Shown piece by piece: positions 1 through 64,000 of a stretch of DNA of 64,000 nt. This stretch comes from Hericium rajendrae. Taxonomy: Eukaryota; Basidiomycota; Agaricomycetes; Russulales; Hericiaceae. Position 1 is the first letter of the stretch; every line of letters starts with the position of its first letter. The notes below the pieces were generated by a model that worked only from the letters and a program-made list of their open reading frames with translations, had not been told where the DNA came from and did not search any database. Where the stretch lies: NCBI GenBank assembly GCA_033439255.1, contig CM065879.1, positions 4,656,501-4,720,500 on the forward strand. Reading direction: 5' to 3'. The translations under genes were made by a program, and so were the position numbers.

Positions 1-3000
1 CTGAAGGTCCAGCAGAAGATCGTCAGCATCTCGTCGGAGGCGACGCAGTCGGATGAACCGGGCACCACATCTGTGAGTTTAGACCATGCTCGAGATGGGC
101 CACACTGACGTTCGCATGTAGAACGATGACGTCCCGAAGACGAATGACGTCCCGAAGAATGATGGCGTCCCGAAGAATGATGGCGTCCCGAAGAAGGGCG
201 ACGTCCCGAAGAAGGATGACCTCCCGAAGTACTTCAAACTCGAACTCGCACCCAAATCAGAGGCCGAACAGTTCGTGGACCAGGTTTGTCCGCAAGACGT
301 GAGTGTTTTCTTTCCTGCCACAGCTCTGGGACTCACCTTCCATCGCCTACGCTCAGGACGCAGCGCCAGTCACGAGCTCGGTGGTGAACGCCGACAAGTC
401 TGAGCAGGAAGTTGAACACGATGTAAGCCTGTCCCATGTAACTGCCCAGGACGTCGTACTCACCGAGTTCCATAGCAGGAGATCGTTCGCAACCCAGTCA
501 TCGACGCCAATTTTGACATCGTTATCCCGACCCTATCTCTTGACAACGATGCCGTCGCAAAGGATATCGCCGCGGCGCTCAACCCCGTCCCAGCCGTGGG
601 CGAGAAGCCCGCCACCATCTCTGCCCCGACCGTCCCCGCGACCGACTGTACGACCGCCGAGAAGCCCGCGCCTGTGCCGAAGTCTGCGTCTCCACCCGCA
701 TCCTCCGCGCTCAAGTCCGCGTCTCTGCCCGCACCTTCAACATCCAAGTCTGGCTCATCGCCCGCACCGCCCGCCCCCAAGCCGAAGCCCGCGTCCGCGC
801 CCAAGCCTAAGCCTAAGCCTGCGTCCACACCCAAGCCTAAGCATAAGCCCGCGTCTCTGCTCACACTGCCCGCGCCCAAGTCCAGCTCACCGCCCGCGCC
901 CAAGAACCTGCCCAAACAGCCCGAACAGCTCCCCATCCCCACCGGCTCGAACGACGACGATGACAACAACGACGACACCCCCAACAATGCCCCCAACGAC
1001 GCGCGGGTCGCATGCAAGTCGGCGCCTCGTGTGCCCGAGGATGTCGCGCGCCCGCTGAGCCCGATTCTGGCGCCGCAAGCTGCCGCAAACGAGATCCCTC
1101 GCATCGCGCTCGCTGAGGATGCTGAGGATGTCATGCCGAGGTCGACCAGGGTTCCCGCTACTGTCGCTGACCGTGTCAGCGAAGCCACCGAGATTCCACG
1201 CAACGACGAGCACACAGCCGACAGCGCGCCCGAATCCACCGCAACCGACGCCGCCAAGGACGACAACGAACAATTCATCTACCTCGGCGTCGACGCAGAT
1301 CCAGCAATCAGAGACGCGGCCACCACCACCGCTGACGACCAAGAGCACCAGGACCGCAGGACCGACGCCAACGACGACGTCAGCACTAGCAGCAGCCCGT
1401 CTACCGCTGACACGTCCCTCGACACGCCCGCGCACACCGACACGCCGCCCACCTCGGAGGACGAGGACGAAGACGAGGCTCAGCGGACCACGGCGTTGCT
1501 CTGGGCCAACGCCATGGCATTGATCTGGGGCCCCGGCGGCGCGTGGGAGGACGTGGCGCGCAAGCGCGCCGAGGCAAAGCGCGCGCAGGGCGCTTCTGAC
1601 GAAGTAAGTGCTCGCGGCCGGGAGTAGATATGTGCTGACCTGAATCGCGCACGCAGGTTAAAGACGTTGTAGTCCCGGTAGAAGACTCGCCGGTACCAGC
1701 TGAAGGAAATGTGGAGGGTCCGTCGCCCGTCGCCCAGGACGCGCAGCCGGGAGCTGCAGATGTGCCTGCAGATGATGAGACGGCCATGGACGACGTAAGT
1801 ATTACTATCGCGCGGCAGAAAATGTACCTATCTGACTGGTATACTTGCAGACGTCGCCCGCGAAGAGCCTCGCTGCCGGTGGCATCTGGGCCTCCATCCA
1901 CGCCCCGCGTTACCAAGCCCCCACGCCCACCGCGCAGCACGCAGAGCCGACGCCCTCCACACAGCGTACCTCAACGGTCACGCCCGTGACGCCCGCGCCA
2001 GCTGTCCGAATCGTCGACGCGGCCGTGTTACACGACTGGAACCCGCAGTGCTCACAGCGGTCCATCTACGACGACAGCCCCATCCTGGACGCGTCCTCTG
2101 CGGCATACGGCAGCGGCGCGCCCTCGCCCGAACCAGTGGTCGCACCCCAGCCCGTCGCCACGCCCGAGCCTGTCGTCCCGCCCGAGCCCACCGCACCGGT
2201 CTCCGCACCTGCACCCGCCGCACCCTCCAACGACACCGCGCCCACGCCAGACAACGGCAAGGGCCATGCGCTCCCGTTCCCGCACGCGCTATGGACATCC
2301 TGTTCGGGTACCAGCCGAAGGCCGAGAAGCCGTCCATGTGGGCCAGCAGCCCTCTTCCGAACGCGCCCTCCGTTGTGTCCACACCCGAGCCCGAGGCTCT
2401 TGTCTCGCCGGAGGCTGATGTCGCGCCCGAACCCGCCGCCGCACCTGAATCTGACGCTGTACCCGAGCCCGCCACGCCGACCACGCCCCTCCTCCCGCGG
2501 AGCCCGTCCCATTTTTCCATGCCGTTATGCACAGCAGGCCTTCGTCTCCACCCGCCCCCGCCGACGACGACGCCTCACCCACCTCCAACACGAAGGACAA
2601 AGGCAAAGGCAAGGCCAAAGCCCGCGCGCCGTCCTCGTCCCAGCCCCCGCCGCTGACGGAAGAAGAGATCGACGAGATCGAAATCGCGGAGTTCAACGAG
2701 GCGGCGGCCGCGAGCAGGGTCTCCTTCCGGGAGTACGAGCAGCGTTACGCGCACGAGGCGGTGGCGGGCCCGTCGGGAGTCCGCACGGCCACGCCGCCGC
2801 CGGTGACGCTCGAAGTCGAGGAGGCGCCGCCGTCACAGTTCCGCACGCCCACGCCGCCGCCGGTGACGCTCGAGATCGAGGAGATGCCGCCGTCGCAGTT
2901 CACGCCCACGCCGCCGTTGGTAACGCTCGAGGTCGAGGAGGCGCCGCTGTCGCGGTTCCGCACGCCCACGCCGCCGCCGGTGACGTCCAAGGTCGAAGAG

Positions 3001-4089
3001 GTGCGCCGCGGGCGCAGCCCCACGCGCCGGCCCGTCGCCTCCCCGACGCGGACGCAACACCCAGAGCCATTATACGCAATCCCGCGCCCCATCGCCGACA
3101 TCCTGGCAGAATGGGACCGACAGCTCGACACGCACACCGCAGCCCCAGCAGCCCCAGGGCCGCCCGTGCTCCCCCGCGGCCTGCCCACGGGCAGGCCGCA
3201 GGACCGCACGCAGTCGCTGGGCCCCGTGCGCCGGCGCTATCCCGGGTGGCCCGGGCTGCCGCTGGGCGTGCGCGAGTGGTTCGTCGAGCGTAGGGTCGGG
3301 GCGGCGGGGCGGCCGTGGAACCGCGCGCGGCTGATGTGGGAGTATATCCGCCCACGCTTGATGCAGGAGACCCGCCCGCGACCGACGCAGGAGGAGGTCC
3401 GCCCATGCCCCCCGCAGGAGCAGATTGACGAGGTCGTGCGGGGCCGCCGCGCGCAGTCGCTGGAGGGCTATCGCGGGCGACGCGCGCTGCCGGACATCGC
3501 GCCGCAGGAGCGCACGCAGTCGCTGGGCCCCGTGCGGGAGCGCTACTTCGGCGCGCCCGCGCTGCGGGACACCGTGCTCGAGTGGTTCAAGCGCGACGCG
3601 GCCGCGCGGTTGGTGCGTAGGGTCGAGGCGGCGGCGGAGCCACGGAACTGCCCACGCCCGACGCAGGAAGAGATCGACAAGGTCGAGCGGGACGCGGCGC
3701 ATAGGGCCGAAGACGACGCGGCGGTGCCGGATGCACTAGATGGCTATTGGAAATTGAAGAGCCGCCTCGCGCCGCCGACAGAGGGGCAGCAGACCGAGAC
3801 CGACCGCGTCGTGACGGAGATCCAGGACGACTGGCTCGGAGAGGAGCGCCGGAGGAAGGCGGTCGCGCGGCTGGCGGCGCTCGCGCCGTGGATCGTCGAG
3901 GCCGCGCGGAAGAGGCCGGCATTCGCGCTGTTTGACGAGGAGGCGGAGGCGAGGCCGTGGAGGGTGGTGAAGGCGGTGAGGGCGATTGAGAGGGCGAAGA
4001 AGGAGGACGCGATCATGCAGGCTATCATTGACGCTGCGAAACGCAAAGGACGCAAGGGCGGCAAGGGCGGTCGCAAGGGCGGCCCCTGA
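1..4089 (+). CDS. Gene A, left copy: Pro/Lys-rich repeat protein (5' end outside window)
   Basis: Unknown function. Exons read 1-72, 122-298, 357-422, about 476-1603, 1657-1794 and 1851-4089, with short GT-AG introns matching those of the right copy. In order the protein has six copies of an N/K-D-D/G-V-P-K hexapeptide, an acidic and Ser/Thr/Pro-rich middle with KPKPAS-type repeats, Pro/Val/Glu-rich repeats, and a charged C-terminal half built from modules around QSLGPVRERY...VLEWF, ending in a Lys/Gly-rich tail. The N-terminal membrane segments seen in the right copy would lie upstream of base 1. Compared with the right copy, exon 6 has two single-base deletions, near 2280 and near 2500, so the frame changes twice. 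The 520-codon C-terminal frame (2527-4089) stays open. It could be a pseudogene, or the shifts could be sequence errors. No known domain is recognised. Confidence 0.6.
122..229 (+). repeat. 18-bp coding minisatellite (NDDVPK-like hexapeptide x6)
   Basis: Six tandem 18-bp units code for NDDVPK, TNDVPK, NDGVPK, NDGVPK, KGDVPK and KDDLPK at the start of exon 2 of gene A. The right copy has five units near 28905-28995, so copy number has changed since the duplication. Confidence 0.85.
680..1240 (+). repeat. Low-complexity KP-rich coding insert present only in left copy of gene A
   Basis: The left copy has about 0.5 kb of degenerate repeats coding for KPKPAS, SSPAP and similar tracts, then an acidic Asp/Asn stretch. 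The right copy joins directly from the CVST/ASPP region to the later acidic segment. This is either expansion on the left or deletion on the right. Confidence 0.7.
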
Positions 4090-4734
4090 TGCTCCAACGC
4101 ACCGTAGGATCCACAACAACTGACTCAACTGCCACGCACCTGTGTACATATTCACTCACCTGGCCAGCAGCGTCGCGTCGAGGGGAGAGCCAGCGCTGGC
4201 GGCGCGCGGAAGCGGGTGGCCACCGCTTCTGCGCTCCGCCAGCGCTTGGACCGGTCCACGGACGCGGTCCCGCTCTCCCGCCCTCCCGAGGCGCCACCGA
4301 CGCGCACCACCAGCACCCCCCTCCTGACCGCCCTCCCAATCACTCTCTCCATCCTCTCTGCCCCCGATCGGCGTGCCCCGAAATAAACCCCTTACCCGTA
4401 CTATACGATGTAGATAGCTCTCTGTTCTGTTTTGCTTTTCTCTTTTCTTTCTCGTCTCGTCTCGTATCTCAGCTCGGACTGTAGTCTAGCGCATTAGCTC
4501 CCGTATTAGGTCGCAGCATTGTCGCTCTGTACTCCCATATGTACCCATACCCCTCTGGTGTCGAATATATCCGCCGGATTGAAATTTTGACTTCACTATG
4601 ATTTGTACGCGCAAAGCGAGCAGAATGGGCGTCCGACTTTGGCAGCAGGATATCCAATGCGAAAGCAGGTATATAGGTATACAACATCACACCACTAAAG
4701 CCTACATAACATCCATGATAACGTACAATAGGAC
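4090..4734. other. Intergenic region between convergent genes A and B (left arm)
   Basis: This is non-coding DNA between the two convergent stop codons. It is partly conserved in the right arm (25257-25850), including a pyrimidine-rich tract with repeated TCTCGTC near 4440-4470. No gene is seen. Confidence 0.6.
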
Positions 4735-5597
4735 TCACGATACCCTCATGCGCACGACCCCGATCTCGAGCACCGGCAGCCCGTCTTCCTCGCCCTTCTT
4801 TTTTCCGACAGCCTGCGGGCACGGCATCGCGACGAGCAGCGCGACGCACGCGTCCACGCCGCGCGCGAGCATGTCTTTCGTGTCCACATCCGCATCCGGG
4901 GCGGCGTCTTTCGTAGCTAACGGCGATGGTGGGGACGGCGGTATACGCGGCCCACGCACAAACGAGAGCGGGACGAAGCGAAACGCGTGCGGTACGAGCG
5001 GCGTGGGCGCAGGCTTCGACTTATCCTTCAGCGTCGGCTTCACCTCCCTCTCCACGCTCCCCGCGACCGGCTACCCCAATCAGCCGTGCCAAAACCCACC
5101 AAATACAAAACCCACAACACTCACCTCCATATCCGCCCACCTCCCCTCCACCTCCGCCCGCAACCACACCTCATGCATCCTTGGCTTCTCCCCAATCCCG
5201 CCTCCGATCCCGCGTGTGGGGTCAGGCGCCCACGTCCCGTCCGGAACGGCCATGCGCGCGCGCCGCCGCCGGATGACGACGCCGCGGAAGATGATGAGGG
5301 CCGAGATGCCCAGCAGGAGCAGCAGCGTCGCTGCGCACGCGCATCAGCGCGCACTTTCGCCGCGGGCAGACGAGACGTACCTAGGAAGGTGTACACTGTG
5401 CGGGGGTGAGTGGAAGAGGGAAGGAGGGGAGGGAGGGACGCACGGTAGAGGGAGGACGAGCCTGCGGTGGGGCCCGTCGCAGCGGAGGTCGTGGCTGTGG
5501 CGTCGGCGGTGGTGGTGGTGCTGCTCGTGGGGTCGGGCGCGGCGCTGCTGAGCGGGGGCGGGGTGAAGGCTGTCGTGGGGGCGGACGTAGAGCTCAT
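4735..5597 (-). CDS. Gene B, left copy: single-pass membrane protein of unknown function
   Basis: Begins MSSTSAPTTAF at 5597 and has the same exon plan as the right copy: a Ser/Thr/Pro/Ala-rich N-terminus, a 15-nt exon coding for YTFL, then a transmembrane helix (ATLLLLLGISALIIF) followed at once by a basic stop-transfer stretch (RRRRAR). The short cytoplasmic-type domain has conserved GTWAPD, EKPRMHEVW and FVPLSFV motifs, and the protein ends ...IGVVRMRVS. The topology suggests a type I/III membrane protein with a glycosylated-type N-terminal tail. The exons appear intact. It converges with gene A. The family is familiar from agaricomycete genomes but has no assigned function. Confidence 0.75.
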
Positions 5598-5929
5598 GGC
5601 GGGGTGCGTGCGGGGCTGCCAGAGTCAGAGGTGACGCTGCTGGCGCGATGGTGATGGGTCGGGGCTGCGTCGTACCGTGGTATCGCTCGCTCAGCAGGAG
5701 ATGGTGTTAGACGCGCTGCTGATGCGAGCAGCTGTAGCCTGTGCACCTGTATCTCCAAGCGGTCTCTGGGCACTGATGCGCGTGCGATCGCTGGGGCAAG
5801 TGCGCGATGTGCTTGGGATTGGGCCGCCCCGCGGGGTGCGACGTGCTGTATAAGAAGGCGCGGACTGGGAGAAAGCAGCTGGATGGGGACGCCGGGTGTA
5901 TTGCCGGCATCCTGGGCCGCGATGCGCAT

Positions 5930-7178
5930 CAGTTAGGAACGGCGTGGTGCGTTGTCGTCTTGCTACCTTTCTTCCGTCTCTCGTCGTGTCGTCTTATGAC
6001 GAGCTCTCTCTTACTTCCACCAAACATAAATGCAGCCCCGCACACGAGCCTGTCATTGCACTACCATCCGCAAAAGGAATTATCGATCGAGCGATGCAGA
6101 CTCGTACTATGGGGACAAACAGCGAAGCACAACGCATACGACCGTCGCGCGCTGGCGGATTCGGGCATCGATGGAGGTCACTGTATGTTCTTCCATTCCG
6201 AAATGGACACAAAAAGACTCGGACTTTTCTTCGTTCGTAAAATAGCCAGGACTTGCCAGACCCGTCGCTGCAGACGGAATGGCCCATGCACATTCGACGG
6301 CAGACGAAACTCATCCGCGTGATCAGCCCGCCGTCCTAGTCTTACCCAGTTTTATTCGACGTCTCTCCAAAGCCAACGCAAAACGAAGGAAGGCCGGTGC
6401 ATTGAAGGGTTCAGCGGAGACAAAAGCACGCTCGCGGAGATGCTGGCTGCGCCGCGGATCTGCCTCCGCTTTCCCCACCTACTTCCTGCGTACCGTCCTT
6501 GGGTCCTCCACAGTCCTCCATGCCGACCAGAAACGCCATCTTGGCCGAGAGCCGATGCCGCGTTCTTCTCGGCGCAAATGCATCCTTGCCTTGACCTCCG
6601 AGTCCACGGATCTGGTACGTCCTAGGCAGCGCATCTACCTCTCTAGGCTGGTCCTGATCTGCGCTCCGTGCAAAGCCAGGAACAGCCAGCCGGAACAAAG
6701 AATGACGTCGCCCTGTCAAGCCGGCCTGCCATCAATCAAGGTTATGTAATGAGATCTGACAGCATCTGTCAGCCTTTGCCAGTCTTCTGCCCGCCGTGCC
6801 TGTCTCCCGCCGCTTTCCATAATAGGTACGATCCCGCCCCCCCCGCCCAATTTCCTTTCCGGTGCGGGGCTTCTTAGGCCTCAGATCCTCGCTCCTGTCA
6901 GACAGGTAACACACCCCAAAAATTGACACATTGCTAATTTCTCGTCTTGATAGCTTCTTGCGAATCGCTCCGGCGATTTCGGGATCCTCCCCGCTCGCCT
7001 TCGACGAGCGCAGGTCGTCGTCCTCGCGGTCGCTTCGTCCTCGAGGCAAGGCCCCCAAAAAGGTTTATTTGCTAATAAATCGCCTCTCGTTCGTGGTATT
7101 TAAGGTGTCCGTCGTCGACCGACGAAGGCATCATTTCCCCCCTTCACACCACACGCTCCTCCCCCTTCTTACAGCCTC
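5930..7178. other. Intergenic region, promoter side of the 7.2-kb gene
   Basis: No convincing gene. It holds a short dispersed repeat at 6414-6470 and a TATA-like GGTATTTAAGG near 7097, some 80 bp before the start codon at 7179. Confidence 0.5.
6414..6470 (+). repeat. Short dispersed repeat, copy 1
   Basis: A segment running from GCGGAGACAAAAGCAC through CGCGGAGATGC to GATCTGCCTCCG recurs at 21992-22036 in the same orientation. The two ends (GGAG-CA... and ...TGCCTCC) are weakly complementary, so it could be a tiny remnant of a repeat family. Confidence 0.45.
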
Positions 7179-8889
7179 ATGGTTTCGTACTCACTCCCTG
7201 TTACCCCTGCCTCTCGCCGTGCGCCCTCGCACTGTGACCCCTTGTCGCCGAAGAAAGTCTGGCCGCAACCTTTACCCAAGCTCAAGTTCCACCTCCGCAA
7301 CCTACCTCACCTGGTGACTTTTGAGCCCGGTGCCAACACCGGCGAGGTACCAGCTGCATGCTTTCGCATGCTACCTTAGTGAGTTTTTCTTGTCGGTCCT
7401 TTCATGACAACCCTCTCAAACGAAGCGTGCAGCCCTGCGTGGGATACGGGCGAGCTTGTCGCCCCTAACCTTGATGTTTTTCTCTACAAGAACACTCACA
7501 ATTTCGTCCTCCCCGACTGCTTCTGCGTCCTCTTCACCGGCGTCCGCAAGACTGTCGACATGTACCTCCCGCGCAGTGGTGATTATGATGGGCAGGCCAT
7601 CATCAGTTGTGCAAAGGGGGAGCACGAGTGTCCGTACTGGGGTAAGTCCCTTTGCCTTAGCCTTTGTTACGCATCACTAACTCTCGTTTCTTGCCAGTGA
7701 ATCTGGCCGAACTTATCGCCAACAATCCTGACCTGCCGAGGCAGAAATATGCTCGCGTCGTCGGTGCGTTTTTTTTTGGGCTCTTTGTATAGCTGCGAGT
7801 TCTTACGCGCCACCTGCGGCCATGATGGCACAGGCTACCACACACTGGAGCACCCTCTGACTCAGATCAACCAGACGCGCAGTAAGTGACCAGAATATTC
7901 TGGCGTGCGATACTGGCTAATCCAACTCGCCCACAGTATTCAGCTCTCTTAAAGAAGAGGACAGCTTCGGCATTTTGCTGACATTTGGTTCACAAGGCAC
8001 GGCGAAATGTAAGAGCACTGCGTCGTAGCTATCTATTGCTAACTGACGCTTATCCCAATAGCTTGCAGCCCTGTGAAGGGCACTGCACTCCCGGCGCCTG
8101 ACTTTGGCATTGCCCAATGTAAGTACAGCGTTCTTTATCTACTTCTTGCTCACTGACACCTACTCCAACAGCTCCCAATGTAGCAAAGAGCGGCGCTCTC
8201 GAGGCGCCCCACTTCGGCATCACAAAGCTTTCCGTGTCGCCCCAAAAGGTTGATGCACACCCTCTCTTTCGCAACGGTAAGTTCCTCATTATTTTCCTGT
8301 CCCCTTTGCTGATCGATTTCCAGATGAATACATGCCTATGTTTGACTTGACGGCCAGGTTCTACAGCCCGCCTCCTTGCGAGGAGATTGGATGGGCTGTC
8401 GAGGATGCGCCCGTGCTTTCGCAGGCGGACACACTTACGCTGATCTGGAACCTCTTCACCGCTGGGTCCAGCGGCGTCATGTACCGCGAGTTGTGCATGC
8501 TCCTTGGCAAGTGCTACAACTGCTCGCGCATCATGACACGCGACCGGCTCCAGGAGCATCAATGCCCTCGCGAGGCTCCTGACCCCTTTTCTCCCGTCGT
8601 CGCCGGCCCTTCGAAGGTCGAACCGCCCAAAACCCCCGGAACGCCTGTCCCCATTCTGCGCGATGGCGAGAAGGCCAAGAAGAAGAGGATCTTCCTCAAA
8701 GCGGCCAAGCCCCTCGTCGCAGGCTCTAGTAAGCGTGCGCAGCAAGTGGTCGCAGGCGGGCCTGCTGCGAAGAAGGTGAAGAAGGTGGAGGGAAAGGGCA
8801 AGGGCAAGGCGAAGGAGGTGCCCGTGCCATTCACGCCGCCTAAGCCTGGCGAAGTCATTGAGATTATGGATACTGAGGACGAGGAGTAA
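7179..8889 (+). CDS. Nuclear-type protein with a CxxC...H..C zinc-finger-like motif
   Basis: No named family is recognised. Starting at ATG 7179, exons join in frame through introns at 7379-7432, 7642-7697, 7764-7833 and four further 48-60 bp introns, reaching a stop at 8889. The protein starts MVSYSLPVTPAS, then has a globular stretch (LDVFLYKNTHNFVLPDC, VDMYLPRSGDYDG, HECPYWVNLAELI). Near the C-terminus CYNCSRIMTRDRLQEHQC resembles a C2H2-like finger. The tail is Lys-rich (AKKKR, KKVKKVEGKGKGKAK) and ends acidic (DTEDEE), as in many nuclear proteins. All splice junctions examined keep the frame, so the gene looks intact. A DNA- or RNA-binding role is only an inference. Confidence 0.72.
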
Positions 8890-10463
8890 ATGCTTGCTGC
8901 TCACCATGCTGGAGCACAAAATCTTAGTATATTTCTTGCCTGGTAGTCGAATACACCATCCTGTACGCCGCGCTTTGCTTGTCCCGTCTTATATACTGTG
9001 AATATACATTTTTTCTTGCTTTGAAACGCTGTGTCTCGCCTCGTGTTTGCCCTTAAGCAAGCCGCGCTGCATCAGAATCTGGACGTTGAACTTCCACACC
9101 AGCGTGACGATCCACCGCTGCACATGGCACATAATACGACGGCGTCTGGGTGCAAATAATTCCTATCTTTTCATGTTGTGTGAACGTATATCCTCATCGC
9201 ACATCATGAATGTGGTTTTCTCGATCGTCGAGCAAGGATATATGCTTCACAGTTCATGCAGATCTGCTTATAATTTCTCAAGAGTGGGTTATGCTATGCA
9301 GCAATATTCTGTAGGAACCTGCACTCTTCATCGCCCTCCGAAGGCGCCAAAGTCCGCTCATAGTCATTCTCTGTCTCCGAGAACTATAGTTTCCCATCTT
9401 TGGGTCGACAGGCGCGAAGATCTGCCTATGTAGCATACAAATTCAATGACATTATGGTAGCGACTATGCGAGTATGTTACATCTCTCAGCTCGCCCCCTC
9501 GTCACCAGGCAGCTCCGCCGGTCGGCCCATCGCGTGGCCATCGTTCCCCAGCAGCCCATGCAGAAAGATTGCACCACGGACACTCCACATATACTCGGCC
9601 AAGGAGGACGACCCGCAGGCAGACACCCACAGCACCACACTGCCCTTCGGAGCATGCCTGCGACCGTAGTCGTCGGGCCGTTTCCTTGCCGCTGCTCTGC
9701 GCCAACGCCAGACAGGTTCATGGACGTCCGCGGGGTTCTGCATTGATTACCAGCTGTGAGATTGATGCGCGTGTGCACTTGAGGACCGACGCAGCTACGA
9801 ACATCATGCTCTCAGCATACGACATCAAGATCGCATTGAGCGGTGCATCAGCTTACTCGTTCAGGGTGGTAGGACGTCGTTGCAGTGCTCACGCGAACTC
9901 GAGTCAGTCCTTGCGCATCTTGGTGAACAGCGGGGGCACGGTGTTCCAGTCGACGGATCCTGTGGTGCTGAAAGGTGTTCGACACTAACAGGGCTGTGAG
10001 CGTCGGTGATGAGGTGCAGGGATGTCAGGTCGAAGAGGAGAAGACCATGCACCAGCTGCTAACAGGATCGGCACGAACTCGAAAAGTCTGCTGGCAAGGT
10101 GAGACAAAGAGACGTTGCCTTCCATCTATGTCGAGTTAGACAGAGCCTATGAGTAAATAGAGAGACTACGTACCAAGTACGAAGTGGCCGCTTCGGATTT
10201 GACAGGCGCAGTGCAAGCGCCGCCTTCAACATTTGCCCACCTACTCACTCCCCAAGGGTAGTCAGAGCACAATTCACAAACCTTTTTGCTCTACATTCTC
10301 TGACCTTTCATCCCCGTTCACTCGGTGCTCAATGTGCCTCCAGACTTATATTTCTTCGGTTCAGGTTGGGGCCTTCATTCGCGTACGTCCTCTCACCGCA
10401 TCGCTGCGCGGTCTTCGCCGTTGATGGACTCTTCTGCTTTATCAGACCGATGGTTATCTGACC
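8890..10463. other. Intergenic, no gene recognised
   Basis: Short open frames occur on both strands but none shows a domain, a credible splice pattern or sustained coding bias. Nothing else was identified. Confidence 0.45.
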
Positions 10464-11170
10464 ATGGTCAGAAATGCTGCGGTTGCTCCTCACGGTGCAC
10501 TTCTATGGCCCAGGCAGACTTCGGGCACGCTGCTACACCCAAGGCAGCAAGATATCAGGACCACAGCTGCTGCTTTCGTGGTGGTTGCGATGAACTCCTT
10601 TGTGCATGGAGGCAAGTGCCCCACCAAAGGATTGTGCGTACGCATCGCCTCTGAGATGCGCGATAAAACTGTGGGCGCGATCGAGGTCGTAGTGGACTCA
10701 TGCGTGCCAACGCGCGCACCCTCCAAGAACGCCTTTTTGCCCCTGTTGCGCGCCGCTGTGGAGACCCTCTACATTCGGGAGATTCAAAATGTCGTCAATA
10801 CCATCGGCCGGCATGCCTTTAAAGATGTGAGCTTGCCTTCTAAATCTCTTTTTCCTCGCTACCACGACTCGTGCAGTCTGAAGGGCTAGCGGATTTGTGC
10901 AAAGGAGCAGCTTCCGCGGCTTGCAACGCTGAAGCATGGCCGCTGAATACTGCCCGAGAGAGGGCTGTTGGAATGACTCTGATATGGGGCACTAGAATGG
11001 GGCGAAGAGTGCTTGTTGCTCGTGCATCGCGCCATGCCACGACCAAGCTTTTAGCAGACATTGCCAGTCATGGAGCCGTAGATATTGCAGTCCTCTGGTG
11101 GGATATGGAGGTTCTACACTCACCTGATCAGTTTGTACAGCATTGGGCAAGTCAAATCGGGGCTCAGTAG
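10464..11170 (+). CDS. Small hypothetical protein, two exons
   Basis: ATG at 10464 (ACCATGG-like context) opens a frame that splices through a GTGAGC...CAG intron (about 10829-10876) and stops at 11170, giving roughly 220 residues. The N-terminal part contains VVVAMNSFVHGG and AIEVVVDSCVPTR, and the C-terminal part TLIWGTRMGRRVLVARAS and VDIAVLWWDMEV. No domain, signal peptide or membrane segment is obvious. Coding status rests on the open frame being kept across a well-formed intron. The C-terminus could include another small exon. Confidence 0.45.
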
Positions 11171-12775
11171 GAGGCTGGATATTTCTTGATGTTTTGTTCT
11201 CTGTTGTCATCGTGGTTCCCTGCACCTTTTTTGACGTGTCATCGCTTCAAGCGTGGCTCACCCATCATAACATGTTGATTTAATGAGCAGGTAGATATGT
11301 ACAGTATGACAAGATTCTCAGCGAATGCTCCCTGTCATCAATGGTCAGCAAGACGGGCATGGTAAGAACTCCTCGACGCTCACTGACCAATTTTCCCATT
11401 TTTGTTTAAGTCCCGGGATTCAGCGGATGTCGATCTACCCTTTCACTTGGTGATGCGCTCTGCGCGTTCCCCCACCAGCGTTCCTCTACCATTGCCTTAT
11501 GCCCACTGCGCGTTGGCGAAGATGAGGGGGTATGCATAGAAGAAGAGGAAGGCTCGCCCAGAGGCGCACATGAGGTCCTAATCATAACAAAGTTAGCAGC
11601 ACGCACCTCAGTTCTGTGTCGTCAGAAGAGGTCTCGCTTTCAGACCGCGAAGAGCGAGGGGGTGGGATCAATTTTGCTTCGCAGGACAAGGCCGAGGGCA
11701 CAGAGCAGGCTGCGCATCTTCCCATGTAGGTGCCTTCGCTCCATAATTGAGCGATGCTCTTCTCACATTAGCGACGGGTGTTGTATAATTACAGCGTACG
11801 ATACAAGGCTGCCGTGTGTCCCTATTCCCTACCAATGCAAACAGTCAGAACGGTTGCGATATCCTGTTAAATACGAACCCATCACTTACTTGTTCATCCG
11901 TCTTTCTTCCATGCCCTGCCCCTATGCCATCAAAGTCATTGGGCGGCCGATGTCTCCTTCATGCGCCCCTCCTTGCCCTCCTGTCCCCCATATGGCATGC
12001 GCACTTTCATTAGCTCAACAGCACGTCCCCTTAAGCAGAGTGGATGAGCAATTCCTGGCCCCATCTCTCGCGAATTGGTTCGGCCCGTACTGCACGGGCC
12101 GCGGTTGGATGGGTGAGAAATCTACGCGCAGGGTCCGCAGATGGCAGCATGCGACTGCGCATCCCTTGAAAGCTGCCTCGGCTCGGTTCATCCTGGCTGA
12201 ATGTCAGTCGGTCGAATATTCGGTGAGCGAAGCTCACTGACCATCCCGGATCCTGCAGGATCAACATCGCAAACATGGGCTGTATGAGCCCGGGGCCCCA
12301 CTTACCTCAACCTCATGCTCTCCATCTCCGCCGCCACCCATCTGCTACCAGAAGGGTTACAGTCAGAGGAAGGCGAAGGCGAGCTACGTTCATCTCTTGG
12401 AATTGCAGGGGAGGAGGGGCGACCAAGAAGGCTGCATGCCGGTCGCCATGTTTTCCCACGCAGCCTGATCAGCTTTGAACACTCTTTGAACAGGCGACAA
12501 TCTTTACCTTTACATCGCGCTCGAACGTGTCAAAGCAGCCGTCGTTACCAGTCTTGGCCTGGGCCGCTCAGCTCTCAATGCGAAACGATCCAGAGGTGCA
12601 AGTTGCGACGCGTGTCCGTGGAACCACGCGGAACCTGACTTCTGCGCGTGTTTGGCGATGGGATAGCTCAACGCGCACGTCGAAGCACAAGGGCAAAACG
12701 GTCGCATTTAAACCCACACCGCTGCTCAACATCGCAGAATCGCTCTTTTCCTCCACACCCCACCATCTGCCAGCC
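11171..12775. other. Intergenic, no gene recognised
   Basis: The longest open frame here has about 190 codons but shows no recognisable protein features. A TATA-like CATTTAAACCC lies about 65 bp before the start codon at 12776. Confidence 0.4.
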
Positions 12776-13565
12776 ATGAACCCCCTTCCGTCTGGCCAGC
12801 ATCCCTGTAAGCATGCTCCCTCCCGCTTCGCATCTGCGTGTTCTAACGGCCTTAATCCTCCCGCAGACATGCTACATCCCGCTAGGATCCAGATCGACCT
12901 CCCCTACCCCATGCTGTCGACTCACGTCGACGTGCGAGTCCAGTGTACGATCGCGGATGCGCCCGTGCCATCGCCCGTGCCATCGCCCGCGGTTGCTCCT
13001 GCAGCAGAGCCTGGAGGTATGCCGGAAACCACCCCCGCCCCGATGATGCCTGGAGCCTCGGCGATGGTCCATGGAGGCTTGCACTCAGCCAGTCCTGCGT
13101 GGGACGGCACCCATGGGCCGTCAAAAGTGAAACCACTGCCTCCTCGGCCGTCGGCGGCTCCCACCTCTATAGGCCCCGTGTTGCAAACAGCGGCGGACCC
13201 CACCGACGCCATTGCTGCCCCCGACGCCGACCAGCCTACCGCCGCCACAGATGAGGCACAGCCTGTGGCAGTCGGGCCCGTCTCGTTGTGCCGCGCCGAC
13301 GTCTTGCGCCGCGTCTCATCTCCAGTGAGTCGCGGCACCGACTGTTATGCCCCAAAGGCACTGATTTCCACGCATTCCAGGTTCTCCGCCGTGCGGAGCT
13401 TCCCACTCCCCCAGTTGACGGCATGACTTCGGGAGAAGGGGCTCTTTCCATGCCAGGCATCCCTTCGCAACGTAAGTCCTGCCGTTTACCGTCGCTCGTT
13501 TCTAACGGCTGTCGACAGCGATCCGCTTCAGTCCCGGTCTCTATCCCCCGATCTGGGGCTTTTGA
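12776..13565 (+). CDS. Small Pro/Ala-rich hypothetical protein, four exons
   Basis: Starts MNPLPSGQHPY at 12776. Three introns with strong donors and acceptors (after 12806; after SSP near 13323; after IPSQ near 13470) keep the frame through to a stop at 13565. The product of about 200 residues has a short N-terminal part with ARIQIDLPYPMLSTHVDV, a low-complexity middle rich in Pro, Ala and Val, and a compact C-terminus RFSPGLYPPIWGF. No domain is recognised. The orderly splicing makes it a likely real gene. It converges with the dioxygenase gene, leaving about 240 bp between stops. Confidence 0.55.
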
Positions 13566-13803
13566 CGGGGGGTGTGAGGGAGAGACTGCAGCTTAAGGCG
13601 AGCGCGCGGCGGGGAGGCGTCATTCTTCTTGTGTCTTGATCCCATCTGAATGGGAATGTGTTATGATAGTTCTTACCCGGCCTCACAATTGGCCACGTTC
13701 GTAGTTTTTGATGTGCTCATTAGTCCCGCATGAATGAAAACTTGTATTCGGAAAGCTGTGGATGAGAGATGCTCAAGAAAACCGAACAAAAGAATCTCGA
13801 CAA

Positions 13804-16030
13804 TTACAGCGGACCCCAGACTTTCTGCTGATCCTCAGCAAGCTCGTTGTACTTAGAGAAAAGGCCCCGGCACTTCTCACGACGGGCGCCCTTGGGCCCG
13901 TCAATCTCGATGATCTCCTCTGCGGTGAGTTCGCCCACGTTACGGTTCCCGCAGCGATGCCACTGGATCAGCGGCCCTGGGCAATACTGCGTGAAGGAGT
14001 ACCTTTTCTCCCCCGGCTGAATGGCAACATTTCCATGTCGCACGCAGGCGGAGGGTATGAGGATAGTGGAGCCGGGCGGAAACTCGATGGCGAAGCCAAA
14101 ATCCCACAGGATGAGGTGACCGCCCTTCTTAGGATCATAGTTCCCCAGCGCCGTGATCACGCAGAACCCATACGGGCAGTTCTGGCAATCGACATGGATG
14201 CGGCACGCTGTCTCGGGGCCTAGATTGAAATTCGCAGAGGGGAAGATGCTGTCTGGGAACAGCAACTTCAGCCCATAGTCATCATAGATGGGCTTGAGGT
14301 TTTGGGCGTAGTGTTGGTACACCTTCGGCACGCAATAAGCCAGCGATCCTGCAGGTGAGGTCAGATGATGTAGGGAAGGGAACATGCAGGGACTCACGGC
14401 TGTCAAACGTCGCAATGCGCTGGATGGACGGCGTGGCGAGCAGGCAGTCGATGATCTCCTGCTCCTTCGGCTTGTTCTCGCGATACCGTGGACCCTGCGA
14501 CCACGTCGTCAGCATGTTTTCCTCCCTCTAGCAGGTCTGCACTTGCCTGAATGTTGCTCTGCGGAGAATGGGTCACGCCCGCACTGAACGCGACGAAATG
14601 GCCCCGCTCGCCCTCCTTGCCTTGGCCGGGGCGGAAGCCACTGTCAACCCGCGCCTGTTCGAGAGCTTCACCGGCATCCAAAATCACTTGCTTCCAGTCG
14701 GGTGCTTGGGGCTGGCCAACGAAGTACCCCATCTCAGTCTCAATGATGTCAAGTGCCGACATCGGGATCCTTCCGGTGGAGGATAGAGTTCGTTAGCCCG
14801 AGCGGAAGGGTGAGACATAGGCACACTTACTTTCCGTCCCAAGGGACTATCTTGAGCCCGATTTTCTTGAGGTCCTGCAGAGAGAAGGGTACCTTTCCAA
14901 TCTTCGCCTGGGGCTGGGCAGTGTATGCGTTTTGGTTGACACGGAACTCGCTGGCCCGACAGTCCACACGGATGGGCTTAGGCGTGCCGTGTCTCTGCGC
15001 CATCCGCACTTTGAGCTTGAATTCGAAGGGCGTGCGGATCTTCCTCTCTTCTGCTCGCTTCTCGCGGCACGAAATCGGCTTGTGTGCCGCTCGGTTGATT
15101 CGTCCCTGTTTGCCCTTTTGCGGGCCCTTCTTTTTCTTCTTTCCCAGGGCCGCCGTCGCTTCGCGGGCCCCTGCTGCTCCTGAGGCTTTTGCATCGGCAG
15201 GCAAAGACAAAGACGGAGCTTCGCCGGTAGGAGTGGAGAGGAGCGGCGCGGCCGTACTAAAGATCCCCGGGGACGAGAAGTCATACAGCACGGCTGCCGC
15301 GTCGACACCGCCGGCAGGTTCAGCGGCCATCTGCGCGGCCCCGTTCTCCAGCGCACGCTCCAGCAGCGCCCCAAAATCAGCCTGTGTGCAAATGGCCACC
15401 ATGGGGCTTGTATCCTAGACTGGTGTTAGCGGGGCAGAATTGAGAAAGACGGCTGACGCACTGAATATACCTGCTCATCGACTCCGGCCGTGGCATCTGG
15501 AGAGGTAAAGGAGGCTCAGCATTTTGTCAGGTAATTCAGAAGAAAGGCAAATGGGGCCTCTTCCAGGCTCAGCTCCGATCGCGCGTAGGGCCGTCGCGAG
15601 CCCGCAGAGGGCAACGCGGCGCCGTCTGGGCCGCGGCGGCATCCCATCAGAGCCCTTGAGGCGAGACGAAGGGCGAGCGAAAGTCTGCTGCCCTCCACCT
15701 CGAAACCACGTGCACTCAGTCACGCCGCTGGAACCACCACCGCCCACAAGGGCCGCATAGTGTCGTCTGGGCCGCGGCGGTGACCCATCAGAGTCCCGGC
15801 GATGAGCTAAGCCACGCTCGAAATGAGTGGGGAGCAAGACAGTCGGGCATCAGAGGGACGCGTCCTGTCCCGCAGCTGGAACCACCGCCGCCTTGTGAGG
15901 GCCGCACGGCGTCGTCTGGGCCACGGCGGCGACCCATCAGAGTCCCAGCTGGAGGCCTGACGCCCCCGATGTAGAGAACAGAAGAAATACGCAGCATAGG
16001 AAACGGCTCACCTTCCTGGCGCTGATCCAT
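13804..16030 (-). CDS. TET/JBP-family 2-oxoglutarate/Fe(II) dioxygenase
   Basis: Likely an oxidase of 5-methylcytosine or a related base, as known for the fungal TET/JBP family; substrate here is inferred. The C-terminal third holds the double-stranded beta-helix: an iron-binding H-x-D (in CRIHVDCQN), the conserved ALGNYDPKKGGHLILWD, the distal His (in ACVRHGN) and the 2-oxoglutarate-binding Arg (in GEKRYSFTQY). The N-terminal half is basic (GKKKKKGPQKGKQG). I chose the start at 16030 because MDQRQE joins in phase through a 515-bp intron (15497-16011) to exon 2, then through a short intron to the exon beginning before 15402. A shorter start at 15402 is possible. Further introns fall near 14770-14828, 14495-14547 and 14355-14395. 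About 505 residues, all junctions in frame. The nearest upstream gene on the same strand is a MULE transposase. Confidence 0.85.
15585..15950. repeat. Tandem ~145-bp repeat inside intron 1 of the dioxygenase gene
   Basis: Three imperfect copies carry the core GTCTGGGCCRCGGCGG followed by CCCATCAGAG, with cores near 15622, 15763 and 15913. Parts of the spacers (GGAACCACCRCCGCC) also repeat. The array fills most of the 515-bp intron, which is about ten times the usual intron length in this window. Confidence 0.75.
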
Positions 16031-17796
16031 GGCTCAAGAGACGAAAGACAGGAGGGAGTAAGTTGAGAGAAACGTGCGAAAGCCCCCAACTTGAAATGAA
16101 CAGCGATCAACGTTCAACGATGTCGACGCGCCGACGCATCGCGATGCGACGCGACGCGTATGTCACGTGGTACGCGCCGGTCCTCCTTGTCACCTCGTTC
16201 ACTTCTTGAGCTGCAAACCAAACGGCACTGATCGCGGGCCGTATACATAACAGAGGCTAAATACATGAATTGAGAGGGAACTTTGTCCCGTCCGGGAGTC
16301 GCAGAGCAGGGTTACCCCGCATCACGTCACGGCCGTGAAATGAGAGCACTCAGCGCGAGCGCACGCGCGGAGAGATCAAGCGCGTGCATGCTAAGAGCCA
16401 GTAGTCATGCAGTTTGCGCGCACCCTGCAGCTGTCGTGCTCGTGCTTGCGAGCGTAATCCAAGTGCAAGCGCCAGCGTGAAGCGGGAGTGAACACTCTGT
16501 TCTTGTCGCGGTGCCTTGTCGGACGTGTTCCTCGCACGGCGGGACATGGTGCATGGCGGGACATGGTGCACGGCGGGACATGGTGCACGGCGGGACATAG
16601 CATGCTGACCTTCACGTCCCGCTTGGAGTTGGTGCGTTGTGTCCCGCTCGTAGCGTAGCCCCGCTTGATGCCCTCACCTCTTTCGCGATGCTTATGGACA
16701 GGAAGAGCGGCGTCGAGATGAGGCAGATGCCCCGCCCCACGATGGGGTAGATCCCGAAGGCGCTCACGACTCTTGAGGCTCTCGAGCTCTGGGAGCATCT
16801 CTTGGTCACTCGAATGACAGATGCGCCGAGCTTCAGCATGATGAGGCGAACATATGAGGGAGACAAACCAGGTCACCAAGGGAGGTCTGCAGCAAGGGAG
16901 AAAGCTCTTGCAGGTGAACTAGAGAAGGAAAGGCCTCGGAGCATGCCAAGCGGAGCTGGACGAAGGCGGCTTCAAGCTTGACATTGCTTGGGTCGTCGAG
17001 AAAGCACCGAGGCGCGGTTAGCCCACCTGGTCCCAGAACGATAGCGGCAGTGCATCGTCTGATCTCTCACCGGGGATCACAGGAAGCTCAAGTGAGCCAT
17101 TCGCCATCACGACGGACGACGTCGTGCCCGACCTGTAACCTGCGTCGAGGACGTTTGGCTCGGCACAGGCGGGGTTTCTCGCTCAAGCCGGAGTGCCCGG
17201 AAAAGATGGAGTGGACGATGCCAGCGTCGAGGGAGGGGCGGCTTCTGGGCGATAGTGGGGGAAAGTCGCCGCAGGAGAGACCGCGCCATGCAGCTGCGAA
17301 GACGGACGGCGCGGCCTTTGTCTTCGTGAAACCGGACATGAAGACTGCGTGCATTGTCAGCTCGATGGCAGCAGCACGTTGAGATGGTATATCGACAGTG
17401 GCTGGAGCAGGCGGGGATCTGTGTCTGATTTCGAGAAAGTCTCAGGGAACGGAGGATGCCAGTGCGACTGCTAATGCCATACGCACCGCCGAAAAACCGG
17501 CGCAGGTACCTGAAGAATCCATCAGTGGGTAAGGTGTTGCCGTGATGAGCGGCGAGGGGAGCGAAAAACAGAGCACTGCCGCGCCCGCTTTTCGACCAAT
17601 CGCTTTCTAGTTAAACCGGAGGCGAATGTCGACGTCGCCTGCTCGTCACAATGGACCGTCGCGTTCGTACGGCTGGGCAACGATCCGCAGCCCAACGTCT
17701 CACCTCCAGTTTGAGCGATGCGGCGCAGCATATGGAATAAGGACACCGGGGTGGAAACTCGGTTTCATAAAACAACCCAGAACGTAGAGCGCGTGT
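16031..17796. other. Upstream region of the dioxygenase gene and downstream of the MULE gene
   Basis: No gene I can support. Several frames of 60-160 codons exist on both strands without recognisable features. It contains a small minisatellite at 16537-16605 and a palindromic CGATGCGAC/GCGACGCG-rich stretch near 16120-16160. Confidence 0.4.
16537..16605. repeat. 17-bp minisatellite, about four copies
   Basis: Four near-perfect tandem copies of CGGCGGGACATGGTGCA. The unit contains GGGACATGGTGC, read as a repeated MSRRAPCPAVHH-type peptide on the minus strand, but I see no gene using it. Confidence 0.85.
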
Positions 17797-20700
17797 CTAG
17801 AAATAGCCGTAAGACTTCTTACGCTTTTGCTTCTGCTCTGGCGAAGGCGGCAGGACGACCGCTCTCGTCCGCTTATCGCCTTCAGGTTTGAATTAGAATT
17901 CTGAGCTCATGCAGGCAGACACGAAGGGGGAGGTTCACCTGCAAATACATCCCGAGATGGATCTGAACCGGCGCCTCCTATCTCTACCTTGCCTCCAGAT
18001 GCGTCTTCGGTAAGTTCTGCCTCAGCTAATCGACCGCTCACTTCCTCCACTAGTGTCTCCAAAACACCATGCAGCTCTAGCAAGTCCTCACTGGTGCGGA
18101 GACTCGAGATGTCTCCCATGAGAGTGGCCAGGCCGTGAAGCTTGGGGAGCATTTGCTTGATCTCATGATTGATGCGTTGCTGAGCCTGGTGTTGGATGGC
18201 TTGAGTGTTCGCATCATACATAGTCTTCGGGGAGGATAACACCATCAGATGGTCTGTTCGATAAGACTAATCATAAGCGCCGCTCACCTCCACTGAATGG
18301 TCTTCGAGCCTGTGGGATTTGAGAGCTACCGTTGCAGCTGCCTCGTCATCAGGGAAGCCATTGCCGTCGGGCCATTCGTCTCCCAAATCCGATCCGGTCT
18401 CCATGCAAGGGACTGCAGGTTCAAGGCTAGGAGGAGGTAATGCCGGCGGCATCGGACACTGGACGGGCGTCACGTAAGGAGCGAGGGTTGGTGGTGGAGT
18501 AGGCTCACAGTAACCCCCAGGGAACGCACGGCTGTCCAAAGGCTGCGTGATGGCAGTGACATGGGTGGGCCCATACCAGCTCCGGTTCTTGGCATCCCAT
18601 TCCTCTGCGTCGGCTGCGGAGGGGGGAAACTCGTAGATGCGGTCCAATAGACCTCGTTGAATCCACCATTCAATGAGAAGTCGGAAAGCACGGAGGTGCT
18701 TGCATGCGCTGCCGCGACGAAGCCAGTCAGCACAGGTGCAAGTTGCCGACCCTGAGCAATGCACGGTGAGCCAGTATCGAGCATACTCTGCGCTCCCTGC
18801 GGCGCTGGGTGTGAGGGCAGACGGCATGCATGTGGCCCAGAGCTCGTAGGGTTTTCCGCTGTTAATGACAACAAGGCGGCGGGAGTCCATAATCTCGTGC
18901 GCTGAGCGGTCTCGTGAAGCGTCGGGGGCAAACCACGCCAGACGCGTGGCCCCAATACATGGCTGGTCCTCGCGCTCTGGACGACGAGCTGCACGCACTT
19001 CCAATATCTCACCTCCCACTGCGGATTCGAACCGCTTGCCCTTCCATGTCTTTAGGTGAAGTTTGAGACGGAGTAGGGCGTACAGCTGGGGAATAATGTT
19101 GACAATCAGATGGAAAATGAGGATGTCGAACCGAAGACGATGGTGCGCATGCTGCCACTGGGGTAGGTGCTTGTGCTTCAGGACGCCGTTGAAGGCCTCT
19201 AGGTGGTTCGTCGTGGGGACAACTCCGGCGACCTGAATTCCCAGATGCTCTGCGGCCACATTTCTGCCCCACTGCGACCAGCTACGCCACAGCGGCTCAC
19301 TCATCCATGTGGAAGAGAGATAGGAGAGAAAGCTGAGGCCGGCATTGCCGATCCGGGGCCCTGCAAAGCCCTCACCACACAGAAGCTCAAGGTGAGCTCG
19401 TTCGAGGTCAATTAGAGCCTTCGCGGCGCCGAAGTCGTTGCTGGCGAGCAGGCTTCGAGAATGATTTTGTTAGAAAACAAGTGCATATGAAGAGATAAAA
19501 ACAACATACGCTTGCTCCAAGGATCGCATGCGTGCTCGGATTTCCGACTTCCAGAAAACGTCAGCATCGGAGTCGCCTCTTCCCAGCAGGCTCGTTCACT
19601 TGTTGGTCCAGCATTGTCGAATGTGAAACCGACAGAGGAGGAGCACGATTTTGGGCCACGTTGCCAACAGCACGGCCCGTTCCTTTGTGTCCGAGTCAGT
19701 GATAGCGACAGCCGGCTCGAAGACTCGTCTGCCCGCGGAAGGATGGGCGGTCATCCAAGTCTTCCAAGTGCCGAGTAGCTCTGTCAAAATGGCAGTATTG
19801 TATGAGGCGTGGCTTGCCTTGTGGCCAGTGGATGCAGAGAAAAGAAATATCCCCACTGGGATGCCTTTCCCCTCGTCATTGACCCCCATGGCTATCCAAA
19901 CCAGAAGCCTCGATGAGGAAAGGCCGAAGGTGCCATCTAAGATGAGTTGTTTATCATGTACACAATTCCAAGATGACTCGACCATCTCTGGCGTTGATAT
20001 GCAGAGCATAAACCGCTCTTTTGTGTGGGTCCGCAGATGATAGAAGAAGACGGCATCTGCAAGGTCACGTCTGAAATGAGTACGATCACCACGAAGCCAG
20101 CCGTCTATGTTCTGCTCTGGTGCACGCCTGATATCGACGGCAAAATGGTCTTTGTAGTATCTGCGGTACAGGTTGTTGAAGTCAGAGGTGGTGATTTCGT
20201 ACCGAAAGTTGGACTTAAGAGGATTTGTTGAAGCTTGATCGCGATACGCGCGAGCAGAATGCATCTGCAGGTTGCGAGCTTGAACAGCAGCCATGCTTTT
20301 GGGAGAGCAAAAGAGTCAGAGAAGGTCAGAGGGCTGGGGTCTTTCGAGAAATGGGGCACGTACCTGGCGCCATCTTTGAGCTGATGCAACGCGACCTCAA
20401 TGACATGCTCATGGATTGGTACGGCCGGAAGTCGCATCATGACGGCTTGACGGCAGTCGTCATTGTGTTGGAGCACGCCCGAAATGCGGGAGATGTTTCC
20501 GGAAGACTCCCTTTGTGTGATCTCAACATGGGCAAGACAGCCAGTGAAATCATAAGGCGAGTGTCGTTCCGTGCTGGAGTTGGGCTTGGCAGAACTCTTG
20601 TCCTTCCTTGTCGTGTGACGAGCGCTCGAGTCATAACCACAACCACTTGATAGTCCATGAGCCAATAATTTCAACGTACAGGATATGTATCTACCATTGG

Positions 20701-21198
20701 AAAAGCGACCGACGGGCTGCCTTGGCTCCCTTGCCCCACTTAGTCGACCATACCACGGACCATTTGCTTTCGAGCTGATTTCGAGCCGCATCATCCAAAC
20801 CATTGGCTGCCAGGAGGCTTTGCGCTTCGTCTTGGGAAACGCGGTTGTTCTCATCATATTGCTGGGAGAATGTTCGTCCGCTAGCATAGATGCAAGAAAT
20901 TTGAGCTGTCTGCGCCTCGTTGCACCAAAGATGTGCAATGGGAACCTACAACCAAGATGAGCCTGCGGATTACAACAGCGTTGAGAGAATGAATTACCTG
21001 TGTCTGGTGCTTTTGAGGCGACTTCCAGATGCTGTTATCGAGCGTCGGTGGAGTTGGCTCCGCAGTGGGTGGCGGAGTCGATGGAGGCAGGGGCGGAGGC
21101 GAGGGATGGAGCGTAGAAGAGGCATCCAGCGCTGGCCCCTCGGCTAGATCATTGAGGTGAAGGTCTTTGGGCATGATGGAGGAGTGAGCACCGATCAA
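17797..21198 (-). CDS. MULE-type DDE transposase with SWIM zinc finger
   Basis: Transposase of the Mutator-like class as it occurs in agaricomycetes. The Pro-rich N-terminus begins MIGAHSSIMPKDL at 21198. An FAR1/WRKY-like region (IAHLWCNEAQTAQISCIYA) follows. The catalytic core shows ILDGTFG (first Asp), AITDSDTKER (second Asp), LCRFHIRQCW and NHLEAFNGVLKHK (catalytic Glu). After it comes a SWIM finger (CTCADWLRRGSACKHLRAF). The C-terminal part has a helical segment (QAQQRINHEIKQMLPKL) and a basic end (QKQKRKKSYGYF). Splices after ...DHSVE (near 18290) and after ...DVFAG (near 17940) keep the frame to a stop at 17797. I found no premature stop in the parts checked. No terminal inverted repeats were found on either side, so it may be a domesticated or immobile copy. 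Confidence 0.82.
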
Positions 21199-21991
21199 GA
21201 ATGGGGAAATGGGGGGAAAGGAGAGGGCCCACTGTCGTACTGACCTCCTTCCCCCCCTTCGACTGATCTGCCACCTCGTGCTGGAAAAGCAACGCGAAGG
21301 TGGAGCAATGAATCGTTAACTCGTGGGCAGGAGCATGTGGTGCTGCCGACAGCACTGTGTGCGAAGCACCCGGCGAAACACCATAATATTCTGCGGGTGT
21401 TCTGCGGTGAAGAAATGAGGGCCATGAAAGGACAATTTACTCATCTTTTTGTCGGCGGCCGGCGATAAAATGCGCAAAACTCCACTCAAGGCAGGCCCGA
21501 GAGTGCTGAAGCCTCCAGAAGATCCTCATGGATCACACTGCTTTCAAAGGGATCAGCACGGCTTGGGAAAATTCGAACATAAAAGAAAACAATTATACCT
21601 GACTCGACAGACCGATCGTCGAGCGCAACGAGCAGCTAGGCCCAGACTGCCACGAGGAGGGTATGGCAACGGGCCCTCGAATCCTTTCGAGGTGCTTTTG
21701 ACAGGCGCGGTTGACATGGGGCGGGCTTGCGACTCTGGAAGCACGCTGTTCGGAGCCGCAGGGGCTTCTCTGATGGCGGGGGGGCGCGGGAAACATCTCG
21801 TTTTGGGATGACAGGGCGGGACACAGCCACAGCCGAACGCTGAGGTGTTTGATGCAAGTTTGACGTCGAAGCGAAAAATAAGCGCCCGAAGGCGAAAGAT
21901 CAACTTCTCATTACGTGAGAGTTTGTTCCGGCTGGCTAGCCCAAAGCCAGCGCAGCAACGACGCAGGTTCACCTTCTTTCCGTCCTTTTAA

Positions 21992-22036
21992 CGGAGGCAA
22001 AAGCACTGTCGCGGAGATGCCGTGGATCTGCCTCCG
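21992..22036 (+). repeat. Short dispersed repeat, copy 2
   Basis: Matches 6414-6470 in the same orientation: CGGAG-CAAAAGCAC, then TCGCGGAGATGC, then GGATCTGCCTCCG. The bases between these blocks differ in length. Confidence 0.45.
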
Positions 22037-22553
22037 TCGCCCCATCTTATATTTGCCCCCGTCCCCTATCATAGCTTTGTCTCCGTCTCCTGCAGAGAAA
22101 CGGGCGATTACCTGTGCCCACTTCCTGCTTCCCATCTTTACAGCACACCAGCGCCAGTTACGCGCACCTATCTAGACGTCAGAAGCCATCCTGGTCAGGA
22201 CCGGATGTGGCATTTCCCTCAACACAAGTGTCCACGCGCAGTCCTCAAAATCCACAGAGCCGGTGCCTTCGCGTCGATCATCGCGATGCCGACAAGCCCA
22301 TATCAAGTGACGCACGCGCAGATCCCCATGCCACAAAGCCGTCCGTCAGCGAGCGCCCATCCAATGATATCTGACAAACCCCGCGCTGCAGCCAGTTAGG
22401 CACCTCTCTTCCCCATGGCCCAAGCAGCCAAGTTCCAAAGCGCGGCGCAGCCCTTATCGCGCGCGGTGAGCGCCGCCGAGGCTAAGCCATCCGCACGATC
22501 GGACCCGCCGGTCTAGGGCCCCGCACGATCGGCGGGGCTGTACGTGCGAGAGG

Positions 22554-22560
22554 TATATAA
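22554..22560 (+). promoter_or_regulatory. TATA box of the cupin gene
   Basis: TATATAA about 41 bp upstream of the ATG at 22601, in a GC-rich background. Position and sequence fit a core promoter with a very short 5' leader. Confidence 0.5.
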
Positions 22561-22600
22561 CGGCGCTGCGAATGCGAGAGGAGGGCCGCATAAAGATAGG

Positions 22601-23337
22601 ATGGCTGAGTTCAGGTCGAACGACGCGCTAGTTCGCGATCTGGGGATGCAGCGGCATCCGGAGGGCGGTAAGTCGCGTTTTGTTTCTGGTGTGTGGGGCG
22701 GGGTGCTGAGGCAGCACGTTGGTAGGGTTTTTTGTGGAGACGGACAGGCAGAGTGTGCAGATTCCTAGCCCGTTCGCAGGTGCGTCGCGTCCCTTGTGCC
22801 AAGGCTGTGCGTCGTGTTGTTGATACACTATGTCGGCGCAGACGGCCAGCCGCGCCCGCTCGCGACGTCGATCTTCTACCTCCTCACGTACGAAGAGCCG
22901 CGCGGCGTCTTCCACATGAACAAGTCCGCCGTGCGTACCTCTTCACCTTTCCGCAATAAGCACAACCTGATGGGCGGCAGACGATGCACGTCCTGCACCA
23001 CGGTCGCGCAGAGCACACGCTCATCCACCCAGGGCGCACGCCGCGCGTCGAGCGCGTCGTGATGGGGCCGAACGCGCGCGCGAGCGAGCGGCGCCAGCTG
23101 CTCGTCGGCACGGGTATATGGAAGATGTCGCGCCTGCTCGATGCGGACGTGCGCGCGGCGACGACGGACGAAGCGCGCGCGCACACGGGGTGTCTGATTA
23201 CGGAGGTCGTGACGCCGGGGTTCGTGTGGGAGGACCATGCGTTTTTGACAAGGGAGGAGTTGGGGCGGGTGTTTGAGGGTGTGGAGGGGGGCGCGGAGTG
23301 GGTAAGGGAGTTGGAGGGGTTTGTGAAGAAGGGGTGA
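22601..23337 (+). CDS. DUF985 (Cupin_5) family protein
   Basis: Small beta-barrel protein of the RmlC-like cupin fold; biochemical role unknown in fungi. The family signature starts the protein: LVRDLGMQRHPEGG, then FFVETDRQ after the first intron (22668-22725). Next come ATSIFYLLTYEEP, the cupin strand HMNKSATMHVLHHGRAEHTL, GERRQ-like ASERRQLLVGTGIWKM, and the conserved end CLITEVVTPGFVWEDHAF. Three introns are in phase (after PEGG, after PFA, after NKSA). At about 165-170 residues it has the usual length for the family. The start is fixed by the ATG at 22601 just after a TATA box. It appears intact and lies between the MULE gene and the right inverted arm. Confidence 0.88.
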
Positions 23338-24154
23338 TGTGGATGGGGATGGCTTTTGGCGATGTCTTGTGAGTGGACTTACCGGGGTTGAGCATATGGA
23401 CGCTCAGGCAATTCTATAAAGAAGATGACTGCGAGAAAAGCCCATTGCATCGATCACGACCTCTGGCTTTTCGAGAAGATTGGTGGGTGCATTCTCCTAC
23501 TAGTGCTTCGTATGAGCAACAGCCTACATATACGTGAAGTACAACTGATCAAGGGTCGTCCTCTTGCTTATCTGTGAAGACATCAGTGCTGCGCGACGAA
23601 GGTCAGAGACCACGCACCAGATCCATCAAAAGTCCGGAGACGAGCGGAAGCCCTTCCAAGTCCTTACTCAAATCAAACCTAACATCTCCAAAGCACACCT
23701 CTCCTCCCGACTCCCTGGACCTATGAACGAAGAATAACCACTGTTCGCCCGTCGTGATCCAGCTACGCAAGACAGGGACGGTATGACAGCTCGGCGTGAA
23801 CACGATCGCGAGCGTGGCAGTGGGTATAGAAACCGTACCTATGCTGTTCGCAGAACGATGCTACGGCGACGGTGGCCTGGGGAATGGTGGCTGTGATATC
23901 AATTGTCGTTCTTGGCTTGGACGATGCACGGCGTCGGTGAGGACAGTGCATCATCGGAGACCCGTGCACCGACAGCGAAAACGGGCGTCTTCCGGGGGTA
24001 TCCCGCATTCAAACCTGTTGGACATGGATCATACAGATGCCAAGGAGCTTACCGGAGTAGTTCACGGGGACCTCTGCCAAACGATCCATTTGAGATGGCG
24101 ACGAGACAGGAAAGGAAGCCAGCAAGACGACAATCGCACCATGCTGTTCCTAAC
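23338..24154. other. Intergenic, no gene assigned
   Basis: A minus-strand frame at 23603-23803 coding for HTVPVLRSWITTGEQWLFFV... has protein-like composition and might be the 3' end of a decayed gene. I could not extend it or name it. Confidence 0.35.
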
Positions 24155-24396
24155 AACGGCCCGGGACGCCGGCAACACACCTGGCGTCCCATTCCAGCTG
24201 CTTTCTCCCAGTCCGCGCCTTCTTATGCAGCACGTCGCACCCCGCGGGGCGGCCCAATCCCAAGCACATCGCGCACTCTGCCCCAGCGATCGCACGCGCG
24301 AGACTCTTGGATACCACGGTACGACGCAGCCCCGACCCGTCACCATCGCGCCAGCAGCGTCACCTCTGACTCTGACAGGCTCGCACGCACGCCGTC

Positions 24397-25256
24397 ATGA
24401 GCTCCACGTCCCCGTCCGCGCCCATGACCGCCTTTACCCCGCCCCCGCTCAGCAGCGCCGCGCCCGACCCCACGAGCACCACCACCGCCACCGACGCTGC
24501 GGCCACCTCGGCCGCGACGGGCCCCACCGCAGGCTCGTCCTCGCTCTACCGTGTGTCCCTCCCCCCTTCCCTTTCCCTTTCCCTCTCCCACTCACCCCCG
24601 TACAGTGTACACCTTCCTAGGTACGTCTCGTCTGCCCATGGCGACTCACGAAAGTGCGCGCTGATGCGCGTGCGCAGCGACGCTGCTGCTCCTGCTGGGC
24701 ATCTCGGCCCTCATCATCTTCCGCGGCATCGTCATCCGGCGCCGGCGGGCGCGCATGGCCATTCCAGGAGGGACGTGGGCGCCTGACCTCACATGCGGGC
24801 TTGGGCTGGGGCTTGGGGAGAAGCCGCGGATGCATGAGGTGTGGTTGCGGGCAGAGGTGGAGGGGAGGTGGGCGGATATGGAGGTAGGTGTGTTTGGTGT
24901 TTGGTGGGTTTGTGCACGGCTGATTGGGGTAGCCGGTCGCGGGGAGCGTGGAGAGGCAGGTGAAGTCAAAGGATAAACCGAAGCCGCCGACGCCGACGCT
25001 GATACCGCATGCCTTCCACTTCGTCCCGCTCTCGTTTGTGCATGGGCCGCGTATACCCCCGTCATCGCCGCCAGCTACGAAAGACACCGATACAGATGCG
25101 CATGTGGATAGCAAAGACGCGCTTGCGCGGGGCGCAGATGCGTGCGTCGCGCTGCTCGTCGCGATGCCGCGTCCGCAGCCCGTCGGAGAAAAGAAGGGCG
25201 ACGAGGAGGGGCTGCCTCTGCTCGAGATTGGAGTCGTGAGGGTGAGGGTGTCATGA
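24397..25256 (+). CDS. Gene B, right copy: single-pass membrane protein of unknown function
   Basis: Exons: 24397-24550, a 15-nt exon 24606-24620, 24678-24883 and 24933-25256, all in phase. The protein has a Ser/Thr/Ala/Pro-rich N-terminal tail of about 50 residues, a transmembrane helix beginning YTFLATLLLLLGISALI, a basic anchor RRRRARM, then GTWAPD, EKPRMHEVWLRAEVEGRW and a Lys/Pro-rich linker before HAFHFVPLSFVHGPRI. It ends IGVVRVRVS. Without an N-terminal signal peptide, the tail is probably outside or luminal and the basic side cytoplasmic (positive-inside rule). It is the paralogue of 4735-5597 and equally intact. The function is unknown. Confidence 0.8.
24606..24620 (+). other. 15-nt microexon of gene B
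   Basis: TGTACACCTTCCTAG lies between two GT-AG introns (24551-24605 and 24621-24677) and supplies the YTFL residues at the start of the membrane helix. The same 15 bases and both splice sites are present in the left copy near 5382-5396. Confidence 0.7.
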
Positions 25257-25850
25257 GCTATGTTGTACGTTATCACCGACGTTTTGTAGGCTTTCGTGGT
25301 GTGGTGTGGCATACCTATATACCTGCTTTCGCATTGGATATCGTGCTATTTATTGAAGGCGGAGGCAGATCGTACGCGCGCAAATCACAGCAAAGTCAAG
25401 ATTTCAATCCTGGGATATATGGGACACCAGAGGTGTATAAGTGCATATGGGGAGTACAAAGCGACAATGCTGCGACCTAATACGGGAGCTACTACGCTAG
25501 ACTACAGTCCGAGCTGAGAGACGAGACGAGAAAGAAAAAAAAAGAGAACAGAGAGCTATCTACATCGTACAGTACGGATACGGGGGTTGATTGTCGGGGG
25601 CAGAGAGGATGGAGAGTGATTGGGAGGTGTCGAAGTGATGGTGCCAGTGGGCCTCGAGAGCGGGACCGCGTCCGTGGACCAGTCCAGCCCGCCGGCGAAG
25701 CGCAGAAGCGGTGGCCACCCGCTTCTGCGCGCCGCCAGCGCTGGCGTTCCCCTCTCCTCTCCTCTCCTCTCCACTGGCCAGGTAAGTGAATATGTACACA
25801 GGTGCGTGGCAGTTGAGTCGGTGTTCATGGGTCCTGCGGGCGTTGGGGCA
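25257..25850. other. Intergenic region between convergent genes B and A (right arm)
   Basis: Counterpart of 4090-4734, with the same pyrimidine/purine-biased tract (GAGACGAGACGAG near 25515) inverted. No gene seen. Confidence 0.55.
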
Positions 25851-28800
25851 TCAGCGGCCGCTCTTCCCGCCCTTTTTCCAGTCCTTTTTCCAGCCCTCCT
25901 CCGCCGCCTTCGCAGCCGCGGCCTTCGGACCCAGGACGTCCAACCAGAAGCGGTCGAGCTCATCCTCCTCCTCCTTCTTCGGGCCCGGGAGCTTTCGCCA
26001 CAATTTCTTGTAGCCCAGCATCGCTGCCCGCGCCAGCTCCGCCTCCCGCACCTCATCCGGCCCGTCGTGCTCGAACCACTGGAGCACGAAGTCCGGCAGC
26101 GCGAGTTCCCCGAGGTAGCGCTCGCGCACGATGCCCAGCGACTGCGTGCGGAGCTGGAGTGGGGTGTCCGGCAGCGCGGGTCGCGCGCGGTAGCGCTCCA
26201 GCGACTGCGCTCGGCGGTCCCCGGCAGCCTCGTCGATCTCCAGCGTCGGGTGCGGGCAGATCTCCTCCCGCGTCGGGCATGGGCGAATTTCCTCTCGCGT
26301 CTGTCGTGGGCGAATGCTCCTGCGTCGGTCGTGGGCAGATCTCCTGCATCGGGTGTGAGCAGATCTCCGCCCACGTCGGGCGCGCACGGTTCCGTCGCTT
26401 CGCCGCCGCCTCGACGCCATGTACCACCCGCGCCGCCGCATCGCGCTCAAACCACTCGAGCACGGAGTCCGGCAGCGCGCGCGCCTCGAGATAACGCTCC
26501 TGCACGGGGCCCAGCGACTGCGTGCGGTCCTGCGGTCTGCCCACGCGAGGGAGCGTCGGGAGGGCTGGGGCTGCGTGTACGTGTCCAGCTGTCGGGTCCA
26601 CTCCGCCAAGACGTCCGCGATCGGGCGCGGGATCGCGTACACGGGCTCTGGCTGCAGCATCCGCGTCGCGGATGCACGACAGGCCTGCGTGCGGGGCGCC
26701 GCCCGCGCGGCGCTTCTCGATCTTGAACGTCACCAGCGGCGGCGTGGGCGTGCGGACGCGACGGCGGTGTCTCCTCGACCTCGAACGTTACCAGCGGCGG
26801 CGTGGACGTGCAGAATCCTCGACGGGCCCGCCATCGCGTCGCACGTTTCGCGCTGCTTGCATCTCCAGAAGACGTGCCTGCTCGCGGCCAGTGCGTGCAA
26901 AAGCTGCCGCTTCTCCTCTGCCTTCGATGTGGGATACAGGGCCGCGTTCTTGTCTAGTGCGGCGTCGATGTCGGTGGGGGTTGGGGGCGGGGGCGGGGGC
27001 GGGGGCGGGGTGCGGGCTTTGCCCTTGCCTTTGTCCTTCGTGTCGGAGGTGGGCGTGGCATCGTCGTTGGCGGGGGTGGGCGTGGCGTCGGCATCGTCGC
27101 CGGCGGAGGCAGATGGAGATGGAGGGGCAGGAGAGCTCCTGCGCATCACGGCGTGAAAGAATCGGACGGGCTCTGCAGGTGGAAAAGGCGTGATCGGCGT
27201 GGCAGGCTCAGGAGCGACAATGGGCGCAGGCGCGGCGACTGGTTCGGGTACGACAACAGACTCGGGCGCGACGACAGCCTCGGGCGCTACAACAACCTCA
27301 GGCGTAGTGACGACCTCAGCGCCGCTGGGCTCTGCAGAGGGCGCGTTCGGGACGGGGCTGGTGTCCCACATGGATCGCTTTTCGGCCTTCGGCTGGTACC
27401 CAAACAGGATGTCCATAGCGCGCGCGGGATCAGGAAGCGCATGGCGCTTGCCATTGTCCGGCATGGGCGCGGCATCGTTGGCGGGCGGCGGGGGGGTGGG
27501 TGATGGGTTCGGGTGCGGCGACGGGTGCAGATGCGACGACGATCTCCGGTGCGACGACAGGCTCAGGCGCGACGACGGACTGGGGTACGGCGACTGGCTC
27601 GGGCGAGGGCGCGCCGCTGCGGTATGCCGCAGAGGACGCGTCCGGGATGGGGCTGTCGTCATAAATGGATCGCTGTGAGCACTGGGGTTCCAGTCGTGTA
27701 GCACGGCCGCGTCGACGATTCGGACAGCTGGCGCGGGGCGTCGTCGGGCGCGTTAGTCGAGGGCGCCAGCTCTGCGTGCTGCACGGCGGGCGCGGGGATT
27801 GGTATCGCGGGGCGTGGATGGAGGCCCAGATGCCACCGGCAGCGAGGCTCATCGTGGGCGACGTCTGCAAGCGTACCGGTCAGATAAGTATACCCTCTGC
27901 GGCGGGATAGAAAGACTTACGTCGTCCATGGCCTTCTCGTCGTCCGCAGGCATATCTGCAGCTCCCAGCTGCGCGTCCTGGACGGCGGGCGAGGACCCTC
28001 TACAATGCCTTCAGCTGGTACCGGTGAGTCTTCCACCGGAACTCCAACGTCTTTCACCTGCGTGCGCGATTCGGATCAGCGCACATCTCTACCGGGACAA
28101 GAGTACTCACCTCGTCAGAAGAGCCCTGGGCACGCTTTGTCTCGGCGCGCTTACGCGCCACGTCCTCCCATGCGCCGCCAGGGCCCCAGATCAACGCCAT
28201 GGCGTTAGCCCAGAGCAACGCCATGGTGCGCTGCGCCTCGTCCTCGTCCTCGTCCTCCGAGGTGGGCGGCGTGCTGGTGCGCGCGGGCGTGTTGAGGGAT
28301 GTATCGGCGCTGGACGGGCTGCTGCTGGTGCTGGCATCCTCGTTTGCATCGGTCGTGCGGTCCTGGTGGTCCTGAACGTCAGCGATGGTGGCCGCGTCTC
28401 TGATTGCTGGGTCGGCATCGACGCCGAGGTAGAGGAACTGCTCGTCGTCGTCCTCGGCCGCGTCGGTTATGGTAGGAGCCTCAATGGGTGGAGACGCAGA
28501 CTTCGGCACAGGTGCGGGACTTCTCGGCGGTTGTAGAGTCGTTTGCGGGGACAGCCGGGGCAGAGATGGTAGCGGGCTTGTCGTCCACAGCTGGCGTGGA
28601 GTCGAGCGCCGCGGCGGTATCCTTTGCGACGGCATCGTTGTCAAGAGAGAGGGTCGGGATAACGATGTCAGACTTGGCGTCGGTGACTGGGTTGCGGACA
28701 ACTTTCTGCTATCAAACTCGGTGAGTACGACGTCCTGGGCAGTTGCATGGGACAGACTTACATCGTTCTTGACTTCCTGCTCAGACTTGTTGGTGTTCAC

Positions 28801-29707
28801 CACCGGGTTCGTGACTGGCGTTGCGTCCTGAGCGTAGGCGATGGAAGGTGAGTTCCAGAGCTGTGGCAATAAAGAAAACACTCACGTTTGACGAATAAAC
28901 CTGGTCCACGAACTGCTTGGTCTCTGATTTGGGTGCGAGTTCGAGTTTGAAGTACTTCGGGACGTCATCGTTCTTCGGGACGCCATCGTTCTTCGGGACG
29001 TCATCGTTCTTTGAGACGCTCATTGTTTTCGGGACATCATCGTTCTACATGCGAAAGTCAGTGTGGCCCACCTCGAACAAGTCTAAACTCACAGATGTGG
29101 TGCCCGGTTCATCCGACTGCGTTGCCTCTGATGATGCGCTGATGATCTTCTGCATAACCTCCGACGAGGTGCTGACGATCTTCTGCACGACTTCCAGCTG
29201 CCTGATCGCCGGGTCAATCGCGACGCTCAACACGAGCGCGCATACGAGCGCGGCGACCATCCACGGCGGCGCGGCCTCGGCTTCGAACTCTGGGAGCTCG
29301 TGCGGGCCGTCTACGCCTTTAACCGGGAGGGGAACGCGTCCCGCCACAGGCTTGTCCGCGAGCAGCGTGGACGCGAATTGCATGGGGTTGAGGAAGCGGA
29401 AGACGGTAGTGGGCGCGAGATTGGGCCGGGGGATGATCAGCTTGAACGGTGCGTAGATGCTGAGGCCGAGTTTCTCGGGACTGTAGACGTTGAGGCTGGT
29501 GACCGGGGCGGGACCGTAAGGACCGGGGGCGGGGGCAGGGACGGGAAACTGGACGATGCCACAGGCGATCCAGATCACAGCATGGATGTACTTGTCCAGG
29601 AGGTTGGGGATAATTTGGACAGTTTCAGTCGGGTAGGTGTAGAGGCCTGCGAAGAGGCTTGTGATGGTGCCGAGGGCGATGCACACGAGAGGGCTGAGAA
29701 TCAGCAT
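25851..29707 (-). pseudogene. Gene A, right copy: membrane-anchored repeat protein, frame disrupted
   Basis: Starts MLILSPLVCIALGTI at 29707. This copy shows the whole N-terminus: membrane segments at about residues 2-25, 44-62 and 150-166, then helical QLEVVQKIVSTSSEV repeats, five NDDVPK-like hexapeptides, an acidic Ser/Thr-rich part, the Pro/Val/Glu-rich repeats, MDILFGYQPKAEK, and the QSLG...VLEWFE modules with a Lys/Gly-rich end at 25851. Relative to the left copy it has a one-base insertion near 28525, lacks the ~0.5-kb KP-rich insert, and changes frame several more times within 25.9-26.8 kb. The longest frames still code for family-like sequence, so decay is recent or the repeats tolerate shifts. 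Function unknown. Confidence 0.6.
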
Positions 29708-30241
29708 GGTGACTCTGCCCTGGGTGGGTTAGTGGGGACTGGGTGCTCAGTGGATGGGTGCTCTGGTAAAGGTTTGTGAAGGATGTGGGGACCCGTCCAC
29801 CCATTGTCCCTCCATATATAAGGGTCCTCGAGATCAAAGCGTACAAGATGGCCATAGCAGCAGTGCCTTGACCGCACACAACGAGGTGTGGCTGGCGGGG
29901 ACTCGGAAGTCAAAGCGTTGCTGGGCGCCTGCCCGATCGGGGGCGCACCAGCGCGTCGGGACCACGTGGGCTGGGCCTCAGCCACGGTCCCACGAATACA
30001 AGGATCGCGCTTTGACGCGTCCGCGCGTCGCAACGACGCTTTGTCTTTCTGATGCTATGCTATTGTTTTTATACGTATACACAGATCCATCGCCAGAAGC
30101 TGATTAGGGGCTGATGCGTATCACAGAACGATGCTGCACTATCGCGTAGATACCGGCACTCCGCGGAGCACGGTGCTCGAGCTTGGGCCAGGCGTACGCA
30201 ACAACGTATTCCGCAACAATTACAGACATCTACATCGTCCA
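29708..30241. promoter_or_regulatory. Upstream region of gene A (right), with TATA-like site
   Basis: On the minus strand CTTATATATGG (about 29811-29821) lies roughly 105 bp before the ATG at 29707. The remaining sequence up to the MFS relic has no recognisable gene. Confidence 0.4.
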
Positions 30242-32488
30242 TCACGCTGCCCTTGCGATCGCTACGCCGCTCCCAGCCCGGTGACTCATCCCTCGGATCC
30301 GCTCGCCGTACTTCCAGAAGAGATAGGGTCTGCATCGGGAACTTAGCGCGCGCGGGACGGGAAGAGAGGGAACGTACACGGGTGCAGCGAGCAAAGCGAT
30401 GCCTGCGAGGAGCGTGTCGCCGCCGCCGTAGCCAAGCGCAGCGAAGAGCGCGGGCGCGAAGAGTGGGAAGCCAAAGCCCGCGAGGCAGCGCAGGAACGTC
30501 GTCGCCGCGAGCGCTGGATCCAGATTGGCGCTGAGCAGAAGCTACAACAAAGCAAGGGTGTACGCACCGGAGGCTGCATATAGCGAGAAGGCATCGATCA
30601 TGTATGTCTGCATGCTCAGCATGTTGAACTTCACGCCTGCGCCAACGAGTGCGATGCCCTTCAGCCAGTCAAATCAAACCTCGAACGGGAATGCATGGGT
30701 CGTCAAAAGACGGCGCACGATATCGGGTACGAGCCAGAACACGCGGTTCTGCGCGCTCCAGCCCGTGATGAGCAGGCCTGCCGGGAGCAACACCGTCCCA
30801 GGGTACATCGTCGCTAGCCAAAGCCCGTCCGTTTAGTCTCAATGCACATCACGAGCACGAACTAGACGCACGCAGCCGGACCTCAGGCTTCCCAATTCCG
30901 CCGTTCTTCGCGCTGAGCTTTGCATACAGCTGGTCCATCATGCGCGCGCCGAGCTGCGTAGCGGCGAACAGCCCCCGCCGAGCGCGACGTAGTGCAGCCC
31001 CGAGATGCCGAGCGACTCGTGGTACGTCTTCTGGAAGATGGCCGGGAGCGTCGTGATGAAGACTAACTCAGGCACGGTAAGGAAGCGCGAAGCGAGTGGG
31101 GAGGCAAAGCGGCGCACGATAGAGCAGGCCGTACACGAAGGCCATGTAGACGCCGAACAGTTGGACGATGGGCTCCGTGATGAACAGTTCGAGCGGGCGG
31201 ATCAGTGCGCGCGCGAGGATCGTGCGCCAGCTGATGAAGGATATTCGTCGGATCAGCACAAGGGAGAGAAGATGGACGGGACGCACTGTCGGTTATCTTC
31301 TTCGAAGATGGTGCGTATAGTTATACGAGCGCGGTCTTCTGGGCTCATCTCGTCCCGGATGCGCGCGGCTTTGTTCTCCAATAGGACAGGCGGGTATTCT
31401 GTAGAAACCAAGATGAATTCACGCGACACATCCCAGCCTGAACGACCACCCACTTTCCCTCAGAAATAGCATCCCCGCGACCTGCACAAACGCGTCCGCC
31501 ATGCATGTCGGGTAGAACTAGCCTCACGCCCGCACAGCATCAGTTCACGAGCGCACAAACGTAGATGAGCACGCACCACCCAGCGCCAGGTCGACTTCTC
31601 CCCGATCCACGCGCCGACGACGGGTCCGATGACGGGTCCGAGCAGCGGCGCGAGCGTGTACAGCGCCAGCGCCTGCCCGCGGTCCTTCGTCTCGAACATG
31701 TCGCCGATGACGCCGCCCGAGACCTATACGCCATCTTCGTCAAACCTAATTGAGGATGTAGGAGAGGTGAAGGGCCCACGGAGAGCGGCGCGGAGCCGCC
31801 GAGGCCGGCGAGGAAGCGGAAGACGAGGAGCTGTACGGTGTTTTGCGCGAAGCCGCAGCCGAGGTTCCATGCTAGTGCAGTGTAAGTCTGCGATGAGCGC
31901 GATGGAGGGGAAGGGCGGACTTCGAAACCAGAGGTTCGCGAGCTGCAGGACGCGCGAGCGGCCAAAGATCTCGCTGAGGCGGGCTGAGGATGAGCGGGCC
32001 TATGGCTGTAAAACAGTGAGCAAGACGCTGTATCTGCAGGTCGGAAAGGATAGCGCACCGAAGGCGCAGACGAACACGGACGTGGTCATGGCATGACCAC
32101 CGTGCTCGTGATCCCGAACTCGCTCGCAACCTGTCCGGACGCGGGGGCGATCATCGACGAAACGACGGCGAGATGAAGTGAATGCGGAGACGATGGCGAC
32201 GGCTGCCCATTTCGTGCGGAAGGGCCAGCTGGGGGTGTCAGTGAAGGTATGGTGGAAGCTGGACGCTTACTTTCTTGGGTTGGCGGGGTCGTCGGGGCCT
32301 TCCCAGTCTACGATCTGGACGTCTCCGTCGACCTTTTGCTTCCCTTCTCGGAAGCCGGTGGGAGGAGGTCTTGGTCTGGAATGGGATTCTCCGGAGATAT
32401 CTCCTGCCTCCAAGTCCTTCGTTCTGCGATCCGGAGCATCGAGCGTGCCCTCGCTTGTGCGACTAGCCTTCTCATCAGAGATCAACAT
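30242..32488 (-). pseudogene. MFS drug:H+ antiporter-like transporter, decayed
   Basis: A 12-helix major-facilitator protein of the DHA1 multidrug/polyamine type. From 32488 it reads an acidic N-terminal tail, then DWEGPDDPANPR, MTTSVFVCAF, FRFLAGLGGSAPLSV, the family motif ALYTLAPLLGPVIGPVVGAWI, YPPVLLENKA, FITEPIVQLFGVYMAFVYG, GLLITGWSAQN and a final FWKYGERIRGMSHR. Many introns are recognisable. At least four small indels break the frame: two roughly compensating ones between 32090 and 32165, one near 31985, and one in a G-run near 30968. Neighbouring genes are clean, so true pseudogenisation is more likely than poor sequence. Transport of drugs or toxins out of the cell would have been the original role. 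Confidence 0.75.
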
Positions 32489-33848
32489 GAGCAGAAGGTG
32501 CCGAGGAAGGAATAGAGGGATATGAGATCTCGGACGTGCGTCACAATTTATACTAGGTCTCAGTCCATCCGACACGCGAAACGGATGGAGCATCAAGGCC
32601 GGAGAGCCCTGCTCGAAGGCGGTTGGTCCAGCATGGCGTCGATGGACAACGCGTTAGTCAATACTCTGCTTGTCAAGACCTCAGTATGAAGGGAATAACG
32701 ACGCGTGCTGGTGTTCCGACAGACGGCCTGGCAGAAGGCCATTCGGGACTTCCGGACGTCGTCGAGCGTACACTTCCCTTGACATGAGCCAGATGACTCA
32801 TCACAGTACTGGCGGGTAACAAAAGGCGAGCACGACTGGACCTTTCCGTCGATCCAACGTCGGAGAGCCTCCAACCCGCTGAAAGACAGTTTGTGGAAGG
32901 ACCGCTGTGGAAATTGAATCCAACACGACGGGCGAGCGTGAGACGGAGGCAAAACCGGAAGCTTGGATCGTTGATCGTGCTAGTTACAACGTATGATATA
33001 CTTCCGTTCTTCCTTCCGTTCTTCGACCGTTGTGAACGGAGAACATGAATAGGGGCTCGGAGACGCCCTGCCACGGTTTGCGGTGGAAAGACGGCTTCGA
33101 AGCCGCGTTCCTAAGACATGAAGTCGACGATGCAGCCTGTGCTTCGAGCGATCATTAATAGTGGAAGAGAATGGAAAAAGAAGCCCGCCATGATGGCGAG
33201 CGCGAACGCACTGATTGACAGGATAGGATGGGATGTCGATCATGGCGTCGATCAGACCTCTCACTCCAGTCAAATATCGTCCACGGATGCTCGAAACGGC
33301 TGGTTCGGAGATTAAGAACCTGGACGGTAAGCAGACTTTCGACTCAAGGAGCAGAACAGCATAAAATACGTAGCACTGAAGTCTGAGACCCCTAGCTACC
33401 ACTCGGCACACGTGTCGTTCCACGAGTTGTTGGGCGCTATGATGATAATTGAGAGCTTGAATCGTTGTGTGCCAGAAAAGACGATGATGAGCAAGTGCGT
33501 CCTAGCCTGACGACGGAAAACAAGAGGAGGAAGGAAGGAAGGGAATACAACGACCTTCAAATGCAATTGGCGACAGCAGCAGCTTAAACTTTGGCGCTGG
33601 CATCAATTTGCAATTCCCGCATGTTGGCTAGGCGCCAGCGTCGCCCCGATCCAGAGATCCTCCAATTGTCCAACACGACGCTCGCAACGGTGCGGACGGC
33701 CATGTGCTTGGATATATCCTGTTGTCTATCAGCTCGTTCGGCGTATACGTTGCGTATACAAGGTTGTATCAATGCTACGCTTCAAGGCTTGAGGATCCGG
33801 ACAAATTATGCGCTATCGGTGAATAGCATCAGGACTTTGGTCATATAC
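32489..33848. other. Intergenic, no gene assigned
   Basis: A 147-codon minus-strand frame (32980-33423) and others show no family features. Nothing else was found. Confidence 0.4.
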
Positions 33849-34075
33849 TGGCCCTGACCGCCCTGACGGCTCTAGGACTCAGATCAGAATCTTTCCAAAA
33901 ATTTGCTAGAACTTGATGTCTGTGATAATGGTCAAAATTATGTGCTCAGAACTGATGATCTGACGGCCCTGGAGATGAGGATTTGAGCCACCCTGACCGT
34001 GCTTTGGGCATAGACTGAACACTGAACACTGAATCGATGGCCGTCCTGCCAGTAATATGGTAACATATCAGATCG
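33849..34075 (+). mobile_element. MITE-like repeat, diverged copy
   Basis: Begins TGGCCCTGACCGCCCTGACGGC and runs through CTTGATGTCTGTGATAATGG, CCCTGGAGATGAG, ACCCTGACC and GCTTTGGGCATAGA to a GTAATATGGTAAC end. The same blocks occur in the same order on the minus strand of 41245-41532. No coding capacity. The far end is degraded, so the boundary is approximate. Confidence 0.65.
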
Positions 34076-34436
34076 TACCTCTGATCAGACCACGATGGCC
34101 GCCAGTAAGTACATATCAGATCGTACAGCCTCGTGCGGCTTCAGCTGCAGGTTATTGACCTTCCTCTCTTCTCTTCCAATGCACAATTAGTCAAGCCTTC
34201 TGATGACCCTATCACGTCACCACCTCCCGAGTCGCGATATTCCCTATGCACGAAATGCGCCGCCTGGTCAGGCCCCATCGTCGTTCCACGCGGCAGCATC
34301 AATGGATAATTCGAGGATTTCGAGAAATTTGGATGAACCAGTGAGAGATCATGAAAATGGAGTGAAAAAAATCAGACCCTTTGGAATTGATACGAACACT
34401 GCCAGTATGATCAAAATACGGGATGTTCGAGGTCGA

Positions 34437-34445
34437 GGTCGAGGT
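34437..34445 (+). repeat. Target-site duplication, left (GGTCGAGGT)
   Basis: GGTCGAGGT directly precedes the left terminal inverted repeat and recurs directly after the right one at 58012-58020. Because the target is a short GGTCGA tandem repeat, the true duplication could be 9 bp or only 3 bp (GGT). Confidence 0.7.
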
Positions 34446-34677
34446 CAGGCTCCTGCCCATCCGTCGCTTCAGGGTAAGGGCCTAAATCCGAGGGCGGGGG
34501 GAGGGATAATAGGGGGACGCGACGTGTATATTGGTGTGCGAACATGTAGCTACATTAGGACTTATATTCAAACTCAATGAAACTCAGCCCTTCCTCCTTG
34601 AACTTAAATCGCCCTTACCCTTCAGCGACGGCTGGAGGAAAACATTTACAAACATTCAGCCACCCGAGTCCACGGAC
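34446..34677 (+). repeat. Left terminal inverted repeat (~232 bp)
   Basis: Matches the reverse complement of 57773-58011 at about nine of ten bases, with a few small indels. Within it CCGTCGCTTCAGGGTAAGGGC (outer part, near 34460) and GCCCTTACCCTTCAGCGACGG (inner part, near 34610) are inverted relative to each other, so a single end can fold into a stem of about 20 bp. Confidence 0.88.
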
Positions 34678-35988
34678 GACCTCTGCTGATGTAACCACCA
34701 ATATACGCGCTCTCGTGACTGACGCGACGTGCTGTTGATTGTTTAATAGCGCGACGTGTATTAATGATAGTCTGGCAGGGTAACATTCTGTCCCATCTTT
34801 GTTCTACCCATGCCCGCGTTTACCCCATCGGCATGGCCGCGCCTGCTAATGTCCCTTCCATTGACGAAATCCGTCAGAAGACTCATGATTCTCTCGGCAT
34901 TACTCCCTGTCTCTGGCAATGCGAAATTACTCAGGCCATCTTGCGCGGAGACAAGGACATCATTTCCGTTGCTGGTACAGGGTCAGGCAAGACACTGACA
35001 TTTTGGATGCCCCTGTTGTTCCGTCCACAGGGTATTCAGATTGTCGTGACACCTCTCAATATCTTAGGCAAGCAACAAGTAAATCAGCTTGCAAAGGCCG
35101 GAATGAAAGCTATTCCCCTTAGTGGTGAGACTGCAACGCACGAGAAGTACAAGGTACACTTATCAGTGATTGATGGTGAGAAGAGAATTCTGAATTTGAA
35201 AATCACAGGCAATCGAAGACGGCAGGTATCGCGCCGTTGTCATAAGCCCCGAGGAGATGCTGAAGAAGGATGGCGGTTTTATGAAAATGCTTGCTAATGA
35301 CATTTGGGCATCCCAGATCATTAGCATTATCTGGGATGAAGGACATTGCATTGGACCCTCTAGCTGGGGTAGCTTTAGGCCAGCTTACAAGGATGCAGCC
35401 CGTCTCCGACACTTACTGCCGCGTCATGTACCATACTACATCACCTCAGCCACTCTAGATGACCGCGCAGTCAGTGAAATCGTGTCGACGCTACAGCTTC
35501 AACGAGAGCGCCTACTTCAGTTTCGATATTCGAACGACCGGCCCAACATACATCTGACTGTTCGGAAGATGCTCCATAGCATGCGGAGCTATCGCGACCT
35601 CGCTTTCCTCATCCCAGAGAGCTGGAAGGAGGGAGACTCGATCCCAAAGTTCCTGGTATTCTTCGACAGCATCGGGGACTCCGTCGCCGCAGCCCGCGCG
35701 CTACGACGATTCCTTCCGGCCCACCTGCGCTGCCATATCAAATGGTTCAACTCCGAGATGTCGTCACAATTTCGTGACAAATATCAGGGGACATACAAGG
35801 AGGGTGGTGTATGGGGGCTATATTGCACAGATTCGTTCGGTATGGTAAGTAACCAGTTTGCATAAGCAATCGCGGCCAATGGTACTCACCTAGCTGTGTA
35901 CAGGGTGTAGACCTGCCGGACATTGAGCTGGTGGTTCAATGGCGCGCGACTTGCGACATGAGAACACTTTGGCAGCGCTTCGGTCGTG

Positions 35989-35992
35989 CCGC
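35989..35992 (+). repeat. 4-bp target duplication of the LTR element (CCGC), left
   Basis: CCGC abuts the 5' LTR and is repeated at 52552-52555 directly after the 3' LTR. Four to six bp is normal for Ty3/Gypsy elements. Confidence 0.85.
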
Positions 35993-36228
35993 TGTCGCGC
36001 CCAAAACCCATTTTGAGCATTGACATGATTGATTTAGCAAACTCAACAGCCCCAGAGATTGGCAAAGATCGAAAGACCGATCAGCAAGTACCAAGAAATT
36101 GATGAGAGCCTAGACTCAGGGCTTCGAATTGATTACCGTTAAGCGCGTAGCTAGACGCTCAAGATCTGGCAACGCTCGATCATTAAGCGAAAGCCATATT
36201 AGAGTAGCATGCGAACACGAGACTTTGT

Positions 36229-37044
36229 TTGCTGGCAACAATGTTCAACTGCCTCAATCCTCGCCGCACATCCTCGGACTCATACCTATTTTCCCTGGTG
36301 CTCAATCAGACCTTCGACCAGTCACCAGCAGAAGTCCGAGTCACCCGCGAATTCACGTGCTCACCGAATCGGGGCAGCTCAGGCGATCAGCTGCCTCAGT
36401 ATTTTCCACGCACGTCTATTGCTAGCAATGCATCGATCTCTGCAGTGTGTTGCAGGTCAGGCAGCGCAGCCCCTCCAGATTATGATTCCCTATCTCTATG
36501 CCCCACATCCCCCATCGAGATTGTAAATGATGACGATGACGACGACATCCAGTATCCTTCCCTATATCGTCATCTCTCAGTACGAGCACACCAATCCTCC
36601 CTCCTGCATCCATGGTTCGTCACTAAGCGCCCCACGCCCTTCATTCGTCAAGGCCAGCTTGTCGAGCTTGCGCTCATACATGGCGAGACCACTATCATTA
36701 CTCGTGCCCGCATCGCCTCCATCCTCTACATTGGTGCAACATGGACCCACTTCTGCGCTGAGCACGAAGATGCAGTAGGCAGTGAGGTCACAGAGCTCAA
36801 GCTGATTGTACCTCGTATATGGAGCCAACTCCCTCGCACTCTCCCCATTCGCGACTTCTTCCGCCGTCGACCTCGGGTTGACACACACGAGCCCTTCGAC
36901 CCAGCCAGTGACAGGCAGGTTGCTGCTCACTCGTTCATCGTTCCCATCCACCTGGAGGATGATGAGGAGAGGGTGGTTGAGGCATACAAGCGGAGGACGT
37001 GCAAAGTGGCAATTTTGACAGGACGTAGCAGGTATGTCCTGTGA
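36229..37044 (+). CDS. U3-embedded ORF of the LTR (271 codons), 5' copy
   Basis: Begins MLATMFNCLNPRRT. It has an Asp run, then a well-formed globular-looking half (LVELALIHGETTIITRARI, ELKLIVPRIWSQLPRT, FIVPIHLEDDEERVVEAY). No family is recognised. The same frame is open and identical in the 3' LTR. Whether it is expressed is unknown. It lies upstream of the TATA box, so it would need its own or an upstream promoter. Confidence 0.4.
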   Translation: MLATMFNCLNPRRTSSDSYLFSLVLNQTFDQSPAEVRVTREFTCSPNRGSSGDQLPQYFPRTSIASNASISAVCCRSGSAAPPDYDSLSLCPTSPIEIVNDDDDDDIQYPSLYRHLSVRAHQSSLLHPWFVTKRPTPFIRQGQLVELALIHGETTIITRARIASILYIGATWTHFCAEHEDAVGSEVTELKLIVPRIWSQLPRTLPIRDFFRRRPRVDTHEPFDPASDRQVAAHSFIVPIHLEDDEERVVEAYKRRTCKVAILTGRSRYVL

Positions 37045-37855
37045 TCTTAGTCGTTGGACGCGGACTCTTTCGTCTTGTTAAGCCCACATTCATTCATACT
37101 CTCGTGCTATGCCCTTGCTGTTTCTTTATGCCATCAATCTTTGCTATTGCTCAATGATTATCTGTCAACTATTCCATCTCATTTATCTTCGCACGCACCC
37201 CACCCGTCGCTTCTGCATTATTTGCCACCATTTTCCCCGCATATCGCCGTAAACTTCATCATTGTTCACCTCGTTACGGTAGATTATTGCATCTCGCGTG
37301 GCTTGTACAGCTACGAGCTTTGGGCCATTTACTACTTGGAAGGCTACAAAAGATGCGCATACATTACGATTCCCGCAGAGCTTAGGATAGACTATTTGAT
37401 GATTGGGAAAATGCACTCATTCCTGAAAAATATTCAGCCCAGCTCTGAAAGACTCCGGAAATTCAGAGAATGATCCGGAAACTTCTATCCACTTAGTAAG
37501 GCATTTACCAAGGCATTAATAAGCCTGCAATGACTCAGCACCTGCTCTCTGTCATCCCAATTACTCAGTCCAGCCAAATATAAGTGCACAGCCTCATGGA
37601 GCTTACCAATCATTACCAATCACATGCTCGGCTTACTCAGACACCCATTACCAAGCAGAATTTGGCTTATTAAGGCAGAAAGGTAGTATTACTAAGGAAG
37701 AAAACAGATTACAGAGCATTTTCTGCCTTACGAAGCAGCTTATTAATCGTAGAAAAATGTAGTCCGGAAATTAAGTAGCTACAAATTTAGTAGTTAGTTC
37801 CCACAGTAGCATAGACCATGTACATATTTGGAATCTCTTTCCCACGGTCTCAAGG

Positions 37856-37866
37856 GTATATAAAGG
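37856..37866 (+). promoter_or_regulatory. TATA box of the 5' LTR
   Basis: GTATATAAAGG within the LTR, repeated at 51835-51845. It marks the likely U3/R boundary a little downstream. Confidence 0.6.
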
Positions 37867-38631
37867 CCCTGAAATCGATCGGAACAGGAGGCCACATTAA
37901 CCACCCCAATCCACCCCAGTTCTCAGCTTCTATTATTCCAGTCCATTCCCTACCGTGGGAATATTTTCGCTTTCAGTCCCCTAGCGTGGGAATATCCTTG
38001 TTTGATTACCTAAGCCAGTTCTTGGAGCAACGGCTCAGACTGCAGTAACTCAGTGTTTCATCTCACAGCCCCAATCATCCTCATCAGCCTATCTCGTTAG
38101 TCAGTAACAGGTAAAATCCCACAGGGGATAAGTTTATCTTTGTTCATCCATTGTTGCATCTAGTCTAGTCTTGCCAGACAGCTAGAAGCCCACTAAAAGT
38201 TTAGTCAAAATTCTTAGATCATATCAATTCTCAGTTCTAGCCAGCCTCGAGTCTCGACAACAGTTACCCAACATCCAGATCATCAAGTCAGCCAAGGTTG
38301 AAGCCACTATAGGCATTCCCCTAAAATTCGGAGTATATTTCTGTTTGTTTGTGTTTGTTTGCTCAAGTCTTGCACAGCTTAGAATAAACATAACCACCTC
38401 CTAAACTCAGTCAAACAGTCCACCGTCAGCAAGAAAAGGGTATAGTATCCTACATTTTACCTCTCCCGAACAACTAGGTACATCTGGGAAAGTAGGAAAA
38501 CCTGATCGTATCTAGGATAGTGTGTTACTGAGGTATACCAACATTACTTCAGAACCCATCATCGTCACGACATCTGGAGCCCACCGCGAGGGAGAGTCGA
38601 TTTAAGATTGTAGGACTATCTTGTCTCCCTT

Positions 38632-40650
38632 TTGCTTCAGGTTGGACTCAACCCATTGAGTCTCCAAATCAAGTTTATGACAGGAGATCTATTCCCTTCA
38701 GGATCCATTGCATCAGATCCGCCAGAGTCTTCTCAAGAAGTGGAAGTAGGATCTGCTTCTCCAATCACCTCAAGTCACCATTCCCCATCCCCTCAGTTAA
38801 ATCCTGTTCACATTCTTAATCCCAATCCCATTTCCCAATCCCATATTCCTATACATCAGCGACATACTACCTCAGCTACACTGCACAGCATGGCTCCTTC
38901 AGTTTTAACCATGCCAATCCCCAACACCAAACATGCTCCTCTCAAGTTTAAAGGGCAGTATGATATGGTGGAATATTTCATTAAAACCTATGAAGCTCTG
39001 TGCCGCCAGAATAATGTGGTCACAGATGCTGAAAAATGTGATCTCATAACCCAGTACTGTTCAAGAAAGGTCGCCAATCTAATCGAGGCTTTGCCCAGTT
39101 ATCTCAGGCCTGACTTCCAACAACTCAAGACTGATCTGCTTACATACTTTGATGCGGATCGCCGAATCAAGAGATATGGTCGCAAGGACCTCCGAAAATA
39201 TGTTCATGATACCAAGTACAAGAGAATGGGTGATCTTCATGCTTGGCGCAAATACACTAGAGGCTTCGTCAGAATTGCAGGATGGCTCAAAGCAGCTGGA
39301 AAGCTCAGCAACTATGATGAAGCTGGCTATTTCTGGCTAGGCATAGGCCCAGGACTCAGAGACAAAATTGAAGATAGGCTTATTGCTAGCTACCCCAATC
39401 ATGACCAAGCTGATCCCTTCCCCATTGATGAAGTCCAGAAAGTAGTTGAGAAAATTCTGCAACGTAACAAATTCGACATTGACATGGCAGAATCAGACTC
39501 AGACCTAGGAACTGACTGGTCTGGAGATTCAGACAGCTCAGACTCTGACTCAGAATCCTCAGATGATGAGAGGATCAGAAGGAAGAAGAAGCATTCCAAG
39601 AAATCTGGCTCCAGATCTGCAGAGAAGGAGAGGAGAGTCAAGTTTGCTAAGGATGAAGAACCAGAAATAAGCAAGTTCAAGAAGTCTTCAAGCCCGAGAT
39701 CAAGTTCACCTGCTCGAAAGAAAATTACCAATGAACAAGATAAAGTTGAAGACCTTATTCGCGAACTCAATACTATGCGCGCGGACGACCCGGGATACGG
39801 ATTAGTTTATTACAAGGCTTGTAAACTAGATGGCGCCGTTAGAGAAGTGGTTAGCCCACCCGCTCTATGCTCGAATCAAACCGTTATGACTATGCATGAA
39901 GTTCTTCAGTGTGATCCACCTCCGCATGTCTCGAGTGTCCCGCGCAGCATACCTCCAATAAATCGTACTAGTACAATGTCAGCCTCGCGACCACCTCCAA
40001 TTCCAACAATACGAGAACCTGCTTACCGACACGAAGACATGACTTGCTTTGGCTGCGGCCTGAAGGGCCATGGGATGGGACTCTGCCCCGACTTACGGAG
40101 ACTAGTCGATTCTGGTGAGCTCCGGCGTGACCCACAAGGACGTTACACGTACCCAAATGGTCAGCGTATTGCTCGATTTCCTGATGAGACTCTCCTTGTA
40201 GCAATTCAGCGCGACAGGACCGCTGCCCAACGCGCTGCGGCTATGTCAAATTTTGTGACTGTGGTAGGCCTAGATGCAGAATCAGAATCCGAAAGTGACG
40301 ACCATGATAACTCACGGTATTATTTCCCCAATGAATATGCCGAGACGGACTCGGAGTACGACGTATATCCCGCGGCAAAGAATGTCGAAGAACCTAAGAG
40401 ACAAACACGTCAGTCTGCAGGAACACGAGCCAAAAAAGAAATATTCGATGGTGTCCACGTACCCTCTAGCCCAAAACAGCGCGCACGAGTCCGCGCATCG
40501 GGAACCGATCCCCGAGGCTCACAAGTCATACCTACGGCGGATGAAGCAATGGCGGTCGATCCTCCAATGGGATCACGACCGATGAATGCACCAAGGATTC
40601 CTGGAGAACGACTTGGTCATCCTGCCAAGAAGCTCGGACGAAGCTCATAG
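38632..40650 (+). CDS. LTR element gag-type region
   Basis: Part of the LTR element. It holds a retrotransposon gag-type helical domain (LKFKGQYDMVEYF ... LRDKIEDRLIASYP), a Ser/Asp/Glu-rich linker, and a CX2CX4HX4C zinc knuckle (CFGCGLKGHGMGLC). This is the usual order in basidiomycete Ty3/Gypsy elements. Confidence 0.88.
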   Translation: MLQVGLNPLSLQIKFMTGDLFPSGSIASDPPESSQEVEVGSASPITSSHHSPSPQLNPVHILNPNPISQSHIPIHQRHTTSATLHSMAPSVLTMPIPNTKHAPLKFKGQYDMVEYFIKTYEALCRQNNVVTDAEKCDLITQYCSRKVANLIEALPSYLRPDFQQLKTDLLTYFDADRRIKRYGRKDLRKYVHDTKYKRMGDLHAWRKYTRGFVRIAGWLKAAGKLSNYDEAGYFWLGIGPGLRDKIEDRLIASYPNHDQADPFPIDEVQKVVEKILQRNKFDIDMAESDSDLGTDWSGDSDSSDSDSESSDDERIRRKKKHSKKSGSRSAEKERRVKFAKDEEPEISKFKKSSSPRSSSPARKKITNEQDKVEDLIRELNTMRADDPGYGLVYYKACKLDGAVREVVSPPALCSNQTVMTMHEVLQCDPPPHVSSVPRSIPPINRTSTMSASRPPPIPTIREPAYRHEDMTCFGCGLKGHGMGLCPDLRRLVDSGELRRDPQGRYTYPNGQRIARFPDETLLVAIQRDRTAAQRAAAMSNFVTVVGLDAESESESDDHDNSRYYFPNEYAETDSEYDVYPAAKNVEEPKRQTRQSAGTRAKKEIFDGVHVPSSPKQRARVRASGTDPRGSQVIPTADEAMAVDPPMGSRPMNAPRIPGERLGHPAKKLGRSS

Positions 40651-41244
40651 AACGAGACGGTCGAAACTCGCCACGTACCTCGAAATGCCGATGACCCACC
40701 CTCCATGCGCCCGATCGACACAAGAAAGCCAGCATATGATTCATCTCGGGATGAATACATTCGCGATGATGTTGAAATGGAGGTAGACAAGGAGAACTCG
40801 ACAAAGAACAAGTCAGTAAAGCGATCGGATACGTCACCTTCAAAGAACGACGTACCGGTGCCCGAGATCAAACGGCAAGTCCGCCGTTCGGCCATATCCT
40901 CCATCGTGGAACCCTCCAAGGTCCTCGCACGAGTCTTAGAGTCTCCTATCCAGCTGAAAGTCGGTGAGGTCATCGGGATTTCAAAGGAAATATCTCAGAT
41001 ACTTACCGATAGCCTGAAGTTCAAATCTCCTGAGTCTAATCCCATCGCAGCCACGACCGCGGTAGCCATGGTCGGCGGAGGAGAAGGAGACGGGCATGAG
41101 AGCCTGTGGCTCAAGAACTTTCCGAAGGTCGGAAGACCACTGCAAAGGGAGTCCCAGTCAAGCGCGCCGACACGCGTAACGTTTAAACAAGCAAGACATA
41201 GCTCACCTGGTAGGCACGACTTGCAGCATCAGTAATTAGGCAGA

Positions 41245-41532
41245 TGCCCTGAGCGCACTGACAGTTACCATATATGGTAACTTTCAGTGCAGTCAGGACG
41301 TGTCAGTGCGATTCAGTCTCCAGGCTTCATCTATGCCCAAAGCATGGTCAGGGTGAGAATTTCATGCCCAAATTCTCATCTCCAGGGCTGTCAGGCTGGC
41401 AACTCTGAGTGCATAAGTTTAGCCATAATCATAGACATCAACTTTATTTGATGCTACCGGCTGTACGAGTGTTTTAACAATATATTGAGCTTAAGTATTA
41501 TAGCTGCTAAAGCTGTCAGGGCCGTCAGGGCA
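41245..41532 (-). mobile_element. MITE-like element nested in the LTR element
   Basis: About 288 bp with imperfect terminal inverted repeats: TGCCCTGAGCGCACTGACAG on the left and, read inverted, TGCCCTGACGGCCCTGACAG on the right (17 of 20 match). It has an internal palindrome around ACCATATATGGT and no coding capacity. The target duplication is unclear. It is related to 33849-34075 in the opposite orientation. Confidence 0.7.
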
Positions 41533-44500
41533 TCAGGGTTCGACCGAATTGCTGATGAGGGCGACTTAATACGAATCCGCATGCGATGCAGAGACAAACC
41601 TATTACAGCTATTGTAGACACCAGCTCACAATTAAATGTAGTGAACCGGCAGGTATGGCGGGAATCCATAGACATCCCGTGCGACATGGCAAAGACTGTG
41701 CAGATGAAAGACGCGAACGGTCAGAGTAAGGAGTTACACGGACTAGTTCAGAACGTACCTTTGTCAATTGGGAGCCTCAACACAGAAGCCGACCTCTTCT
41801 GCGGGGACCATGTTCCATTCCCCATGCTCCTCGGACGACCCTGGCAAAGGCAGAACTTTGTTACGATAGACGAGCGGTCGGAAGGAACTTACCTCGTATT
41901 CAAAGACCCCTGGGATGTCTCTAAGTCACGTTTCGAGGTCATGGTGGATTACCACGTACCCTCGAGCGCAGAAGCTCAATACCTGCAAGCACGACCCACA
42001 TCTCAAGTATATTCCGTGATGATCGAGGATAACGACGTACCTGTGTTATTGAATACTTTGCAGATTACAGGCACCGACGCGCCTGATCAAGACGAGTTAG
42101 ATAAGATCCCGGAGGCAGATCGGGGCAAGGCACCCAGATCCTCGGATCAGATCCAATCTCTGATCGACCCCACCGGAGGTATCCCCGAGGCCGGCGCCGA
42201 TCTCATTCTACTAGATTCCTCTGTCTTGTCCTATCCTCCTCCCGCCACGTATTCTCTCACCAATTTTCAAGGCGCACTTGACTTATTATGCCTGAAGGGT
42301 TATCCGGTGAGTACTAGGCTCACTTTGGATGACATAACCGAATTTTTAGATATAAATATGAGCCAAGACGGCCCTGCTGAGTCGGCTTGGCCACTCCCGC
42401 TTCCACCTCCCGAGTACGTCCCTCAGCCATCGCCCATTTCCATTGATAAATTTGCCTTCAACTTCATTCCCGTTCGCGAGCGTCGCACTCAGCTCCATCC
42501 TGTTCAGTGGACCGGCGCGTATCGCGGAGGCTCTCCATTCGAACTCATCTCGCGTGCTTGGGCCGATCGAGGCTACTTGCGCGACACATCTCAAGTCTCT
42601 CAGGCTCTGCTCAACTCGAGCGAGGCCATTCTTCTTCACGAGGATCGCGTAGACGGACCGACTGGTAAGCCCTATGCTGATTTAATTATGCTTGAAGCAA
42701 CCTTAGTCCTCGCTCAGCCAAATCAAGACGTTCACATCGAGTGTGGTACCGTGCAGATTAGTTTCCACCCGCGGGACGCCGGAGTGTACGTACCACCTCA
42801 CATGTCACCTGAGCCGCTTCATCGAGCCTTAATTCCAGTTTTTGAACATCATCCGTCCGCTGAAGACCTTTCTGATATGGTGCGTTGCATGCACGGCAGG
42901 ATCTATCCTCCTGCAGACGCGATCATACAACAGCACACCAACGAACTCATGCCCACACAGCCCAACACCCCCGAGCCCGAGGCAGGATCCTCCCAGACCC
43001 TCTCAAGACCCACTCTTCCCCGCCAGCCTTCTTTTATCGACGTCATGGCTCACTATGGAGCCACGATCACGTCCAACGAACTTCGCGAAACCATTGGACC
43101 TTTTGCGCCACTTGTCAGCGGCATCCAGGAAGACAATCGACACTTCCACATGTCCGAGCTCCCACCCGCCGTCCTGCGCCAGCACGTCGACCATATGATC
43201 ACCAAGCGTAAGCTCAGGGACGTCGCGGATAACGTTGCTATCGAGAATTTCAAGCGAATGTGCCCTGATGAAGACCTAGAACCTGAGCTCGTCCAAGAGT
43301 TCTTGCATCGCCGTGATCCACTGGAATTTGAGGAGACCAAAGAGCCTGAGGCCGATGAAGACCAGGAGATGGAGGAAGGATCCTCCCAGCCGATGAATCC
43401 CGGAGAATCGCAAGCCCAGGAGCCCGCTGGAGATGTATTGGATGAGATTGCAGAGGAGGGTCTGATGGAGGGTCTGAGGGAGCAGGAGGCCGACGTAGTG
43501 GAGGTAGACCTGACGGGTATGTCCCCAGGCCTCACCAACCACTTCATTTCCACTTATCGACAAAATCTCGTCTGGCTCGACAAAGGTACACGCCCTGTCC
43601 TTCGTTTCTTGAAGTCGCACCCTGCCTTCAGAGGTCGTTTCCCAAACGCACCATCCATGTCCTCGCGGGAATCACCTTCGACATCGTCTGACTCTGAGCC
43701 CACGCACGCTGAGCCCGAAGACATTCAATCCACATCAGTGCTATTCGCCGCTGATGTTAAGCTATCGACGGACTCGCCGCACGAATCAACATTCTCCCTC
43801 CATGAAGGTGATGCCCGGGAAACATTCTATGCTCACACCATTGTCGACCCCACTCGTTATAAAACGTGCATCGACGATTCCGACTCTGATGCTTCGGAGA
43901 CAAGTAGTGGTGCTTCAAGCATCGGAACCACTCTTGTTCACGTCTCTGGACGATCGACGCCAGCTAGCATGCCGTCTCTCGTCGCTATGAGCGAGTCCCC
44001 AGAACCCCTCGACGATTATCTTCATGATTCAGTACCTCCGTGCGAAGTCCCGATTATTGTGCACGAGCCCCGTGGTCCTCATGGCCCAGGCATTATCATT
44101 GACGACAAGCCCCTTCATCCTGACCAGCCCGCATACCGATGCGAAGGCCCCTGGATCATCAATAACAAGACCGAGGCAGTGGTCTCGACAGATGAAGAAC
44201 CTCCTCCGTACGGCGCGAAGATCCTCCCATTCCTCAGCAACGTTTTTGACGAGCTTCGGCGGAACTCACCGGACTCCCTTCATATCTTATTCCCTGACTT
44301 ATGCGTCAACCACGCCAGTGAACCTATCCTTCCGATTCCGCGAACTGAATCCTTTAATCCACCTACAAAGCCCCAGGACACGCAGGCCTTCAAGGAGAGG
44401 ATGCACGTTCAAATGATCGATGGCAACGCAATTGTCCAGCAGCCCGCACTATTCAACTCCATGTTTTGTATGTACTCCTTCTGGTACCAGCGTTATCATA

Positions 44501-44919
44501 CCTTCGTCGAGAATCTACTCGACAACCTGGACGAGATTATGAAGGAACCCCCACTCACTCTGGACCTTCTCAAGCGCATTCGTGACCCGGCAATGGAACA
44601 ACTTCGCCAGCACCTTGAGTGTGCATGCCAAAAACCTCTGCGACCATCGTTCTTCCATGTCGAGGAAGTTCGATTCCTCCAAGCACTTGCCGCACTGTAT
44701 AACCTCTGGGGTCGTGCCGCCTTTGCTGAAGGTATCGACGGTATCCTCCACCTCCAGTACGGCGATGACTTCGTCATCTCGCAGCTTCGTCAGTCAGGAA
44801 TCCTTCTCCCCAAGTACCCGTACAGATCATACTTCGAGCGCCTTCGCAATGCCGAGCAACGTCTTGTTGCCCGATTCAATCAGCAAATGGGTCTGGCGCG
44901 TGGAGAGGCCTATCACTAG
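41485..44919 (+). CDS. LTR element protease-type region with long unique extension
   Basis: Part of the LTR element. Near its start it has a retropepsin-like fold (AIVDTSSQLNVVN ... MLLGRPWQ). The following ~900 residues are Pro/Ser/Glu-rich with a few globular blocks (FELISRAWADRGYLRD, NELRETIGPFAPLV, FLSNVFDELRRNSPD) and match nothing I recognise. Confidence 0.75.
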   Translation: MSLSIIAAKAVRAVRASGFDRIADEGDLIRIRMRCRDKPITAIVDTSSQLNVVNRQVWRESIDIPCDMAKTVQMKDANGQSKELHGLVQNVPLSIGSLNTEADLFCGDHVPFPMLLGRPWQRQNFVTIDERSEGTYLVFKDPWDVSKSRFEVMVDYHVPSSAEAQYLQARPTSQVYSVMIEDNDVPVLLNTLQITGTDAPDQDELDKIPEADRGKAPRSSDQIQSLIDPTGGIPEAGADLILLDSSVLSYPPPATYSLTNFQGALDLLCLKGYPVSTRLTLDDITEFLDINMSQDGPAESAWPLPLPPPEYVPQPSPISIDKFAFNFIPVRERRTQLHPVQWTGAYRGGSPFELISRAWADRGYLRDTSQVSQALLNSSEAILLHEDRVDGPTGKPYADLIMLEATLVLAQPNQDVHIECGTVQISFHPRDAGVYVPPHMSPEPLHRALIPVFEHHPSAEDLSDMVRCMHGRIYPPADAIIQQHTNELMPTQPNTPEPEAGSSQTLSRPTLPRQPSFIDVMAHYGATITSNELRETIGPFAPLVSGIQEDNRHFHMSELPPAVLRQHVDHMITKRKLRDVADNVAIENFKRMCPDEDLEPELVQEFLHRRDPLEFEETKEPEADEDQEMEEGSSQPMNPGESQAQEPAGDVLDEIAEEGLMEGLREQEADVVEVDLTGMSPGLTNHFISTYRQNLVWLDKGTRPVLRFLKSHPAFRGRFPNAPSMSSRESPSTSSDSEPTHAEPEDIQSTSVLFAADVKLSTDSPHESTFSLHEGDARETFYAHTIVDPTRYKTCIDDSDSDASETSSGASSIGTTLVHVSGRSTPASMPSLVAMSESPEPLDDYLHDSVPPCEVPIIVHEPRGPHGPGIIIDDKPLHPDQPAYRCEGPWIINNKTEAVVSTDEEPPPYGAKILPFLSNVFDELRRNSPDSLHILFPDLCVNHASEPILPIPRTESFNPPTKPQDTQAFKERMHVQMIDGNAIVQQPALFNSMFCMYSFWYQRYHTFVENLLDNLDEIMKEPPLTLDLLKRIRDPAMEQLRQHLECACQKPLRPSFFHVEEVRFLQALAALYNLWGRAAFAEGIDGILHLQYGDDFVISQLRQSGILLPKYPYRSYFERLRNAEQRLVARFNQQMGLARGEAYH

Positions 44920-46634
44920 GGTGAGCCTCCATTCGTGTTTGGAAGTTCCAGGCATTTTCTTATGAAGTTCCCTGCGCCCGCAATCCAGCCTCACCCCGCG
45001 ACTCCAACAACACGCGGATCTCAAACTAGAAAATCCAGAAAAAATCGTAAAATTCCCAAATCAACTCTAGCGTCGTCTTCACGACCCATTCTTTGATTAC
45101 GCCGAGCGCTTTCTGGTTCGATGGTCTAGTTTTTTTTTTACAGGTCCTCTTCTATGCCACGCCTTCCTCCTCAAGCTTCAAGTCCCGGTTTTTCCCTCTC
45201 TTGTTTTGTTTAGGTGTTCTCTTTCCTCTGTCTGTCCAATGTACGTCAGCTCTTCACATCCGCCATCATTCCCCACCCCCTTCTTTTCTTGCTGGCCATC
45301 ATTCATTCAGGCGCGATGACAAGTTCCAGTCTGGTCTCGCACCCGACGAAGACGACTTCAACCCCAACTCGGAAATCAATTACCCCAGGGCAGGTACCCT
45401 CTCGACATCTCGCTTCCTCCATCAGCCACACATCGATTCATTGCTCGGACCCAGCCTCAAGTCCGAGCGCTCGATTAGAAGCTGTCGAGCTGTCTGATCG
45501 AAGGCACCTCAAGGCAGTCGCGTGTCCAATCACGACGACTGTCTATATAAATTCTCGTCCCCATCGTTCAACTCTTTCAAGACCAGTATCGGCAGCATTG
45601 TACGATTAGGGGTGAGTCATCAAGTCTCCCTCGATAGGCTCAGTACTCACCACTCTTCGAAGCGATGACCTCCCATTCTTTTGACCCATAGGTGGTCCGT
45701 TTCGTGCCTCATCTTTTCTTTCTCCATCTATGCCTCCCCTCTCAGTCCTATTCCGACGTCAATTCGTTCTTGAGCAATTATCCTAAATACAAGTGCTTGC
45801 GATGATCCTTACAAGATGCAATTTAACTCAAGTGAGCATGCCTCGTTCCGTGATCAGGACGGACTATGCGACTCACCCCTTGCTAGAAAAAGAATGAAAT
45901 TCCTAAAAACCTGCGCACCTGGCGCACTCCATAGACGTTCCCCTCCCTCGTACTGTTGCAGTTGCTGCATCGCAAGCAACGAGGCTCGTCGACAGACCGC
46001 GCCTCATGATCCCGCGTACAAGCCCCGAGGCTGGCATTGTTCGACTTGTACGTCTCTCGTTTGTCATGCATACGCTGGTGTTTGCTTATCTGCTGCTTGC
46101 GTCCCTTCCACTCGACACCATCGCCTTGCACGAATCAGGCAAATTGTTCATCCAGTTCCCCACTCCTTTTCCCGGTGTCATCGAATCTTTGGCCTCGACA
46201 ACGCGTGCGCTCAAATTCCCCGCGCAGGCTTGGGACGTTTTTTTTCGGTGCTGATTCTACATTCGAGTTGTATCTACGACTGTTCCTTAGTCTTAATGCA
46301 TTTTGTTTGTGACCGAAATGTGTTCCCGTCCGACGACGGACTCCTTCTAAGTTGAATCCCCAGGACAGCCTTTCTGAGAATTTTGCCCTTTTTGAAGATA
46401 TCGTGCCTTGCAAATACCTTCAATAAATCACACTATCAGTTGTGTTGACATATTCACTAAGCCCTTACATTTTGCTCTCAGAGCTTGCCTCCTCAAGGCC
46501 TTAAAAATTTCTGGCATCACCGGAAATCGAACCACAGACCTCACACAAATCAGACGCCCGACGCTAAGCGCCTCGGCTCTCATTTTAAAAGGCTCTCGAC
46601 TTAAGTCAATTCTAGAGTTCTGACTTTTGACTCT
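44920..46634. other. Internal LTR-element segment without recognised protein
   Basis: About 1.7 kb between the protease-type and pol regions. Pyrimidine-rich stretches and short frames occur; one short frame has a hydrophobic run but nothing points to an envelope gene. Confidence 0.5.
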
Positions 46635-49600
46635 ATGGATCTCAAGTCTTATAATATCAATTCTGTGATCTTTCCTCTATCTAAGAAAATCAAGAAATAC
46701 ATGAAAATCTTCACCGCATATAAGAGAGTGGACAAGAAAGTCAAACCCGTCGCAGGCACATTTCCAGAAGATGCGCGAGTTGCACGAAGATTTCCAGAAG
46801 ACCCGTTGGCTTCTTTACCCACTTTGACCCCATTTCCCCCTGAATTTATTCCTTCTGAGAAAATGACCCTGGACTACATAAAGCAGCTTGAAATAAATAA
46901 AGATGGATTCCTATGGCCTGAAGAAGAAAAACTATTTCAGCATATCATGGTCCTAAATCGTGAAAGTTTAGCCTTTGCTGAAATTGAACGTGGAACCCTC
47001 AAGGAATCCTACTTCATCCCATATATTATCCCAACAGTTCCACATGCCCCTTGGGTGTGTAGGAATATACCCATCCCTCCAGGTATAAAAGACAAAGTTA
47101 TTGAACTCCTTAAAGATAAAATCACTGCAGGTGTATATGAGCCAAGTCAGTCTGCATACTGCTCAAGCTGGTTCTGCGTGTTGAAGAAAAATGGAAAACT
47201 TCGAATTGTTCATGACCTCCAGCCCCTTAATAAAGTTACAATCCGTGATGCTGGACTTCCACCAATTGTTGATGATTTCGTTGAACCCTTCGCTGGACGC
47301 TCGTGCAGTACGGTCTTTGATTTATTTTGGGGATTCGATGCCAGAAAAGTACATCCAGAAAGTCGAGACCTTACAGCTTTTAGAACACCTTTAGGATTGC
47401 TAAGAATCACATCCATGCCCATGGGATTTACAAATTCTCCAGCAGAATTTCAGAATTGCATGACCTTTATCCTTCAGCCTGAAATTCCTGAAAAAGCCAA
47501 CATCTTTATTGATGATTTAGGAATTCGTGGCCCTCCGACCACATATCCTGATTCCAAAGGAAATCCTAAAGTACTCAAGGAAAATCCAGGAATCAGGAGA
47601 TTTATTTGGGAACATGCTCAGGATGTTCACCGCATTATGCATCGTATCAAGCATGCAGGTGGAACCTTTGCTCCCAATAAAGCCCAAATTAGTAGACCAG
47701 ATGTTCTCATTGTCGGTCAGAAATGTACACCTCTAGGGAGAGTGCCTGAGGACAAGAAAGTTGAAAAGATTCTTGCCTGGCCACCTTTAAAAACCTCCAC
47801 AGAAGTTAGAGGATTCTTAGGACTGTGTGGAACTATGCGCATTTGGATCCCAAATTACTCCAAGATAGCCAGACCTCTCACAGAACTAATTCGTCGTGAA
47901 GAAGCCTTTCTATGGGATCAGAGAAGACAAGAAGCCTTTGACACCCTGAAAAAACTAGTCACCTCAGCTCCTGCCCTACGTCCAATTGATTATCACTCAG
48001 GCCAGCCGGTCATACTTTCAGTCGACTCAAGTTATATTGCAGTAGGATTTATTTTATCCCAGCTTGACAATGAAGGACGTCGACACCCTGCTCGTTATGG
48101 ATCTCTACCCATGTCAGAAGTCGAGTCAAGATATTCTCAGCCCAAGTTAGAGTTATTTGGACTTTACCGAGCCCTCCGTCACTACAGTTTATACATCGTT
48201 GGACTCACCAATTTCTTTGTTGAAGTTGATGCTAAATACATTAAAGGAATGTTGAACTCTCCAGACATCCAGCCAAATGCAGCTGTCAATAGATGGATTC
48301 AAGGCATTCTCATGTTTGATTTCACACTCGTTCATGTCCCTGCAGATAAGCACAAAGGCCCAGATGCCTTGTCACGTCGACGCCTTGCAGATGATGAAGA
48401 AGCTGATTTTGATAATGATGAATGGCTCGACAACATTGCCCTTTATCTAGGATCAAAACCAGAAGATTTATCTCTAGACAACAATATGTCCAGTTCATAT
48501 TCACTTTCAAATCTACCCTCAGTTTTGACCTCCACCATTACCCAGCAGGATGAAACCCTGCTTCATGTTTTCAAGTTTTTTAGGACACTTGAGTATCCTT
48601 CCACTTCTATGTCAATTCAGCAACAGAAGAGATTCCTAAAGAAAGTATCCCAGTTCTTTGTCAAAGGAGGAATCTTATTCAAACGGAATTCAACTCGACC
48701 CCCTCTTAAAGTTATATTCAAAGCATCTCAACGGAATTCAATTATGATTGATGCACATGAGAATCTTGGTCACCGTGGAGAAATAGCAGTATTTGAGACC
48801 ATAAGGACAAGATTCTTCTGGCCATACATGCGTGCTGATATCAAACACCATATTGCATCATGCCATGAATGTCAAATCAGAAGCACCAAAAGAATTGAAC
48901 TTCCTCTCATAATCTCCACCCCTTCCACAATTTGGACTAGAGTCTATATTGATGTCATGCATATGCCAAAAGCAGCAGGATTTACTCACATAGTCGCAGC
49001 ACGAGATGACCTATCACGAGCCTCAGAAGGACGGGCTTTGACAAGGGTTACCTCAAAAGCTCTTTCTAATTTCTTTTGGGAACAACTCTACTGCAGATAT
49101 GGAGCCATAGGTCAAGTTACAACTGACAATGGACCTGAAGTCAGAGCAGCCTTTAGTGAGCTAATGGACAGGTTAGGACTTCCACATATCCCAATATCCC
49201 CATATAATTCCAAAGCAAATGGAGTAGTCGAACGAGGTCATTATGTTATCCGAGAAGCCATAGTCAAGTCATGCAATCACAAGATGAGCAAGTGGCCAGA
49301 GAAGGTAGCAGAAGCATTCTTTGCTGACAAAGTTACCACAAGTCAGGTCACAGGATTTTCCCCCTATTACCTCCTGCATGGAATAGAACCTGTCCTCCCA
49401 TTTGATTTAACAGAAGCCACTTTCATGGTTGAAGGATTTAAGTCAGGAATGTCTCCCGAAGATCTGCTCGTCTTACGTATGAGGCAATTAGGCAAGAGAT
49501 CACAAGATTTGAAACATGCTGCTTTCAAGCTCAGTCAATATCGCATGAAGTCAAAGGAAGAATTTGAGAAAAAGTTCTTCGCCAAGCTAGTCACCAAAGA

Positions 49601-49907
49601 TTTCAAGCCTGGAGACTTAGTCCTGCTTAGGAATACTCAGGTTGAGAAGAGTATGAATCGCAAAGCCAAGCCACAATACCTTGGACCTTATGAAATTGAT
49701 CGTCGCACCCAAGGAGGATCATATGTCCTTAAAGAGTTAAGTGGTGTAGTCATGAGAGATGCCGTCACTGCTTTCAGACTAGTCCCTTATATTGCACGCG
49801 ATCAGAAGAGACTCAAGAAGTTGATGTCTACAAACTATGATGCAGAAGATTCTGAGAATGATTCTGAGAAAATGGATGATGCAGATATATTAGACGCCGA
49901 AGAATAA
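46635..49907 (+). CDS. LTR element pol-type region (RT, RNase H, integrase)
   Basis: Part of the LTR element. Reverse transcriptase blocks (VLKKNGKLRIVHDLQPLN, MPMGFTNSPAEFQ, FIDDLG) are followed by RNase H (VILSVDSSYIAVGF, FVEVDAKYIKG), an HHCC zinc-binding segment (HENLGHRGEI...CHECQ), an integrase core (YIDVMHMP, TTDNGPEVR, VVERGHYVIREAI) and a GPY/F-type C-terminal module (YLGPYEIDRR). No chromodomain is seen after it. The order defines Ty3/Gypsy. Confidence 0.93.
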   Translation: MDLKSYNINSVIFPLSKKIKKYMKIFTAYKRVDKKVKPVAGTFPEDARVARRFPEDPLASLPTLTPFPPEFIPSEKMTLDYIKQLEINKDGFLWPEEEKLFQHIMVLNRESLAFAEIERGTLKESYFIPYIIPTVPHAPWVCRNIPIPPGIKDKVIELLKDKITAGVYEPSQSAYCSSWFCVLKKNGKLRIVHDLQPLNKVTIRDAGLPPIVDDFVEPFAGRSCSTVFDLFWGFDARKVHPESRDLTAFRTPLGLLRITSMPMGFTNSPAEFQNCMTFILQPEIPEKANIFIDDLGIRGPPTTYPDSKGNPKVLKENPGIRRFIWEHAQDVHRIMHRIKHAGGTFAPNKAQISRPDVLIVGQKCTPLGRVPEDKKVEKILAWPPLKTSTEVRGFLGLCGTMRIWIPNYSKIARPLTELIRREEAFLWDQRRQEAFDTLKKLVTSAPALRPIDYHSGQPVILSVDSSYIAVGFILSQLDNEGRRHPARYGSLPMSEVESRYSQPKLELFGLYRALRHYSLYIVGLTNFFVEVDAKYIKGMLNSPDIQPNAAVNRWIQGILMFDFTLVHVPADKHKGPDALSRRRLADDEEADFDNDEWLDNIALYLGSKPEDLSLDNNMSSSYSLSNLPSVLTSTITQQDETLLHVFKFFRTLEYPSTSMSIQQQKRFLKKVSQFFVKGGILFKRNSTRPPLKVIFKASQRNSIMIDAHENLGHRGEIAVFETIRTRFFWPYMRADIKHHIASCHECQIRSTKRIELPLIISTPSTIWTRVYIDVMHMPKAAGFTHIVAARDDLSRASEGRALTRVTSKALSNFFWEQLYCRYGAIGQVTTDNGPEVRAAFSELMDRLGLPHIPISPYNSKANGVVERGHYVIREAIVKSCNHKMSKWPEKVAEAFFADKVTTSQVTGFSPYYLLHGIEPVLPFDLTEATFMVEGFKSGMSPEDLLVLRMRQLGKRSQDLKHAAFKLSQYRMKSKEEFEKKFFAKLVTKDFKPGDLVLLRNTQVEKSMNRKAKPQYLGPYEIDRRTQGGSYVLKELSGVVMRDAVTAFRLVPYIARDQKRLKKLMSTNYDAEDSENDSEKMDDADILDAEE

Positions 49908-49971
49908 GCCAATCAGTTGCACCCTTATTGTATGGCAACCGAGGACGGTTGATTTTCAAGTTCCCCGTGGA

Positions 49972-52551
49972 TGTCGCACCCAAAACCCGTTTTGAGCATT
50001 GACATGATTGATTTAGCAAACTCAACAGCCCCAGAGATTGGCAAAGATCGAAAGACCGATCAGCAAGTACCAAGAAATTGATGAGAGCCTAGACTCAGGG
50101 CTTCGAATTGATTACCGTTAAGCGCGTAGCTAGACGCTCAAGATCTGGCAACGCTCGATCATTAAGCGAAAGCCATATTAGAGTAGCATGCGAACACGAG
50201 ACTTTGTTTGCTGGCAACAATGTTCAACTGCCTCAATCCTCGCCGCACATCCTCGGACTCATACCTATTTTCCCTGGTGCTCAATCAGACCTTCGACCAG
50301 TCACCAGCAGAAGTCCGAGTCACCCGCGAATTTACGTGCTCACCGAATCGGGGCAGCTCAGGTGATCAGCTGCCTCAGTATTTTCCACGCACGTCTATTG
50401 CTAGCAATGCATCGATCTCTGCAGTGTGTTGCAGGTCAGGCAGCGCAGCCCCTCCAGATTATGATTCCCTATCTCTATGCCCCACATCCCCCATCGAGAT
50501 TGTAAATGATGACGATGACGACGACATCCAGTATCCTTCCCTATATCGTCATCTCTCAGTACGAGCACACCAATCCTCCCTCCTGCATCCATGGTTCGTC
50601 ACTAAGCGCCCCACGCCCTTCATTCGTCAAGGCCAGCTTGTCGAGCTTGCGCTCATACATGGCGAGACCACTATCATTACTCGTGCCCGCATCGCCTCCA
50701 TCCTCTACATTGGTGCAACATGGACCCACTTCTGCGCTGAGCACGAAGATGCAGTAGGCAGTGAGGTCACAGAGCTCAAGCTGATTGTACCTCGTATATG
50801 GAGCCAACTCCCTCGCACTCTCCCCATTCGCGACTTCTTCCGCCGTCGACCTCGGGTTGACACACACGAGCCCTTCGACCCAGCCAGTGACAGGCAGGTT
50901 GCTGCTCACTCGTTCATCGTTCCCATCCACCTGGAGGATGATGAGGAGAGGGTGGTTGAGGCATACAAGCGGAGGACGTGCAAAGTGGCAATTTTGACAG
51001 GACGTAGCAGGTATGTCCTGTGATCTTAGTCGTTGGACGCGGACTCTTTCGTCTTGTTAAGCCCACATTCATTCATACTCTCGTGCTATGCCCTTGCTGT
51101 TTCTTTATGCCATCAATCTTTGCTATTGCTCAATGATTATCTGTCAACTATTCCATCTCATTTATCTTCGCACGCACCCCACCCGTCGCTTCTGCATTAT
51201 TTGCCACCATTTTCCCCGCATATCGCCGTAAACTTCATCATTGTTCACCTCGTTACGGTAGATTATTGCATCTCGCGTGGCTTGTACAGCTACGAGCTTT
51301 GGGCCATTTACTACTTGGAAGGCTACAAAAGATGCGCATACATTACGATTCCCGCAGAGCTTAGGATAGACTATTTGATGATTGGGAAAATGCACTCATT
51401 CCTGAAAAATATTCAGCCCAGCTCTGAAAGACTCCGGAAATTCAGAGAATGATCCGGAAACTTCTATCCACTTAGTAAGGCATTTACCAAGGCATTAATA
51501 AGCCTGCAATGACTCAGCACCTGCTCTCTGTCATCCCAATTACTCAGTCCAGCCAAATATAAGTGCACAGCCTCATGGAGCTTACCAATCATTACCAATC
51601 ACATGCTCGGCTTACTCAGACACCCATTACCAAGCAGAATTTGGCTTATTAAGGCAGAAAGGTAGTATTACTAAGGAAGAAAACAGATTACAGAGCATTT
51701 TCTGCCTTACGAAGCAGCTTATTAATCGTAGAAAAATGTAGTCCGGAAATTAAGTAGCTACAAATTTAGTAGTTAGTTCCCACAGTAGCATAGACCATGT
51801 ACATATTTGGAATCTCTTTCCCACGGTCTCAAGGGTATATAAAGGCCCTGAAATCGATCGGAACAGGAGGCCACATTAACCACCCCAATCCACCCCAGTT
51901 CTCAGCTTCTATTATTCCAGTCCATTCCCTACCGTGGGAATATTTTCGCTTTCAGTCCCCTAGCGTGGGAATATCCTTGTTTGATTACCTAAGCCAGTTC
52001 TTGGAGCAACGGCTCAGACTGCAGTAACTCAGTGTTTCATCTCACAGCCCCAATCATCCTCATCAGCCTATCTCGTTAGTCAGTAACAGGTAAAATCCCA
52101 CAGGGGATAAGTTTATCTTTGTTCATCCATTGTTGCATCTAGTCTAGTCTTGCCAGACAGCTAGAAGCCCACTAAAAGTTTAGTCAAAATTCTTAGATCA
52201 TATCAATTCTCAGTTCTAGCCAGCCTCGAGTCTCGACAACAGTTACCCAACATCCAGATCATCAAGTCAGCCAAGGTTGAAGCCACTATAGGCATTCCCC
52301 TAAAATTCGGAGTATATTTCTGTTTGTTTGTGTTTGTTTGCTCAAGTCTTGCACAGCTTAGAATAAACATAACCACCTCCTAAACTCAGTCAAACAGTCC
52401 ACCGTCAGCAAGAAAAGGGTATAGTATCCTACATTTTACCTCTCCCGAACAACTAGGTACATCTGGGAAAGTAGGAAAACCTGATCGTATCTAGGATAGT
52501 GTGTTACTGAGGTATACCAACATTACTTTGGAACCCATCATCGTCACGACA
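49972..52551 (+). repeat. 3' LTR (2580 bp)
   Basis: Same length as the 5' LTR, with about six differences by eye, all transitions. It is preceded by ACCGAGGACGG, a possible polypurine-type priming site, and followed by the CCGC duplication and the rest of the helicase gene. Confidence 0.95.
50208..51023 (+). CDS. U3-embedded ORF of the LTR (271 codons), 3' copy
   Basis: Predicted product is identical to that of 36229-37044. Two identical copies are expected from the recent insertion and do not by themselves prove selection. Confidence 0.4.
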   Translation: MLATMFNCLNPRRTSSDSYLFSLVLNQTFDQSPAEVRVTREFTCSPNRGSSGDQLPQYFPRTSIASNASISAVCCRSGSAAPPDYDSLSLCPTSPIEIVNDDDDDDIQYPSLYRHLSVRAHQSSLLHPWFVTKRPTPFIRQGQLVELALIHGETTIITRARIASILYIGATWTHFCAEHEDAVGSEVTELKLIVPRIWSQLPRTLPIRDFFRRRPRVDTHEPFDPASDRQVAAHSFIVPIHLEDDEERVVEAYKRRTCKVAILTGRSRYVL

Positions 52552-54868
52552 CCGCGCGTGATCCATCCAGGACCACCAAAGCATTGCTTCTTGCCGAGCC
52601 AAAGTGGTTCGACGCAGACCGCGCGCGAAGGAAAGCCGCCGCGGAGAAGAGAGAAATAACTCGCTTGGCGAAGCGAAAAGCAAAAGGCGGCGCTGTTGAC
52701 CAGCGAGCGAAGAAGAGGAGAACGGTTGCCGTGTCGAGAGTGGGCCCAGGCGTGGGATCGGCTGAGATAGTCGATGTCGGCGAAGAGGCACTTGACGGTG
52801 CATCTGATGATTCAGATTCGGATAGCGATGACGAGGCCGAGGAGGAGGGAGGCAGGGATGGAATACCTGCAGTCGAGGCAATAGAAGAGACAAATCGACA
52901 GGAGCAGTACAACTGCCTTCACGATGTTTACTCCGAGTCGAGACATGCTGAGGAGTATAGCAGTCGTATGCAAACCAAGATGATGAAGAAACCGAAGGAA
53001 CTCACTGCAGAGATGGACAACCTCATCAATGCCTCTTCGCGCCCTCACCGTTGCTTTCAAGTACCTATCATGGCGTTCTTCGAGCAAGACAAGGCAGGTG
53101 AGTGTCGTGGCAAATGGCTGCGACTCGGCAGATAGCTGACTGTTACCTAATTAGCGACAAGTCATCGGCGTTGCCGACCGGACTTACCTGAGGGTTGTCC
53201 ACGTTGCCATATCGTCTCATCCCGCATCTGCTGCGAGCTGTGCTCGCCCGACTCCTTCCAATCATTTGCCCACGTCGACGCCGCCTTGAGCACGAAGGCG
53301 CCGCAAGGATCACGGTCTCGAGTCGACGGTACTTACAACATGGCCGAGAAGGAGAAGGCGTTGAGCCTGGAACTTCATGCCTTCCGCAAGCGACGCACCG
53401 TTGAACAACTCGGCCTGGCGCAACTCAAAGACATGGGCCCCAGTTCCTTTATGCCCAATGTGATCCTCAAGCGAATCGTCGATTGTGCGTGCGCCCATAA
53501 GATCGAGACGACGGAGCAGCTCTTGAAGGAGACCCAATGGAAGGCACGTGACGATGATCAGCGCGCTGTCGTCACGATTGTGGCGAAGTTCTTCCCTCCC
53601 ATGCAGCTCATGACCAGCGCCCCACTCGTACGTGCGCCGCTTGCTCAGCGGCGTGCAGGGCATAGCGACGTCGGGGCGGGCCCCCATAACGGACGGGTGG
53701 GTCAAGCGTCGGGATCCGTACCAAGGGCAGCGGCGCCGACGACTGGATGGCGGTGCGGACGGTGCAAAACGATCGGCCATATAGGTGAGTCGTCAAGTTC
53801 TTGCCGGGCATAGTGGCTCTTCACTAATGTCCTGGGCTGCAGCGAGCAATGCTCAGCGATGTCCGTTACATCCCCGCTACAATCCACAGCCACCAGCTGT
53901 GCTTCGGGATGAGAACGATGCACCAGTCCTCGCGGAACCACCCGCAGCGATACCTCCCGCAGCGATATCTGTTCACTGCGGCTTAGTGACGGAAGGCAGA
54001 GACTATCAACGCTCACCTTCGCCAGCGCGCTCTGGTTTGCGAGCATCTGCTGAGCCCCCACTGTCCCCTCCACTAGTGTTTCCACATTCGTCCTCGCCGG
54101 CGGCGCTGCCTCGCTCGCCAGTGCCCGTTAGGCCGCGCCCGCGCCCACGACCAGTTGCCCGTCCAATGCGTCCAGCCTCACCATCACTTGCGGCTCCGTC
54201 TCGTTCGCCAGCAGCTATTGAACCTCCGCCCTCTCCTCCATTAGCGTTTCTGCCCTCTCCCACGCTGGCGGCGCCGTCTCGTTCGCCAGTGCCCGCTAGG
54301 CCGCGCCCCGAGTCCCCACCAATGCATTCATGCTTACCTTCATCAGCACCCCTTTGTCATTCGCCAGTGTGCGCGGAGCCGCTGTCACCATCCCCTACAC
54401 GGAAGCGTCAGCGCTCGCCTTCGCCGGTGACTCTGTCTCGATCTCTGGTTCCCGCTGAGCCGCAGCAGCAGCTCCCTCCATCAACGCGAGCAAGGTCTTA
54501 TACGGCAGCGTCTGCTGAGCCACTGTCCCCTCCACCAACGTGCGAGGGCTCACGGTCTTCGCTGGTGTTGCCTCGCTCACCCGTGCTGCATCCCACTATA
54601 CATCGGAGCTCACCACTACCAGCTGGTTTGCTAGTACTTGCAGACTCTTCGCTGCCAGCATCGAATACATCATGGGTACCTTCTGCCTACCCACTCTCAA
54701 TGTATGAGTACAAAGGGCCGTGCTTCGTACAGATGCCTTATCATATGACGTCTATTCCGACCGGCCGTTTCTACACTACGGCCGGCAGCAATATGTGAAA
54801 GAACAACCTCAATCAGTAAGATTCCATTCTACTTCAGTAATTATATTGTACTCACCAAATTCTTGTGA

Positions 54869-57623
54869 TCAGAAAGGCATATCAGCACTGAGATCCTCTA
54901 TAGTCAATTCCGAGTCTAACCAGTACTCGTCATCTATGTCCATTCTCTCGTCGCTTCCGCCCAGTGCTACCTTGAATTCTGCCGTCAACCCGTCATCTAT
55001 CATATCAGGGATTTCATGCGCGGTTTTGCGTCCAGCCATGTAATCATTGGTTCTATTCTCTTTCATATATTTCGTCAGTTCTTGGAATGATCGAGTCATG
55101 TCTTTTGCAGCATGTGCAAATGAGAGACCTGCAAGCTTGAAGTTCTTCTCTATGTTGGCATGGCAGTTTCGGTACACCAGAATGAGGGGTGACTCGGTAA
55201 TGATTCTCGCTTTGGACCGATTGGAGCCTGAGCCTCCATTATGGTCCTGGTGCCCGCGATGAGCCCTCCATTTCTGCTTATGCTGCATAAATGAATGCTT
55301 ACCTTCGTAAACAGGTTATTGAGCTCAACAACCCAATCTACTCCTCGAAACTCGTGTGCGCGACCAGTGGGGTTGACGAGCATGTTGTATCGCACCGCTT
55401 TTCTAAATGTGCTTGGTCAGTATATTTGTTCTCTCTTTCCGTCACTCAATAAACTTACCGAAGCCCTTCAGGATACCGATAATGTACGTCTGTCAAGAAA
55501 CGCGTCATCTGCGATGCGTACTTATGCTTTCCTGTCGCCTTGAATATATTGATCCAGGCTGGAAAGACTGTTTCGACTCAGCCGACATCGCCCGCGTTCA
55601 TAGCGTACGTGAGTTCCTCGTAGAGAAGAAAATATTCATGAAGCAGCAGCGTATTTTCCAGTTGCTTGTCACGTTTGGTATCACGTTCAAGGCGCACTGC
55701 AAAAACATCGGTTTCATCTCCAGCGACAAAGTTATCGCTGACGGCAAGTGCGATTTCGCGCAGCTGCTCCAGTGTGGGTTCTAGATCCGCAAACTCCTCA
55801 AGAGTTGTTATCTTCCTGTTGCGTCGCCCTGCATCTACGCGCCACACGTCCAATCGTAAGCTGATTCCTACATGCCGGATGACTTCATGCATCTGGCGGA
55901 ATTTTGGCTTTGATCCTATCTTCCCGGTCTCAGTTGCACGGATCACGGTCACGAAAGCCATGAGACTATTCACGTCTTTTCGAGCTGCTGTAGATGCTAT
56001 AAAGACCCGCCAAATTGCATCCGCAGCAGCCATCTTGAGGTGGAATAGGCCTAGGACAAAAACCACAAACTGAAATCTTCGCCACGGTGTGTCTTCATCC
56101 GCACGACGATCCATGACTGCTTGTACTCTTTCGCAGGTGCTGAGGTCTCCGTGAACCAGGACGACATGCTCGGACATATCTACAAGATCATTTGTATACT
56201 CTTGGTCTGCGTCATTGTCATCATCATTAGGGTCGCCAACGCCACCTTGGTGCAAGAGGTTCTGGATGGCCTCGAGATTTCCAGAGACCATGGATTCATT
56301 GATGTCCATGGCTCGTGCCAGGACATGATGTAGTTTGGTAACAGGTATTTGTTCCACTGTCTCGGGGTATCCAATTTGATCTCGAAAGCAATGGAAGTAT
56401 GGTGGCCCGTGATGTACGAGGTCATGTAGGAACTGCCAGGCGTTGAACCGCATGCGCCTTGTATGTCCGCTGGCGTCCGGTATCTCTGGGTGTAGTTGCC
56501 GAAGATGAGATGTTGATTGTAGGCTAACGAAATCTGGGTAAGTCTGTTTCGTGGCATTATCATTGTAAGGTGAGCTCTCCCATAGCTCTTTTGAACAACG
56601 GAGGTCCTCTGTGGTAACTCCATGGTCTAGCTGCATGAGGTCACCCGATGTGAGGTGAATGAGGGTACTGCCGCCGTCATCGATTGTTGGTGTCGACACG
56701 TTCAATTGAACGTCAAAGTTGTCATACGCGTATGCCGCCAAGAGTGTCCGCCCAAGTTCTTCCATTCCCTTTGCCGTTTCGACTGACAATGACTTCACCG
56801 CATCATTGATCGCATCGACAGAAATCGACGTCCCCATCCTCGCCAGCATCTTGATCACCTTCTCCGGTGTGCCACAGGAATGGAGAAAGACTCCAACCAC
56901 ACTCTGTAAGGCATTGCATTGCTGATTATTTGATTGCATCATAACATTAATCACCGTAGTTGTTTTCTACAGGGTCTTCAGTCTTGGTCGCAACAAGGAT
57001 ACGGCTCACGATACGTACAATGTTGATCAACTCTTGTCGCCACTGAATACGTCTTGTGTTCGACATTGCCACCTTCGCTGCTTTGCGACGCTCATCGTTT
57101 TCCAGGAACACATCAACATCTTCCTGTGTCGACCACAGTCGGTTGTCTTCAATGTCTTCCTCGGGTGCTGTTGTTCTATTAAGTATGCTTGCTCATCATA
57201 GTATGCAATAATCTTACCGACGTAGTTCATGTCCTCCGCAGAACCCATCACGAAGCCCACAAGATCCCAAAGCTCTGGGGCAATCTTTCTCATCCGCCCT
57301 GACATCTCTTCCAGCTGGAAGTCTTTGAGTTTCTCGGGGGTTGCATGGACGGCCGAGAAATGCCATCCGTTGTCTTTGTTGGTGAGTTCTTTGACCGCAG
57401 CTCTCATTTTCGCCTTTGTGGTGTTTTGTATATTCTTCTCCCAGGTCGACCTCATTATCGGATGCTTTAGGAAGCAATCAAAGATTGTGTCAACTTTCTC
57501 GATGACCTGGTGGAGAGCAAGGCTTGTTTGAAGATCGGGTGACTGTAACAGAAGAATCAAAGAGTCGGCGAAGTTTATCTGGGAGGCCTCCGCATATTCA
57601 AGTACACTGGACATGGGGAACAT
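54869..57623 (-). pseudogene. DUF6589 protein, candidate DDE-type transposase (one in-frame stop)
   Basis: Begins at or before MFPMSSVLEY (57623). Exons join in phase: ...MNYV to APEEDIEDNRLWST, then ...QELINI to KTTTVINVMMQSNNQQCN, and later LR to KAVRYNM and NLFTK to DHNGGSGSN. Family blocks: IGIFLHS-type VVGVFLHSCGTPEKVI, AYAYDNFDVQL (possible first catalytic Asp), VVLVHGDLSTCERVQ (possible second Asp), FVLGLFHLKMAAAD, KYASQMTRFLTDVHYRYPEGL, VDWVVELNNL and the C-terminal ILVYRNCHANIEKNF. A TGA at 55578-55580 interrupts GDVG-VETVFPAW where the family has Arg (CGA to TGA). DUF6589 is multicopy in agaricomycetes. The transposase role is my inference from the TIR context and the RNase H-like pattern. 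Confidence 0.8.
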
Positions 57624-57772
57624 GGTGGTTTATCTCTCATTGTATTTCGTATCGTACCACAATGTCTTGTCGTGAGGACGAGGGATCTGCAGTACTTACC
57701 AAAATGTCCTCAATGAGGAAGTGAGCATTCTCAATATGGAAGTCATCGCGGACGATTACATGAGCAAGACCT

Positions 57773-58011
57773 GTCCATGGACAAAGGTGGCTGAATGTTT
57801 GTAGATGTTTTCCTCCAGCCGTCGCTGAAGGGTAAGGGCGAGTTAAGTTTCGGAGTTGGGGCTGAGTTCGGGAAATGTCATTGAGTTTGAATCTTAGTCC
57901 TAATGTAGCTACATGTTCGCACACCAATATACATGTCGTGTCTCCCCCTACTATCCCCCCCGCCCTCGGATTCAGGCCCTTACCCTGAAGCGACGGATGG
58001 GCAGGAGCCTG
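57773..58011 (-). repeat. Right terminal inverted repeat (~239 bp)
   Basis: Reverse complement of 34446-34677. It ends ...GGCAGGAGCCTG, followed by GGTCGAGGT. It carries the same internal inverted pair around AGGGTAAGGGC and GCCCTTACCCT. Confidence 0.88.
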
Positions 58012-58020
58012 GGTCGAGGT
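58012..58020 (+). repeat. Target-site duplication, right (GGTCGAGGT)
   Basis: Exact match to 34437-34445, directly outside the right terminal inverted repeat. Confidence 0.7.
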
Positions 58021-58218
58021 CGACGTTCAACGTTCAAGAGGAACTCAGCAGACGGTAAACGTGACACGGATATTGCCGCCAAGTTATAGTCTCCGCCCGG
58101 ATCTCAGATCCTCATTACAGGTGGTGTCCGCATGTCTGTCGAACGAGGACTGCAATGATCAATCTACTGCAATCCACACATATCAACTACAGTACAGCAC
58201 ACTTGTTGACAGCAAGCA

Positions 58219-59008
58219 ATGTTGGTCGACCAAAAACTCAAGGTTCTCGTTCCAGACGACAAACCGCAGCGAGTCTGTCGATTTTCAGGCTGCTCTCGAT
58301 CCAGCTACGAAGGAGTTAACATGAGAGTTTGCTCGAGATGTAAGTTCGTTCGGTACTGCGTGAGCGACCAGTCCAACTGCTTGCGGAAACAAATATTCAT
58401 CACAACGTTCTCTAGGGAAAGGACTGCCAGCGCGGAGACTGGCCAAACCACAAGAGCAAGTGCCATGTCCCCCGAACGTGGACATACGTGCATGGCTATC
58501 GGTCAGTCCAACTACTATTCCATTCCATCCGGATACGACCGTGACCCGCAAAATCCTGCAGAAGTATCACCATGTTTTTGAATGGGCTGCCCTACAAGCC
58601 ATGGGCTCAAAACCCACGGAGCACCTCACCTCCACGCATCACCTCGCCTTCGACGTCATCCGGACAGATCGCGTCCAGGTGGACGGCGCGCCCGCGCCCA
58701 TGCCCTTCGTTATGCATGCCGCCCGCCTCTCCCCACACGCCGACTTCGGCCCCGTGCCGTGGTACTCGGAGCACGACGTCGAAACCTCCCTGCAGATCCG
58801 GAGCAAAGGCGGCGTCGGCCGCGTGCTTGCGATCTTCCGCGTCATCGGAAAAGGTGCCCCGCTTGTCATGCTGCCGGAGCGGTATGATCTCGACGCGCCG
58901 TTGGTCGGCGCGCCGTGCGCGGGCTGGGCTGGGGTCGTGAAGGGCGTCGTCAACGAAGCGTTGTCGTTCTCCGAGGTGGTGGGTGCCACGCAGGGTCGGT
59001 ATGTCTGA
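58219..59008 (+). pseudogene. MYND-type zinc-finger protein, with a one-base frame shift
   Basis: Starts MLVDQKLKVLVPDDKPQRV. An N-terminal MYND finger (CRFSGC, CSRCKFVRYC, then after an intron DCQRGDWPNHKSKC) would mediate protein-protein contact. It is followed by VDIRAWLS, an intron ending near 58561, and a conserved region (KYHHVFEWAALQAMGSKP ... KGGVGRVLAIFRV ... ERYDLDAPL) shared with 62195-63076. The finger and the following exon frame are out of register by one base at the C-run 58469-58473: five Cs where six would keep frame. This is either a real lesion or a homopolymer error. The paralogue is intact there. Confidence 0.75.
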
Positions 59009-59353
59009 GTCACTGAGCGTGTGGTTATCTGGCAACACCTGGAAAAGATCAGGAGAATGGCTGTTTTAGTTAAATGCCTCCCGTCAGCGTCAGCGTCAGA
59101 TGAATATTGGAGCCGAAAGCAAATGAGACACTTAGGTAACCTTCTCTCTTTCCCGTCGGACATAAGTTGCCGGCGCACACTACACCCAGATCATGTCGTT
59201 TAACAGGTACATCGAGACTTCCTTACTCGGGATGGTGGTGAAGCACCGGCCTTGATCAATACTATGTCCTTAGCACTCTCCATCCTGCGACGTGACGTAC
59301 GCACTAACTTCACGTCACCACCGCAACTTCCGTCGAAAGAGGAGACTACGACC
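59009..59353. other. Intergenic, nothing recognised
   Basis: Short gap between the MYND gene and the minus-strand unknown gene. No signal beyond short frames. Confidence 0.4.
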
Positions 59354-60425
59354 CTACAACACCGATGTTTTGTTCATGTCCGCGATCAGCTTCTCCGTGG
59401 ATGCAGCTATGTCACCATGGTGCGCGGCTTCGGCCTTGTGGCGATCAGCCTCTGCGCTGTGACGGGCAGCCTCAACTCTATGGCGAGCAGCTATAGCATT
59501 TAGCTGGGTGATTTCTACCCATGGGTCCGGTAAGCTTATAACAAGACTTGAATAAGAAATTAGACCGACCAGTGCTCTCTTCATTTGGCCGAACGGGATT
59601 GTTCGCCGCGGCAGGTGGTGGGGTAGTCGGTGGCGCCGGGACACGACGATGGTGCTTGGTGGCCGAATGAAGCGGCCGACGGGAAGGGCTGCTTTCCTGC
59701 ACGCAGTCTTTAGGTTTAGGCTTCATTGCGGCGACGATTGAAGTGGCCTTTGAAGAGGCGTGGTCTGAAGGGGCGTGATCGGAGCACGGCGATCTATCTT
59801 CGCGCATGTCATCCTGGAGAGGCGGCAGGACAAAGTCCGGTTCTTCAGCATCTTCGACATGTGAATGTACCATGTGGAGGGTGAATGCATCCTTGTGTTT
59901 CCGTCTGCGCCCAGGTATAGGTATAATTTTAACTTCAGATTGGGCCATTTCTTCTGGTAGAGACTGATAAGCGAACAGCAAAGAAGAGGTGAAGCTGACA
60001 GACGGACCAGTGCTCTCCGGGCTTCTTTGGATGGCGCTGCTCGTTGAGGCGGGCAGTGAATCGGCCATCGACCGGCGGGCTTGTGATTGCGGTTCGGGGT
60101 CAGACCGCGGCGAAAGCCTGAGGGGGAAGGGGTTTGTGTCCCCATATCGTGGGGCGGAAGAGCGCCTACTGGCATAAGGATTCTTCAACTTGAATGTGCT
60201 GAGGACCATCCGAGCTTGCACAGGCATCCTGATCGGCACTGGTGCCGGTCGTTTGACGATTGGTTCAAGCAGCCCATCACCGTCCGCTATGCCATTCTCG
60301 CGAAGGGGAGCCGAATGGGCGGCATGCAGATCATCGTCTTCGAGGGTGCGTGCGCACTTAGCCTTACGAAGTGGAGAAAGCACGGGAAAGTCATCTGACG
60401 CTGGGCGTTTTTTTCCTACTGTCAA
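59354..60425 (-). CDS. Hypothetical Ser/Pro-rich protein, possible C-terminal coiled coil
   Basis: Starts MTVGKKRPASDDFPV at 60425 and stays open for 315 codons. It is basic and Ser/Pro-rich with short motifs (FKLKNPYASRRSSAP, VKIIPIPGRRRKHKDAF, FTLHMVHSHVEDAEEPDFVLP) that suggest a nuclear, largely disordered protein. Downstream on the same strand (59354-59600) an overlapping frame codes for a regular helical stretch (LNAIAARHRVEAARHSAE...), probably reached by a splice that I could not place with confidence. Family unknown. Confidence 0.5.
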
Positions 60426-62194
60426 TAGTCAGTGCGCATCAGACGGGGACGTGCACCGAGCGCACCTTTTGCCATCTGGCGGCCCACGCTCCCACTGGCC
60501 GCCTCGTCTAGAAGCAAGTATCATCAAGCGAGGGAATGCTGGAGGTCCGGTGTCTAGGACGCACCGGGGTCAGTCTCCTCCTTTACTATCTCTCGAGTGC
60601 GGCCCATTGTGACCTGTGTCGAGAAGAAAAATGGGCGGGGACACGTGTAGCACGTTTGCCGACCAATTGAAGGTCCCCGACAGTTTGACACATCATGGTT
60701 ACCGGAATGATGCGAAGCTGCCATGATGGCAGAATGGCCGCGAGACATCATTCATGCAGCGGCATCGTACACGCTGTCTCAATCAATGTCTGCTCTGCAG
60801 TGGATGACTTTCTGCGGCCTTATTTTTATTCTATGATATGTTTTGGAGCTCATTTAGATTCAGAGTCCGCTGATTTACGCGACCTGATTGGACGAGGAGA
60901 TTATTTTGGACGTTAGCGAGGCATTTGAAATGGGGTCCGGAATATCATACCATAGATTTAAGGCCGCGGAAAGTCACCCAGTAACAGCCTACATAATGAC
61001 GACATATCTGTGTACACGGTCGGGGTATACAGAATAACACTACACCATTGGGAGGTTCTGCAGCGAAGGGGATGGTTACATATCTTCATCTTCTGGATAT
61101 CTATCTCATGCATTCCTAGCTCCAGCGTCTCCACGTGCGCCGAAGAGAGCCCTCGGGGCATCGTCTCCATCGCCCGGATGATATCAGCCAGACAAACCAT
61201 CGTTCAGCACGCCGTTAACGATAACTTTCCATTTGGTGTAACATACCTCGCCCAAAGGCTCTCGCTGTATGCAAGAGATCATTGACGTGTTCGTCGGGCC
61301 CGTGATCGCGAACAGCGCTCGCGCTGTAGGAGCGCCGGCGAGTACAACGAGGAGAGATGGATCTGTGCACACGCGAGCTGCTGCGGGAGCCAGTTGGCGC
61401 GGCGCACGAGGAACGCGCTGGGGAACGCGCCGTGCAGCGCTCGGTGCGCAGCACGTCGATAAAGAGGCAGTGCGTCGTGGCGAGGTGCGTGTTGTTGTCA
61501 AGGAAGCTGCCAATGGCCCTGGTAGAGCACCCTACGGAAGAGCTATTCGTACTTCTGTGCTGTGGGCGTGGGCGCTTCAGCGTGCCATTGCGCAGGATCG
61601 CAGGGCAGCGGGGCTGACGGCCATCCAACCGACGGGGTGGGAGATTGTTTCGTCGCGGCAGTCGGTCTGTGATCTGGCCATGCAGATCGCTGGTATTCCT
61701 TAGTCTGCGTTGCAGGAGGGTGATTGGGAAATCCATCGCGAAAGCTGAGATCGAGTACGCACGCGCTATGGGACTCGGGACGAATTTTCATCTCCCGCAC
61801 ATCCTCGTCTTGATCTCGTCGTAATCGGTCTGAGCACAACCCGACCATGCTAACGTACGTTGAGGCTTGCCATCGCGGACTGAGATCCCGAGCTCGAGTT
61901 CGGCGTCGAACAGCATGGCCTGGAACGTTGAAGAATCTAGAGCATGACTTCGCCGCACAATTGATGCGGAATGACCCTAACCTGCAGTTGCTTGATCGAT
62001 CACAGCTTGTAGACTTGACAACATGTTGCAAAGCGGCGATTCGACAAAATAACAATGACTTGACATGAGCGAGACACATACCTGAAACCACCTAGGACGA
62101 TAGAACATACCCCTAGCTACTAGATACACTATTCATCGATACAGTCATAGATCTACAAGGTCTGCGAGACCAGATACCCGGGCCTGCTCCTTGC
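60426..62194. other. Region with ambiguous coding potential
   Basis: Overlapping frames on both strands between 60958 and 61740 (for example minus-strand MVCLADIIRAMETMPRG at 60958-61200) look partly protein-like, but I could not build a consistent gene. The rest appears non-coding. Confidence 0.3.
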
Positions 62195-63076
62195 CTACTC
62201 CTCATCTAGTCTCCATTTCCGCATTATATCCCTCACACCCTCGACCAGATCGTCATACACCTGCGCTCGCTGGGCTTCCCGTGGAGCGCTATCAACGGCG
62301 CGCGAAAGATCCTGAAACGACATGTACCCATTCGTGACGCTCGTCACGATGGCGGGCCATCCGGAGCAGGACGCGCCCGCTGGGAGCTGCTCGAGCAGAT
62401 CGTACCGCTCGAAATGCCACGTTACCGTGGTGTCGGCGCCCTGTACGAGAAACACCGCGATGGCACGGCCCACGCCGCCGCCCCTGCGGATCTCGAGGGA
62501 GCTCTTGACGTCGCCGGGGCTGAGTGCCTTCGCGCCGTAGACGAGATTGGATGCGGCCTCGTGTGTGATGCACTTTGCATCGGAGATGATGAAGGGGCTG
62601 GGGAAAGGACCTGTCATGCGCTCGATGCGGGTGATAAGGAAGAAGATGCAGTGGGTAGATGTCTTGTGTTCGTTGGGCAACGAACCCATGGCTTGCAAGG
62701 CCGCCCAGCGAAAAAGAAACTCGTACTTCTAGAATGGGATCAGTAGAGGACAGATGAAGATCGGGCTTGTCCAACCGTGAGCCAACTGCCTATATCCGCG
62801 GCCGCAGGTACACGGCAAGTAATCTTGTGGAGCGCCCAGTCCGCGCGCTGGCAGTCTTTACTCTACAGATAAGAAAGAAAGGTCAGCATCATCCTACGGA
62901 GAGATTATAGGGATGATTGAGAGACGACTGACGCAGTATCGCACGAATCTGCACTGTGCGCACATCCGCATCTTGAGTCCATCGTAGCTGCTTTGCGGGC
63001 AGTCGTGCCGTTGACAAACGCGCTGCGGCTTCATGTCTTCTACATAATATCCAAATCTGCTGTCAATTAGCACCAT
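62195..63076 (-). CDS. MYND-type zinc-finger protein
   Basis: Start chosen at 63076 (MVLIDSRFGYYVEDMKPQRV), which aligns with the start of the paralogue; 63097 is the next ATG upstream. The MYND finger reads CQRHDC, CAQCRFVRYC and, after an intron, SKDCQRADWALHKITC. A second intron follows IGSWLT, and the last exon runs KYEFLFRWAALQAMGS...RWRLDEE-type to the stop at 62195. All junctions keep frame. About 240 residues. The finger is a likely protein-interaction module. Small MYND proteins are numerous in agaricomycetes and their roles are mostly unknown. It is inverted relative to the 58.2-kb copy. Confidence 0.82.
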
Positions 63077-63452
63077 AGCGTGGAGATTTGTTTTCAAGAT
63101 GGGATATCACTAGCGTGTGGTAGTCGAGTACTAGAAAGACGCGGAGTCGAATATGATTCCGTTGACCTTGCCGGTGGGGTTAGGGTCCCACTCTTCTTGA
63201 TCCCCGACTTCACTGAGCTTCACTGCCAATAGTCCCTGCTCAGTTTCAAGCAGTCTGTGTATTACCCGCCAATATGCAATCAGATAGTTCTAAATTGATA
63301 GGTGGAAACAAATATAGGTCTGTGCCCATCATCTGCTGCTACACCGCGATTGACCGAAGAGTTGCTATACTAGCACTGTGGGCCGGCAGCCAACGTGGCA
63401 GGACCCTCTAGTTGCACATTTCGCCAGCTATTGGCACGATGCAATCCTACCG
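63077..63452. other. Divergent intergenic region
   Basis: Lies between the divergent MYND (minus) and F-box (plus) genes. It probably holds both promoters, but no clear TATA was identified. Confidence 0.4.
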
Positions 63453-64000
63453 ATGGACTCTCGCTCTCCATTAGAAGAAGCGCGGCGAGACATGGACAGC
63501 GATCTAGATGCGTTGGCTGCACTGTACGAATCATTTCGGTCCCAGCGCAACCGTCTTTGCTTGCCAAATCGACTCCCCCCTGAGATCCTGTCACGCATCT
63601 TCATATTGACCTCAGCGACTCCGATACAGCCGCCTTTCGGACTGGAGATTCTGGAGACAAAGTTGTTCACCGATTCCGATTTGCCATCTTTGGACCACCC
63701 ATTCTCTTTCACGCTCGTCTGCCGCCATTGGCGAGATGTTGCTCTACACAGCCCGGCGCTCTGGGCAGATATCACACCTCAATTCAGCTTAAAATGGTGC
63801 AGGGAAATGTTATCTCGTGCACGATCGGCGCGCCTGCTGGTCGCAAGAATATTGGATCCCGATAATGTCCTAGATCTGTCGGAACACGTTCCTCGACTTC
63901 AGCACCTGGCATTAATGAGCTATAGTCTCGATGCCATGCAGCTGGCGATAGCACAATCCATCCAAATGCCAGCCCTCTCCTTGAAGTCACTGTTGCTCGT
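63453..64000 (+). CDS. F-box protein, 3' end outside window
   Basis: An open frame from ATG 63453 to the window end (182 codons, no stop). It starts MDSRSPLEEARRDMD with a helical leader, then the F-box: NRLPPEILSRIFIL at about residues 46-58, and, after a short insert, FTLVCRHWRDVALHSPALW. The repeat-like part LSEHVPRLQHLALMSYSLD suggests leucine-rich repeats to follow. F-box proteins recruit substrates to SCF ubiquitin ligases through Skp1; such genes form huge families in agaricomycetes. The first ATG in this frame was taken as the start. Confidence 0.85.
   Translation, partial: MDSRSPLEEARRDMDSDLDALAALYESFRSQRNRLCLPNRLPPEILSRIFILTSATPIQPPFGLEILETKLFTDSDLPSLDHPFSFTLVCRHWRDVALHSPALWADITPQFSLKWCREMLSRARSARLLVARILDPDNVLDLSEHVPRLQHLALMSYSLDAMQLAIAQSIQMPALSLKSLLL

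Follow-up and report, generated by a model that had tools for sequence, protein, structure and literature searches.

The AcademH class of DNA transposons is said to have been described by Kojima 2020 (Mobile DNA 11:15). In excerpted text of PMC10045372, a target-site duplication of 9 or 10 bp is given for AcademH and of 3 or 4 bp for AcademX, which is related to the helicase of the former and the nuclease of the latter. AcademH is presented as low-copy elements of Basidiomycota, Ascomycota, and Mucoromycota in the available portion of PMC10799480, and the excerpted transposon table of Agaricus bisporus (PMC7473861) holds no Academ entry. DUF6589 (PF20231) is entered in Pfam as a family of unknown function. 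Here, we analyzed a stretch of 64,000 nucleotides from Hericium rajendrae (assembly GCA_033439255.1, contig CM065879.1; hereafter the window), for which a preliminary description had proposed that a RecQ-like helicase gene and a DUF6589 gene form a single mobile unit. The element occupies positions 34446–58011 and is composed as follows.

34437..34445, no strand: left copy of the 9-bp target-site duplication GGTCGAGGT (flank read)
34446..34694, + strand: left terminal inverted repeat (TIR; end alignment, present elsewhere in the genome)
34833..54798, + strand: RecQ-type helicase gene, split by the retrotransposon (PF00270, 7.1e-10; TIGR00614 RecQ family, 2.2e-15)
35993..52551, + strand: nested LTR retrotransposon, foreign to the transposon (LTRs; reverse transcriptase, RNase H, and integrase domains)
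54869..57623, − strand: DUF6589 gene (candidate transposase), several exons by eye (PF20231, 9.1e-63)
57756..58011, − strand: right TIR (end alignment)
58012..58020, no strand: right copy of the 9-bp target-site duplication GGTCGAGGT (flank read)

The motif CAGGCTCCTGCC begins exactly at 34446 on the + strand and at 58011 on the − strand, and the alignment of the two ends gave TIRs of 249 and 256 bp with 224 identities over 261 positions (86%, E = 6e-84), a match that excludes chance. The 9-bp sequence GGTCGAGGT immediately precedes 34446 and immediately trails 58011, which confirms the two inverted repeats approximately 23 kb apart, said earlier to share this start and this flank. The left flank is a short GAGGTC-type repeat, which makes the 9-bp duplication weak at the window site alone; it is settled by the other insertions described below. 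The TIRs lie 23 kb apart because the LTR retrotransposon, 16,559 bp in length with LTRs of 2,580 bp (35993–38572 and 49972–52551) differing at 6 positions, is nested in the helicase gene. Without it the unit measures 7,007 bases, in agreement with the size of about 7 kb proposed for it. The helicase gene (+) and the DUF6589 gene (−) converge between the TIRs as claimed, but the enclosure of "exactly" two genes does not hold, as the retrotransposon lies inside as well.

The helicase exons, with limits set by eye, run from 34833, over ~35205–~35844 and ~35905–35992, and then from 52552 onward; the assignment of a Pro/Ser-rich frame (53785–54798) to this gene is less sure. Its fragments matched TIGR00614 at 2.2e-15 and 1.4e-12, values under the curated whole-protein cut-off of that model, and the counterpart of the helicase exon in a second copy of the element yielded two hits of solved structure at E ≤ 0.01, namely 1oyw (an ATP-dependent DNA helicase) and 4tmu (RecQ). 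The retrotransposon breaks the frame between ...LWQRFGRAA and RDPSRTTKALL..., which is uninterrupted in the second copy. The main DUF6589 exon frame (55578–56966), which gave the PF20231 match at 9.1e-63, ends at an in-frame stop after AMNAGDVG, and the family sequence resumes behind the stop in the same frame. Both genes of the window copy are hence broken, and this copy can no longer act autonomously. Its ends could still be mobilized by proteins supplied from another copy.

A search of the 46.8-Mb genome with a 275-base end query found seven places, two of them being the window ends, as had been expected if the terminal repeat belongs to a mobile element. The second copy (C2:1757309–1769294), located 2.9 Mb away, has both ends and both genes, with 271 of 273 TIR positions identical and the duplication ATATAACAT. 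Its DUF6589 gene is interrupted by an insert bounded by 823-bp direct repeats (98.8%), without which this copy measures about 6.8 kb. The same query identified a 1,278-bp internally deleted derivative at C1:3175103–3176380, consisting of two arms (577 and 567 bp, 97.2%) and carrying the duplication ATCGATATG, together with a single end fragment at C1:529282. Furthermore, a related unit at C8:743104–749706 carries the duplication CTTATGCGC, and derivatives at C2:4099778–4101187 and C14:1656714–1658116 carry CATCGTTCT and GTTTACATG, respectively. More end matches were seen on C3, C4, C10, C13, and C18; these are single or incomplete and lie outside the set scored for duplications.

Paired inverted ends were located in 8 of the 12 helicase–DUF6589 units examined, namely the window element, the second copy, C9:1261844–1268314, C8:743104–749706, the C11 unit in L056, the C6 unit in L059, the C9 unit in L060 (weak, 43 bp), and a C9 unit near 215.9–222.5 kb. 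The other four (L053, L057, L058, and L061) exhibited no inverted ends within the stretch fetched. When the paired ends of units and derivatives were read together, a perfect 9-bp duplication was present at 6 of 14, comprising the window element, the second copy, the C1 derivative, the C8 unit, and the derivatives at C2:4099778 and C14:1656714. It was absent from the remaining eight (C9:1261844, C9 near 215.9 kb, L056, L059, L060, L072, L073, and L074), among which L072 and L073 are not independent, since the latter is the former in reverse orientation between the same flanks. The C9:1261844 unit is itself without a duplication, and two derivatives that share its ends have one. Empty sites lacking the unit, looked for as further support, were not found in the own genome, either with the flanks of the window element and the second copy or with the joined flanks of five insertions, for which no match among the best candidates scored crossed the junction beyond a few bases. 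For the window element, a stretch paralogous to its left flank (C2:4646969–4647157) ends approximately 105 bases short of the insertion, and its right flank has no second copy in the genome. The left flank of the second copy of the element contains a repeat that stops 102 bases short of the insertion.

The linkage of the two genes was then evaluated over the genome, where 68 matches to PF20231 were merged into 34 DUF6589 loci, and matches to three helicase queries into 33 helicase loci; as these queries were taken from linked units, the 33 loci represent a family of such helicases rather than every host RecQ gene. A DUF6589 locus was located within 6 kb of 24 of the 33 helicase loci and within 25 kb of 27, as compared with means of 0.36 (maximum 3) and 1.26 (maximum 6) upon random placement in 2,000 trials on 15 of the 19 contigs. 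Viewed from the other side, a helicase lies within 6 kb of 24 of the 34 DUF6589 loci, the pair being convergent in 20 cases and divergent in 4. A limit of 25 kb raises the number to 29, of which C8:1858763 and C10:1778273 reach only a helicase that belongs to the adjacent unit. Because of its insert, the window unit counts in the 25-kb rather than the 6-kb class. A partner within 25 kb was lacking for 5 DUF6589 loci and 6 helicase loci. Across 11 units, the matrix of distances between the helicases was correlated with that of the DUF6589 proteins at a Mantel r of 0.857, equalled in none of 20,000 permutations, in a set where L057, L058, and L061 contribute the first half of DUF6589 only and some helicase pieces are short. 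Protein identities among units fall to 12–30%. Both the linkage (24/33) and this co-variation of distances (r = 0.86) indicate an old mobile pair, whose two genes have long been inherited together. The further copy and the derivatives, the 9-bp duplications, the linkage seen across the genome, and the joint inheritance of the two genes thus support the proposal of one mobile unit.

The DUF6589 protein is most likely the transposase of the element. Among 20–23 rows aligned over the motifs from 41 genomic loci searched, several of them falling on a gene already represented, D261 (in YDN) was kept in 20 of 20 rows, and D449 (in D..T/S), H484 (in FH), and D636 (in GD.GR) in 23 of 23 each, using the numbering of P0042. 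The order Asp, Asp, and then His is shared by many eukaryotic DDE transposases. E627 (in LLYEEL) is a candidate for the third catalytic acid but is kept in 16 of 23 rows and absent from 7; D609, picked by eye, and D636 are further candidates for this position. When 74 DUF6589 homologues were compared with Pfam, only DUF6589 itself matched more than three members, and no transposase appeared among the 25 of 40 Pfam families (E ≤ 1) listed for them. A profile of these 74 proteins detected no related solved structure in the PDB at E ≤ 1, and no DUF6589 relative was seen in the viral contigs searched. The named homologues (best 120 of 695 and best 120 of 436) are annotated as hypothetical, uncharacterized, or DUF6589 domain-containing proteins; the best one among the matches listed is from Dentipellis (68%). 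No paper naming DUF6589 (PF20231) as a transposase was found in the literature searched.

On these grounds, namely the inverted ends, the 9-bp duplications at several insertions, the gene pair kept over deep divergence, and the deleted derivatives that keep their ends, the window element is best identified as a cut-and-paste-type DNA transposon belonging to AcademH, the Academ lineage that carries a helicase, with a probability that we put at roughly 0.8. Weighing against this assignment are the eight paired ends and the four units that lack duplications or inverted ends, respectively, the loci of either gene that have no partner within 25 kb, the failure to find an empty site in the own genome, the incomplete conservation of E627, and the lack of a transposase among the Pfam families listed and of a PDB relative at E ≤ 1. 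In the mechanism we envisage, the DUF6589 protein would be a transposase of the DDE type. It would bind the long inverted repeats, cut at their CAG/TAG ends, and join these ends to the strands of the target DNA 9 nt apart, so that repair by the host would give rise to the duplication. Less certainly, the RecQ-type helicase may open the ends or process the gapped junctions. The useful part is that the mushroom DUF6589 family appears to belong to a helicase-carrying transposon. Recognition of DUF6589 as a mobile-element protein would allow annotators to mask such genes and to correct the counts of RecQ-like helicases in mushrooms. The helicase and DUF6589 would also provide a defined two-gene system in which to ask what makes a cut-and-paste transposon retain a helicase and duplicate 9 bp of its target.

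Other explanations were weighed against this assignment. DUF6589 might represent a transposase superfamily of its own outside Academ, in which a RecQ-type helicase was shared or acquired and the 9-bp duplications arose independently. The lack of a sequence link to a described transposase in the PDB and in the 25 Pfam families listed, as well as of a relevant paper on DUF6589 or PF20231 in the literature searched, is in line with such a view; helicase, fungal host, and 9-bp duplication nevertheless all coincide with AcademH as portrayed in the excerpts of PMC10045372 and PMC10799480, and we consider a separate superfamily unlikely. The suggestion in the preliminary description that the group may be separate from Academ finds no support for the same reason, and the kind of element is probably already known. 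Equally doubtful is the more specific form in which the DUF6589 proteins, entered as hypothetical genes in many Agaricomycetes, are the catalytic part of a non-Academ transposase superfamily, with a RecQ-type helicase that joined it early in mushroom evolution and has co-evolved with it; if true, transposon genes would account for many of the RecQ-like helicases and hypothetical genes of mushrooms. Kolobok transposons generate a 4-bp TTAA duplication, as opposed to the 9 bp found here at six insertions. This bears on KolobokH, a fungal Kolobok that resembles our element in combining a RecQ helicase with a transposase and that, in excerpted text of PMC9587614, is found only in fungi. The same excerpt places its helicase downstream of the transposase domain, whereas the two genes converge here, and KolobokH membership was rejected as very improbable on both the duplication length and the gene order.

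It could also be supposed that the helicase and DUF6589 are host genes around which two independent inverted repeats came to lie, through chance or recombination. The four of 12 units that show no ends are in keeping with this view, as is the annotation of the named DUF6589 homologues as common hypothetical proteins. It is hardly credible, since both ends are present in two copies whose 9-bp duplications differ from each other, the derivatives have retained their ends, and diverged pairs that remain linked are numerous.

Among other known systems, MULE/Mutator elements have long inverted repeats and duplications of approximately 9 bp, and the present element is similar to them in both respects; no MULE transposase domain was detected in the transposon fragments scanned, and this class was set aside. 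Helitrons create no duplication, lack inverted ends, and encode Rep/HUH and PIF1 domains. They were likewise rejected, as inverted ends and duplications are present here and the transposon fragments scanned contain no Rep/HUH or PIF1 domain. The subtelomeric RecQ helicases of fungi, as described in part of PMC7473861, have a RecQ-type helicase core in common with the element. Three weak matches to the window helicase (C1:5260568, C1:642207, and C11:57897), with no DUF6589 within 25 kb, might at a guess belong to that subtelomeric class. AcademX would be expected, from the excerpt of PMC10045372, to show a 3- or 4-bp duplication and a nuclease instead of a helicase; the present element has 9 bp and a helicase, no nuclease domain was detected in the transposon fragments scanned, and AcademX was thereby discarded. 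The likeness to AcademH, as far as the excerpted descriptions of that class extend, covers a helicase-encoding DNA transposon, a fungal host range including Basidiomycota, and a duplication of 9 or 10 bp. On the side of our element stand a superfamily 2/RecQ-type helicase, TIRs in 8 of 12 units, and a 9-bp duplication at 6 of 14 paired ends. With regard to an Academ-type DDD/E transposase, DUF6589 is a candidate, with an invariant Asp, Asp, and His and a further Asp among its own aligned sequences.

The helicase gene of the element is interrupted by a nested retrotransposon.

Window 35993-52551: LTR retrotransposon, 16.6 kb, with a 672-aa frame, pol and a 1,144-aa frame

Its two LTRs share 99.8% identity, indicating that this retrotransposon is recent. 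In the domain scan, the sole match within the 1,144-aa frame (41485-44919) was a weak one to aspartyl-protease. Beside the DNA transposon, two frames on opposite strands (58364-59008 and 62195-62728) have a WAALQAMGS stretch in common and are apparent paralogues.

Two helicase+DUF6589 units, mutually inverted, were observed elsewhere in the genome at C16:255258-268923. Both are divergent with an identical gap of 2,180 bases, and the pair is probably an inverted duplication. Two miniature elements carry ends of the C8 family.

C12:1539346-1539453: L072, 108-bp miniature element, 44-bp ends
C7:2619007-2619114: L073, 108-bp miniature element, 44-bp ends

L072 and L073 share their flanking sequence, one set of flanks being the reverse complement of the other, and therefore one of the two elements is a segmental duplicate.

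Relatives of the transposon helicase were also located at C1:5260568, C11:57897 and C1:642207, with no DUF6589 within 25 kb of any of them. A contig end lies at most about 60 kb away for two of the three, and they may represent subtelomeric RecQ helicases akin to that of the transposon.

Self-comparison of the window gave a further large structure.

Window 5-5919 and 24157-29160: two arms of a large inverted repeat, alike blockwise

Their blocks are 78-94% alike, among the 25 of 32 pairs listed. Associated with these arms, the frame 18267-19304 (-) gave a weak SWIM zinc finger match, and possibly encodes a MULE-type transposase.
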